A DNA stretch of 64,000 nucleotides, taken from Cordylochernes scorpioides (Eukaryota > Arthropoda > Arachnida > Pseudoscorpiones > Chernetidae). The stretch is taken from contig CP092863.1 of the NCBI GenBank assembly GCA_030710605.1, forward strand, positions 55,518,507 to 55,582,506, given 5' to 3'. This document shows positions 1 through 64,000 of this stretch, piece after piece. Positions within the stretch are counted from its first letter, which is position 1. The number at the start of each line of letters is the position of its first letter. The notes beneath the pieces are model-generated. The model saw nothing but the letters and a program-made list of their open reading frames with translations. It was not told the origin of the DNA and searched no databases. A program made the translations under genes and the position numbers.

Positions 1-114
1 AAAATAAACGTATCAAAAACTAAGATCATGCACATATATCAAAGATACCACAATCGATTGCTCTGACACTTGATGTCGATCAAGGGCAGATATTTTTCTA
101 CTTAGCACAGGCCA

Positions 115-298
115 TTACATACATAGGATTGTTACTGCTGCTTCAGGAGCGATAACAGACTTGAAGACATTTGTGTGGAACACAGGACTGTTAGCCACAA
201 AGGTCAAGTTGCTGGGAGATGTGGGGCTGGAGATGTTGAGATCGTGGATTATGCACGTGCCACAAATGGCGTTAGCCTTAGCGGGAGAAAACAGATAC
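115..298 (-). other. possible alternative 3' terminal exon or unidentified coding stretch
   Basis: On the minus strand an acceptor-like TTTATATTAG/G is followed by an open frame in the phase (2) needed to continue exon 9. It includes NAICGTCIIHDLNISSPTSP and VFHTNVFKSVIAPEAAVT and ends at TAA (117-115). Used as an exon it would end the protease after the His exon and give a catalytically dead product. The sequence does not resemble a trypsin domain, and I do not recognise it. Composition is richer in GC than the flanks. The plus strand is also open across the same bases, so which strand codes, if either, is undecided. Confidence 0.22.
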
Positions 299-740
299 CT
301 AATATAAATACTAAGAAAAACGAAGACTGAATTAGATTGGCTACGTATTGTAGCCTGATACTAGTCAAAAGCTTATTTGAAGCACGCATTGACGGCAATA
401 GAACAAGAGGATACCCTTTGGCTGTATTTATAGATAATTGAAATTAACGCAGCGTCTTACAACCATTTGAAATCTATGGATTGATCGCCTTGGAGAACCC
501 TTACCGAAGAGGCATACCGATCTAAGGACTAATTCGTCCGATAAATAGCTTTTCCTAGATCAAATGATTTATTATATATCCTCCGAAATTTCGACGAGGC
601 CGACATGACCTAGAAGGCGATTAGCCTCGTCCCAATATCAGAAGATATCAATAAACTATTTGATCCAAGATCGGCTCTTCACCATTAATGAGTTTTGTAT
701 GGATTGCTCTAGATTACTGAAGTCCGGAGCTTGGACTTAC

Positions 741-915
741 TTGCCGATGCAGTGGGCCGCGCTCAGCACCCACCAATCCGACAGCAGAGTGCCCCCGCAG
801 AAGAAGACTTCCATGGGGCCCCCATGTAGGGCCACCATCCATGGCCACCTACCTGGGGAGGCCTCTAGGCCCCCCACGATCCTGGCTTGAGGGTGGAGGG
901 GCGCCCTCCCGCAGT
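741..915 (-). CDS. Corin: Corin-like exon 9: start of trypsin-like protease domain (last exon fully supported in window)
   Basis: The acceptor GGTGTGTAG/AC (phase 1) begins [20 protein letters not shown], then [31 protein letters not shown] and IGK, and ends at donor GGCAA/GTAAGT (phase 2). R-IVGG is the zymogen activation site and AAHC contains the catalytic His of the S1 triad. The Cys of DCG would tether the stem to the protease after activation. The exons with catalytic Asp and Ser are not in the window. A second in-frame acceptor (AG before 926) would allow exon 7 to join directly. Confidence 0.94.
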
Positions 916-3900
916 CTACACACCAGCTAGCCATTAGACTATCAGCCACTACTCTACGGGAGATCACATTCAAAAGGTTATTTGTTATAACTCACAGAAC
1001 ATTTTTATCATTACATGTAGTACCATCTTCGATTCAAATATCACTGCTCCTCGCGCTTTTATGGCAGTTTCTGAAGCGGCACTAGGGTCTTATATTGGTC
1101 CGCGACTTTGCAGGCCCAAAAGAGTAATGTCTTGCACTCAGATGCTTGAAATAGAGTGAATCTCTATTAAAATATGTATGCATTTTTGCATATGATATTT
1201 TATGGATATTTTCTGGGATTATATTGATCTATATAAAAAGAAATATCGTTTCTCTCGTCAAAATAGACGATAAATATAATTTTAACATGAGAGGTGACCT
1301 TTCTTTTTAAAATATTTTAAATTTCATTTTCTCTCAGAAAACCAATTAGAAATTCAAAATATATACATTTTATTCATATATCTACCTAATAATAAAACAT
1401 TTTTGGCACTAATATAGAACATTATCATTCTGAAATATTGATTAACGATACACACTCCGGTGTTCTCTTCTCATTTAGAAATATCGACAAGGCTTAGAGA
1501 CATTGTGTTAAATAGATCGATGGAATCTTCAACGCACACAAACACCCCAACCTTTATTTCACGATAAGCATTAGATTGATGGATTTTTATTCTATTTATA
1601 ATCACACACAAATTATGCCTCACGTATGTTAAACGTGTTTTCACATTAATGCTCATCTTTATTAAATATAATTCTTTCTCGGAAGAGAGAAAAATAAAGC
1701 GTGTAAACATCTCGCCCTCAACCACAATAATTATTTGCAACATAAACATTTCTACAAGAACAACAAATTGATTTTTTGAAATTATCTCCAACACACAATG
1801 GAATATCACCTACCGATATTATTTTTACATTCAAAGAATTAGTTCCAACATCCCCCCCACCAAAGCTTCTACTGTGCGCCTATCTAATATTACCAAATGT
1901 CCCTCCAAGTTAATTAATTAATATTTGTTTTCTCTACTCAATCAACAGAGAGAGATCATTCGCTCGCTATCTGTGTTCAATAGGGTCTTTATTTCTGGGT
2001 TCACAAATAAACTAAATGCACCTCTCTCTTATTACGCAAATAGACATTTTTCTCTAAAGAGATTTAGAGACATGTCTCTATAAAGAGACATTTTTCTATA
2101 AAGAGATGGTTTTAATTGCTTCAAAAATTCCCTTTGAAGTTTCTCTTAGTCGAAATGAAAGGCCCGTTGTTTAACGTCGCCATGGAAACAATGTTATCGA
2201 GAGGAAAACCGGACAAACTTGTGATTTAAGCGAGGTGGAGTCAATGTGAGGGAAAGGCACACTCCCTCGACCCGGGAGCGAATCGCGCATTGAGCACTTT
2301 TCCTGCTATGATGGCCCCGGATCTTTCACAAGTCCAACCAGTGAGTGCAAGCAACCAAACGTGGCTCTTGTAGTCCAAAGGTCGAACTGCTTTTTACACG
2401 TATAGACATGTGATGGCATTACAGTAATAAGAGTCGCTAACTTTCCACCACCGTTATCGTAGACTGTACCATGTGTAAAAACCATAGTTTCACTTTATTT
2501 AATATATATATTTATATCTATATAATCCTGGAAGTAGTCTCTCATTGGAGTTTTGATTAGTCAGTTCAAGTCAGTTGTCCCGGCCACAAAGATGGCCACG
2601 CGCTCAGAGACGTGGATGATCATCAAGATGGTCCAAAAGAGAGATTAGTTAATTGGAACACTGAGGCCTATACAACGTCAACTTACCGTAGCCCTTACAG
2701 CTGACGTGGACTGAGGAATCACTGGTGCACGTTGGCCTTATGCACATACACAGATGTGGTTAGGTATCATATTGACATAGTAGCCTCTCCTGTACTGTAA
2801 GTCATAGCACTGGAAGGTAACAGTAGTATTAGAATAGACACCTGCTATTCATTACTTTCATATCATGACCACCTACACAACAATTGCTATATTCTCCTTG
2901 CAGACATATAAGAAAACAGGATAAGACGAAGCCTATAGAGGGTGTTATAATGTAGTGGTTTCTACAAATGCCATAGGGGAGGTTGTTGATGTCCTTGAAA
3001 ACATTTCACTTGGAATGTATTTCACCTCGGAATATTTGCATAGTCTATTGTTGTATCATCCTGAAATGGGAGATATAATATCTATTTATCTGAAATATTT
3101 AGAATACCTAGAGCTCTCTATATATGATATATTTGAAGAATATGAAAATATTTGATGAATACATTTAAATATTATAAATATAGATAAATCATATTCACAT
3201 ACTCCGTGTACCACACCAGCCGTTTACCTAGAAGCCCGGGGTCGACCAGCCACCCGGGTGCGGGCAGGCTCCAAGCGCCGCAGTTCCGTGTGGCCAGCGC
3301 TGCGGTAGCCGAGGTCGCGGCACGCATCAAGCGACCTGTTCTCGTTCCAGCCGTCCGCGCACACGGGCTGCCACACGCGGCCCGCGTAGCTCTCTAGCCG
3401 GGTCTCGGGGCTGAGGCGTAGGCAACGCGCTTCGTCTCTGCCATCGGGGCAATCTCGCGTGCCGTCGCAGCGGCGCTCGGCGGGCAGACAACCCGGGGGT
3501 CCGCCGCAGTACACCTCGCCCTCCCCGCACCCCCCTGTCGTAACAGTACAAATTTCTATCTCCTCCTTGGCTTAGTCCAGTTGGTTGGATCATGAAAATT
3601 GTAACTCTGAGCTTTGTGCGTCAGTATTTAATAATGGTATGTTTAATAAAGGTATGTATCAAAAGTAGCACAACTCCCCCTTTAAATTTCATTAAAATCA
3701 CGCATTCGGCTTATTACCCCAGTACAAAACGCAAAGGTGTTGATAAAGAATGAAACACAACATCAGTTCTGGAAAATTCAGGCAAAGGCCAACCTGAATA
3801 ACATGGATTCGGGAGTTGACCCTCATAAGCACAGGAACGGCTCAATTTCATAACATCCTACGAGAGCCACTGTTGTGGCTTAATCGCCATAATTACGTTT

Positions 3901-6900
3901 TGTACAAGGATAGTAAACAATAGGCATCGTTTTAAAGTATTTAAAAGGGAGAGATGACACATTTGGTGCATGAATACCATCCTTCCGCAACTTTAAGTTA
4001 TATTCAAGGTAAGTTCAAATAATTATAGGATTGGCTGCATGAATTAATTTGTACATTATACATATATCAATGCATCGCAATAATTATATTTTGCACATCT
4101 AGCGAAAGAAGTAGGTAAAAAGCATTTTTCTGAAAGCTTTTCGGGCCATCAGTAATTTTCATTCGATTTTTTTTTTACATCAAATCTGTTTCCCTTCATG
4201 AACATTTTAAATTTGCAGTAAAAAGTAAAAGATCATGTAGAGATGAATATGGAGAATAGGGGTGATGGGAATATGTAAATCAGTAGTGATTTCAAAGCAA
4301 AAATGGCATTGTCTGTATGAGATCGCGCATTATCGCGCATTTTTAAAATACTTTTCTGGTATTTCGATTTTAATCGATTTCTTTAAACACCACAAACCGA
4401 TCAGATGATTGATTGTAATTATTGACATTATTTCTACTGATTCGTGTCTTCTATGATAGCTTTTTTTTCGAGCAATTTATGATTGAAATTGACATGTTGT
4501 TGTCGGTAGTTATGCCGATTGATAGTTTGGCCCGATTTCAGCACTTCATGGTAAACGATTCCTTTCTGATCCTACCAAACGCAGAGCAATCGCTCTTTTA
4601 TGAATCGAATTGGCCGTGCTATCAAAGATAAGGCTTCGTAAGGTGAAAGTCTTTTTTTTTTTTGCTTTTGAGATTTTAGAAATATACCCGACTCTAATCA
4701 CCAGCAACAATCCAATGCAGGAATCTCTTTCCTTTTTTCGAAAAAGCTAAATTTCTAAAGTGGTTCTTCAATCTTTCATCCGCCTCTTAGTCAACTCATG
4801 TGGCGCTCATTTCCCTTTCTTTTGAATTCTCCACACATGCTAAGCTTTGAAATACCATGGCGAGTCATGTTTAATTCCTTCGCAAGTTGATCTTGTGTTT
4901 GAGTTTAAATTTCATCCAATAACGCTTGCAGATCGGCGTCCTCCATTTTTTGTTTTAGTTTCTAGAGAATTCCCTCTCTCTCCTCAGTAGTGAAATTCCC
5001 CCTTTTGAAGATTTTAAAACCAAAATTTAAAGCAAACAACGTTATTCAAATTATTTTTCAAGCTTTCCACAAGTACTGATCGTTTGTTAGAAAAATACTT
5101 TTTTTTTCGCGTTGCGGCATGTGTTTGCATTACTGGTAATTGTTGGCAGATGTCCAACCTGTAATAACGCAACGTTATACGTGATGACGATAGCGCCATT
5201 CATGTTTAGAATTCGGAAATTTAGTTGCGCACTTAGTATGTTGTACCGTCTTGATACAAAGAGTCAAATGAACCGTATGATCGGTAGATGCCATCATAGA
5301 GGGAAAGAGGAGAAGAGTTCTCACCGCAATCTGTTTCATCCGAGAGATCTTCGCAATCTGCGATGCCATCACAGCGCCAGTTTGATTGCAGACAGCGTTT
5401 GGGGTGGTCGCACTGGAGGCCAGTGGCGCAGCCTGAAAACACATGTTAACAATACCGAATTAATATTAGGGACCGGTGGCGTACCCTGGAAACACGTGTT
5501 AACAATACCACCGAATTAACATTAGAGACCAGTGGCGTACCCTGGAAACACGTGTCAACAATACTGAATTAATATTAGAGACCAGTGGCGTACCCTGGAA
5601 ACACGTGTCAACAATACCGAATTAATATTAGAGACCGGTGGCGTACCCTGGAAACACGTGTCAACAATACCGAATTAATATTAGAGACCGGTGGCGTACC
5701 CTGGAAACACGTGTCAACAATACCGAATTAATATTAGAGACCGGTGGCGTACCCTGGAAACACGTGTTAACAATACCACCGAATTAACATTAGAGACCAG
5801 TGGCGTACCCTGGAAACACGTGTCAACAATACCGAATTAATATTAGAGACCAGTGGCGTACCCTGGAAACACGTGTCAACAATACCGAATTAATATTAGA
5901 GACCGGTGGCGCACCCTGGAAACACGTGTCAACAATACCATAGAATTAACATTAGAGACCAGTGGCGTACCCTGGAAACACGTGTCAACAATACCGAATT
6001 AACATTAGAGACCAGTGGCGTACCCTGGAAATACGTGCTAACAATACCGAATTAACATTAGAGACCGGTGGCGAACAATGAAAACACGTGTCAACAATAC
6101 CGAATTAACATTAGAGACCAGTGGCGTACCCTGGAAACACGTGTCAACAATACCACCGAATTAATATTAGAGACCGGTGGCGTACCCTGGAAATACGTGT
6201 CAACAATACCGAATTATTATTAGAGACCGGTGGCGTACCCTGGAAACACGTGTCAACAATACCGAATTAATATTAGAGACCGGTGGCGCACCCTGGAAAC
6301 ACGTGTCAACAATACCACCGAATTAACATTAGAGGCCAGTGGCGTACCCTGTAAACACGTGTCAACAATACCGAATTAACAATAGAGGCTAGTGACGTAT
6401 CCTGGAAACACGTGTCAACAATACCGAATTAACATTAGAGACCAGTGGCGTACCCTGGAAATACGTGCTAACAATACCGAATTAACATTAGAGACCGGTG
6501 GCGCACAATGAAAACACGTGTCAACAATACCGAATTAACATTAGAGACCAGTGGCGTACCCTGGAAACACGTGTCAACAATACCACCGAAATAACATTAG
6601 AGACCAGTGGTGTACCCTGGAAACACGTGTCAACAATACCGAATTAATATTAGAGACCGGTGGCGCACCCTGGAAACACGTGTCAACAATACCGAATTAA
6701 TATTAGAGACCGGTGGCGTACCCTGGAAACACGTGTCAACAATACCGAATTAATATTAGAGACCGGTGGCGCACCCTGGAAACACGTGTCAACAATACCA
6801 CCGAATTAACATTAGAGACCAGTGGCGTACCCTGGAAACACGTGTCAACAATACCGAATTGATATTAGAGACCGGTGGCGTACCCTGGAAACTCGTGTCA

Positions 6901-9900
6901 ACAATACCGAATTAATATTAGAGACCGGTGGCGCACCCTGGAAACACGTGTCAACAATACCGAATTAATATTAGAGACCGGTGGCGCACCCTGGAAACAC
7001 GTGCTAACAATACCGAATTAACATTAGAGACCGGTGGCGCACAATGAAAACACGTGTCAACAATACCGAATTAACATTAGAGACCAGTGGCGTACCCTGG
7101 AAACACGTGTCAACAATACCACCGAAATAACATTAGAGACCAGTGGTGTACCCTGGAAACACGTGTCAACAATACCGAATTAATATTAGAGACCGGTGGC
7201 GCACCCTGGAAACACGTGTCAACAATACCGAATTAATATTAGAGACCGGTGGCGTACCCTGGAAACACGTGTTAACAATACCAACGAATTAACATTAGAG
7301 ACCAGTGGGGTACCCTGGAAGCACGCGTCAACAATACCGAATTAATATTAGAGACCGGTGGCGCACCCTGGAAACACGTGTCAACAATACCACCGAATTA
7401 ACATTAGAGACCAGTGGCGTACCCTGGAAACACGTGTCAACAATACCGAATTAATATTAGAGACCGGTGGCGCACCCTGGAAACACGTGTCAACAATACC
7501 ACCGAATTAACATTAGAGACCAGTGGCGTACCCTGGAAACACGTGTCAACAATACCGAATTAATATTAGAGACCGGTGGCGCACCCTGGAAACACGTGTC
7601 AACAATACCGAATTAATATTAGAGACCGGTGGCGCACCCTGGAAACATGTGTCAACAATACCGAATTAATATTAGAGACCGGTGGCGTACCCTGGAAACA
7701 CGTGTCAACAATACCGAATTAATATTAGAGACCGGTGGCGTACCCTGGAAACACGTGTCAACAATACCGAATTAATATTAGAGACCGGTGGCGCACCCTG
7801 GAAACACGTGTCAACAATACCACCGAATCAACATTAGAGACCAGTGGCGTACCCTGGAAACACGTGTCAACAATACCACCGAATTAACATTAGAGACCGG
7901 TGGCGCACCCTGGAAACACGTGTCAACAATACCACCGAATTAACATTAGAGACCAGTGGCGTACCCTGGAAACACGTGTCAACAATACCGAATTAATATT
8001 AGAGACCGGTGGCGCACCCTGGAAACACGTGTCAACAATACCGAATTAATATTAGAGACCGGTGGCGTACCCTGGAAAAACGTGTCAACTATACCACCGA
8101 ATTAACATTAGAGACCAGTGGCGTACCCTGGAAACATGTGTCAACAATACCGAATTAATATTAGAGACCGGTGGCGTACCCTGGAAACACGTGTCAACAA
8201 TACCGAATTAATATTAGAGACCGGTGGCGCACCCTGGAAACACGTGTCAACAATACCACCGAATCAACATTAGAGACCAGTGGCATACCCTGGAAACACG
8301 TGTCAACAATACCACCGAATTAACATTAGAGACCGGTGGCGCACCCTGGAAACACGTGTCAACAATACCGAATTAATATTAGAGACCAGTGGCGTACCCT
8401 GGAAACACGTGTCAACAATACCGAATTTATATTAGAGACCGGTGGCGCACCCTGGAAAATTGTGTCAACAATGCCACCGAATTAACATTAGAGACCAGTG
8501 GCGTACCCTGTAAACACGTGTCAACAATACCGAATTAACAATAGAGGCCATTGGCGTACCCTGGAAACACGTGTCAACAATACCGAATTAATATTAGAGA
8601 CCGGTGGCGTACCCTGGAAACACGTGTTAACAATACCAACGAATTAACATTAGAGACCAGTGGGGTACCCTGGAAGCACGTGTCAACAATACCGAATTAA
8701 TATTAGAGACCGGTGGCGCACCCTGGAAACACGTGTCAACAATACCACCGAATTAACATTAGAGACCAGTGGCGTACCCTGGAAACACGTGTCAACAATA
8801 CCGAATTAATATTAGAGACCGGTGGCGCACCCTGGAAACACGTGTCAACAATACCACCGAATTAACATTAGAGACCAGTGGCGTACCCTGGAAACACGTG
8901 TCAACAATACCGAATTAATATTAGAGACCGGTGGCGCACCCTGGAAACACGTGTCAACAATACCGAATTAATATTAGAGACCGGTGGCGCACCCTGGAAA
9001 CATGTGTCAACAATACCGAATTAATATTAGAGACCGGTGGCGTACCCTGGAAACACGTGTCAACAATACCGAATTAATATTAGAGACCGGTGGCGTACCC
9101 TGGAAAAACGTGTCAACTATACCACCGAATTAACATTAGAGACCAGTGGCGTACCCTGGAAACATGTGTCAACAATACCGAATTAATATTAGAGACCGGT
9201 GGCGTACCCTGGAAACACGTGTCAACAATACCGAATTAATATTAGAGACCGGTGGCGCACCCTGGAAACACGTGTCAACAATACCACCGAATCAACATTA
9301 GAGACCAGTGGCGTACCCTGGAAACACGTGTCAACAATACCACCGAATTAACATTAGAGACCGGTGGCGCACCCTGGAAACACGTGTCAACAATACCACC
9401 GAATTAACATTAGAGACCAGTGGCGTACCCTGGAAACACGTGTCAACAATACCGAATTAATATTAGAGACCGGTGGCGCACCCTGGAAACACGTGTCAAC
9501 AATACCGAATTAATATTAGAGACCGGTGGCGTACCCTGGAAAAACGTGTCAACTATACCACCGAATTAACATTAGAGACCAGTGGCGTACCCTGGAAACA
9601 TGTGTCAACAATACCGAATTAATATTAGAGACCGGTGGCGTACCCTGGAAACACGTGTCAACAATACCGAATTAATATTAGAGACCGGTGGCGCACCCTG
9701 GAAACACGTGTCAACAATACCACCGAATCAACATTAGAGACCAGTGGCATACCCTGGAAACACGTGTCAACAATACCACCGAATTAACATTAGAGACCGG
9801 TGGCGCACCCTGGAAACACGTGTCAACAATACCGAATTAATATTAGAGACCAGTGGCGTACCCTGGAAACACGTGTCAACAATACCGAATTTATATTAGA

Positions 9901-12900
9901 GACCGGTGGCGCACCCTGGAAAATTGTGTCAACAATGCCACCGAATTAACATTAGAGACCAGTGGCGTACCCTGTAAACACGTGTCAACAATACCGAATT
10001 AACAATAGAGGCCATTGGCGTACCCTGGAAACACGTGTCAACAATACCGAATTAACATTAGAGACCAGTGGCGTACCCTGGAAATACGTGCTAACAATAC
10101 CGAATTAACATTAGAGACCGGTGGCGCACAATGAAAACAAGTGTCAACAATACCGAATTAACATTAGAGACCATTGGCGTACCCTGGAAACACGTGTCAA
10201 CAATACCACCGAATTAACATTAGAGACCAGTGGCGTACCCTGGAAACACGTGTCAACAATACCGAATTAATATTAGAGACCGGTGGCGTACCCTGGAAAC
10301 ACGTGTCAACAATACCGAATTAATATTAGAGACCGGTGGCGTACCCTGGAAACACGTGTTAACAATACCAGCGAATTAACATTAGAGACCAGTAGGGTAC
10401 CCTGGAAGCACGTGTCAACAATACCGAATTAATATTAGAGACCGGTGGCGCACCCTGGAAACACGTGTCAACAATACCACCGAATTAACATTAGAGACCA
10501 GTGGCGTACCCTGGAAACACGTGTCAACAATACCGAATTAATATTAGAGACCGGTGGCGCACCCTGGAAACACGTGTCAACAATACCACCGAATTAACAT
10601 TAGAGACCAGTGGCGTACCCTGGAAACACGTGTCAACAATACCGAATTAACATTAGAGGCCAGTGGCGTACCCTGGAAACATGTGTCAACAATACCGAAT
10701 TAACATTAGAGGCCAGTGGCGTACCCTGGAAACACGTGTCAACAATACCGAATTAACATTAAAGACCAGTGGCTTACCCTGGAAACACGTGTCAACAATA
10801 CCAAATTAACATTAGAGACCAGTGGCGTACCCTGGAAACACGTGTCAACAATACCGAATTAACATTAGAGATCAGTGGCGTACCCTGGAAACACGTGTCA
10901 ACAATTCTGAATTACATTAGAGACCAGTGGCGTAATCTGGAAACACGTGTCAACAATACCGAATTAACATTAGAGACCGGTGGCGCACAATGAAAACACG
11001 TGTCAACGATACCGAATTTACACTGGAGACCAATGGTATAGCCTGAAAACCCGTGTTAACAACAGGGAATTAACATAAGAGATCAGTGGCGTATCCTGAA
11101 AACATGTGTCAACAATATTCAATATACACTAGAGACCGATGGCGTATCCTGAAACATGTGTGTCAACAATACCGAGTTAACACTCGAGACCGGTGGCGCA
11201 CCCTGAAAACACGTGTCAACAATCTCGAATTAACACTGGAGACCAATGGTGCAGCCTGACAACACGTTGTGATACGAGATTAACACTATAGACCGGTGGG
11301 ACAGTCTGCGAACACACGACATAACACTGTAGAAACACTATAGAAACATTAGTTAGAAACCTTACCACTGCTCAGTGGTGTAATGTACGTTACCAAAATG
11401 ACCTAACAACTTGTCTGTAAGTAAGCGGTAGCCATACAGACTCAACACCAGTGGCACAAACTGTAAATACGTAAACTTCCTTTTTCAGACATGAACAAAC
11501 TACATTCTTTTACAAGTGAAGGTGAGGGGTTAAAAAAACTCCTTTATTTTAAAATTATTTGTTAAGTTTTAAATATGATAGAGGGAAACCTGGACATTTC
11601 TTCGGAGTGAAGGGAATCTCAATTGTGGTGGAGTGGCAAAATTTCGCAGATATCTGCTAGATTGGCTAAATTATCGACCTATGGTGTAGGCTTATGTTTT
11701 CTGATTGGATTTCCTTAGTTCTAACTCCTAGCAAAGAAAATCAATTTAGAGAGAATAGGTGCTCATAAAAATTCCTTAAATATGCCAGATTAAAATTCCT
11801 ATTTAATTATAAATCTTTCCTGTTTTGAACCCATAATTTATATTGAATAAAAGCACATTTTAAAATGATAATTGCAGAGTTCTAAATCATGTCTTTTTTT
11901 AAATAAAATGTTGAAATAAACTTTAAACCAAACCTTACTTTAAGACCCCTTCAAGTTATATTATATACGTGTATATATAGAAAAATCGTGAGATAGCATA
12001 TTTCAATCAAAGTTTTTGAAAAATTTATAAACAATTTTGAGAGATATATAAAAACTCTTATTGCTAAAAAAAATCATCATAGAGATAACCATTTTCATAT
12101 TAAGAGTATTTTTAGAGAAAATTAGGTTTTAAATTTTAATTAATTGCTTTGAAGGCATGACCAATCAATTCGAATATTAGTTTTCAACAGATAATTTAAA
12201 CGAAGTTAAATAAATTTTGTGATTTCAAAGAACTATTGTCTGGACAAGCAATTGTCTTGACGTACGAACTGAAGAGCTTTGTTGGAATCAAAACATGTTT
12301 TCGCAATTATTCGCAGTCTGACGAGTAGGTCAGAATGTACCATTCAATACTTCCAATGGGAATTTGGCCAAACTCCAGGCCATCCAAATATTTTACATTT
12401 TGCGCTTAATAATATCAGAAAATATCCTTGTACATCATAGAATTTAACACCAAATAATTTTATTCTTAAGTCTTATTTGATAAATTTAGGAAATGTTTAA
12501 AGATATATCAAAAAAAGAAGAAAATTGCTTATAAAACTTTAGGTCTAAATTTGTTGAAGAGGTTTCAGTTTCCATGTTAAATAACCCTAACTTAAAAGGT
12601 TACCTCATCATTGCTTGTAAACATTTTACGCTATAATAGGGTTAGTGAACATTTGAACCCGTCCCGAAACATTCCTTTGTGTTAAATTAGCATATCGTGC
12701 ATCAAAAAATAAAAATTCTCAAATTTGCATCAATATCTTGAAATTATTTTAATTGCATCAAAATTCAACAAATTTGTAGATTTAAATGATCATTATACAA
12801 AAATAAATATAAAACTTTCCATTTGCAGAAATCAAAATCATTACAATAGCTATTTACTTTTTGAATGTTCTCGGCTTTTATAAATGACTAGAAGCTTAAG

Positions 12901-15900
12901 CAAAATAGCTTGCCTGAAATTTACATTTTTTTTCTTTCGTCAAGAGGATAGATATGAAAATCTCGTAAAAATAACTTTTTTTTTTTGCCTCCTAGTGGTA
13001 GCTTTTTGGTAATTTAGAAACTTGTTTGAAAGGAAATTTGGGTTCTTGTTTGAGATGGAAAAGTATGCAAAACTGCCTGTTTTGAGGATTTTTGCACACT
13101 TCGTGTATTTGGAAAATTTTGAAAAATACTTTCTAATTTCCGATCCTCCATTATAATCCACTATTTGACTTTTTACAACATCCAATAATGGTACATTTTG
13201 TGTCAACCATAAGGGTGGATTAAGGGTTTTCGAAAAAAAAGCGCCCTTTTACTATACATTTGCAAATGTTACATAAGGGTACTTTCACTAATCAATCTAG
13301 TGAAAATTGTTCCAAGAATTCGATTGCCCAAGAAAGTTTCATTGAAAATGCGCTTCTATAGAGTTGGAGCCTGCGTTCTGGGTTATAAATGCACGAAACA
13401 AATTCCACTGCAAATATTTTATTGGAACATCATTTGTCGCTAGAGTGGAGACTTGGTGCAGTTTGGAACGGAGCTATCCCCTTTGATGCCTTCTTGAGCA
13501 TCCTTTACCGCTGCAGAAGGCTTGTGCTCCACCTTGATGGGTACGGACTTCTCACTGGGGGGCTGCAGATGTTTTTTAGGCGCTTCCACGGTCAACACCC
13601 CGTTGGCCGTGAGCTTGGAGGTGAGGGCCTGGTGGTCGACCAACGGCGGCAACATGTAGCGCCTGGTGAACTCCCGCGACACCCAGCCGTGCTCGTCCTC
13701 CTTCTCCTCGTGCTTGCCGTGGATCACCACGGCGTCGTCCACCATCTTGACGGAGAGCTCGTCGAGCTGGTACTGGCTGACGTCCAGCTGGATGAGGATC
13801 TTATGCTGAGTGTTGATCACTTCCGAGCGGCCGCAGCTGCTGCTCTGCTTCCGGGGTAACACGATGTTCCAGAGGTCCGGGGTCATCAAGGACCTTCTAC
13901 CGAGATCACGAGGGACGTCCCATAGAAGCAAGTCCATGATCAACTCTTACGGCGGTTTCAAGACTTATGATCACGGTAAATTAGGTGAGCGCCTTATATG
14001 AGCGCGGAAATGCTCCCAGCGCCTCCAACCTCAAGTGATTGGTAGGCAAATAATTACGTCATAACTAATTGCTACTCCAAAATATACTAATGTATCTTCA
14101 TATAACTTTAACTCATGCAAATTTTGTTCAAATTGTATTGTTTTTATATTTATATGAAACATTTTAACTGATTATTATATATAATATTATATATCAACTC
14201 ATAGTCTAAAACAGCGCGAAAAATTTACATTTTAAAATCATATTTCATTTAAAAAATTATTGACACTTAGATCTTTACGGAATATTGAGTTCTAGGTAAA
14301 TTATTAATTATATATTCGAAAACAACCAACTTGGTTCATACATAATGTATAATTTTTATTTTGTGTGCTCCGTTACACTTTGTTTTCAAACCACCTTTTG
14401 GGTTCTCTCACTTCCTTTTGCTGTGTTATAAAGGCATTTAGCATTAATATATGTGGGTTACTGATTTTAATATAACTGTCAACTAATGTGATTATAAACG
14501 CATATATTATTGGAAATAAAGATTTAATTGAGGTGAAAGTATCGAATAATATTTATTATAAAGTCGCATTCAAATGAATAATGTATATAGTGTTGTTGTG
14601 TCGGCATATACAAGCGGGGTATCCCGCTCCCAAGGCAATGGTGTAAACATTTAGAGGGATAATGGCGGCATATAAACTGCCCACACATATTTCAAGTTTA
14701 ATTCTGAATAAATAAATTTCTCCTCCGTTGCGTCATCCAAGGTTAATCTCTCAGAAACAGGGTATATAAGGTATTTGAGCACATATGTTTGTATACATAG
14801 AACTCAAAGTGTTTATATGTTCTCCTTCTTTTATATCTTTTGCAGCTAAACTATGGAAAACCTTTGGAACACAAGACTATGAAATGCCATGCCGTCATGG
14901 TTGCAATCTTCGCATAATTATAGAAATAGATTCCTAGCGACTGCCAGATCATTTGTCCATAAACTGCGAAAAGTGGTGGAGTCAACTGGCGGGGAGATCT
15001 CACATGCGGCAAGAAGAAAAAGCAGTGCTCCGACACTATAAGGACACCCCAGTATGCCTAGCTGGCACGAGGGAGTCTTATAACCTCCATAAAAGCCATT
15101 GACAGAGATCTCCAAGTGACCATAGAAATGATACTTTATGTTTCATGAAATTTAGCGGTACAGGCCATACGTCATTCTAAAAGGAGAGTTTATATCAGCG
15201 AAAACACAGTAAAAACGTCTATTCTGCCGTGAATGCCTCTTTAGAAAAATTGAGCAAGCAAAAGAAGTGCTATGTTTTGATTCTATTCCGACGAGAAAAA
15301 TTCCACCCAGGATAATAAGGTTAAACTTTCGATGGGTGGTTGTCTTTCGATCCTGCTGCTGCCCAAATAGTTTCTCAAAATATCATATTTCTAGAAGTCT
15401 GAGACACGATATTAACAAGTGATGCCACCCCATATTTTTGCTCATGGCCTTCTAATGAATGTCATGTTGGGGTGCTGGAAAGCGTTGCAAAATCGGAGAT
15501 TTACAGCGGGGAAATGAAATATTTTCGTCTTCTAAAAGGATGCCCCTTCTCCAAAACCATTGTAATACAATAATGGATGGCAGTTAATCTGCATGACCAT
15601 GCAACCAAACATATGGTCACCGGACGCTTCAGACATTATTCCTCTGGCAAATTAGCGTCAGGCGTGCTTGAATATGAGAATAAATTGACATCCACAAAGC
15701 AATATTGATACTCTGAGAGCTTTAATTGTCGACGCAATGTCCACTATTAAAAAGACCCATTTAACTCGGGCACGCCGAGATTTATGTTCATATATTGAAG
15801 TCCTTATTGAAGGAGATGGGACAAAAAATATACTTCAGTCCAAGTCCATCAAGTCTTTTGTGGTTCGTGAGATACAGATGGTTTTAATTTCCGCTTTCAA

Positions 15901-18900
15901 CTCTGACCTCAAATACCTTATACACCTTGTAGAAATCTAAAAATGCCGTAACTCATAGTAAATTTGCTCTAGACTAATGTTTAGGATTTTAAAGTGATTT
16001 TATCAACACCAATATTCCTATGAGAGCAGACATACAACTTTCTCGAGGTTTGGCCATGTGTCTACAAGGATCACCGGCCTCGAATTGCTATAGTCAAAGG
16101 ACAAAACTTGGGAAAGATGGTGGTCTGTTCGGCGAAATATTGGTGTTCCGAGGTATGGCTATTATTCAGAACTCTAGAGAATAATTTACTCTGAACGAAT
16201 TTCTAACAAATATATTCCTTTCGAAAAAAAAATGTTTCACCTATGAAAGCAGTCTTACCGTTACAAGGCATTTCTATATTTGAAATTTGCGGAATATACT
16301 ACATTGATTAAAATTGAATAAATTTATTTGTAAATAACTTGCGGTCCTTCATATTTATCGTAAAGGTAGAGGTTGCCTGGCCGACACTCTATTTTTGTGA
16401 TTATTAAAACTATCAAATATAATTATAATTATTGAAATTAAAGATACTTCGGCCAGTAAATCTTTTTAATACCTCGACGTTTCGACAAAAATCTTTTGTC
16501 CTCTTCAGGAGCACACAAAATATTTTTGTCGAAACGTCGAGGTAATAAAAAGATTCACTGGCTGAAGTATCTTGAATCATTCATATTTAATTTCTATCTG
16601 CAATTCTACCTATTTAAGTAAATGGTAAGGAGTATTTAGATGAAATAATGTGCACATTTAGATAAAGAGAGCGAGCTGAATCAACTAGGTTAGGTGGCAC
16701 TCACCATGCTGGGACCGCCGCACCACCTCGGTGTCATTGTGGCCCAGACAGACGCTGGGGTCCCTACTGTCCGGCAGGTCCTCGCACGCCTGGTCGTTGG
16801 GCCACGTCAGTGTGAAGACGCCCAGGAAGAAGTCGCAGTGTCGCCTCGTCTCTATTACCACACCCCGTCATCCCTGATCTTTTTGCGTACTTTGCATCAA
16901 CATTATATAAATATAAGAAAATACATGGAAATTTTGAAAGAGTATTGTATTCATGTTGAAAAAATAAGCTTTTAAAATGAAAAGGTTAGTGCTGAATTGC
17001 ACATTTCTGTATTCACAACAGGTGCGTTTTCATACGGGTCAGCAGGTGGATTTTAAAGCTAGAGAAATTTTGCTGTAGAGAAATACCTATCTTTAGAACT
17101 TACCTGTAATAAATAAACCCGAGTACAAGCCTTCTAATTCGAAAGAAATATTTTGCAATTATTTAGTTTTATAAAAGATAAACTTCTTTTAAAATACTGA
17201 ATGAACAATTCATTCAATAACTCGTTTTGTTTAGAGCGAACAAATCCAAATAAGTAATCAGTCACAATGCTTCTATACCCAGTTGTTATTACATCGGTAT
17301 CCTTTAGTTAACCCAATATTCATCTTGTTCCAATAATCTTTGGAAACCTCAAATTTGTTATGATAGAATTTATAATTTATCAGAAAATATTATCGACATA
17401 TTAATTCATTTTTAGATTTTTATGCTAAAATTTGTTTTATTAGAATCCCTGTGTGGGCTTAATTTGGCACTTGAATTGTAAAAAGCGCTTGGAGTAACTT
17501 TTATATTTGAAATTTTAAAATTTGTGTGGGAAAAATCGAATTGATTGATTCTTTAAAATATGAATCGATGTGAAAATGACTTGTGGTACAAAAATATAAT
17601 CAACTATATTGTCAAAATAATTAATTTAAAAACTAACGAACACAAACACACGTAACAAACATGATGCGGCGTTAAGGAGGTTATAATCTTATAGAAGTCA
17701 CATTTTGACTTGAGACCGACTCCGTGATGTAAATAGAAATTGGAACATTTTAGTTTAAATACTCAGCTATAGACTCGGGGGATTAAAGTTGACTTCGATG
17801 TCGTAGAGCGTCTAACAACCCATTCCACTTGGTTCTTGTCCTCCAGGTTTTCTTCAACCCACACATTTCCCTTATATTTATATATTTTTAAATATACTAA
17901 TATATATATATGTGAGCAACAGTTACCTAGAAATTATTTGAAAAAGAAAGAATAAACAATATTAAGGTAAAGGGTTTCTTTTAATTTTGATTTTCGCAAG
18001 CTTTCGAGCAAAATTTGTGCTCTTCAACGGGCATATACTTCTATATACAATATCAAGATGAACTTTGTACAGTAATAATTCCAACACTTAAAAAGACGCC
18101 AACATCCCTTGGAATGGGACAGAATATAAAATTATTATCAAATATACTATTGTGAATTTCATTTCGTACAGTCAAGCTTCAACCTTTTTAGATTTTCATG
18201 TTATCATTTTTTAAAATAATCTAACTTCAAATATATTTTACACTTGATGTTCTAATTCCATTCCAATTGTCACCAAGCGTGTTGGATGATATCACACTAT
18301 TCAACATATATTATTCAAATTTTATCATATATTATGAAATTCATAATATTTTATTCATTATATATATATATATATAATGTTACTTCACACAATTCTATGT
18401 GAGCATACGATGTTATTAATTTATTCAAAATAAATTGTGCTTTATATCCAGCACTTAAAAAGACGCCAACATCCCTTGGAATGGGACATAATATGTAAAT
18501 TATTATCAAAATTGTTGAAGATATTAATCTGAGATTTTGAATGTTTCTTTTTGACCAGTACTTTTGTTTTGTTTTTGCTGTTTCCTAAAATGTTTTTTCT
18601 TCTTCTTCATTATTATTTGTTCTATATGTAAAGCTTTGTTTTTTGAGACTTGAATAAACAAATTCAAGTTTATTATATTTTTGTGGGCTTTTAAAGTTAA
18701 ACCACAACAAAAATAAAAAATAATAAAGGTAAAAAGTAGGGAAAGAGAGAATAATCCAAATATTTCTGTAAAGAATAAGAATTCAAAATTTCTGTTTGAT
18801 AAACTGTTTTGTCATCCTGACGTTTGACTTCCCCAATTGTTTAAATGACAATCGAAACATTCTATGAAGTATATCCTGCAGTAAATGGGCACAATTTCCT

Positions 18901-21900
18901 TCTAGAGAGTGTAAGTGATCTGATTAGGTGGGGCGAGCGTTACCTTCACAGAGGCTGCGGCACGGGGGCACGGTCCCCCCGCCCGGCTCCTCACACTTGG
19001 GGGCATACAGCGAGCAGAGGTACAGCGGCAGCAGGTGGTAGCAGTTGACGCTCACGATCGGCTCAAACCGCGACACCAGGTCCACGATGTCACCCTGAGA
19101 GATCCCGGCAACGGTCCTGGTGTACGGGACCTTGTACCGATAGCACAGGGGGATCCTCAGGGGCACACAGGAAGCCCCTGCTGATAATCCTCCGTTCCCA
19201 GTCTGGCTAAGAGATTCGCCGACTTCGACTTACCTCGGCTTTCAGTGGGCGAGGCCAGGATGCTTGGAGACGTTACTGCAACCAACATACAGTGATACAT
19301 TTCTCGTCGATAACATTTTTCTTATCACACTTGGGCAGAAAATAAAGAGCAATAGAGATGTTTAATCTTCATGTACTCTTAAACATTTTCTCAAAGGAAA
19401 ACATATAGAGTGAATCTTGAATATATTCCTCAAGAAAATGGTATTAGGTGAACATAAGGTGATAGGCACACTATTAGAGAGTCAAATACCTGTAACTAAA
19501 GGGATCTTTGTATTATAATATTAACTGAAAACTTCATAACCTTTATATATTTTAACAAACCTAGATGACTTCTGCGCAATGTTATTTGAATTTACTATTT
19601 ATTTTGCGCATAAAAATCAATTTTAAACAGGTAGTGATAGAGACTTAGTCTAAAATCTTTATTTATATTCAATTATATTTAAAAATAATGCCTCAATATG
19701 TATTAGGACTCCGAGTGGTGGTTCATCATTAATCCCGGACGAAGAATCGGCTCCTACCTGTCAGGAGCCAGACAACCACACGGTGTTGGAACTACCCATC
19801 TGTCTGGAGCCAGATCACCACCCGGTGTTGGCCTCACCCATCTGTCTGGAGCCGAATCACCACCCACCCACCTGTCAGGAGCCAGACCATCACCCGGTGT
19901 TGGCACTACCGGTCTGTCTGGAGCCATATCACCACCCACCCACCTGTCAGGATCCAGACCACCACTCGGTGTTGGCACCACCCATCTGTCTGGAGCCAGA
20001 TCACCACCCACCCACCTGTCAGGAGCCAAACCAACACTCGGTGTTGGCACCACCCATCTGTCTTGAGCCAGACAAACACCCTGTGTTGGCACCACCCTCC
20101 CATCTGCCAGGAGCCAGACCAACACCCGGTATTGGCACCACCCATCTGTCTGGAGCCAGATCACCACCCACCCACCTGTCAGGAGCCAGACCAACACTCG
20201 GTGTTGGCACCACCCATCTGTCTTGAGCCAGACAAACACCCTGTGTTGGAACCAACCCCCATCTGCCAGGAGCCAGACCAACACCCGGTGTTGGCACCAC
20301 CCACGCACCTGTCAGGAGCCAGACCACCACTCGGTGTTGGCACCACCCACCTGTCAAGAGCCAGAGCACCAATCGGTGTTGGCACCACCCACCCACCTGT
20401 CAGAAGCCAGACAACCAATCGGTGTTGGCACCACCCACCTGTCAGGAGCCAGACCACCACCCGGTGTTGGCACCACCCACCCACCTGTCAGGAGCCAGAC
20501 ACCACCCGGTCTTGGCACCACCCACCCACCTGTCAGGAGTTAGACCACCACCCGGTGTTGGCACCACCCACCTGTCAGGAGCTAGACCACCACCCGGTCT
20601 TGGCACCACCCACCCACCTGTCAGGAGTTAGACCACCACCCGGTGTTGTCACCACCCACCCACCTGTCAGAAGCTAGACCATCACCCGGTGTTGGCACCA
20701 CCCACTCATCTGTCAGGAGCCAGACCGCTACCCAGTGTTGGCACCACCACTACCCACCTGTCAGGAGCCAAACCACCACCCACCTGTCAGGAGCCAGACC
20801 AACACTACCCACCTGTCAGGAGCCAGACCAACACTACCCACCTGTCAGGAGCCAGACCACCGCTATCCACCTGCCAGGAGCCAGCCTGCCACTACCCACC
20901 TGTCAGGAGCCAGACCATCACTGCCCACCTGTCAGGAGCCAGACCGCCACCCAGTGTTGGCACTACCACTACCAACTTGTCAGGAGCCAGGTCAACACTA
21001 CCCATCTGTCAGGAGGCATACCAACACTACCCACCTGTCAGGAGCCAGACCACGGCCGCCCCCAACACCAGCAGCAGCACGAGGAACATCACCAGGTACA
21101 GACCACGTCGGGAAGACAGCACGAACGACGTCCTGGGTAAGGAGCCCTGCATAAAACCATAACATGATCTCGCCAATTTCATAAAGTAAATCATTTTTAA
21201 ACAAAACGTATAAAGTGCTTACTATGGGTTAAATATTATGCTCCCTCTTGCCTATTGTTTTATTGGTACATTTATGCTTAAATATATTATTATTGCTTTT
21301 TATATTGATAAAATATAAGTGCTTTCCATTCTATTAATATATACAATTATCATAAAATAAAAAATTTCATTCTGGATAAACTTTATTAAACTTTATTAAC
21401 ATCATGAAACGCGATATCCCAAACTCAGGGATATTTGCGTCAATACCTTTCACTGCATTACAGCAATTCGGCTTTATACAATCCTGTACAATTCATTATT
21501 TTACATAAATTAACTAAAGAAAATTGTCCAAAGAGAAAAACAAACAACAAAGCAAAACACACAGAGCAAGCATCGCAGTTCTTTTTTTTTTTCTCTAAGA
21601 TTCCTTCTCTTTTTTCCAATTTAAGAGAAAGTTGTATATGTATTTACAAAATTGATCGATATTTTTATACTTTTCTTTTTTGTCTACAAATTCATCAAGC
21701 TGTCCAATACGACCAAATCTATTTTCCCTAATATCCCGGAAAATTGGGCACTCCAGAAGTAGATGTCTCGCGTCTTGAATTTCACCTCCGCAGAAGCATC
21801 CTGGTTCCTTCACGGCGCCGATAGTTGCCAAAAATTTCCCAAAATTGCCATGATCTGTAATGAATTGGATATTATAAAAATTTGGACGGAAATATCTTGG

Positions 21901-24900
21901 AATTCCAAATACGAAAAAGCTTCTGAAAATTTCATTAGTATTCTCAAAAATTCCATTCATTTTTGCGTGTAAGAATGATTTGACTATACTTGGAGCATGG
22001 GGTTCGTAAGTAATTAGATCTTCAATGGACAGTTGAGCTAGATCAAATTTTATTATTCTGGATTCTATATAGTCTGTTAGGGGTGGAATTTTTGCCAAAC
22101 TATGCACACAGTTTGATGAAGTGGTTTTGTATGCTCTAACTGCCCATAAAATGATCTGGTACTGCATGGAGTTCAGTTTTTGTTTACAACGATTGTTTAA
22201 ATATTTGAACCAAATTTCAGAACCGTATGTAAGTACAGACCTAATGATTGTTTTAAATAAAGTTAACCTCTTTTGTGTATCTAAACCCACATATTGCCAC
22301 TTAGTGAACATAATAAATTTTTCATACGTCCTGCCTTACACAGAATATCATTAACATGCGGTGTAAAGTTAACTTTGTTTTTCCATTTATGATTAGAAAA
22401 TTTCATTCCCAGAATTTTTACTTGCTTGACCGGTATTATATTGTTATTAACCTTAATAGGTATTTTTTGTCTGTTATGTAGGTATAGCATATTAGTCTTC
22501 TCTGTACTGATCGTTAATTTATTTCTATTACACCATTGGATCACATAATTTAAGGTGTATTCACTTGCGGTTTTTAGTCCTTCAATAGTCTTATTCCAGG
22601 AAATTATTGTAACGTCGTCTGCATAACATATAATATCTGCATTCATTGAATAAAAATTTATCAACAAATCATTTAGCAAAATATTCCATAGAAGTGGTGA
22701 TAAAGGTCCCCTTATTGGATATCTGTTTTGACGCACAAATTTCTTGGCAAAACCACCGAGAGTATTTGTTTGCTGTTTGTATATTTACCGCCAAATGCAT
22801 TACAAGAACAAAATCTAACAAACTTACTTAGGCATATTGAATATCACATAAATGAAGGTAACGAAGTGCTAATAGCCGGTGATATCAATATAAGAATAGG
22901 CAATGCTGGAGGCTTCCATAACCCACTGAAACTAAATTCATCCCTTAACAAATATAGAAAATCTAAAGACCCAATATCTTCGAAACTATCTGACAAACTA
23001 ATTTCCTTCACAGAATCAAATTCTATAACAATAGCAAATGGCAGAACTAAAGGGGATACGAACGGCTCATTCACTTTTATTTCAGAAAGAGGTTAATCGG
23101 TTTTGGATTATTTTATGTACACACACGGTTTAACACAGATCATATCGGATATGTGGATCGAAGAACTTTCATATTCAGACCACTTACCAACTGTTTTACA
23201 AATTAATACTGGGTATGAAGCTATTAAATCCTCGTACAACAATGAAATACTGACACGAAAATTCATTTGGACGAAAGAAAATGTGGAGATGCTAAAACAT
23301 AACTTAAGTGATATAGAAGATGGAAATGAAACCGATATTAACACAAAAACAGTAAATTTTACTAAACAGATCTACACGGCAATGGAATCGGCAAATATAA
23401 TTAAATTCGCAAAACGACGACATCAACTTTCAAAACCTTGGTATGACAAAGATTGTTACATTATGAAAAAAACGACCAATGTAAGTTTACAAAGATGTAG
23501 GAACTCAAATAACACACACGACCGCCAAAAATATATTGAAGCTAGGAGGGAATATCTTAAGCTCCTGCAAAGAAAAAGAGATGAATTTAATAAGGACAAG
23601 AATGAAATGATAAAAAACGCCAAAGATCCCAAATCCTTCTGGAATGCCATTGCAGCCTTTAGAAAAAAACCAATAATACAAGGAGAGATTGATATAAAAG
23701 AATGGTTTTTATTTTATAAAAATTTACTGAACAAAGAAAATAATGAAGCTACTTTTCGTTAAACCAGATGATTGGTTGGAAAGATTCAGATTTAGACGCG
23801 GAAATAACCCTTGAAGAGATTTATGATGTAGTAAAAAAACTAGCGAATGGCAAAGCAGTGGGACTCGATGGTATACCAAATGAGTTGCTAAAGAATTTAC
23901 CGACACCGACTTTAACTAAATTGAAAAACCTATTCAACAAAATAATGTCCACAGAAAAATACCCGCAACTCTGGACGAACTCAATAGTACACCCCATATA
24001 TAAAAGCGGTGATAAAAACAACCCGACAAATTATAGAGGGATTGCCCTCTGCAGTAATATATCTAAATTATTCACTACAATACTAAGAAACAGATTAAAC
24101 AACTGGATAGAAAAAAGAGAGATTATTTTAGAAAATCAAGCAGGTTTCCGTAAGAACAGATCATGCACTGACCACATACTACTACTGAATTCACTCATCC
24201 AATTATCTTTGAGAAGAAAACGAGGCAAGCTATATGTCTTCTTCGTCGATTTGACTAAAGATTTCGACACAGTACCACATGATTTACTTTGGCAAAAATT
24301 GCATAAAATGGGCATTAGCAATAAATTTGTAATGCTGATAAAAAACTTTTACCAAGAAGCTAAGATTACTATCCGATGGAAAGGGCAATATTCAAGTAAT
24401 GTGAAAATTAATTCTGGAGTGTTGCAGGGAAAATCACTTTCCCCACTTTTATTTATATTATATATGGCCGACCTAATAGAACTTTATAATAACTCAGCAC
24501 TTACAGGATTTCATCTCCCTGATTTTGGCGTTTTACACCTACTTATGTATGCGGATGACATAGCCATAATTGGAGAATCTAAAATTAACCTACAAACTAA
24601 AATCAATTTACTAAAGTCTTATCTGGACAATAACAAATTAGTTTTAAATGAAAATAAGTCCAAGGTGATGGTATTTAGAAATGGAGGAAGACCGGCAAGA
24701 CACGAAAACTGGTACTGGTGGGACATCCCACTGACTGTTGCGTCCAATATTATGTATTTGGGATTTCCATTCACTACCACTAATAATAGCAAAAAGGTAG
24801 CCCTCTTTTATAAAGCCAAAGCAAATACGGCAATAAATGCAACTATTAGACTGATAAAAAGGGAAAAAATTAATTCATTAAAAGTTGCACTGAATTTATT

Positions 24901-27900
24901 TGACTCAGTTATTAAATCAATACTACTCTATGCGGCCCCTGTGTGGGCTTGGGACAATACCGATATTATAGACCAAATACAGAATACGTTTATCAAAAAC
25001 TTTCTGAATCTGCCAAGATATATACCGGGGTATATTGTAAGGTTGGAAACAGGCAGATTATCTCTGACTTTTACAACGATCAAACTAATTATTAAATATT
25101 TCATTAGATTACAGGAAATGGAAGAAAATAGACTACCTAAGCTATGCTGGAATAGATTGAAGGAAATTTCCTTAATGACAAAAAAACCTATAGGATTCTG
25201 TAAAAATATCATGGATATCATCAATCATTGTGGACTCACACGGCTAAACCTTAGGTTAAATTATGATGACATACAGATCGAACTACCGAATATGCTAAAA
25301 ATAAAAATTGAACAGCTATTGCAGCAAGATCTGGCAAAATTATCTCTTACGAAAACATACTCAAACTATAGGTTACTTTATGATTCATTCATTCCAGAAC
25401 ATTATTTTTCATGCAATCTGCCCTCAGCTTTAGTGAGTTTTATTGCACAGATCAGGATAATATCAACATTGATCAAAGAAAATCATATCTACGTAATTAA
25501 GAAAGAAGATTTGTACTGTAAGTTATGCGGAGGTCAGATAACCGATGAGATATACCATTTTACTGCCGAGTGCGGAGATCTGGAAGGTGAGAGAAAAAAG
25601 ATCCTGAAAAGTCTTCCTAGACCACATTTGAACTCATTAAAGACAATAAAAACTGTTTCAGATAAGAAAAGTTGGGCAATAGAACTGTTCAACTACCAAA
25701 AATCGGTTGTAAATAAAATTGCACTCGTGGAAGAGAGAAGAACAGGGGCACAATAAAAATATTTGCCATATTTTAATTGTAAATACTCCATCTCGCCTTT
25801 TCTTCTTGTGTTGAATATTGTCAGTAATTCAAAGGCGAATCTGTACAGGGCAAGATGCCCTAATAAAGCTGTTTTGTTGTTGTTGTTGATAAAGGTCCAC
25901 CCTGTGGACATCCTTTAGTTAGTTTCTTATAAAAAGTTTCTGATTCGTATGTAAATTTCACCTCCCTTTCATTATTCAAAAAATATTTTATTATCCGTAT
26001 TAAATCTGAGGGAACATCATCATTATCCATTCTTTTTATAATAGCAGGCCACCATGCATTGTCGAATGCACCCGCAATATCTATAGCTATCAAGGAAGTT
26101 AATTCTTTTTGTTTATGTTTCAATATAGTTTCTATAATTTTATCCATTCCAGTAATTGTTGATCTAGTTTCATAAAACCATGCTGCCTTGAGCTCATTAA
26201 ATTATTCTCTAAATAATAGTTACTTAATTTATTTTTTATTATATTCTCAAATGTTTTAGAGAGATTAGATGTCAATGATATAGGTCTATAACTTTTATTT
26301 ATTTCATAATTCGTTTTGTCTGGTTTTGGAATTATTTTTAAGAATGATTTTATCCATTCATTCGGATAATATCCCATTTCTATACATTTATTGAATAATT
26401 TATGCAGAATTGGGAGTATTTTTATTTTAGCTTGTCTAATCATATTGTTACTAATGTAATCAGGGCCCGGTGCTTTTTTAATATTTGTTTTTAAAATTGT
26501 TTCATCTATTTCCTTAGATTCGATATAAACACTACTTTTATTTTTATATTTAGGCGTATAATTTCTAATCAAAATATGATCATCTTTATCCAAACCTCCA
26601 ATATCATCCTGAAATAGATCGTTCATTAAACTTTTTATTTTGTCGATCTTTAAATGATCTGGTAAAATATCTATTAGTGGTAATCCTAAATTTCTATTTT
26701 TCGATCTCAATGACTTGAAAATCCTGTAAGCATTACCAAATGAGTTATTTGAATGACTTTCTTCTATAAAAATTCTCCAACTCGCTCTTTTTGCCTTTTT
26801 ACTTTTATTTAAATATTTATTTCTCATTGATTTATAGGTCTTTTCAAAGACCTTTCCATGTCGGTAATATAAATTTCTAATATAGTGGAAATCATTTTTC
26901 ATTTTCTCAAGCTACTCATCCCACCAGTATGTATTTGTTTTATGATTTACGCTTCTTGTCTTGACATTTAGTGACAGATAAGCTGCCTCTTTAATTATTT
27001 GTGTGAGAGTCTTTACAATGTTGTCAATATCTTTGATGTTTGACGCGTGGTTTATCATGGTGATAATATTATCTACATCTTGTATTGCTATTTTTTCGGT
27101 AAATGTTTTCCAAACAGCATCTTTTTCTATAAATTTCCATGTTGAGTTTTGAACTGTCCTTTGCCTGTTAAAATTAGAATAAATGTCAAAGGTTATTGCT
27201 ACGTGATCTGAAATGTGCGTCAATATAGTCGTCTTCCAGTTTTGTACAAAACTTATTGATTTTTTGTTTGAAATCGTAAGATCTATAAAGCTAGAATTTC
27301 GGCAGGTGGGTATCTTAAGATTATGAATAAATAGGCTATGTTCATCTATGATGGAGTGGAATTTGAAACCATTGGAGTTTGTTGTCGAATCAAACCAGAC
27401 TGGGTGTCTAGAATTGAAGTCACCACATAGTATAATAGGTTGTTGATTGTAGGTCTCCAGAAGCTCTTGGATAAATTTTCGACGAGTGTCATTAAATCTA
27501 TGTGGATGAATATAAAGGTTTGCATATGTATTTGATTTTGCTGAATTTAAAGAAGTGGTTGTACAAAAGGAGTTTGTGAATTTATTGATTTTATTAAATT
27601 TTAAACTCTTATTCATAAATATCGTTGCAGTGTAAATTTGTTCATCTGTCGTTGAATGCACTATTTGAGATTCCAAATCGAAAATTACATCTCTATCAAT
27701 CAGATAAGGTTCCTGTATTAGGATGATATCTGGTGGGTTGTCTTTTATAGCAGCTTGAAGCTCATTCAGTGCCAAGATACTTTTTCTTACATTTTGTTGT
27801 AAACATTTAATTCCTTTTCCCTGCATGATATTAAAACTAAATAAACAATAAACTTAGCTGCGAAAATTGCCTAATTGGCGGTTGGATGATATCTCGTTCG

Positions 27901-30900
27901 TTGGATAATTGTCTATCTGTATTTTGTATAGAGGACAGTCCGAGGAATTAGCTCTATGATTCGGCGAGTTTCTAAATTTAGGATATTTTAGACAGTTATA
28001 ACAATTGCAAATTTTTGAACAATCATGAATTCTTTGCGCGCCGCATAATTTGCATATCTCGACGTTAGTACAATCGGCCAATTTATGGTTGGGATTAAAT
28101 TGAAGGCATTTCTGACATTGCTTTACCAGAATCTTATTTTCCACAAAACAGCGTTCAAAGTCAGTGTATAATTTATTATTCATATTTTTAAGGATCTGGT
28201 AAACCTTTGGAGAAACACTTAGAACTATGTTGTGGTGGAGCGTGTTCGATTTCATGCTAAACAGAACATGGATATCCTTTTCCATTTCGTTCAATTCAGG
28301 GTTCCCACTACAGATTGTTTTAGTAAAATTAGCGGTTTCTGTAAGTTTATTAACATTTTTGACTACTACTGTAGGATCTCTTGGTTTGGGGATATGAATT
28401 TTGCTGATATTTGCGAGTTCCTCTGCCCTGCCTAACTCATCATTTAGAGATTCCATTTCTGATTCTGTAGGGGTCTTTATTATTACAGATTTCCTAGCAT
28501 TTATAATTTTGTTAATTTTTATTTTTTTTCCTTCGTCCCTAAGCTTTTTAACTTTGCTTGATATAGTTTGATACATTTTTGTATTATCTTCCACATTTAT
28601 AGGGGTTGCCACTATTGTGAACTCCTTATGTAAAATTTTTTTTTTTTTTAATGTAATCTTGTGTTTCTGTACGAGCCACTTGAGCATATGTTAGAGTTGT
28701 TTTAACTAATTCATCTTGGATCCCTTTCAGTTTTTGGTCCATAACATCTGTAATTGTTGTTTTCATTAGTTCCAATATATCTTGGTTATTTATTTTTTTT
28801 TAAGTTGAAATACCATCCTTGGTTTGCCTAACCATAGTTGACAAAAATGTAATATCATTTTTAGTTAGAATTTTTTTATTTTGTTGAACTTTTTTGTCAA
28901 AATAGTTATAAATTTCATCCAACTTATCATTTAATGTTTGAATAATTATTTCCATATTCTATTTTTGCATATTTGTGCGAAAACAACAATTGAAAAGGCT
29001 TTCAAAAATGATAATAACAAAACAAAAACAAAAAAGGAAATCTCCTAAACTCTTAAACTGGATATTTATCTTAATTATAATTTACACATTTTATTTTAAA
29101 AAATAGGTCTCAAAATAATTCGCATACATACAGATTTATTAAGACCACCAGTTCTATACAGATTCACCACAAGAAGGAAGCATAAATGGAGCTCCTATAC
29201 TCCAGGCAGCTTAAAGCCCAACAGCCTCCATGTCCGACGGATGTCCAAAGGTCACAGAATCCACCGTGCATAGGTTAGCGTATCACCGAAAAGACGAGTG
29301 TAGAATCAGCCGAGTTTTAGACTTCGCTTTCCTCATCCAAATGAACCACGAAATTCGGCGAATCTATTAATCTCCCCCGAACGGTGATTGCGGTCTTGTA
29401 GAATTTATATAAGGGAAAAACCTTGATCAAACATAACTGTATTCATTCAGTTATATATTTGTTGACTATCGGATTGAGACAAGGATAAGTCGCCCAAGAG
29501 TTATTTTCTCTATTTCCCCAAGCAAAACCAACTAAATATTATATGCATGATTTCATCTTGTATTCTGATATTACACAGATCACAAGTTAAAGAACAATCA
29601 GTCTTCCAGCGCTTTGAACGATTTTCTGGAAAGAACACTCATAGGAGTCTCATTTGCGCAAAAAGTTTTTTGATCACCAGAGGAGTATTTGTGAGTAGAT
29701 ATAGTTCTGCTTCTATCGAATGTTTTAAGTGTTCGAAGCGACTAATGAGAGGTATATAAGATTTGCTCTTTGTCGTTTTGAATGCTTTGTTTAGTTGCTA
29801 TTCAAATATTACCGGGTATTTCAGTCTGTATAATGGTAAGGTCCGTACAACCCTTCAAGAATGAGAAGCCCTCTGAGTCTAAAATAGTTGACAGTTTTTC
29901 AGAAAATTGCTCCTTGATGGTTGAGAAATGTCCAGAGGTGTGCCAAACATACGCGAGGCAACCTGCTCTCTTCCATTTTCATGATCCTCACCCAAAATCT
30001 CAAAATATGTTTAATAATGACAACTTCCAGTGATACTCGTCCACACTCCAATTTTAACATAAAGCCCGTAGTTTGGTAAATTCAGGTATCATCTTCGAAA
30101 GATATTCTGAACTTGGTCAACTACTTTTATTTTGTCAAGTGCCCAAAATGGTGTGGCGTATAGCATGTGATTCAAGATTGTCGATTTGCCCTTGTAATAT
30201 GCAGATTATTTGTTTGGTGAGTTTGCAGTTGTAAGCGGGTATCCTAAGTATTGATATTTCGTAGTGACAGACAGCTGCCGCTCACCCCAAAACCATTTGT
30301 CATTTTGTGCTAATTCTGAAAACCATCATTTTTGACTTATTTTCTTTCAGGTTTAATAAATTTATTTCAAAATATCTTTTTAGCATACCGATTTTTATTT
30401 GAAGATTATTTTTAGATTCATCACAAATATTAGGACAATGTAGTCTGCATATAGCAAAATAATGAACATATCCATAATTTAGGAGGTATATTCCAGGGAT
30501 ATCTGAATTATTGAAAAGATCAATTAAGTCATTTACAAACAGTTGAAATAAATAAGGTGACATCGGTTCTCCAGGAGTTTTCCTGAGCGCACTTTTATTG
30601 ACTCGGTGAATGGTTGTTCCATCGCACCACCGCCGTCATATTCGTATAATAACTTTTAATTAAGTTAACGAAACGCGATGATTAAGACCTGCATCTACTA
30701 GTTGTCTCCATAGTAATGAGTGGGGCACTGTATCGAAAGCCTTTTTCAAATCCGCGAAAAACATATAGCATTTTCTTCTCTTTCGGCTGTAGCGGCTCCC
30801 AAATATTAACTTTTCATATTTTCATTATAAGTTTTAATTTGTTTAATAACTATTTATAATTCAAATATTAAATTATTCATCTTATAAATATATAAAGCTC

Positions 30901-33900
30901 ATAAAATATACTTCATTAAAATTATATAAATTAACATTAATATCATATTATTTGTTGTCATATTAATATAATAAAATAATTATACTTCATTCTAAATATA
31001 AATCATATAAAATGTAAATATTTATCTATAATATATCAAACACATATATCTAACATTTATAATCTAGAAATGATATTTGACCACACACACAGATATAAAA
31101 AGAACATCAACATGTAGTATACAACAATTTAACCCCTTCTGATAATTTGTATTAAAAAAATGTAATTAAAAGATGATTTTACGATAAATAATTTGTTGTC
31201 CGACTCCGCCTAGAATTTCATGCCGCCACACGGCTTATGGTCATTAGAATCAAGGATACAAGAGTGAATATGTTATCTTGGCAAGTGTGACCGCCTCTGA
31301 ATCCCGCCTGATTCTCAGGAACAATCTATCTCATTTCTATCCAGCTGCCTAGATGAGATTTGAGGATTGATGGGAATAGTTTTGCTAAATTACTTAAGAG
31401 TGCGATGCCTCGATAGTTAGAGGGATTGTCTCGGTCACCATTCTTAAACATTGGTTGGATGACTGATTTTAGCCATGTTGTCGGGAATTCAGATGTTCTC
31501 AGGATTCTATTGAATATGTCCTTCAATGAAATCAAATATTCTTTATGGAGGGCCTATATTGATTCATTTATTATGCCATCAAAGCCAGTCACCCTATCAC
31601 ACATTATCCGAGAAATTTCTATGTTTATTTTGTTCAGAGTTATGTATTTAGTTATCTCATTATCTGAATTTAGTAATTAGTCATAGTAAGTGGTTCATAA
31701 TATGGTATTATCTCCGTATCCAGGATTATTTCCGTAAAATTGCTGCCAGTCCAATATTGTTATATTGTCCTGCATATAGTTTATTTTTCTAAAGGAAGCT
31801 ATTGTTTTCCAAAATTTTGTTGAGTGTCAAAATAACGCCTTTTATACACATTTACCTTTGAAATATAAAATATATATTTGACAAAGGTTTAATTAGCATT
31901 TTTAAATATTACTTTTATTTTAAAAGAGAGAATATATATAAATTGAGATTGACAAAAATAAATACAAAATATGTTCAAAACATTTATTTGTGCGCAAAAA
32001 AAGGGGGAAAATCGACAATCGAACTTGCGGTCATTTATGTTCAAGTCATTATGTCAAACCAGTAAGCTAAAGATGAATAAAGCATTAATTCGACTCAAAA
32101 CTGATTGGCTGTTTAAGGTCACGTGAGAGCGGACGAACAACTAAAGTGAGAATAAACTGGGGGCGCCCTCATAAATGAAAATCTATAAAAGCATAGGGCG
32201 CCTCTCTCACCTCAAAATAAACGTCTAAAACCATCTATTGACAAACTAGCGGTGACAAAGCCACAAGACCAGCTTTGGCAAACTGAGAAGCATCCACATA
32301 GAGACAATGGTTTCGGGCTAATGGCCCTCGTCAGCCTAGGGCGGACTTTATTCCAAGAGATCCGCACGGGATATAAATAGAAATGATAAATTTTATCTTG
32401 GCTCTTTTTCTATTTGTTTAATAGCATTATATTTCTTCGAATGGCTGAAATGATCATCATTTAGTGGTATGTAGATGACTACAGATGAGGATACTTTCTA
32501 AAGGTTCACAGACTGTGAATGAGGATTGATTACGTATATTGGGAAATACATTTCACTCCTCTATTTTTATAACACATTAGTCTGACTCACACGTGACGGG
32601 AAAATGCGAGGATGTTTAAATACCGAAAATCTAAATATAGTTGAATTTTACCTTTAAATTTTCATAAATAAAACCGGTTGTGTCAAAAATCCTTGCTTAA
32701 AAACGTGTGCAGGTCGTTGTTGTCTTCCTTCCAGCGACAATGTAATTATTTAAATCAGCTGCTGGGTCTAGCAACCACCTTAAATTCAGTGTCTACACCC
32801 AGGGCTAATAGTTAATTTAGATTAGCCTGGTCTATCACACGGGGAGCTGAAAGATAAATTAATTTGCAATTAAATATCCTAATTCAATTCAATTTACTCC
32901 GAGCTAAGGGTGATTCCGAGGATACTCGGGTCGGAGAACCCACGTCGGCCATGACACAGAGGGAAATACCTCTCTGACGAAAGTTAACAAAGAACAATTT
33001 AATTATTTATTTGTATCACATAACTTTTCAAAATAATTAAAACAATTCAAACTATTTTTGTAAATATATGTTTCAAAATGCGATAAAAGATTTTTTCACA
33101 ACGAGTTTTTTTTTTTATTATTTAAGAATACGAAATTTCTCAAGCTAAAATCGCATCTCTATAGACTTATATCAAAGAAACAAACAGTGGAAACTCAATT
33201 ATTTAATACTTATTTGTTGTTACTTTTCGATCCTCATCGTTGTTGTTAGCATAATTTAATGAGCAAATGAAGATATATATTTTAGAGTCATTCTCTCTCT
33301 TTCTTCTTTTGATTTTTTCACAACTTTTCCAGGTCGTGGTCATCTTGAGTAAAAAGGTTTCCCCTTGTTTTATCCATCAGGTGTAATGTAAGATCCATAG
33401 ATCAACCAATTCAATTTTAACTGTGTGATATTTTATCCATTTTCTGTTTCACACTTTAAGGTCGCTGAAGTTTGATACTCACGTCACAACGGACCGAATC
33501 TATTCACTTCTCTAGTTCTCCCTATCGTACCACTACCCTCATCATTCAATCATGGCAAGTCCTGCTGACGCCTCGGTGTATTTCTGGGTAACTAGCATCC
33601 TTGTCGTGTCTAATATGTAGTTGCATAACATTTTGTCCTGCTAATAGTTGGTCACCCTACTAGACCTATCTTCTCTATTATACCCAGCAGGAGGTGGGTG
33701 GCTGTGTAGTTTCAATGGGGACAGGAGAAATGTTTATCGCCTTTGTGAACACGTACGTGCCTCACTAGCTAGGCTGATTGTGTTGTCTTTATTCGCAGTG
33801 AGGGCAGGAAATGGGTTTTCATTTCGAGTACTTATGTGGATCACCAGGTTGAATACCTCGTGGCCATACAGGGAGCAGGGTTTGTTTCCGGAGTAGACAC

Positions 33901-35607
33901 GGATGTGGGTGGCTAGTGGTGATAGTTCTTCGTCAGCAAGGCATGCTGATTCTTGGAGCAACCTTTGGCTGCCGGGTTTGTGGGGAGTATTTAGAGGGAG
34001 GTTTTCTGTACTCACTCTTTAGGATAACTAAGTTAACTACTATACTTTAATATACTATATGTATCAGCCGATGTCTATATATAGACGCGCGCTATTTTAT
34101 TTAGGGTTTTATCAACTTTAACCTTAAATCTTATGCTAAACCAAACAACTAGTAAATGGAGGTACAGCGGCAGGAACCAGGGGATCCTCCAACATCTACA
34201 TTTTACACAAGGTTCAGCTCGATAAAGGGAACATTTTGGACGGTCTCTCCACATAAATGTTCTTAGGTCACGTGCTCTCTCTCCCTACATAATTGCCATC
34301 AACCGTCTGCTATTAAATATGGCCATAAGTGGGAATTATTTTTGTTATAATCTCGACTCTGCTTCTCTTTCAGAGCAATTTTATTCTAAAATTAAATTAT
34401 TTTTATTTTCATTTTGTTGCAACCAGAACACCTATATACACTGAATGCCTTAAGTCTCCATTTAAATTTTTAAAAAAGTGAAAAGGAAATAACAATTTAT
34501 ATTAAGGAAGGTACAGATTTCTGAAATAAAATTGTCTTGAAAATAATTTTTAAATAGATCATTCTAGTTCTCAAGCTATTAGTACAGGAATATTTAGAAA
34601 ATTAGAAAGAATAGATAATTTGTACGTGTTTTGCAAATTATTTTTATTTCAAAAAAATTATTGTTCTGAGAAAAATAATTAAAATAGAGAGAATTCTCAA
34701 ATTAAAAAAAAAATATATATATATGTATTATTGTTGCAAATGTGATCCTGCCGACGTATGGATAAGCTGGCAGTCGTGTACGTGAGGCGAGTGTTGATGT
34801 TCTTTCCACACACGGACAACAAGAAGCAGAGGCAGGGCTGGATGTTGGCACCGAGAGTGATCGGGGACAGCCCACGGGACAGAGGACATGACACAAACTT
34901 GGATGCCTATCACCGAGACCTGGAGAGAGAGAGACTGAGAGAGACAAAAGCGGCCTGTCGATCGACACACTGTAGAACATACTGCCGACCCCCTGCCAAA
35001 ACCTGTCCTGTTTACAGGGGTCGTCTATAAAGAGTCCCTGGGGGCCCCACATGGGCTGGGCGTTGCCTTTTTCCTCCCCTCTGTCTGTCCCTGACATCAG
35101 CTGACCACTCTTTGTATTTTTATTTTGAGGTCACCAATTTTAGTTTAAATACAAATAAGGGTGTACAGGTTATATTAACAAAGATATAGCATATATACAA
35201 AATATGGGGTGGTAGCAAATAGAAACGGTGTACATTTTAATAGAAGGGTAGGATCTTATAAGGTATCGGCACTAACTAATTGGAAGATATGTGACATATA
35301 CTAAAAGTATAATAACGAAAAGATTCAAAAAGGATAAGTTTCTTTATTTGAAAAATAAATTCGAGCTTTCGGGCGTAAGCTGCCTTTCTACAGGAATAAT
35401 GGATATAATTTTAAGTAGTCATGTATTTACAGTTATAAATATTTTCTTTAAATGGTTTCTCGCTTTGGTCTTGTATAGCGCGAGTGGATCGCATACCCAC
35501 GTGATTTAGTTTAAATCAAAGAAAAGCCTTGATAAAGAGAGGCGTGTTGCCCCTAGAAATACTAGTTGACCAATAATTTATATCCAGTATATGCCCTATA
35601 TTTATCT

Positions 35608-35638
<31 letters not shown>

Positions 35639-38600
35639 AGCTATTTTTTGCATATCTAGGATTATTTATGTAGTTTTATATTTATTATTTAAGAAAAATT
35701 ATTGCTATGTAAATTTTTTTTTTAATTGGCTTATATTATTATATGCAAAATTGTTAAGTGGTGTAATGAAGAGAAAACGGATAATTCTATTTTAGTATTT
35801 GGACCAGCCTAATACTAAAAGTGTCATTTTTATACAGTTTAAAATATACGATAGAATGTGCCCCCGGTGATGAAGGTTTGTTTGGGGGAAATGAAATAAC
35901 ATGAATGATGACCTAACAAACCTATTATAAAATAAAAGGAAATAATTTGGGCACAAATTAGTTAAAAATAAGGGAATAAAATAGGACAATAATATAATGA
36001 TGACGTCTCAATAAGATATAGAATATGATGAAAGAAAAATATATAAGAATGAATGATAAAATTGAGAAAATATGCAAGATAAAATAAAAAATGCCGTAAA
36101 AGTAATTTACTTGTAGAAAAAAGAGAGAACCTATTGAATGAAAAAACAACTAAAATAAAAGCATAAAACTATTAAGTTGAACTAAGATTATAAGTTGACG
36201 CAGAGGGTTGATGAGGGTATATGGGATGTCTGAGTATGTTTCTGCAAAGAAATAGCTTAATGAGTTCTGCAATGCAGTACGAAATTGTGTTAGTGAGGTA
36301 CTGTTTTAATTAACAGAACGTTCAAGATGTTTCGTTTGCATCATCAGTTCAGACTAGTAGCTCCCTACTATATAAGTAGGTAGAAGAATGTGAAAAGAGA
36401 GAGGTGAACGCAAGAGATGTACTGCTGCCAATGATGATGGTACCCGACTTGTATGATGAAAAAAAAAAGATAAAAATGATGAACCGGGAAATAAAAAAAG
36501 GAATATAGCTGGGTATCCTGAACTCACTATTGGGAACGATATAGCGAGGAAGGATGTTTCCAGTTGGATTAATCAAAAAATATTTCTGGCGAGCAAGAAT
36601 CTCTTGAGAGGAATATATGAGATTGGGGAATGAAGAAAGGGAAAGTAGTTGCAAGGGTTGTTCTGTTGCCAATGATGATTTCACCCGACTTGAATGGTAA
36701 TAAAAAAAAAAAGAAAAAAATGATGAGCCGGGTGATAAGAAAAATAATCTAGCTGTGTATCCTGAACGCACTATTGTGAATGATAGAGCGAGGAAGAATT
36801 TCTCAGTTGGATTAATCAATGGAAAAAAAAAATTGGCGAACAGGATGCCCTTGGGGTAAGGCATGAGAAGGTATGGGCAGGGGAGGTAAGGAGACGTCAA
36901 CGATAAAATTAGAAAAACGAAATAGATAAAATATATAAATACAAAAATATCTTAAATTATTAAAAAATATTATTGACGTTTTTTTTTTTGTCAATATATT
37001 AAAAGTTCTAAAATGATGAGAAAGATGGTTGAAGGTATAATAATTGTGTAATAAGCCTAGATATGATGAAGAATACGATTTGAATTTCAAAAAAAAAAGA
37101 GATATAATTAGTTGTTGATGGCTGACAGCATTGCTTATGATGGTTAAATGAAACACAAAATAATAATAATGAATTATATAATTGATTAATGTTGAAATAT
37201 TTTATACACATCTAGAGTTATATTAATTTAAATAGCATTGGGGCAGGTAAAATGAAGAAATTTATGAATTTACAATAATAATGCTATTGATTGAGTAGCT
37301 AATTTGGTGGGGGGGAACGGAGATAGTGTTACATTAATAGAGTTCTGTAGAGAAAATTCTCCTACCGGATGGTAGTACACCCTCTAGTGTGTATACTATA
37401 TAGTGTGTACACCATCTAGTGTTTATACCATCTAATGTGTACACCATCTAGTGTTTATACCATCTAGTGTGTACACCATCTAGTGTTTATACCATCTAGT
37501 GTGTACACCATCTAGTGTTTATACCATCTAGTGTGTACACCATCTAGTGCTTATACCATCTAATGTGTACACCATCTAGTGTTTATACCATCTAGTGTGT
37601 ACACCATCTAGTGTTTATACCATCTAGGGTGTACACCATCTAGTGTATACACCATCTACTGTGTATACCATCTAATGTATACACCATCTACGGTGTATAC
37701 CATCTAATGTGTACACCATCTAGTGTGTACACCATCTAGTGTTTATACCATCTAGTGTGTACACCATCTAGTGTGTATATCATCTAGTGTTTACACCATC
37801 TAGTGTGTGTACCATCTAGTGTGTATACCATCTAGTGTGTATACCATCTAGTCAGTACACCATCTAGTGTGTATACCATCTAGTGTTTACACCATCTAGT
37901 ATGTATACCATCTAGTGTGTTAATTCCATCTAGTGTGTATACCATCTAGTGTTTACACCATCTAGTATGTATACCATCTAGTGTGTTAATTCCATCTAGT
38001 GTGTTAATTCCATCTAGTGTGTTAATTCCATCTAGTCAGTACACCATATAGTGTGTACACCATCTTGTGTGTACACCATCTACTGTGTATACCATCTAAT
38101 GTGTACACCATCTAGACAGTACACCATCTAGTGTGTACACCCTCTAGTGTGTATACTATATAGTGTGTACACCATCTAGTGTTTATACCATCTAATGTGT
38201 ATACCATCTAATGTGTACACCATCTAGTGTGTACACCCTCTAATGTGTATACCATCTAATGTGTACACCATCTAGTGTGTACACCCTCTAGTGTGTATAC
38301 TATATAGTGTGTATACCATCTAGTCAGTACACCATATAGTGTGTACACCATCTATTGTTTATACTATCTAGTGTGTACACCATCTACTGTTTATACCATC
38401 TAATGTGTACACCATCTACTGTTTATACCATCTAATGTGTACACCATCTAGTGTGTACACCATCTAGTGACTGTTGTAACAAAGGAACAAATAACGCCGA
38501 GACTTTTAATAAAAGGAATTAAAGAAGACTTCGATCAAGCCCTTCATCAGCCTGATGTACACATTGAGGTAAATTTAATAATAGAACGGCTTTTGTGGCT

Positions 38601-40991
38601 CTTTTAATTAAAAAGTCCGGGCGTTAGCTTTTACTCTGTTGCTATTGTCAAAACCCGCTTGATCCTGAGTGAATAACATGTTCTCACTGACAAAGCCCTT
38701 CCCCCGAGGCCATGTGTCACATCTTCTTCTCCGCAAATGTCACATACAATTCCGCCAACAGTTAAAAAAATCGCTCGAATAAAATTTGAAAGAATAAAAT
38801 TTGATATACTCTGTGGCATTTCCGGAGTTTTATAACTAGATAGTCATTCTTTTCACACCGTATCCTACCTATATTGGCAAACCTTTTGCTGCGTTTTATA
38901 TAAAAATATATAAAATTTCAATTTAAAAAAAATAATTGATAAAATTAATAAAATAATTGAAAAACAAATAACTAATCAATAATGTGTTATATTTAATATA
39001 TTACTCTATTTTACAATTTGTTATATTAAAAAAAAAAGGTTTGCGCTAACAAATATAATTTTGTTAGCGCCAACCTTTTTTTCCAAAGATATAACAAATC
39101 CTACTGTCCTATCTGCTATGTTACAAATAATAGGAGGGCCTGGCTAACACACACACATCAGTTGTGAAGGCTTTCAGTATAGCTCTACCATTATCTCAGT
39201 AAGGGCATACAGAGAATAGAATTTGTTATGTTTGAAGCATTCTAACTAAAATAATGTGATTTTCTGATACCAGATGGCGCGCGAATACATCATGTGTAAT
39301 ATCACAAACATCATGGCACTCATTATCTATGGAAATTGTTTGAACATACAAAATTTAGTTGTTATAGATTACCAAAATGTGGTCGTTTATTGTCACATAG
39401 CTGAAGCAATAATTGTTCAGAATCTTTTTGCGAAAGCACACGCTATAACAGAGTGTTAATTCATTTTAAACCTATTTATCACGCGTTTCTTAATATTCAT
39501 TTAACTTCTCCATTAAAATTAATATATACGTAAATAAATATATGAAACATATGATCTATAGATCTAGGTAAACTTTGTTTGCAGAACTTGCAACAAAGAA
39601 CTCACCATATATCTACGCAATTGGGTATCGCACGTTTTAAAACAGCCCACGTATACCATTTTATAATTAATTGTTTGCTGATTAAACACAATTCAACATC
39701 ATATTTAGAAAAGATGGCCCACATGTTTAATATTTGTTTTAAAATATTTATTTATATTTTACTTTTACGGTACTACAGTATTTTTGACAAAAGTTATTAC
39801 TTTTGCGGGTTATCATACAAAAATGGAATATAGTAGTGCCTAAAGTAAATGTAACTCAATGCACAGAAAAGAGTACACTCAAGAGTGCAACACCAACAAC
39901 AAGAAGGAGGTAAATAAAACTCGCGATTGGTAAAATAAAACAAAACGGTACTTAGCTTTATTGTAGCGATGGTAGGGATCGGACTCGGATGACACAGGGA
40001 TGCGAAGAGAACAGCCAGACAGGGAAAACTTCGTAGAAAAACACTTTTAGCGACTCCACACCAATTTTCCACGCTCTGGGCCCCCCTCGCATTCCCTTAG
40101 TCCCCTCTTATATACAGACATGGCCACTTTCGTCCAATGAGAAGGCGTGAGAGATTGGTTCACCAACAAACGAAGACAACATTCTTCCCTCTAAAACCTG
40201 ATCAGAAAAAAAAAACTGAAAATGTTTGTCAATATAATTTGACATTTTTATTTTTAAAAAGGATAATATATCTTATGGCGCTCTGCCTTCTAAAAAGCAC
40301 ATGTGCTCGTGGTCAGGAAATGCCTTCTTTATTTTTAATATCTTATTATAAATAAAAAGGGATATCCTGACAAGGAGCACATGTGCTTTTCAGAAGGCAG
40401 AGCGCCATCTGGTGGAACAGAAATCAACTAATCATTGATTTAGCCTGTTCCCTGATATTTGGCCAACCCAATTTCTTGATAAATCAAGAAAAGCCATCCA
40501 CGAACGCGTTTCGCGCTGTTGGCGCTCTGCCTTCTGAAAGGCATATCTGCTCCTAGTCAGGATATTCCTTTTTTATTTTTAATATCAACACCTGACCTTT
40601 TTATTTTGTATTTTTCTATTGTTTTTTCATATCTTATTATATTTCACTGTGTAAAAGTGCCATCCATAATAAAATAACTTTAACATATACAAAAACCGCG
40701 CTTAGATAAAAACCACGAATTATGAATTGTGTTAGCGCTAAAAGATAATTCCTAATAAAAGAGCTAAATAAAGAAACTTCGCTATCCAAAAATTAAGGTT
40801 TTTTTAAAGCGAAGTAGCTAAGAACGTCGCGACAAAAGGATGGTTCAATCAGGGTCCCGCGGGAGGAGCCGCACAAAGACGGTGAATGGGACCGAGGAGG
40901 CAAACATGCCGCGGCATTCACAGCTCCTCACCTGGGATTTGTTCAGCCGCTCACCCTCCTCTTCTTCGGCGCCGTCTTCGTTGTTCTCCAT
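741..40991 (-). CDS. Corin: corin-type type II transmembrane serine protease, multi-exon gene (3' part outside window)
   Basis: Nine minus-strand exons join as 40932-40992, 21035-21146, 19234-19275, 18944-19180, 16705-16851, 5325-5432, 3228-3534, 2687-2736 and 741-915. From the ATG at 40991 this gives 1,238 coding bases (412 codons plus 2), with all intron phases consistent (0,1,1,1,1,1,2,1). Domains in order are an acidic cytoplasmic tail, one membrane segment, a Frizzled cysteine-rich domain, LDLa, LDLa, SRCR and trypsin. This order (one Frizzled domain, two LDLa) matches insect Corin; vertebrate corin has two Frizzled domains and more LDLa. The family consists of membrane-bound zymogens that act at the cell surface and cleave peptide precursors; the substrate here is unknown. 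The catalytic Asp and Ser exons are missing and must lie left of base 1. The exon model is hand-made from splice consensus, phase and domain match. Confidence 0.87.
916..2686 (-). other. intron between exons 8 and 9; no further gene seen
   Basis: AT-rich intron with scattered short ORFs that look like chance. A GC-richer patch at about 2,150-2,420 contains an open minus-strand segment after an AG near 2311, but it has no good donor and does not fit the domain series. Nothing else is supported. Confidence 0.5.
2687..2736 (-). CDS. Corin: Corin-like exon 8: 50-nt exon completing the SRCR domain
   Basis: The acceptor ATGTGCATAAG/G (phase 2) and strong donor CTACG/GTAAGT (phase 1) bound 50 nt encoding [17 protein letters not shown]. 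The C-x9-C pair with S-V-x-V-x-C is the expected end of an SRCR domain. Joined to exon 9 it reads SCKGYDCGRAP, which aligns with the C-x3-D-C-G linker before the protease domain of corins. The phases fit both sides. The exon was found only because the domain was incomplete without it. Confidence 0.78.
3228..3534 (-). CDS. Corin: Corin-like exon 7: LDLa module 2 and first part of SRCR domain
   Basis: The acceptor TACGACAG/GG (phase 1) begins [18 protein letters not shown], then [20 protein letters not shown], a complete six-cysteine LDLa module. It is followed directly by an SRCR start: [20 protein letters not shown] and [10 protein letters not shown]. The donor is CTTCTAG/GTAAAC (phase 2). 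The exon is distinctly GC-rich against the surrounding intron. The SRCR domain lacks its last two cysteines here; they are supplied by exon 8. Corin and enteropeptidase SRCR domains are similarly degenerate. Confidence 0.9.
3535..5324 (-). other. intron between exons 6 and 7; no gene seen
   Basis: AT-rich non-coding sequence with poly(T) runs. The ORFs in it, for example the plus-strand 69-codon frame near 4,422-4,631, have no recognisable motif. Confidence 0.55.
5325..5432 (-). CDS. Corin: Corin-like exon 6: LDL-receptor class A module 1
   Basis: The acceptor TGTGTTTTCAG/GC (phase 1) starts [19 protein letters not shown], then [17 protein letters not shown], and ends at donor TGCG/GTGAGA (phase 1). 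All six cysteines and the calcium-binding pattern D-x-x-x-D-C-x-D-x-S-D-E are intact. Single-module, phase 1-1 exons are typical for LDLa repeats. The first 17 or so bases of this exon and the 36 bases before it make up the unit of the adjoining 53-bp minisatellite. Confidence 0.94.
5433..11330 (-). repeat. 53-56-bp minisatellite, about 108 copies, built from the exon 6 splice acceptor
   Basis: The unit on the minus strand reads GGTACGCCACTGGTCTCTAA, an AT-rich middle, then GACACGTGTTTCCAG. The true junction reads ATGTGTTTTCAG/GCTGCGCCACTGGCCTC. The unit is therefore about 36 bases of intron end with the AG plus the first 17 or so exon bases, about 14 of 17 identical. The array starts at the first base outside the exon and decays between about 11,000 and 11,330. 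Length variants of 53 and 56 bp (extra ACC) alternate, and multi-unit blocks recur, for example around 8,060, 9,090 and 9,530. The ORFs inside it are repeat artefacts. Confidence 0.95.
11331..13417. other. intron sequence between the minisatellite and the nested heat-shock gene
   Basis: AT-rich DNA without a recognisable gene. The one ORF here (minus, 12,940-13,206) is low-complexity and has no motif. I see nothing functional. Confidence 0.5.
13418..13423 (-). terminator. poly(A) signal AATAAA of the nested small heat-shock gene
   Basis: AATAAA lies 17 bases after the TAG stop on the minus strand, giving a very short 3' UTR. It could also cut transcripts of the host gene prematurely, since both run in the same direction. 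Confidence 0.6.
13440..13937 (-). CDS. small heat-shock protein (HSP20 / alpha-crystallin family), intronless, nested in Corin-like intron
   Basis: The 165-residue product starts [14 protein letters not shown] at the ATG at 13937; the frame is open a little upstream but without another ATG. The alpha-crystallin domain runs from about residue 44 ([20 protein letters not shown]) through [15 protein letters not shown] and [12 protein letters not shown] to [10 protein letters not shown] near residue 120. A C-terminal V-P-I-K-V (I/V-x-I/V type) motif that docks neighbouring subunits follows. The family forms ATP-independent chaperone oligomers that hold unfolding proteins. The gene lies on the same strand as its host gene, in the intron between exons 5 and 6, with its own TATA box and poly(A) signal and no intron. 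That fits either a retro-copied or a naturally intronless stress gene. GC content is much higher than the flanks. Confidence 0.93.
   Translation of the reverse strand: MDLLLWDVPRDLGRRSLMTPDLWNIVLPRKQSSSCGRSEVINTQHKILIQLDVSQYQLDELSVKMVDDAVVIHGKHEEKEDEHGWVSREFTRRYMLPPLVDHQALTSKLTANGVLTVEAPKKHLQPPSEKSVPIKVEHKPSAAVKDAQEGIKGDSSVPNCTKSPL
13992..13998 (-). promoter_or_regulatory. TATA box of the nested small heat-shock gene
   Basis: TATAAGG on the minus strand, 55 bases upstream of the ATG, in a GC-richer context. I looked for heat-shock elements (alternating GAA/TTC) just upstream and saw only an imperfect half (GGAGCATTTCC). Confidence 0.6.
14860..15860 (+). pseudogene. decayed mariner-type transposase
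   Basis: Broken plus-strand frames carry [30 protein letters not shown], an NIWSPD-like segment and a tail ending [19 protein letters not shown]. These follow the order of mariner-superfamily transposases (S-D-E-K-x-F, V-M-P-P-x-I-F-x-x-G-L, N-x-W-P-P-N-S-P-D, then a helix with R-R-x-x-x-x-I-E). Many stops and frameshifts make it inactive. The wording of these motifs resembles a mariner family I recall from parasitic copepods. No intact terminal repeats were found. Confidence 0.6.
16441..16573. repeat. near-perfect 133-bp inverted repeat with hammerhead-like core (16473-16511, minus)
   Basis: The left arm AAGATACTTCGGCCAGTAAA through CTCGACGTTTCGACAAAAAT is mirrored by the right arm ending GGCTGAAGTATCTT. 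On the minus strand the core reads CTGAAGA, a stem GACAAAA/TTTTGTC, GAAAC and GTC, with 3-bp stem I (CTC/GAG). This is the layout of the small hammerhead ribozymes of Penelope-like elements, with one extra G at the base of stem II. Confidence 0.55.
16705..16851 (-). CDS. Corin: Corin-like exon 5: Frizzled domain, second part
   Basis: The acceptor GGTAATAG/AGACG (phase 1) completes GAG and continues [18 protein letters not shown], with QACEDLP and SVCLGHND, ending SQH then donor CATG/GTGAGT (phase 1). The three cysteines bring the Frizzled domain to ten, the full complement. The 11.3-kb intron after it contains the nested heat-shock gene and the largest minisatellite. Confidence 0.93.
17905..18032 (-). 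repeat. dispersed repeat with degenerate hammerhead-like motif (17992-18032)
   Basis: The plus-strand text TGTGAGCAACAGTTACCTAG followed by AAATTATTTG and AGAAAG is found again, diverged, at 44,972-45,040. On the minus strand 18,032-17,992 reads GTTGAAGAGCACAAATTTTG then CTCGAAAGCTT. That is a T-for-C change in the CTGANGA box, a stem GAGCA/TGCTC, GAAA, and a two-base stem III closing on CTT. I infer a fragment of a Penelope-like or related ribozyme-bearing retroelement. Confidence 0.4.
18087..18510. repeat. 58-bp direct repeat pair, 364 bp apart
   Basis: The segment CACTTAAAAAGACGCCAACA followed by TCCCTTGGAATGGGAC starts at about 18,087 and again at 18,451 with two or three differences. 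It contains its own small hairpin. The pair could be terminal direct repeats of a small decayed element. Confidence 0.6.
18944..19180 (-). CDS. Corin: Corin-like exon 4: Frizzled domain, first part
   Basis: The acceptor TATCAG/CAGGGG (phase 1) leads to [20 protein letters not shown] and on through [20 protein letters not shown] and [10 protein letters not shown], ending at donor GAAG/GTAACG in phase 1. Seven cysteines in the order and spacing of a Frizzled cysteine-rich domain are present, including the family signature PLC-Y...Y..T and P-L-YLC--YAP-C. In corins these domains lie in the stem outside the cell and help in recognition of the substrate. The remaining three cysteines are supplied by exon 5. 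Confidence 0.93.
19234..19275 (-). CDS. Corin: Corin-like exon 3: 42-nt stalk exon
   Basis: The acceptor GTTGGTTGCAG and the strong donor GAG/GTAAGT bound a 42-nt exon, phase 1 to phase 1, encoding [14 protein letters not shown]. This is a Ser/Thr/Pro-rich linker between the membrane anchor and the Frizzled domain. The intron after it is only 53 nt (19181-19233), ending TATCAG. A nearer AG at about 19207 would make a 27-nt intron and shift the frame, so I rejected it. The exon is too short for ORF-based detection and rests on splice signals and perfect phase fit to both neighbours. Confidence 0.72.
19747..21034 (-). repeat. 29-46-bp minisatellite, about 30 copies, built from the exon 2 splice donor
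   Basis: The minus-strand unit contains GTGGTCTGGCTCCTGACAG/GTGGGT, the same bases as the end of exon 2 plus its donor, followed by about 20 bases with CCAACACCGGGT. Copies next to the exon (20,750-21,034) are short (about 29 bp) and lack the CCAACACCGGGTG part; farther copies are 42 or 46 bp. Long ORFs on both strands across this array arise because units are often 42 bp, a multiple of three. They are not genes. Confidence 0.95.
21035..21146 (-). CDS. Corin: Corin-like exon 2: signal-anchor transmembrane segment
   Basis: The acceptor TTTTATGCAG/GGCTCC starts in phase 0. The exon encodes [15 protein letters not shown], then a hydrophobic stretch beginning [14 protein letters not shown], then AAVVWLLT, and ends CTGACAG/GTGGGT in phase 1. 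Basic residues (SRR) just before the hydrophobic run give the positive-inside rule expected of a type II anchor (N-in, C-out). An in-frame ATG lies across the acceptor at 21152, so an alternative start inside a read-through transcript cannot be excluded. The last 18 or so bases of the exon plus its donor form the unit of the minisatellite that fills the next 1.3 kb of intron. Confidence 0.82.
21595..22709 (-). mobile_element. LINE A, 3' part (reverse transcriptase palm to C-terminus), split off by insertion of LINE B
   Basis: The minus frame 22,709-22,281 begins [20 protein letters not shown] and includes the catalytic [11 protein letters not shown] frameshift leads into 22,311-21,595 ([18 protein letters not shown], then a cysteine-rich [20 protein letters not shown] end). 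It is the continuation of the element at 25,887-28,960: the text GCPQGGPLS there resumes here. It resembles arthropod non-LTR elements with an apurinic-type endonuclease (Jockey/R1-like). It is inactive. Confidence 0.88.
22728..23765 (+). pseudogene. LINE B endonuclease C-terminal half and linker
   Basis: Continuous frame with [14 protein letters not shown] (GDxN motif) and [13 protein letters not shown] (SDH catalytic motif), interrupted by one in-frame TAA at 23,094-23,096 and ended by a TAA at about 23,760. The real reading continues in another frame at 23,768, so at least one nonsense and one frameshift mutation separate it from the reverse transcriptase. Confidence 0.85.
23768..25756 (+). 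pseudogene. LINE B reverse transcriptase and C-terminal zinc-knuckle region, 662-residue open frame
   Basis: Contains [96 protein letters not shown] and [10 protein letters not shown], the finger and palm motifs of a LINE reverse transcriptase. The usual A in DLxKAFD is D in this copy (DLTKDFD) and PQG is LQG. A C-terminal [20 protein letters not shown] motif is the usual cysteine-histidine end. The long open frame shows that it is younger than LINEs A, C and D. Confidence 0.93.
25887..26902 (-). pseudogene. LINE A reverse transcriptase, N-terminal half
   Basis: The frame 26,902-26,132 has [20 protein letters not shown] and [20 protein letters not shown], then a frameshift near 26,140. The frame 26,147-25,898 gives [20 protein letters not shown] and [13 protein letters not shown] at the LINE B insertion point. 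The AFD and PQG motifs are the standard palm elements. Confidence 0.9.
26912..27826 (-). pseudogene. LINE A endonuclease domain
   Basis: Starts [20 protein letters not shown] and carries [24 protein letters not shown] and [12 protein letters not shown], which are the E, GDxN and SDH catalytic motifs of the APE-type endonuclease that nicks the target. It ends with an in-frame TAG after WWDE; the same frame continues past it (LEKMKNDF), so a single nonsense mutation separates it from the reverse transcriptase. Confidence 0.9.
27854..28955 (-). pseudogene. LINE A ORF1 (nucleic-acid-binding Gag-like protein)
   Basis: The ATG at 28,955 starts a helical segment ([20 protein letters not shown]). 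The frame is broken at two A-runs near 28,800 and 28,640 and then runs open for 277 codons. It ends in cysteine-histidine knuckles [28 protein letters not shown] and CNCYNC. Such knuckles bind the element RNA in the particle that reaches the target. Slippage in the A-runs is the likely cause of the breaks. Confidence 0.82.
29150..31680 (-). mobile_element. LINE C, decayed relative of LINE B
   Basis: Minus-strand fragments align with LINE B in order. 31,535-31,326 has [20 protein letters not shown] and near 31,300 [15 protein letters not shown]. About 30,790-30,700 reads [20 protein letters not shown]. 30,563-30,300 has the palm end and KSKMMVFR. A cysteine motif [18 protein letters not shown] lies near 29,600-29,530. 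Stops and frameshifts abound. It keeps AFD where LINE B has DFD, so it preserves the ancestral residue. Confidence 0.8.
30797..31197. other. AT-rich insertion inside LINE C
   Basis: Relative to LINE B, LINE C is interrupted between the [13 protein letters not shown] and [13 protein letters not shown] segments by about 400 bases of very AT-rich sequence that codes for nothing visible. It could be a small non-autonomous insert. I could not see clear terminal repeats. Confidence 0.45.
32010..32085 (-). repeat. tRNA-like pol III promoter sequence (SINE head or tRNA relic)
   Basis: Minus strand: TAGCTTACTGG (A-box-like, 32,069-32,059) and AAGTTCGATTG (B-box-like, 32,026-32,016) are spaced 32 bases apart, as in tRNAs. 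A clear acceptor stem was not found, so a tRNA-derived SINE or decayed tRNA is more likely than a working tRNA gene. Confidence 0.35.
32299..32338 (-). ncRNA. hammerhead-ribozyme core, near-canonical
   Basis: Minus strand 5' to 3': TAGG (stem I), CTGACGA, stem II GGGC-loop CATTA-GCCC, GAA, A-C (stem III) with loop CATT closing on G-T, then C (cleavage after GTC), then TCTA (stem I partner, one G-T wobble). Every conserved core base of the hammerhead fold (CUGANGA, GAA, NUH) is present and stem II is perfect. The very short stem III is characteristic of the hammerheads carried by Penelope-like retroelements and retrozymes. I read this by eye; activity is an inference. Confidence 0.6.
33640..34015 (-). 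pseudogene. decayed C2H2 zinc-finger gene fragment
   Basis: The minus frame reads [20 protein letters not shown] then [18 protein letters not shown], which follows the C2H2 linker pattern H-x-R-x-H-T-G-E-K-P with x-C-x2-C and H-x3-H. Most zinc ligands are changed (H to Y, T to S, E to N, C to Y, missing Cys). At least two finger units are recognisable. It is non-functional, probably a retro-copy or part of a mobile element. Confidence 0.5.
34740..35095. other. GC-rich island with open frames on both strands, unidentified
   Basis: A sharply bounded GC-rich stretch in AT-rich intron DNA. The minus frame 35,097-34,702 (131 codons, with [20 protein letters not shown]) and the plus frame 34,758-35,030 (90 codons) are both open. 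A TATAAAG lies on the plus strand at about 35,024 and TTTATAGA on the minus strand at the same place. Options are an alternative promoter or first exon of the host gene, a nested gene, or an old insertion. I do not recognise the protein. Confidence 0.4.
35360..35396 (-). repeat. degenerate hammerhead-like motif in repeat debris
   Basis: Minus strand reads CTGTAGA, AAGGC, loop AGCTTAC, GCCC, GAAAGCTC. This is the GAAAGCT(C) ending seen near 18,000 with a changed CTGANGA box. It was probably once a ribozyme of the same retroelement class. Confidence 0.35.
35607..35640. repeat. (TA)n microsatellite
   Basis: A run of alternating TA of about 28 bases. Confidence 0.8.
36421..36840. repeat. diverged tandem duplication, about 180 bp at 240-bp spacing
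   Basis: The segment from about 36,421 to 36,600 (TGCCAATGATGATGGTACCC ... CCAGTTGGATTAATCAA) recurs at about 36,661-36,840 with roughly 15-20 percent differences. It has no coding content; the minus-strand ORFs over it are A/T-run artefacts. Confidence 0.7.
37370..38470. repeat. 16-bp minisatellite, about 65-70 copies
   Basis: Unit ACCATCTAGTGTGTAC with variants (TTTAT, AATTCC, CAGTAC). It is not next to any recognised exon and shows no splice-site relation. Alternating TAC/TAT variants form a two-unit pattern in the first third. Confidence 0.95.
39016..39099. repeat. 84-bp inverted repeat (MITE-like hairpin)
   Basis: ATTTGTTATATT then A-run, GGTTTGCGCTAACAAA is mirrored by TTTTGTTAGCGCCAACC, T-run and ATATAACAAAT. 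The core GTTAGCGC recurs singly at about 40,731 and 62,988. Confidence 0.65.
40276..40407. repeat. 132-bp inverted repeat with a separate half copy at 40520-40570
   Basis: The left arm TGGCGCTCTGCCTTCTAAAA and AGCACATGTGCTC is mirrored by GAGCACATGTGCTTTTCAGA and AGGCAGAGCGCCA. A half copy TGGCGCTCTGCCTTCTGAAA lies at 40,520. The family is apparently a foldback or MITE-like element. Confidence 0.7.
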
Positions 40992-40992
40992 C
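40932..40992 (-). CDS. Corin: Corin-like exon 1 (first coding exon): acidic cytoplasmic tail
   Basis: The acceptor TTTCCTGCAG is followed by G and then ATG (start at 40991). Twenty codons follow, including an acidic run (EEEEGE), up to the donor CAG/GTGAGG. The exon ends in phase 0, which matches exon 2. The acidic tail followed by a basic patch and a membrane segment is what a type II anchor needs, so I take this ATG as the start. Because the exon opens with a splice acceptor, at least one upstream 5' exon is expected right of 40,992; I could not find it. The acceptor side is continuous with a minisatellite made of copies of this same junction. Confidence 0.72.
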
Positions 40993-42614
40993 CTGCAGGA
41001 AAGTCCTGGACCACACGCCAAATATTAATACAAGACAGTTCCATCCTGCAGGAAAGTCCAGACCCACACGCCAAATATTAATACAAGACATTTCCATCCC
41101 GCAGGAAAGTCCTGGGCCACACGCCAAATATTAATACAAGACACTTGCATCCTGCAAGAAAGTCCTGGGCCACCGCCAAAAATTAATACAAGATACATCC
41201 ATCCTGCAGGAAAGTCCTGGGCCACACCCCAAATATTAATACAAGACAGTTCCATCCTGCAGGAAAGTCAAGACCCACAAGCCAAATATTAATACAAGAC
41301 ATTTCCATCCTGCAGGAAAGTCCTGGGCCACACGCCAAATATTAATACAACGCACTTGCATCCTGCAGGAAAGTCCTGGGCCACACGCCAAACATTAATA
41401 CAAGACCCTTGCATCCTGCAGGAAAGTCCTGGGCCACACGCCAAATATTAATACAAGACACATCCATCCTGCAGGAAAGTCCTGGGCCACACCCCAAATA
41501 TTAATACAAGACACTTGCATCTTGCAGGAAAGTTCTGGACCACACGCCAACTATTAATACAACGCACTTGCATCCTGAAGGAAAGTCCTGGGCCACACGC
41601 CAAATATTAATACAAGACATTTCCATCCTGCAGGAAAGTCCTGGGCCACACGCCAACTATTAATACACGACATTTCCATCCTGAAGGAAAGTCCTGGGCC
41701 ACACGCCAAATATTAATACAAGACATTTCCATCCTGCAGGAAAGTCCTAGGCCACACGCCAAACATTAATACAAGACCCTTGCATCCTGCAGGAAAGTCC
41801 TGGACCACACGCCAAATATTAATACAAGACATTTCCATCCTGCAGGAAAGTCCTGAGCCACACGCCAAATATTAATACAAGACATTTCCATCCTGCAGGA
41901 AAGTCTTGGGCCACACGCAAAATATTAATACAAGACACTTGCATCCTGCAGGAAAGTCCTGGGGCACATGCCAAATATTAATACAAGACACATCCATCCT
42001 ATAGGAAAGTCCTGAGCCACACGCCAAATATTAATACAAGGCACTTGCATCCTGCAGGAAAGTCCTGGGCCACACCCCAAATATTAATACAAGACACATT
42101 CATACTCCTGCAGGAAAGTCCTGGGCCACACCCCAAATATTAATGCAAGACACTTTCATCCTGCAGGAAAGTCCTGGACCACACGCCAAATATTAATACA
42201 AGACATTTTCATCCTGCAGGAAATTCCTGGGCCACACGCCAAATATTAATACAAGACATTTCCATCCTGCAGAAAAGTCCTGAGCCACACGCCAAATTTT
42301 AATACAAGACATTTCCATCCTGCAGGAAAGTCTTGGGCCACACGCAAAATATTATTACAAGACACATCCATCCTGCAGGAAAGTCCTGGGGCACATGCCA
42401 AATATTAATACAAGACACATCCATCCTATAGGAAAGTCCTGGGCCACACGCCAAATATTAATACAAGGCACTTGCATCCTGCAGGAAAGTCCTGGGCCAC
42501 AAGACAAACATTAATACAAGACTTTCATCCTGCAGGAAAGTCCTGGGCCACACGCCAAATATTAATACAAGGCACTTGCATCCTGCAGGAAAGTCATGGG
42601 TCACACGCCAAAGG
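40993..42614 (-). repeat. 53-bp minisatellite, about 30 copies, built from the exon 1 splice acceptor
   Basis: The minus-strand unit reads GATGGAAATGTCTTGTATTA, ATATTTGGCGTGTGGCCC, AGGACTTTCCTGCAG. The true junction is GGACTTTCCTGCAG/GATGGAGAAC. Each unit thus repeats the acceptor and the first 6-7 exon bases including the ATG. The array begins at the base next to exon 1. Because 53 is not a multiple of three, the repeated ATGs lie in all frames. Confidence 0.95.
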
Positions 42615-42989
42615 GAGCAGTAATTACGAATGGGATAGTGATAAATAAAGAAAATTATATCTAGTCAAAGGGTCAGCTGGGTATTGCATAATTGTCCAGA
42701 ATTTCTATTGTCCGGTGTATACTTCAGAGTTTAGGGGAAACCATGGCTTCTCCCTGTATGTTGCTATAGTCTACTATTGCTTGATTTAAGTTAAAGTTTC
42801 CCCAATGTCAGGGGATTGTGCTGCTATGTTAATAAAGATTTATTATCACAGTTTTTACGCACCTGCGATACTCAGTTAGGCGTATAGCTACTGTTCTACC
42901 TGTCTCACCACGTCATCGCATTCAGTTCATGAGGCAGAATTGACAGCATTGGGGCGGAGAAGGGGTTCTATTGTTGGTGATGGGATGTC

Positions 42990-44420
42990 TCAGTATGTTT
43001 TTTTGTTTATTTGTTAATCAACCAGGCGCGCGATATTGTAGTGTTTACGTCTATAACAGAGGAAACAAATATAAAACAACAAACGAATTAAAACTTAGAA
43101 TTAAACATTCACAAATTAATATGTACAATTAATACTTGTATTAATCGACAGCGTTCATAAAATTTATATAGGCAAAGTTGCTGATATAAGAGAGATAAAT
43201 CATTTATATCAGGGAACAATCTATTTCTCACTTCTTCAAAGTTCGAATAGTCATAGATGAGGTGAAGTTTGTTCTGTTTCTCCGCAGGAACAATTTGGTG
43301 TTTCTGATAGACCTCTTTTATGTAAGTATTTTTAGAACTTTCCGTGTGATGTGACAAATTGAGTGCTTATAAATTTGAATGGAACTGTATAGGAATTCCG
43401 TTTGGAAATATATATAGTGCGAATTGTATATAATTAGAGAGCATATATATTATTAATGAATTGATACAAATGGTTAATAATAATAGCTTTTCTTCTCTAA
43501 TTATTGTTGTAAGTATTTCTCTGGTAAATTATATTTTTTTCAGTTCGTATTGTATTGATTTATAGTTGAGATAGTATTTTATCAACGGTGTATGCGAAAG
43601 GAGGTGTGAACATTCGTATGATATGCTTCGAAATCCATGTACGTCTGAGATAAGAATATTATGTTGTAGTAAATAAATTTTCTGTAAAGAACGTATAGAA
43701 AATATGGATACCATATTTCGCTAAAATAAGTGGCTTTCGATCGTATGAATGATTTATAAATTGTACTTTTTTCCTTATAGTCAACCCCCCAATAAATTTT
43801 GCAAATTGAGATAAGAGTGTTCTTTATTTTGCTGCATTGAGCTACAATATCCTATATTTGGTTTGAAAAGTTTATCTTGTTTTTGTTTCCTTTGTTATCG
43901 GAGAAAGAGAGTCCGAGTATTTTGATTTGATCGGTAATTTTCAAGCTTATTTCTTTGTGTTCTATTGTTAAATGAGGCTGATTATGAAAATAAGTTAAAC
44001 ATTTTTTTTTTTTTCGGTTGATAAAGATATTTTAGTTTCATCGCATCAATTGTCCATCACGTGAAGAACTGTTTGAATTAAATTTCTCAAATCAATAATA
44101 TTTGTGGCCCAGAGAACGATATTAAAATCATCGGAATATGCTACAGGACGAATGTTTGATATTTGAATAAGGCGGACGAGAGCAGACCGTTGAGGATGTC
44201 GTTCCAAAGTAACGGAGACAGTGTTCCTTCTTGTGGTTATCCTTTGTTTGGTTGTTTTGATAAAAGAAATCCAGCGTATTCAAATATGACATGTCTCATT
44301 AGGTGGCCTAGGTCCGAGGTGTTGCTGTAATAAGTGTTAATTCCAAATTTACTTAAGGTGTCAACACATTGTATAAACCCAGTATGATCTATGTACCCGC
44401 GGCCATAATATTGATCCAAT
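42990..44420 (-). mobile_element. LINE D, decayed relative of LINE A
   Basis: Minus frames carry QPNKG, then QEGTLSPLLWNDILNGLLSS ([17 protein letters not shown] in LINE A), a YSDDFNIVLWAT palm relic and, near 43,740, IYKSFIRSKATYFSEIW, which matches [18 protein letters not shown] of LINE A. Stops and frameshifts are numerous. Confidence 0.75.
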
Positions 44421-44971
44421 ATGTAAAAAAGTCAACCAGAGAGGAGGAAGTCGTTGGGGAAATAAAGGCGCCCCAGCTCTCAGGAAATTGAAATCCAATT
44501 GGAAGGAAACATTCAAAATATAAAATAGATTTGTTTAAAGATTTTATTTACAAACGACATGGAAGATTGATTATACAGTATATATAAATTTAGCTGGCTC
44601 TTTTGAAGTGCTCTGTTACATTAAAAATGAGCCTATATTTTTTTAAATATAACTTTCTTTAATTGGTATTCTAAAATATATCTATATTTGATATAAAGGA
44701 TAACACGCCAACTTTGTATTGTAGTTAAAACTTTTTTCCCGATCTTTTTTTTTTTTTTTATAAGTAAAAAAACCTTCTCTCTACGTCCTCACTACGATGA
44801 AACGTACGACCTGGTGCCTCAGTGGGGAAACCTCCCAGCAGCAGATGACGAAACCGATCAAAGTATCCACCACTGATGAGCCAAGCCTTCCCAATAATTT
44901 TTGCATCGAAGTAATGACAGTAGAAGAATTGTTGAAGAATGTCACGAAAATGTTTGAATTCTAATACAAAC

Positions 44972-45040
44972 ATGTGAGCAATAGTTACCCAGCAATTGTT
45001 CTAAAAAGGAAAAATTAAAAGAAACTATTTACCTGATTTT
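44972..45040. repeat. second copy of the dispersed repeat seen at 17,905
   Basis: TGTGAGCAATAGTTACCCAG then CAATTGTTCTAAAAAG and AAAGAAACTATTTACC match the 17,905 copy with differences. Confidence 0.5.
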
Positions 45041-45704
45041 TATTTTTCATTTTTCAAATACAAATATATGTTTGGTCTATAAATTTATTCGGGGTAAGAA
45101 TAAGTTGGTCTTTGAAGTGGAGCTGATTTTAACTGATCAAAGCTAGTCCATACGATTAAAAACAAATGGAAATTTCCCACGTGACACAATCTATAAGTTA
45201 TCACTAGCCTCGTAAATCTCATTGTTCCATTATTATTCATTATCAGAAAGTGTAATAGAAGGAGTCGACTGTAGTGTATATACCTACTTTGGTAAACCAC
45301 GTAGATGTGTTAGTCTACAGAGGGTGAATATAAAGTGATCAATGTTTTGAATTGCGGATTGAGAAGCTATTAATATTTATTTTGAATGTTGCTCCACAGG
45401 CTCACCTGTTTGATATCAGATCAAAGCCTGCGACTTATACATTTTGTATCTACTTACCCATCTCAATATTTGTTCATATCTCGTTGAATTATAGAGTTAC
45501 TAATAAGGAATATGGATTTGAATTGGCTCTCTTCACGACATTTTTGAAATTAAGATTTAAAATCAGAAGTTTTTGTCAAAGAAATCTGTGCCGTGGAAAG
45601 TGTGAGGGCGATCAAAGAAAGGAGAGCTCAAAGATGGTTCTAAAATTTCAGAAAGGTGAATTTAGACCCTCGGATGGACCTCTCTACCCAAAAGAGCTTC
45701 CAGT

Positions 45705-46108
45705 GTGAATTGTGAATCATTACGTCACACCGTTAATGTTACCTCTACCACAAGTAAGCTCAGTCTATCCTACAAACTTGGAATATCCCCCAGCAAAGAG
45801 ATGTTCATCATCTACGAAGCCCAGGAAGGTCGACAGGAGCTGTATAGTAGTGTCCAATTAATCGACACTCGCCCAAAATCAGCTCTGGATTGAGACCTGC
45901 CATTAATTTCTCAACTTCGTCATGATTTAATCAAATGTGAACCGCTACGTTTTAGATTAATATTGAATTCATTTCAAAAGTCCTGTCATGCGAAATCAAT
46001 AGTTGGACCCAGTTCAACTTCCAGAACCAGTGGCTAAACGAAGGTTATGCTTTGTATTTATTGGAATTTGGAAGGACTAGTGATTTTTTTCCGGAATATT
46101 ACGCCTAA
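45705..46108 (+). pseudogene. broken M1 metallopeptidase fragment (leukotriene A4 hydrolase / aminopeptidase B-like)
   Basis: A plus frame ending at 46,106-46,108 reads SCEINSWTQFNF then QNQWLNEGYALYLLEFG. This is the segment after the zinc helix of M1 peptidases (H-E-x-x-H-S-W-T ... W-L-N-E-G-x-x-x-Y-L-E). The second zinc ligand E in W-L-N-E-G is kept, but the H-E-x-x-H pair is lost (C-E-I-N-S). About 150 bases upstream, SKLSLSYKLGISPSKEM resembles the N-terminal sheet of the same family. No intact gene is present. Confidence 0.45.
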
Positions 46109-46169
46109 GATTACTTTTTTTTTAGATTTTAAAATGTCCGAATTTAGACTTCAAATATTCAGCTATTGT

Positions 46170-46470
46170 AAGAGAGGGCTCCCTTCCTCAGCAAGACAAC
46201 GCGCTGCCTCATAAGGAGCATTTAACCCTTAATAAAACTTGGAATTTGTAAAGAATTGAACTTTTGTTTCACCCAGCTTACTCCCTAAACTCTTCTCCAC
46301 CGAAGAAAACACTTTTTCATATCTATGCAGGTTTCCTTGAAGAATAACACTCCGGAAATACTAAGGAAACTCTAAAATGTAGTTCGGGAGATTTTTATTT
46401 TGTTTCTGATGCAAAGCCATCGTCTGAACTCGAAATATGGTTGGTAGATGAGGTAAGACTATTAGAACAT
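46170..46470 (+). pseudogene. mariner/Tc1-type transposase fragment
   Basis: REGSLPQQDNALPHKEH followed by ELLFHPAYSLNSSPPKKTLF matches the second catalytic D region of mariner transposases (Q-x-D-N-A-x-x-H, then H-P-x-Y-S-P-D-L-x-P). The D of S-P-D is lost. Short, broken frames. Confidence 0.55.
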
Positions 46471-46699
46471 AATAATGTGAACTTTGAAGAATAAAACCTT
46501 TTTATTTTTATATTCAGATATAAATTTGTTTGACTTATTGTTTATAAAACATTGGTTTCTTTCTTTCGCCCACTCTATACGTCTTGAGTGGCTTCTCTAT
46601 GAAGGCGCCTTTCAATGCACACCATGTTGTCATAACAATCCCAAAGCACTCTGGAGTACATCGGCTCTAAACCACCACATGATATCTTCTGAAATATTC

Positions 46700-49600
46700 G
46701 GCCGAATCCCCGTAGGATGTTAAGAAATCGAATCCGCTCTACTGATAAGGTTCACACTAAAAACCATTGTATACAGATTGGCTTTTTGTTCAATATTTCT
46801 AAAGCTGGTGTTGTGGCCGAATTACCTATCTGCACGATTCATGCAAAGAAGATAGAGAAAACGCAATACTATTTTTAAAAAGGGAGAGGTGTACGAATAA
46901 CTTCATCCCGCATAATTAAAAATATAGAATAAATGTATAAAATATTTACTAAACATACAAAAGCATATTTCCTTCATTTAAAGTTAATCTATAGGTCATT
47001 AAAATAAAAGAAAATTGTACAAATTGGATATAAATAGATAAATAAATAACTCATTCTCCATAAAATTGGAAGGTTAGTAATAAAAAGAAAAGAGCCAAAT
47101 AATGTCGCAGATTGAAGGAGGTTTTTGTCGGGGATGTAAGTGTCCTTAGCGAGAGACTTAATGAGATATTTAAATAATTAATAAACATTTTATTCATTAG
47201 TCCAGATAGCAGCATTACCCCTTGTTGACAACACAAATTAGTTCTCCTAATTCCAAGAACATTTGTGTTTTAATAATTAATTAGGAAGGTTTGTTTTGAC
47301 ATCACTCTCATAGAAATAAAACAAGTTTATTTTGAGACAGGCTTTCTCCCCAAATTTTATTATCTATTCTTCTTTTAAAAATAAAATTGACTAAATAATA
47401 TTTGATTTATTTTATAAGTGGATTAAAAAGAAACATGTCCTATAAGAGTTTTCACTTTATATATTTCGGCAAGATAAATCTTCAAGCCAGTGTGATGTGT
47501 CTACCTGGGAGAGGTTAGCTAGGGTGGCTATCATAGTCACAGATTGTAAACTCTAGTGTTCGGCTCTCTTGTGAAGTGAACAGCTCGAAAAATCCTCTAA
47601 GTAAAATAAAACTTTCAGTTTTTTCTTTTCCACCCAAATTAAATTTACTTTAATTACATTTTACATCAAATGGATCCGAATTCCTCATGTTTCTAGTTCT
47701 CGTTCAATTTTATAGTTCATCCGAGAGGCGTTCTCTATTATCGAGCGAATCTGTAGTCTTGAATCTTTTCAGTTGGTCTCGTGAACCACGCAATCACCCT
47801 TTTTCTTAGATCGCGAAATGCGTGGTGTCGCTGGAAATCCGCTGGCGATTCTCCACAAACTCTGCAGCGGTGGCAGAGACGCCATGTACATATACATTGT
47901 ATATATCTAATTATTTTGAAAAGGTAGTGTAGACTGTACACCTTTTCATCTATTGACCAAGTGTCAATAAAATATTTTAATTGACATTGTAAAATAAATG
48001 TTCAATAAATTCAATCGACAAATTTCTCTCTCTATCTGTTATCTATCGGGAAAATACCAACTGACGTTTTGTATTTTTTCTGGAATATAACTTTTGACTA
48101 TTTTTCAATTAAAAATATATAAAAATTCTCTTAGTGTGTTTCCAACGAACAGTCTGAATCACGTAAGAGGGCCGACAGCCTGAAACGCGTTCATGATTGG
48201 CTTTTCGTGATAATTCTAAATAATGGATTTTTTAATTTTTTGGAGAGAATGTAAATAAATTCAATATCAGTCACCATCTTCTCCGATATATAGTAGTAAG
48301 ACTTCAGCGACATTTTTTGCACGATCAGGAGGTGCTCTATTTTCCATTAATTCAGTTATAAAGTCAGTTTCATAAAGTCAATTTCATATCCGTCACTAGA
48401 TTCACGCGCGGTACTTGCCGCTAGCTAAGCTGATAGACTACCAACAAGCCCTCCAATCTAACCAACGACCAGCAAAATTGATTCCTAAATTACATTTTTA
48501 CTCGTCGTGAACCTATGTTATATAGGCCAATCTTTCGTAAAACTAATGAGCCTCACTAATCAGGTTCCTCCAAGATGATCTATCCATAGTTTACAACTGA
48601 TGTCTTGGTCTCCACTTGGATCCACAAATATATTATACGTCTCAGTGATCTAGTGTCTTCATGAATGCATCCTTCAATCAATCATATCAGTAGGCTATCG
48701 TGTCTTGTTTTCAGTTTTCTCAGTATTTTAACGAAGCATTTGTTCTTTCAGGGGGTGCAAATGAATTAGGAGTAAATAAATATAAAAAACTGAGTGTTTC
48801 CATGTGTATATTGAATTATACATCGTGTTTGCTCTCTTATATTTTGTTTGATAGACTATAAATGCTCTTGTTAAAAGGTAAAACAATATTTGCCATTTAT
48901 TTGTTATTCAAAATGCGTATTGAAATAACGAGGTGTCAACATGAATCAACATCAACATGAAAACTAAAATTGAATTCGGAACCTTTCAATATTATATCCT
49001 ACTTGGCTTTCTATATGCGATAAATCATATTGTGTTCTCTATATTATATATGTACTAAGATTCTATTTATGAAAGGTAAAATCTTGGTAAAAAATTGTTG
49101 GCAAAACGTAAAAACGGAGAATCCACTTCAAGAAAAATAGAGCTCACACACATTCAAGGAATATTTAAAATCTATTTATAAACCGGTAGCGCATTGATTT
49201 GTGTGAAATTTCCATTCCGAATGCAAATCTTCTGCCATAATTGGCCCATTATGCTGGCAAGAAGGAAACCTTCCGCCGTTTGATATTAATGGGTGCCCGT
49301 CAATTAACGCCGTAACATTCAGCGTGAAGTAAAACAACGCTAGAGATAAAAAGAAGTTTCTGCTTAATTACACAGTCTCTGTAACTAAATATGATAATTG
49401 GTATTAGGTGACAGCTGAATTGTGTCTTTATTTACACGGCACAATTTGAATATATTAGATTGAATCTGGCAGAGAAATTTTTAAATTTTCGTAGATATAT
49501 AAACGAAAATGTTCGTGATTGAAACCTCCATTTTTGTATTTTAAAATTTAAAATGAATTTTTAGTCTTTCTCCACACTTTTCTTGAATAGAAAGGGCTCG

Positions 49601-49880
49601 CGTATATAAACTTGGCCTCCTGACCCAAACTTCAAGTGTATTGATGATGCTTAATGAATGATCAAAACCACATATTTAATCAAATAACAGAATTATTTTA
49701 TTTATTAAATTGAGTTGGCATATAAGAAAAAAAATATTTATATGGCATTAAAGAAACAATTAAAAGGGATTTACGTGTAATGACGAACCAAACCTTACTG
49801 ATTGGCTGATTTTATTGAAATAAAGATATACATCGTCACGAATTTGAGTTTTCTTGATCTTAAATGACATCAGCGCTCTA
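46700..49880. other. no recognised gene; AT-rich with one unexplained cysteine-rich frame
   Basis: The minus frame at 47,941-47,738 contains CTWRLCHRCRVCGESP and ADFQRHHAFRD, a cysteine-rich stretch I cannot assign; it could be a retroelement zinc knuckle or an exon relic. Otherwise only A/T-rich text. Confidence 0.4.
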
Positions 49881-52260
49881 AATACATTTTAGAATAAGTT
49901 GTAAGATCTATACTGATGCTCCTTGGAATGAGAGAAGGAGTAAAGCGTTTAATATCTGAGCCTGTCTGGATGTCAAATTCAAGAGATGTATATGTGACGA
50001 ATGGAATCAAGTGCTATCTTTCCTATAAAAGGAACACAAACGTACCAACTGTCCACGAAGAACAGGCCTATAGGGAAATTCTGCTATAAACCGTGAACAT
50101 TCCCGTTGTTGGCGCGAAAGTCCTGGAGCAAGCCATTCTCCACTTCGAACAACCCCCAAACTGCAGAGCCACTGGCGGCTGCTCTCTTCCCAGAACCTAG
50201 TTCCAGCGGCGATAGTTTTCGCTCATTTTCCATCCAATGAGCTCGATGAAGTCTATGTCATCTAAGGATAAATTAAACTTAACTAAGTGGAAAATGGATG
50301 TTATTTTAGAGAATGACAAGACCTCTGAAATCCTCTTTTCAATCTTCTCTCTCTATCTGACTTAAGTTAAATCGCTGGACTTGATCAAAGAATAATTCAT
50401 CAAGGCCTTCGTCAACAATAGCAAGATTCAAGACCCTTCAACCTCCAAGCAGGAGAGGACCAAGACACTTTGACCATCACACTTAAGGCAATTACAAGCG
50501 AGACAAGTAGAACCCTGTAGAAGAATTTGTCACTTGACAGAACCTCTGCCAAATAGCACATATAAGCTTCCAGATTGAGACCCTGAATTGCCGATCTTCA
50601 GAGAATAATTCAGATCTATGATCTCTCAAGAAACACGAGGATGACATCTGATTCCTGCAGGAAACGAGCGTAAAGATCCTGCACAATGTAGGAGACCACT
50701 GCCACCACCGCCTTTGCACACACGATTATCACTTAGGAATCCTTGTTTATTAAGAGCGGATTCTTTGGTCGGAAAAAATAGATGTAATCGCCATCACCCC
50801 ATGACGTTTATCAACGTGCATATCTCTCATGCCCCCGATGAGCGAAGCAGCAAATTGCAGATCCTCACAACTCAGTAACCTGAAGACCTGGCATAGGGTT
50901 CGGTAGAAGATATCGCGTAGCAACTAAACCACATTCTTCGATTCTGTTCTTAAACACAAGATGCACTTCACCATTGGACGCCGGAGCGACCCGTGTCATC
51001 CGGGAAGAATCCACACTCCGATCAGACTACTGAAACTGCGTCACCCAATACTAAAATTTAGATTTATTCCGATACTCAATCATTTAGTCATACTGATCAA
51101 AATGTGAGCTAGTTCCTACAAGGCTTGTGTGTTTGTGCATGCATCATAAATTTTCTGTAGTCTAGCCTGTTCGTCTATGGAAAGTAAATGTTTATGAATG
51201 GCATCTCTCAGAATTCCTAGAAAATATTACATTCCTGAAGTTGTGGAGCCATTGTATTATATTGGAGCCATTACATAAAAGTATAATTTCTTTGGACATG
51301 GAGTTAAGCGCTCGAAAGCCTTAGCTGAAAATATCTGATGACCTTGTATATGAAAAGCAGGGCTTGCCATCTGACTTCCTCGGGCGCATCTCTGTGCTCT
51401 AAAGAGTCGCCATCAGGGTAGGAGATTATCGCTTCAAGGCCTTTTCACTTATCAACGGAATGAGGAAGGAGTGCAGCCTCAATGCAATCTTTGTAATCAT
51501 TTGAACGCTTATGGGCATCATTTTCTTCATCAATAACGTCTTTCGGGTTGAACTCATATCAATGATCTTCAAAGAACTCTGCATGTATCGATCGGGCTAT
51601 TGGAGGGAGGTTTCGCGAGGTTTTCTCCCTTCAAGTGGCTTGAGGTTGGTGGGTTGGGCAAGCGGGGTTAACTTACTTGCCCTTGGATATATCGTACAAC
51701 CCAACTGCCACTTTCCAAATGTGACGAGGTTTGTTGCAGGCGCGCCTCATAAGCTTCAAGAGGGAAACGAGTTAAGTCTAGTAGTGTTCGGAAGGCATTC
51801 TGGTGCGGTCTATTGAACATCGATTGCAAGCTTCGACTCACCTGTCTAATGGGGGTGCAGACTTCATTGCGCGGGCCGTCAACGACTTAGCTAATTCAAA
51901 GTCGGGCGTAGCTGACATCGCCAGCTCCTGACGCCTAGATTTCAACAAAGAGATCGACCACTTCTTAAACACTGAAATGCTGTCTACTTCGTTCTTGAAC
52001 TGCACCCTCAGGTTGTACATTCCGCCAGTTCATGGGTTATCGAGGCAACAAAAGTTTTCTACAGCTGCCATACCTGCTGGCTCCTGGGCTTGTTGCATGC
52101 GACTGTCGGACACTTCTCTGAATATTCCAAATATTCCAAAATCAATGTCATTTAGTATTTTTATTTCAATTAACCTCCCCAACATCCTGATCTATTTCTC
52201 TGCTTTCACTTGATTTTAGGCATTTCAAAACACGCCAAGATCATGAAAGCTGCTATCAGC
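49880..52260. other. GC-richer stretch of decayed coding-like sequence, unidentified
   Basis: Composition is clearly closer to coding DNA than the flanks, and short frames on both strands (plus 51,511-51,816; minus 50,719-50,492, 52,020-51,838) are interrupted by stops. Minus-strand text such as VVSYIVQDLYARFLQESDV looks protein-like but matches nothing I can name. Probably an old multi-kilobase pseudogene or transposon. Confidence 0.35.
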
Positions 52261-53649
52261 AAGGAGCGGGAACCTATAAAGGAATAAAAGTCGCAGTATT
52301 TTATTTGATTACCTAATATAAATCAAAAGGTACCTCTTTATGAGGAAAAGCTCTTTTTTTAAGAAATAAAAAGAATTCAAAAACTTGAATTATCGAATCA
52401 TTAAATAATTTTTTTCAGTTTGTAATATTCCAATGTATCTTAAAGTCGTAATCGTCAAATGTTGATTCTGTAAAAGATTCCGACGCCCTGTGCACACAAG
52501 GCTTTGACAGAATTAGAAAATCGAAACAATCCAATTTAAAGTATGTCCACTTTTAAAACAGTTAATGCGGAAAGTCGCCTAGAGCACCGGGCCTTTGAAG
52601 AATATTCAGATGCATTTATTGACAGTTTCCTACTTCAAGGGGCTTCGAGCACCTGAGTGTTTGGGTTTCTTTCTCCCAAGTCTCAATGGTTCCCGAGTTG
52701 AAACCGCACATCACTGATACACAAACCGACCGACAAACAGACATTCACGCGTATAAAGATATATAAAGTTTTTTATATGTTATACATTTAGATATATTGT
52801 ATTATATATACTTTTTTACTCGCCTTATGTGCATATAATCTTATATATTTTTCATACAAAATTATATAATCCTATATGGAGCTCTGTAATAAAGCATACA
52901 TTGAATCATTCTTTTTTTCTGCCAAAGTACGCTCACAACTGTCAACTACGACGGAGGTCTTCAAATGGGCTCACCGAATTTCTCAAATCTGGTGATGAGA
53001 CAATGTCTTGATTCAGAGGAGTCGGCAACCATATATATCTTCGAAATGTTTGATTCACTCATTTTTATTTTGAATCAAATAGGTATTGAAGTATTTTGAA
53101 TATATGTACTATAATACATTTATAAATTCAATTGCCATCTATCGTTAAAATTTGCAACAAATAAATTTACTGGAATGTGTTTCTTTTTAATAATATCATC
53201 AGAATAGATGTAGAGATAATAATTGATGTTAGACTTGAAAATAATCACATTGCCAGCAAGTTTATTTGTTACAAACTGTAAAATATTCTTTCGTAAAATT
53301 TAACCCGATGTATTTAAATTGAAATAAGTCAATATTTATATTTGGGATTTACAAATCTAGAGAGGAGGATAGTAGGGAGCTCTAAAATTATTTTCCATCG
53401 TCCTGTTTATTCCACGAGGTAGTAAAATATCTCATAAAATGTATCCCCCACTCTTATCTCTCCACGTTAAAAACATGAAAGGAAAACAGAATAAAAAGGG
53501 GAGTTATCTTCTTTCAAAGCCACCGTTCCTCTTGTTTCTGATACCTCTATCGCTTTAACATGTGTTTATCGCTATGGGTTGGACAAAATATATTTCTAAA
53601 GAAATAAAGGACTGTTTGCGATGGTGTGTTTGTCCGGCATAGGTTTTTA
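52260..53649. other. no gene seen
   Basis: AT-rich sequence leading into the 85-bp minisatellite. One 60-codon plus frame (52,829-53,011) has no motif. Confidence 0.5.
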
Positions 53650-56600
53650 CGCAGTATTTGGACTATCTAGGGGTAACAGACACATCAACAAGATATATAG
53701 TTAGGTCTGGAAACACTCCATGTTATAGTTACGCCTACCAGTATTTAAACTATCTAGGGGTAACAGATACATCAACAAGATATAGAGTTAGGTCTGGAAA
53801 CACTCCATGTTATAGTTACGTTCACCAGTATTTGAACTATCTAGGTGACAGATACATCAACAAGATATAGAGTTAGGTCTGGAAACACTCCATGTTATAG
53901 TTACATCTACCAGTATTTAAACTATCTAGGTGACAGGACACATCAACAAGATATATAGTTAGGTCTGGAAACACTCCATGTTATAGTTACATCTACCAGT
54001 ATTTGAATTATCTAGGTGACAGGACACATCAACAAGATATATAGTTAGGTCTGGAAACACTCCATGTTATAGTTACATCTACCAGTATTTGAACTATCTA
54101 GGTGACAGACACATCAACAAGATATATAGTTAGGTCTGGAAACACTTCATGTTATAGTTACATCTACCAGTATTTGAACTATCTAGGTGACAGACACATC
54201 AACAATATATATAGTTAGGTCTGGAAACACTCCATGTTATAGTTACATCTACCAGTATTTGAACTATCTAGGTGACAGGACACATCAACAATATATATAG
54301 TTAGGTCTGGAAACACTCCATGTTATAGTTACATCTACCAGTATTTGAACTATCTAGGTGACAGGACACATCAACAAGATATATAGTTAGGTCTGGAAAC
54401 ACTCCATGTTATAGTTACATCTACCAGTATTTGAACTATCTAGGTGACAGACACGTCAACAAGATATATAGTTAGGTCTGGAAACGGTCCATGTTATAGT
54501 TACATCTACCAGTATTTGAACTATCTAGGTGACAGACACATCAACAAGATATATAGTTAGGTCTGGAAACACTTCATGTTATAGTTACATCTACCAGTAT
54601 TTGAACTATCTAGGTGACAGACACATCAACAATATATATAGTTAGGTCTGGAAACACTCCATGTTATAGTTACATCTACCAGTATTTTAACTATCTAGGT
54701 GACAGGACACATCAACAATATATATAGTTAGGTCTGGAAACACTCCATGTTATAGTTACATCTACCAGTATTTGAACTATCTAGGTGACAGGACACATCA
54801 ACAAGATATATAGTTAGGTCTGGAAACACTCCATGTTATAGTTACATCTACCAGTATTTGAACTATCTAGGTGACAGACACGTCAACAAGATATATAGTT
54901 AGGTCTGGAAACGGTCCATGTTATAGTTCCGTTCACCAGTATTTGAACTATCTAGGTGACAGATACATCAACCAGATATAGAGTTAGGTCTGGAAACACT
55001 CCATGTTATAGTTACGTCTACCAGTATTTGAACTACCTAGGTGACAGATACATCAACAAGATATATAGGTAGGTCTGGAAACACTCCATGTTATAGTTAC
55101 ATCTACCAGTATTTGAACTATCTAGGTGACAGACACATCAACAAGATATATAGTTAGGTCTGGAAACACTCCATGTTATAGTTACATCTACCAGTATTTG
55201 AACTATCTAGGTGACAGGACACATCAACAAGATATATAGTTAGGTCTGGAAACACTCCATGTTATAGTTACATCTACCAGTATTTGAACTATCTAGGTGA
55301 CAGACACATCAACAATATATATAGTTAGGTCTGGAAACACTCCATGTTATAGTTACATCTACCAGTATTTGAACTATCTAGGTGACAGATACATCAACAA
55401 GATATATAGTTAGGTCTGGAAACACTCCATGTTATAGTTACATCTACCAGTATTTGAACTATTTAGGTGACAGGACACATCAACAAGATATATAGTTAGG
55501 TCTGGAAACACTTCATGTTATAGTTACATCTACCAGTATTTGAACTATCTAGGTGACAGATACATCAACCAGATATAGAGTTAGGTCTGGAAACACTCCA
55601 GGTTATATTTACATCTACCAGTATTTGAACTATCTAGGTGACAGATACATCAACCAGATATATAGTTAGGTCTGGAAACACTCCATGTTATATTTACATC
55701 TACCAGTATTTGAACTATCTAGGTGACAGGACACATCAACAAGATATATAGTTAGGTCTGGAAACACTCCATGTTATAGTTCCGTTCACCAGTATTTAAA
55801 CTATCTAGGTGACAGGACACATCAACAAGATATATAGTTAGGTCTGGAAACACTCCATGTTATAGTTACATCTACCAGTATTTGAACTATTTAGGTGACA
55901 GGACACATCAACAAGATATATAGTTAGGTCTGGAAACACTCCATGTTATAGTTACATCTACCAGTATTTGAACTATTTAGGTGACAGGACACATCAACAA
56001 GATATATAGTTAGGTCTGGAAACACTCCATGTTATAGTTACATCTACCAGTATTTAAACTATCTAGGGGTAACAGATACATCAACCAGATATAGAGTTAG
56101 GTCTGGAAACACTCCAGGTTATAGTTACGTCTACCAGTATTTGAACTATTTAGGTGACAGGACACATCAACAAGATATAGAGTTAGGTCTGGAAACACTC
56201 CATGTTATAGTTACATCTACCAGTATTTGAACTATTTAGGTGACAGGACACATCAACAAGATATATAGTTAGGTCTGGAAACACTCCATGTTATAGTTAC
56301 ATCTACCAGTATTTGAACTATTTAGGTGACAGGACACATCAACAAGATATAGAGTTAGGTCTGGAAACACTCCATGTTATAGTTACATCTACCAGTATTT
56401 GAACTATTTAGGTGACAGGACACATCAACAAGATATATAGTTAGGTCTGGAAACACTCCATGTTATAGTTACATCTACCAGTATTTGAACTATTTAGGTG
56501 ACAGGACACATCAACAAGATATAGAGTTAGGTCTGGAAACACTCCATGTTATAGTTACATCTACCAGTATTTGAACTATTTAGGTGACAGGACACATCAA

Positions 56601-57470
56601 CAAGATATATAGTTAGGTCTGGAAACACTCCATGTTATAGTTACATCTACCAGTATTTGAACTATTTAGGTGACAGGACACATCAACAAGATATAGAGTT
56701 AGGTCTGGAAACACTCCATGTTATAGTTACATCTACCAGTATTTGAACTATTTAGGTGACAGGACACATCAACAAGATATATAGTTAGGTCTGGAAACAC
56801 TCCATGTTATAGTTACATCTACCAGTATTTGAACTATTTAGGTGACAGGACACATCAACAAGATATAGAGTTAGGTCTGGAAACACTCCATGTTATAGTT
56901 ACATCTACCAGTATTTGAACTATTTAGGTGACAGGACACATCAACAAGATATAGAGTTAGGTCTGGAAACATTCCATGTTATAGTTACATCTACCAGTAT
57001 TTGAACTATCTAGGTGACAGACACATCAACAAGATATATAGTTAGGTCTGGAAACACTCCATGTTATAGTTACATCTACCAGTATTTGAACTATTTAGGT
57101 GACAGGACACATCAACAAGATATATAGTTAGGTCTGGAAACACTCCATGTTATAGTTACATCTACCAGTATTTGAACTATTTAGGTGACAGGACACATCA
57201 ACAAGATATAGAGTTAGGTCTGGAAACACTCCATGTTATAGTTACATCTACCAGTATTTGAACTATTTAGGTGACAGGACACATCAACAAGATATATAGT
57301 TAGGTCTGGAAACACTCCATGTTATAGTTACATCTACCAGTATTTGAACTATTTAGGTGACAGGACACATCAACAAGATATATAGTTAGGTCTGGAAACA
57401 CTCCATGTTATAGTTACATCTACCAGTATTTGAACTATTTAGGTGACAGGACACATCAACAAGATATATA
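53650..57470. repeat. 85-bp minisatellite, left block (about 45 copies)
   Basis: Unit GTTAGGTCTGGAAACACTCC, ATGTTATAGTTACATCTACC, AGTATTTGAACTATCTAGG, TGACAG(G)ACACATCAACA, AGATATATA. The left block is dominated by ACATCT and GGACACATCAACAAG variants. It is broken at a TA by the pogo-like element. The first copy (53,650-53,690) is the most diverged. Confidence 0.95.
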
Positions 57471-58571
57471 CAGTCGAACCTCTTTAATTCAACACCCCAA
57501 GTGATCGGAGCTTTTGGTTGAATTAAAGGAAGTGTTGAATTAAGGTTAGATGATTAGTTAATCATCTAACTCGCTAAAATAATATTTTTTAAAATTGCTT
57601 TGTAATATAAATTGATCATATAAATTGAAACCATTGTGTGTGTCCTTTTTTGTATTATTTTTATATTTTCATGATTAACTTTATTATAAGGGACAAAATG
57701 GCAATACTACATATTTTTGAAACATAAATAATTTCAAATAATATTTTACTCTAATTGAAGAATATAGCAGTTGGAAGGAAATAAATATGGAAAATAAAAA
57801 GAAAATTTGAAAATAATATTTAAAAATAATTATGAAGATATATTTTTAAAAATTCCTTTATAGATGTCTCTCTCTCTGTTTTGAACTGAAATCCTATTCA
57901 GGATGTATTCCAGATGGTCTATTTAAAAAAAAAACATGCATGTCTTTCTTCCTCTGGAATGTGTTTTAAATAACTATTGTATTAAAAAATCCACTGCTGC
58001 AGCAAGTGTTATTGATCTTGTGTTTAAATCTTTTATAATAATATGGAAATGGAATATTGAAATAAAATGTTATCATAATCATTGTGGCTACATTTTATGA
58101 AGATTTATTTATTTGAAAGGAAATTATTTGTAAATTTTAAAATAACTAAAATATTTTCAACGCTGAAATTTAAAAAGAAAATAATATTATTAATTAACGC
58201 GCGATTCCTAAATTCCCGCGTAAAAAAAAAACGAAAACACTCGCGACATTGCGCAACGGGACTGCAAAGGAAAACTTAAACTAACTGAAACCAAAAGTGC
58301 ACGGCGCGATCGTATCGGCGCCCGCCGTGGTCGCCACCACCGCCGTAATACCTTTTTAGCGGTAAATTTGGGTGTAAAAAAAAAAAAAAAAAAAAACATT
58401 CAACTGTCGAAATTCGAATTCTAAAATGGTCGAACTATCGGAACTGTCGTATTACCGATACTGTCGAATTACGGTTTGTTATTTGATAGGCCGGAGGTCG
58501 GGACATCAGAATATGTTCGAATTAAGGTAGAGTGTCGAATTTGCGTGTGTCGAATTAACGGGGTTATACTG
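57471..58571. mobile_element. pogo/Tigger-like non-autonomous DNA transposon (1,101 bp)
   Basis: It begins CAGTCGAACCTCTTTAATTC and ends (reverse complement) CAGTATAACCCCGTTAATTC, imperfect terminal inverted repeats starting CAGT. It is flanked by a TA duplication in which the minisatellite reads GATATA-TA on both sides. CAGT termini with TA target sites are typical of the pogo branch of Tc1/mariner. No transposase frame is present. Inside lies a GC-rich segment (58,300-58,350) and an A-run. Confidence 0.8.
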
Positions 58572-61500
58572 TAGTTAGGTCTGGAAACACTCCATGTTAT
58601 AGTTACGTCTACCAGTATTTGAACTTTCTAGGTGACAGACACATTAGGTCTGGAAAAAGTCTATGTTATAGTTACGTCTACCAGTATTTGAACAATATAG
58701 GTGACAGATACATCAACCAGATATATGGTTAGGTCTGGAAACACTCCATGTTATAGTTACGTCTACCAGTATTTGAACTATCTAGGTGACAGATACATCA
58801 ACCAGATATATAGTTAGGTCTGGAAACACTCCATGTTATAGTTACGTCCACCAGTATTTGAACTATCTAGGTGACAGATACATCAACCAGATATATAGTT
58901 AGGTCTGGAAACACTCCATGTTATAGTTACGTCCACCAGTATTTGAACTATCTAGGTGACAGATACATCAACCAGATATAGAGTTAGGTCTGGAAACACT
59001 CCATGTTATAGTTACGTCTACCAGTATTTGAACTATCTAGGTGACAGATACATCAACAAGATATATAGGTAGGTCTGGAAACACTCCATGTTATAGTTAC
59101 GTCTACCAGTATTTGAACTATCTAGGTGACAGATACATCAACCAGATACAGAGTTAGGTCTGGAAACACTCCATGTTATAGTTACGTCTACCAGTATTTG
59201 AACTATCTAGGTGACAGATACATCAACCAGATATAGAGTTAGGTCTGGAAACACTCCATGTTATAGTTACGTCTACCAGTATTTGAACTATCTAGGTGAC
59301 AGATACATCAACCAGATATAGAGTTAGGTCTGGAAACACTCCATGTTATAGTTACGTCTACCAGTATTTGAACTATCTAGGTGACAGATACATCAACCAG
59401 ATATATAGTTAGGTCTGGAAACACTCCATGTTATAGTTACGTCTACCAGTATTTGAACTATCTAGGTGACAGATACATCAACCAGATATATAGTTAGGTC
59501 TGGAAACACTCCATGTTATAGTTACGTCTACCAGTATTTGAACTATCTAGGTGACAGATACATCAACCAGATATATAGTTAGGTCTGGAAACACTCCATG
59601 TTATAGTTACGTCTACCAGTATTTGAACTATCTAGGTGACAGATACATCAACCAGATATATAGTTAGGTCTGGAAACACTCCATGTTATAGTTACGTCTA
59701 CCAGTATTTGAACCATCTAGGCGACAGATACATCAACCAGATATAGAGTTAGGTCTGGAAACACTCCATGTTATAGTTACGTCTACCAGTATTTGAACCA
59801 TCTAGGCGACAGATACATCAACCAGATATAGAGTTAGGTCTGGAAACACTCCATATTATAGTTACGTCTACCAGTATTTGAACTATCTAGGTAACAGACA
59901 CATCAACAAGATATATAGTTAGGTCTGGAAACACTCCATGTTATAGTTACGTCTACCAGTATTTGAACTATCTAGGTGACAGATACATCAACCAGATATA
60001 GAGTTAGGTCTGGAAACACTCCATGTTATAGTTACGTCTACCAGTATTTGAACTATCTAGGTGACAGATACATCAACAAGATATATAGGTAGGTCTGGAA
60101 ACACTCCATATTATAGTTACGTCTACCAGTATTTGAACTATCTAGGTGACAGATACATCAACCAGATATAGAGTTAGGTCTGGAAACACTCCAGGTTATA
60201 GTTACGTCTACCAGTATTTGAACTATCTAGGTGACAGATACATCAACCAGATATAGAGTTAGGTCTGGAAACATTCCAGGTTATAGTTACGTCTACCAGT
60301 ATTTGAACTATCTAGGTGACAGATACATCAACCAGATATAGAGTTAGGTCTGGAAACACTCCAGGTTATAGTTACGTCTACCAGTATTTGAACTATCTAG
60401 GTGACAGATACATCAACCAGATATAGAGTTAGGTCTGGAAACATTCCATGTTATAGTTACGTCTACCAGTATTTGAACTATCTAGGTGACAGATACATCA
60501 ACAAGATATATAGGTAGGTCTGGAAACACTCCATGTTATAGTTACGTCTACCAGTATTTGAACTATCTAGGTGACAGATACATCAACCAGATATAGAGTT
60601 AGGTCTGGAAACACTCCATGTTATAGTTACGTCTACCAGTATTTGAACTATCTAGGTGACAGATACATCAACCAGATATAGAGTTAGGTCTGGAAACATT
60701 CCAGGTTATAGTTACGTCTACCAGTATTTGAACTATCTAGGTGACAGATACATCAACCAGATATAGAGTTAGGTCTGGAAACACTCCATGTTATAGTTAC
60801 GTCTACCAGTATTTGAACTATCTAGGTGACAGATACATCAACCAGATATAGAGTTAGGTCTGGAAACACTCCATGTTATAGTTACGTCTACCAGTATTTG
60901 AACTACCTAGGTGACAGATACATCAACAAGATATATAGGTAGGTCTGGAAACACTCCATGTTATAGTTACGTCTACCAGTATTTGAACTATCTAGAAGTA
61001 ACAGATACATCAACCAGATATAGAGTTAGGTCTGGAAACACTCCATGTTATAGTTACGTTCACCAGTATTTGAACTATCTAGGTGACAGATACATCAACC
61101 AGATATAGAGTTAGGTCTGGAAACATTCCATGTTATAGTTACGTCTACTAGTATTTGAACTATCTAGGCGACAGATACATCAACCAGATATAGAGTTAGG
61201 TCTGGAAACATTCCATGTTATAGTTACGTCTACTAGTATTTGAACTATCTAGGCGACAGATACATCAACCAGATATAGAGTTAGGTCTGGAAACACTCCA
61301 TGTTATAGTTACGTCTACCAGTATTTGAACCATCTAGGTGACAGATACATCAATCAGATATATAGTTAGGTCTGGAAACACTCCATGTTATAGTTACGTC
61401 TACTAGTATTTGAACCATCTAGGTGACAGATACATCAATCAGATATAGAGTTAGGTCTGGAAACACTCCATGTTATAGTTACGTCTACTAGTATTTGAAC

Positions 61501-61640
61501 TATCTAGGTGACAGATACATCAATCAGATATAGAGTTAGGTCTGGAAACACTCCATGTTATAGTTACGTCCACCAGTATTTGAACCATCTAGGTGACAGA
61601 TACATCAATCAGACATAGAGTTAGGTCTGGAAACATCCTG
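58572..61640. repeat. 85-bp minisatellite, right block (about 36 copies)
   Basis: Same unit as the left block but dominated by ACGTCTACC and GATACATCAACCAGATATAGA variants. Near the right end a further subtype appears (TACTAGTATTTGAAC, CAATCAG). Confidence 0.95.
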
Positions 61641-61665
61641 TTTCAAAATTCGTTAAAACTATTAC

Positions 61666-61730
61666 ATTGATGTGTCTGTCACCTAGATAGCTCAAATACT
61701 AGTAGACGTAACTATAACATGGAATGTTTT
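61666..61730 (-). repeat. inverted partial copy of the 85-bp unit at the array end
   Basis: ATTGATGTGTCTGTCACCTA, GATAGCTCAAATACTAGTAG and ACGTAACTATAACATGGAAT is the reverse complement of the unit, separated from the last direct copy by about 25 bases, so the array ends in a potential hairpin. Confidence 0.9.
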
Positions 61731-63840
61731 GGAGTATTTCAAACATATTTAAATATAAATAACGTAAATATAGTCGAAGTATTTTTCTTGTTCTGATGTT
61801 GAGTTAGTTAAATATTGTTCTCTCTCCTTTCTAAGTGTGATTTAATAAATATAAAGAGTTTTATTTATAAATCAATTAATCGTTATACACGTTAACATAA
61901 AATACTTTTTGTAAAACCGGGATATAAAATAAAAAATAATTATAGAAGCGGAAATATTCTCTTTTAAATAATGTGCTCTCTACCTAATACATATACGTTT
62001 ATTTCCATTTGAGAGAGAAAATACTTTATAATTTTACATAAAGAAGTTTCATTTATATAGTATTTTGAATATATTTTATTCTATTATTTAAATTTAATTG
62101 TGTGTTGTATGTGTTTTTGTACAATTCAGGTTATATATATATATTATGGAGTGTTTTTAAATATCAGTAGCAGTGGGTGATAATGGTCCTTTGCTCGGCA
62201 ATCAAGCACTAGTCAAGGTCAATGAGAGATTATTTAAAGACGTGTGCCATGTGTAGTTGGCTTGTTACAACTTGAATGAAATACAAAATGTTCCAGAACT
62301 TCAGAGATATATATATGTGGCTGCTGAGTATACAAGCAGTGCCAATAAGGTGGGTGCAGGAGGAAAGTACCATACCTAACGCCAGGTGACAGCCAGTATG
62401 GCGATGCATAATGTGAGAGCTATTCATTCTCTCGCTGGGAGGTCGCCAGTTGTAGATCGAATCAAGACTCCACGTAATAGACAATGTCATGACATCTGTT
62501 TACAAAGGATGGACGCATAACGTTCCAACGGCATCCGCCTGGGTTTTCAGCAAAAGATATTCGCAGAAATTGACTGATGCCTTGAAAATATTCGTTTTTT
62601 TTTTCTGCAAGTGACCTCGAATGGTACGTGCTGGCACAGTTGAGTGACAGATCAAAATTAATCAATAACGATAAAATTTTCTGAACATCACAGTGCGATT
62701 CACCATTTCCATATGCTGGTGCAATGGTTCCCGTCGATCCTTTCTGCGCCCATTGATTCCGCACCATTAGGATTTGCTTTCGTCAAGCACGAAAGGAACT
62801 TTAAGGAAGGGCAATTCGCCGTCTCTATGAGCGACAATTCATTTCATATTTCAGACTCATTGCTTGCGTACACATCGGCGAGACATAACGAGACTTGATT
62901 CATCCTACTCAAAATCGCCGGTATAATTTATTATCAAAAGATTCCAACCCAATATAGCGAAACGTTAAAAAAAAGAAATAAATTGGGTTAGCGCTTTCTA
63001 AAAAATCCCCAGGCTCTTTTCATAACCTCAACACCTTCCCTTATTGATGATTGCCTTCTCTTGTGTAATGATATATAAGTAATTTCTTTTGTCTTTAGTA
63101 TGGATGCTTAATATAGATGTTCTTTCAGCCTTTTTCAATGGTCCGGCTTCCCACATATTTACTGTCGCACTCTCGACGCTATACTGAGAAAATGGCCTCT
63201 GAATTTTTCAAAGAATATTTTTGTTCTGTGATTATATTTGGGTTTCTGTTCCATGGGCTATATTGCTATTGGTTAATTAATATGATGACATAAGTGGATC
63301 TGTTGGATGGCTGGGTGCTCTTGTTAATTCAGATTACAATCTGAGCTGGATATCCCATTCTGCTTATGTTTTTATATATTATTTTTCACTATATATTTTT
63401 TGAAGATGTGGAGAGAACAATGTATTTTGGTCATTATATTAACTGTAGTAATTTGGTGATGTATTGAAGAGTATGAGGAAAAATGGATAGTTGGAGGGCT
63501 GGAATCCGTCTTATAAAATACTGTTTGTTGGTATCTAGTGCTTGTTCTAATTATCCAGGAAAGAGAGGGTTCTTTCTTTATATCTTTCAAGAGTAAAAAT
63601 CAAACATTGGTGGTAGCTGTTGACAGTCTCCGAAATTTGTCCCTCTTTCCCTTTTTCGCATATGCAGAAAATATCGTTAATATGCCTTTTCCGTTTCTTT
63701 ATTTCGACTTAGAGCGCTATGTCCCCCTAGAGACACTTGCACTTTAAACATAAACAAAAATGTTGAAAGAAAAGAAAGAAAGATATTTAAATTTGTACAG
63801 AATTAGTATGCAAGTTAGTTAGATGAAAAGATAAATATAT
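61731..63840. other. no recognised gene
   Basis: Mostly AT-rich. A more balanced patch at 62,230-62,900 is open on both strands (minus 62,767-62,462; plus 62,713-62,898) but shows no motif I know. Confidence 0.45.
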
Positions 63841-63845
63841 ATATA

Positions 63846-63890
63846 CTAGACGAATGACCCGGCTTCGCCCGGGAATTCCCCCGAGTGCAA
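63846..63890. repeat. start of an interspersed repeat with CCCGGCTTCGCCCGGG hairpin
   Basis: GACGAATGACCCGGCTTCGC and CCGGGAATTC form an imperfect GC hairpin right after a TA run. Similar motifs occur at the ends of interspersed repeats in other animals; the family cannot be told from 150 bases. Confidence 0.35.
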
Positions 63891-64000
63891 TTTCCTTCAT
63901 ACTGAAAGAACATTACTATACGCCGTTAAGATGCTAATAATATGTACATTTAAATATTAGGAGAGATTCTGCACATTGCTTGATATTAGAATATTTTATT

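Follow-up and report, generated by a model that had tools for sequence, protein, structure and literature searches.

The analysed window, 64,000 nucleotides of contig CP092863.1 of the pseudoscorpion Cordylochernes scorpioides, carries on its minus strand a gene that is predicted to be Corin-like and that holds three tandem arrays, A1, A2 and A3. Seven exons (Table 1; of the last one the first 300 bases, starting at 3534) can be joined into one protein without a frame error, which comprises a short acidic N-terminus, a membrane span, an Fz domain, two LDLa domains and the start of an SRCR domain. Pfam searches of the joined exons matched Fz, two LDLa stretches and SRCR_2, and Trypsin was matched on a separate exon; the membrane span was recognised by eye. 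Including this further exon, the predicted order is thus membrane span, Fz, two LDLa, SRCR and then trypsin, which matches that of Corin. Another protease-like frame lies beyond the trypsin frame, outside the window.

Table 1. Exons of the Corin-like gene and tandem arrays in the window (positions within the 64,000 nucleotides).
Feature	Position	Strand	Sequence features and support
First recognised coding exon	40932..40992	-	G/ATGGAGAAC to CCCAG/gtgagg; donor backed by joining, acceptor predicted only
Membrane-span exon	21035..21146	-	Donor CTGACAG/gtgggt at 21035/21034; in-frame joining
42-bp linker exon, after the A2 intron	19234..19275	-	In-frame joining
Exon with N-terminal part of Fz	18944..19177	-	Pfam and in-frame joining
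Exon with C-terminal part of Fz	16705..16851	-	Pfam and joining; acceptor weak (0.1 by simple matrix)
LDLa-1 exon	5325..5432	-	Acceptor gttttcag/GCTGCG at 5433/5432; first 17 bases inside the last A1 unit
LDLa-2 and start-of-SRCR exon	3229..3534	-	Joining and Pfam; 3' end uncertain
Open frame, first part of trypsin domain	740..991	-	Pfam; assigned to the same gene from order and strand
A1	5416..11279	-	53/56-bp unit; 109 copies including the genic one; LDLa-1 3' splice junction, about 36 intron and 17 exon bases
A2	19751..21048	-	34 copies including the genic one; 5' splice junction of membrane-span exon; 14 exon bases
A3	40987..42612	-	53-bp unit; 31 copies including the genic one; predicted 3' splice junction of first coding exon; 6 exon bases (GATGGA)
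Array off recognised exons	37375-38469		16 bp x 68 (TRF)
Array off recognised exons	53652-61642		About 85-bp unit (TRF)

Because the seven exons join in frame, the exon edges that A1 and A2 overlap, the LDLa-1 acceptor and the membrane-span donor, are supported. The joining gives no test of the A3 acceptor, since this site is predicted one base before the putative start codon and no exon upstream of it was found to join to. A1 is contained in an intron of 11,272 bp (16704-5433), and A2 fills about 1.28 kb of an intron of 1.76 kb. The Fz exon matches one place in the assembly, so no second allele of the gene is present there. Inside the A1 intron, an Hsp20 open frame on the same strand (13443-13946) was recognised by its match to Pfam HSP20. 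Two frames that appear reverse-transcriptase-like by eye (23747-25753 on the plus and 21598-22784 on the minus strand) lie in the intron between the first coding and the membrane-span exons.

Each of the three arrays is built of copies of the adjoining splice junction and extends on the intron side of its exon, with the junction at A3 being a predicted one. TRF reported units of 53 bp in about 108 copies for A1 (5416-11267), mixed units of 29-72 bp for A2 (about 19758-21052), and a 53-bp unit in 31 copies for A3 (40987-42612); one weaker A1 copy further out extends to about 11323. Junction copies were counted by edit distance (A1, 39-nt probe with <=11 edits; A2, 22 nt with <=5; A3, 28 nt with <=5), and three dinucleotide shuffles per probe yielded none at the same cut-offs. 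The preliminary description, which had placed the arrays at the exon edges of one gene and read their units as junction copies, holds for A1 and A2, whose edges are joined in frame; for A3, the edge to which the copies belong is a predicted one. The 6 to 18 exonic bases per unit that it gave agree with the 17, 14 and 6 found, as does its sequence of acceptor, donor and acceptor ends, the A3 acceptor again being predicted. Its estimate of up to about 170 decoy splice sites compares with 171 junction copies beyond the genic ones, not all of which retain intact splice letters (in A2, AGGT is intact in 22 of the 34 copies). The units are unrelated to one another, as had been claimed, and each matched only its own locus in a search of the 2.62-Gb, 24-contig assembly in which the best candidates were scored and very common words skipped. 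Within A1, a block of 978 bp (7660-8637) recurs 1,464 bp further on with 99.3 percent identity, which indicates that this array has recently grown by whole blocks.

Arrays related to these have been met in other animals. Human IFI6 (6-16) reportedly contains a minisatellite that is the source of multiple splice donors. The IFI6 minisatellite has short units, and several of its donors are reported to be used in transcripts. It is related to A1-A3 as a splice-donor minisatellite. A closer counterpart are the "mirages" of lancelets, reported in Adh, in the globins BflGb6 and BflGb9 (PMC3087553, PMC3902484), and in TnC and PGBD5 (PMC3902484). According to these reports, the mirage units of Adh3 measure 10-72 bp and those of the globins 150-160 bp, BflGb6 carries 6 units in one haplotype and 3 in the other, and regular splicing is not disturbed by the repeats (PMC3087553, PMC3902484). 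The papers listed in literature searches included no others on mirages. The arrangement is the same copying of a junction as in A1-A3, and the preliminary suggestion that such arrays had not been described before must therefore be abandoned (PMC3087553, PMC3902484). Three features that characterise mirages in this sense recur at the present locus. The unit spans an exon-intron boundary and includes exon bases and the splice site, which applies to A1 and A2, and to A3 only if its predicted acceptor is real; the array occupies the intron side and its genic copy adjoins the exon, as coordinates and joining confirm for A1 and A2, the A3 acceptor being predicted only; and the repeat is locally derived rather than dispersed, as the units matched nowhere else among the best candidates scored. 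In human segmental duplications, internal tandem repeats occur at exon-intron boundaries, with 27 intron modifications reported, units averaging 30 bp in 4 copies and links to new introns and alternative transcripts; these are likewise of minisatellite type but milder than A1-A3 (PMC2812944). The repeats described for earthworm metallothionein (PMC12783039) and for C. elegans (PMC4039745) are of another kind. What is new here relative to the cited lancelet and human cases is, as far as their passages show, the copy number and the presence of three arrays in one gene: up to 109 copies, as compared with the 6 and 3 units of BflGb6.

We consider A1-A3 to be minisatellites of the mirage type, with a probability of roughly 0.7. 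Each array would have begun with a local tandem duplication of the ordinary kind, its breakpoints lying on either side of a splice junction, and would then have grown by slippage or unequal exchange. Since copies within an exon would break the protein, expansion would be retained on the intron side only. Tolerance may be provided by exon definition: pairing of the splice sites on the two sides of the short exon would keep the copy next to it in use, and all others would be removed together with the intron. This reading requires the copies to have no function.

Alternatively, mutation might be targeted to junctions, by co-transcriptional R-loops or pausing at splice sites that cause repeated duplication in this gene or in general. 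The existence of three independent arrays, with junction copies at 3 of the 12 edges of a single gene (two further edges, both negative and one uncertain, come from its seventh exon), speaks for such a process. Its generality was assessed at 73 loci from four Pfam families, forming 51 groups of near-identical exons: 3-kb stretches around matches to LDLa (30), myosin head (30) and TCP1 (8), and shorter ones around I-set (5). These are high-scoring family matches rather than a random draw, and the sample is small. Each edge was set where the sequence looked most like a splice site; 19 edges lacked such a site and were left out, and 36-nt junction probes of the remaining 127 (87 from the first locus per group) were compared with the adjoining flank. 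No junction copy was found within 8 edits at any of these 127 edges outside the gene, one edge had a copy within 9 edits and two within 10, and at these two (L046 and L047) the edge is probably mis-set. Intron control probes drawn from these flanks, part of which may be exonic, were copied within 8 edits in 44 of 522 cases; in an earlier probe run, which included probes beside this gene's own edges, the figure was 98 of 774. Judged by 0/127 edges against 44/522 controls, junctions look depleted rather than enriched, and the recurring genome-wide process proposed in the preliminary description, together with the enrichment of junction copies at exon edges beyond this gene that it would entail, is not borne out by the 73 loci. 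The contrast between the gene and the sample (3/12 vs 0/87 edges, Fisher p 0.0014) cannot be taken as an unbiased test, the gene having been selected for its arrays. Junction-spanning arrays are thus rare elsewhere and apparently selected against, and the small sample leaves room for a rare process.

The starts of the sampled arrays are nevertheless skewed towards exons: 4 of 18 array rows (68 loci, 77 edges, first locus per group) begin no more than 25 bp from an edge, compared with an expectation of about 0.3 for uniform placement over 1,400 bp (binomial, about 2.5e-4). This would favour targeting, but two of the four (L030 and L046) have units that are also present at other loci of the sample, inspection of the sequences showed no exon bases in any of the four, and the probably mis-set edge of L046 puts the true gap nearer to 45 bp. 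Sequence inspection, junction probes and dispersed units hence reduce the idea that arrays generally crowd exon edges to a slight skew without junction copies. Targeting of junctions, be it in this gene or generally, is improbable, and we give similarly little credence to the version in which a cause specific to this gene, for instance heavy germline transcription with R-loops at splice sites, repeatedly seeded junction duplications and so gave rise to three arrays of 31 to 109 copies, with no counterpart at the other genes sampled.

Several of the sampled arrays have dispersed units, unlike A1-A3. A tandem unit of about 113 bp lies beside LDLa and myosin exons on different contigs (L014, L015, L046, L047 and others), and the L046 unit matches 15 other sampled loci, which marks a dispersed repeat forming tandems at some of its sites. 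Many LDLa matches form near-identical pairs tens of kb apart (L025/L026, L009/L010) with array lengths that differ between the copies; such pairs are either recent segmental duplications or both haplotypes retained in the assembly. Long open frames beside exons were considered as a pointer to arrays and dropped, as L036 has such an array and L050 does not. TTAGG gave 748 matches (320 forward, 428 reverse), and the first of them, the ones listed, all fall in one block (4116714-4117352) about 4.1 Mb from the contig start.

The order of events might also be the reverse, with arrays present first and exon edges having moved into them by capture of a splice site; A3, with its predicted acceptor, might also be an upstream repeat unrelated to splicing. 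Most units do contain a usable-looking splice site. However, the exonic part of A1 encodes the first cysteine of LDLa-1, and that of A2 the end of the membrane span, in frame. The second base of this TGC codon is A in 72 of the 109 A1 copies, G in 36 (the genic copy included) and T in one, and A in place of G changes cysteine to tyrosine. This split fits an exon under selection accompanied by freely drifting copies, whereas an exon that arose from an older array agrees poorly with a conserved domain, so that the exon likely is the older version and the copies are derived. Capture is therefore very unlikely, by an argument that covers A1 and A2. The direction of growth is not directly visible, as the exonic portion of the A1 copies becomes neither more nor less similar to the exon along the array.

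Scored with a simple position matrix, the genic acceptor of A1 reaches 7.6 against an average of 6.4 for the 104 copies bearing AG, and three other copies score at least as high as the genic one. At A3, 25 other copies equal or exceed the genic site, and at A2 17 of the 33 others do so for the donor, scored at <=5 edits because shuffles also match at up to 8. With so many decoys of equal score in A3 and A2, site strength does not explain the choice of site. All 103 A1 decoys tested would lead to a stop (median 6 codons, maximum 43), and read-through of the donor of the membrane-span exon would do so after 2 codons; provided that the gene works, the splicing machinery must consequently choose the copies next to these exons. 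Of the established ideas, pairing of splice sites across the exon would account for this best. The early stops in A1, together with the intact AG in 104/109 copies of A1 and 30/31 of A3, could also be taken to mean that the decoys are selected and regulate splicing, for example via non-productive transcripts. Yet the splice dinucleotides of A1 and A3 are kept no better than many neighbouring columns, and the incomplete retention of AGGT in A2 points the same way, which leaves selection on the decoys with a slim chance, slightly below that of capture.

TRF found five large arrays in the window, not three, and arrays occupy 26 percent of it. The "three out of three" of the preliminary description should thus read three of five, because the arrays at 37375-38469 and 53652-61642 touch no recognised exon. 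The latter is interrupted by an insert of about 1.1 kb (57472-58573), the ends of which look by eye like the inverted ends of a DNA transposon, presumably of a TA-inserting type; just past its right end, an inverted partial 85-bp unit is discernible by eye (61660-61730). Placed at random against the seven exons, each array has a chance of 0.0044 of ending 1-20 bp inside an exon, which gives 8e-7 for three or more of five (binomial; 0 of 400,000 simulated placements), a value that is no clean test, since this feature was the reason for choosing the window and about 41,000 windows of equal size fit into the genome. Chance alone, which differs from the mirage reading only in denying any bias, could draw on an array-rich window and on the very many windows read, but it is scarcely credible, given that the expectation would be roughly 0.03 per genome even if every window were equally rich in arrays and that an unrelated overlapping array would not have units copying the junction.

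For the interpretation as mirages thus speak the absence of junction copies in shuffled sequence, the restriction of each unit to its locus, the probably greater age of the exon, the in-frame joining, the stops behind the decoys and the reports on lancelet splicing. Against it stand the number of arrays in one gene, which exceeds what the sample predicts (with the caveat of a gene picked for its arrays), the A3 acceptor, which is predicted only, decoys as strong as the genic sites, and the missing gradient in A1. The simplest reading of the locus is that an array-rich gene contains several mirages. The finding would extend mirage-like repeats from lancelets, with milder forms in humans, to another animal genome, with copy numbers above those of the globin case. 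Tandem duplication of junctions is a proposed source of new introns, and a gene that seems to function despite about 170 look-alikes of its splice sites nearby would provide a natural test of how the spliceosome chooses among them.
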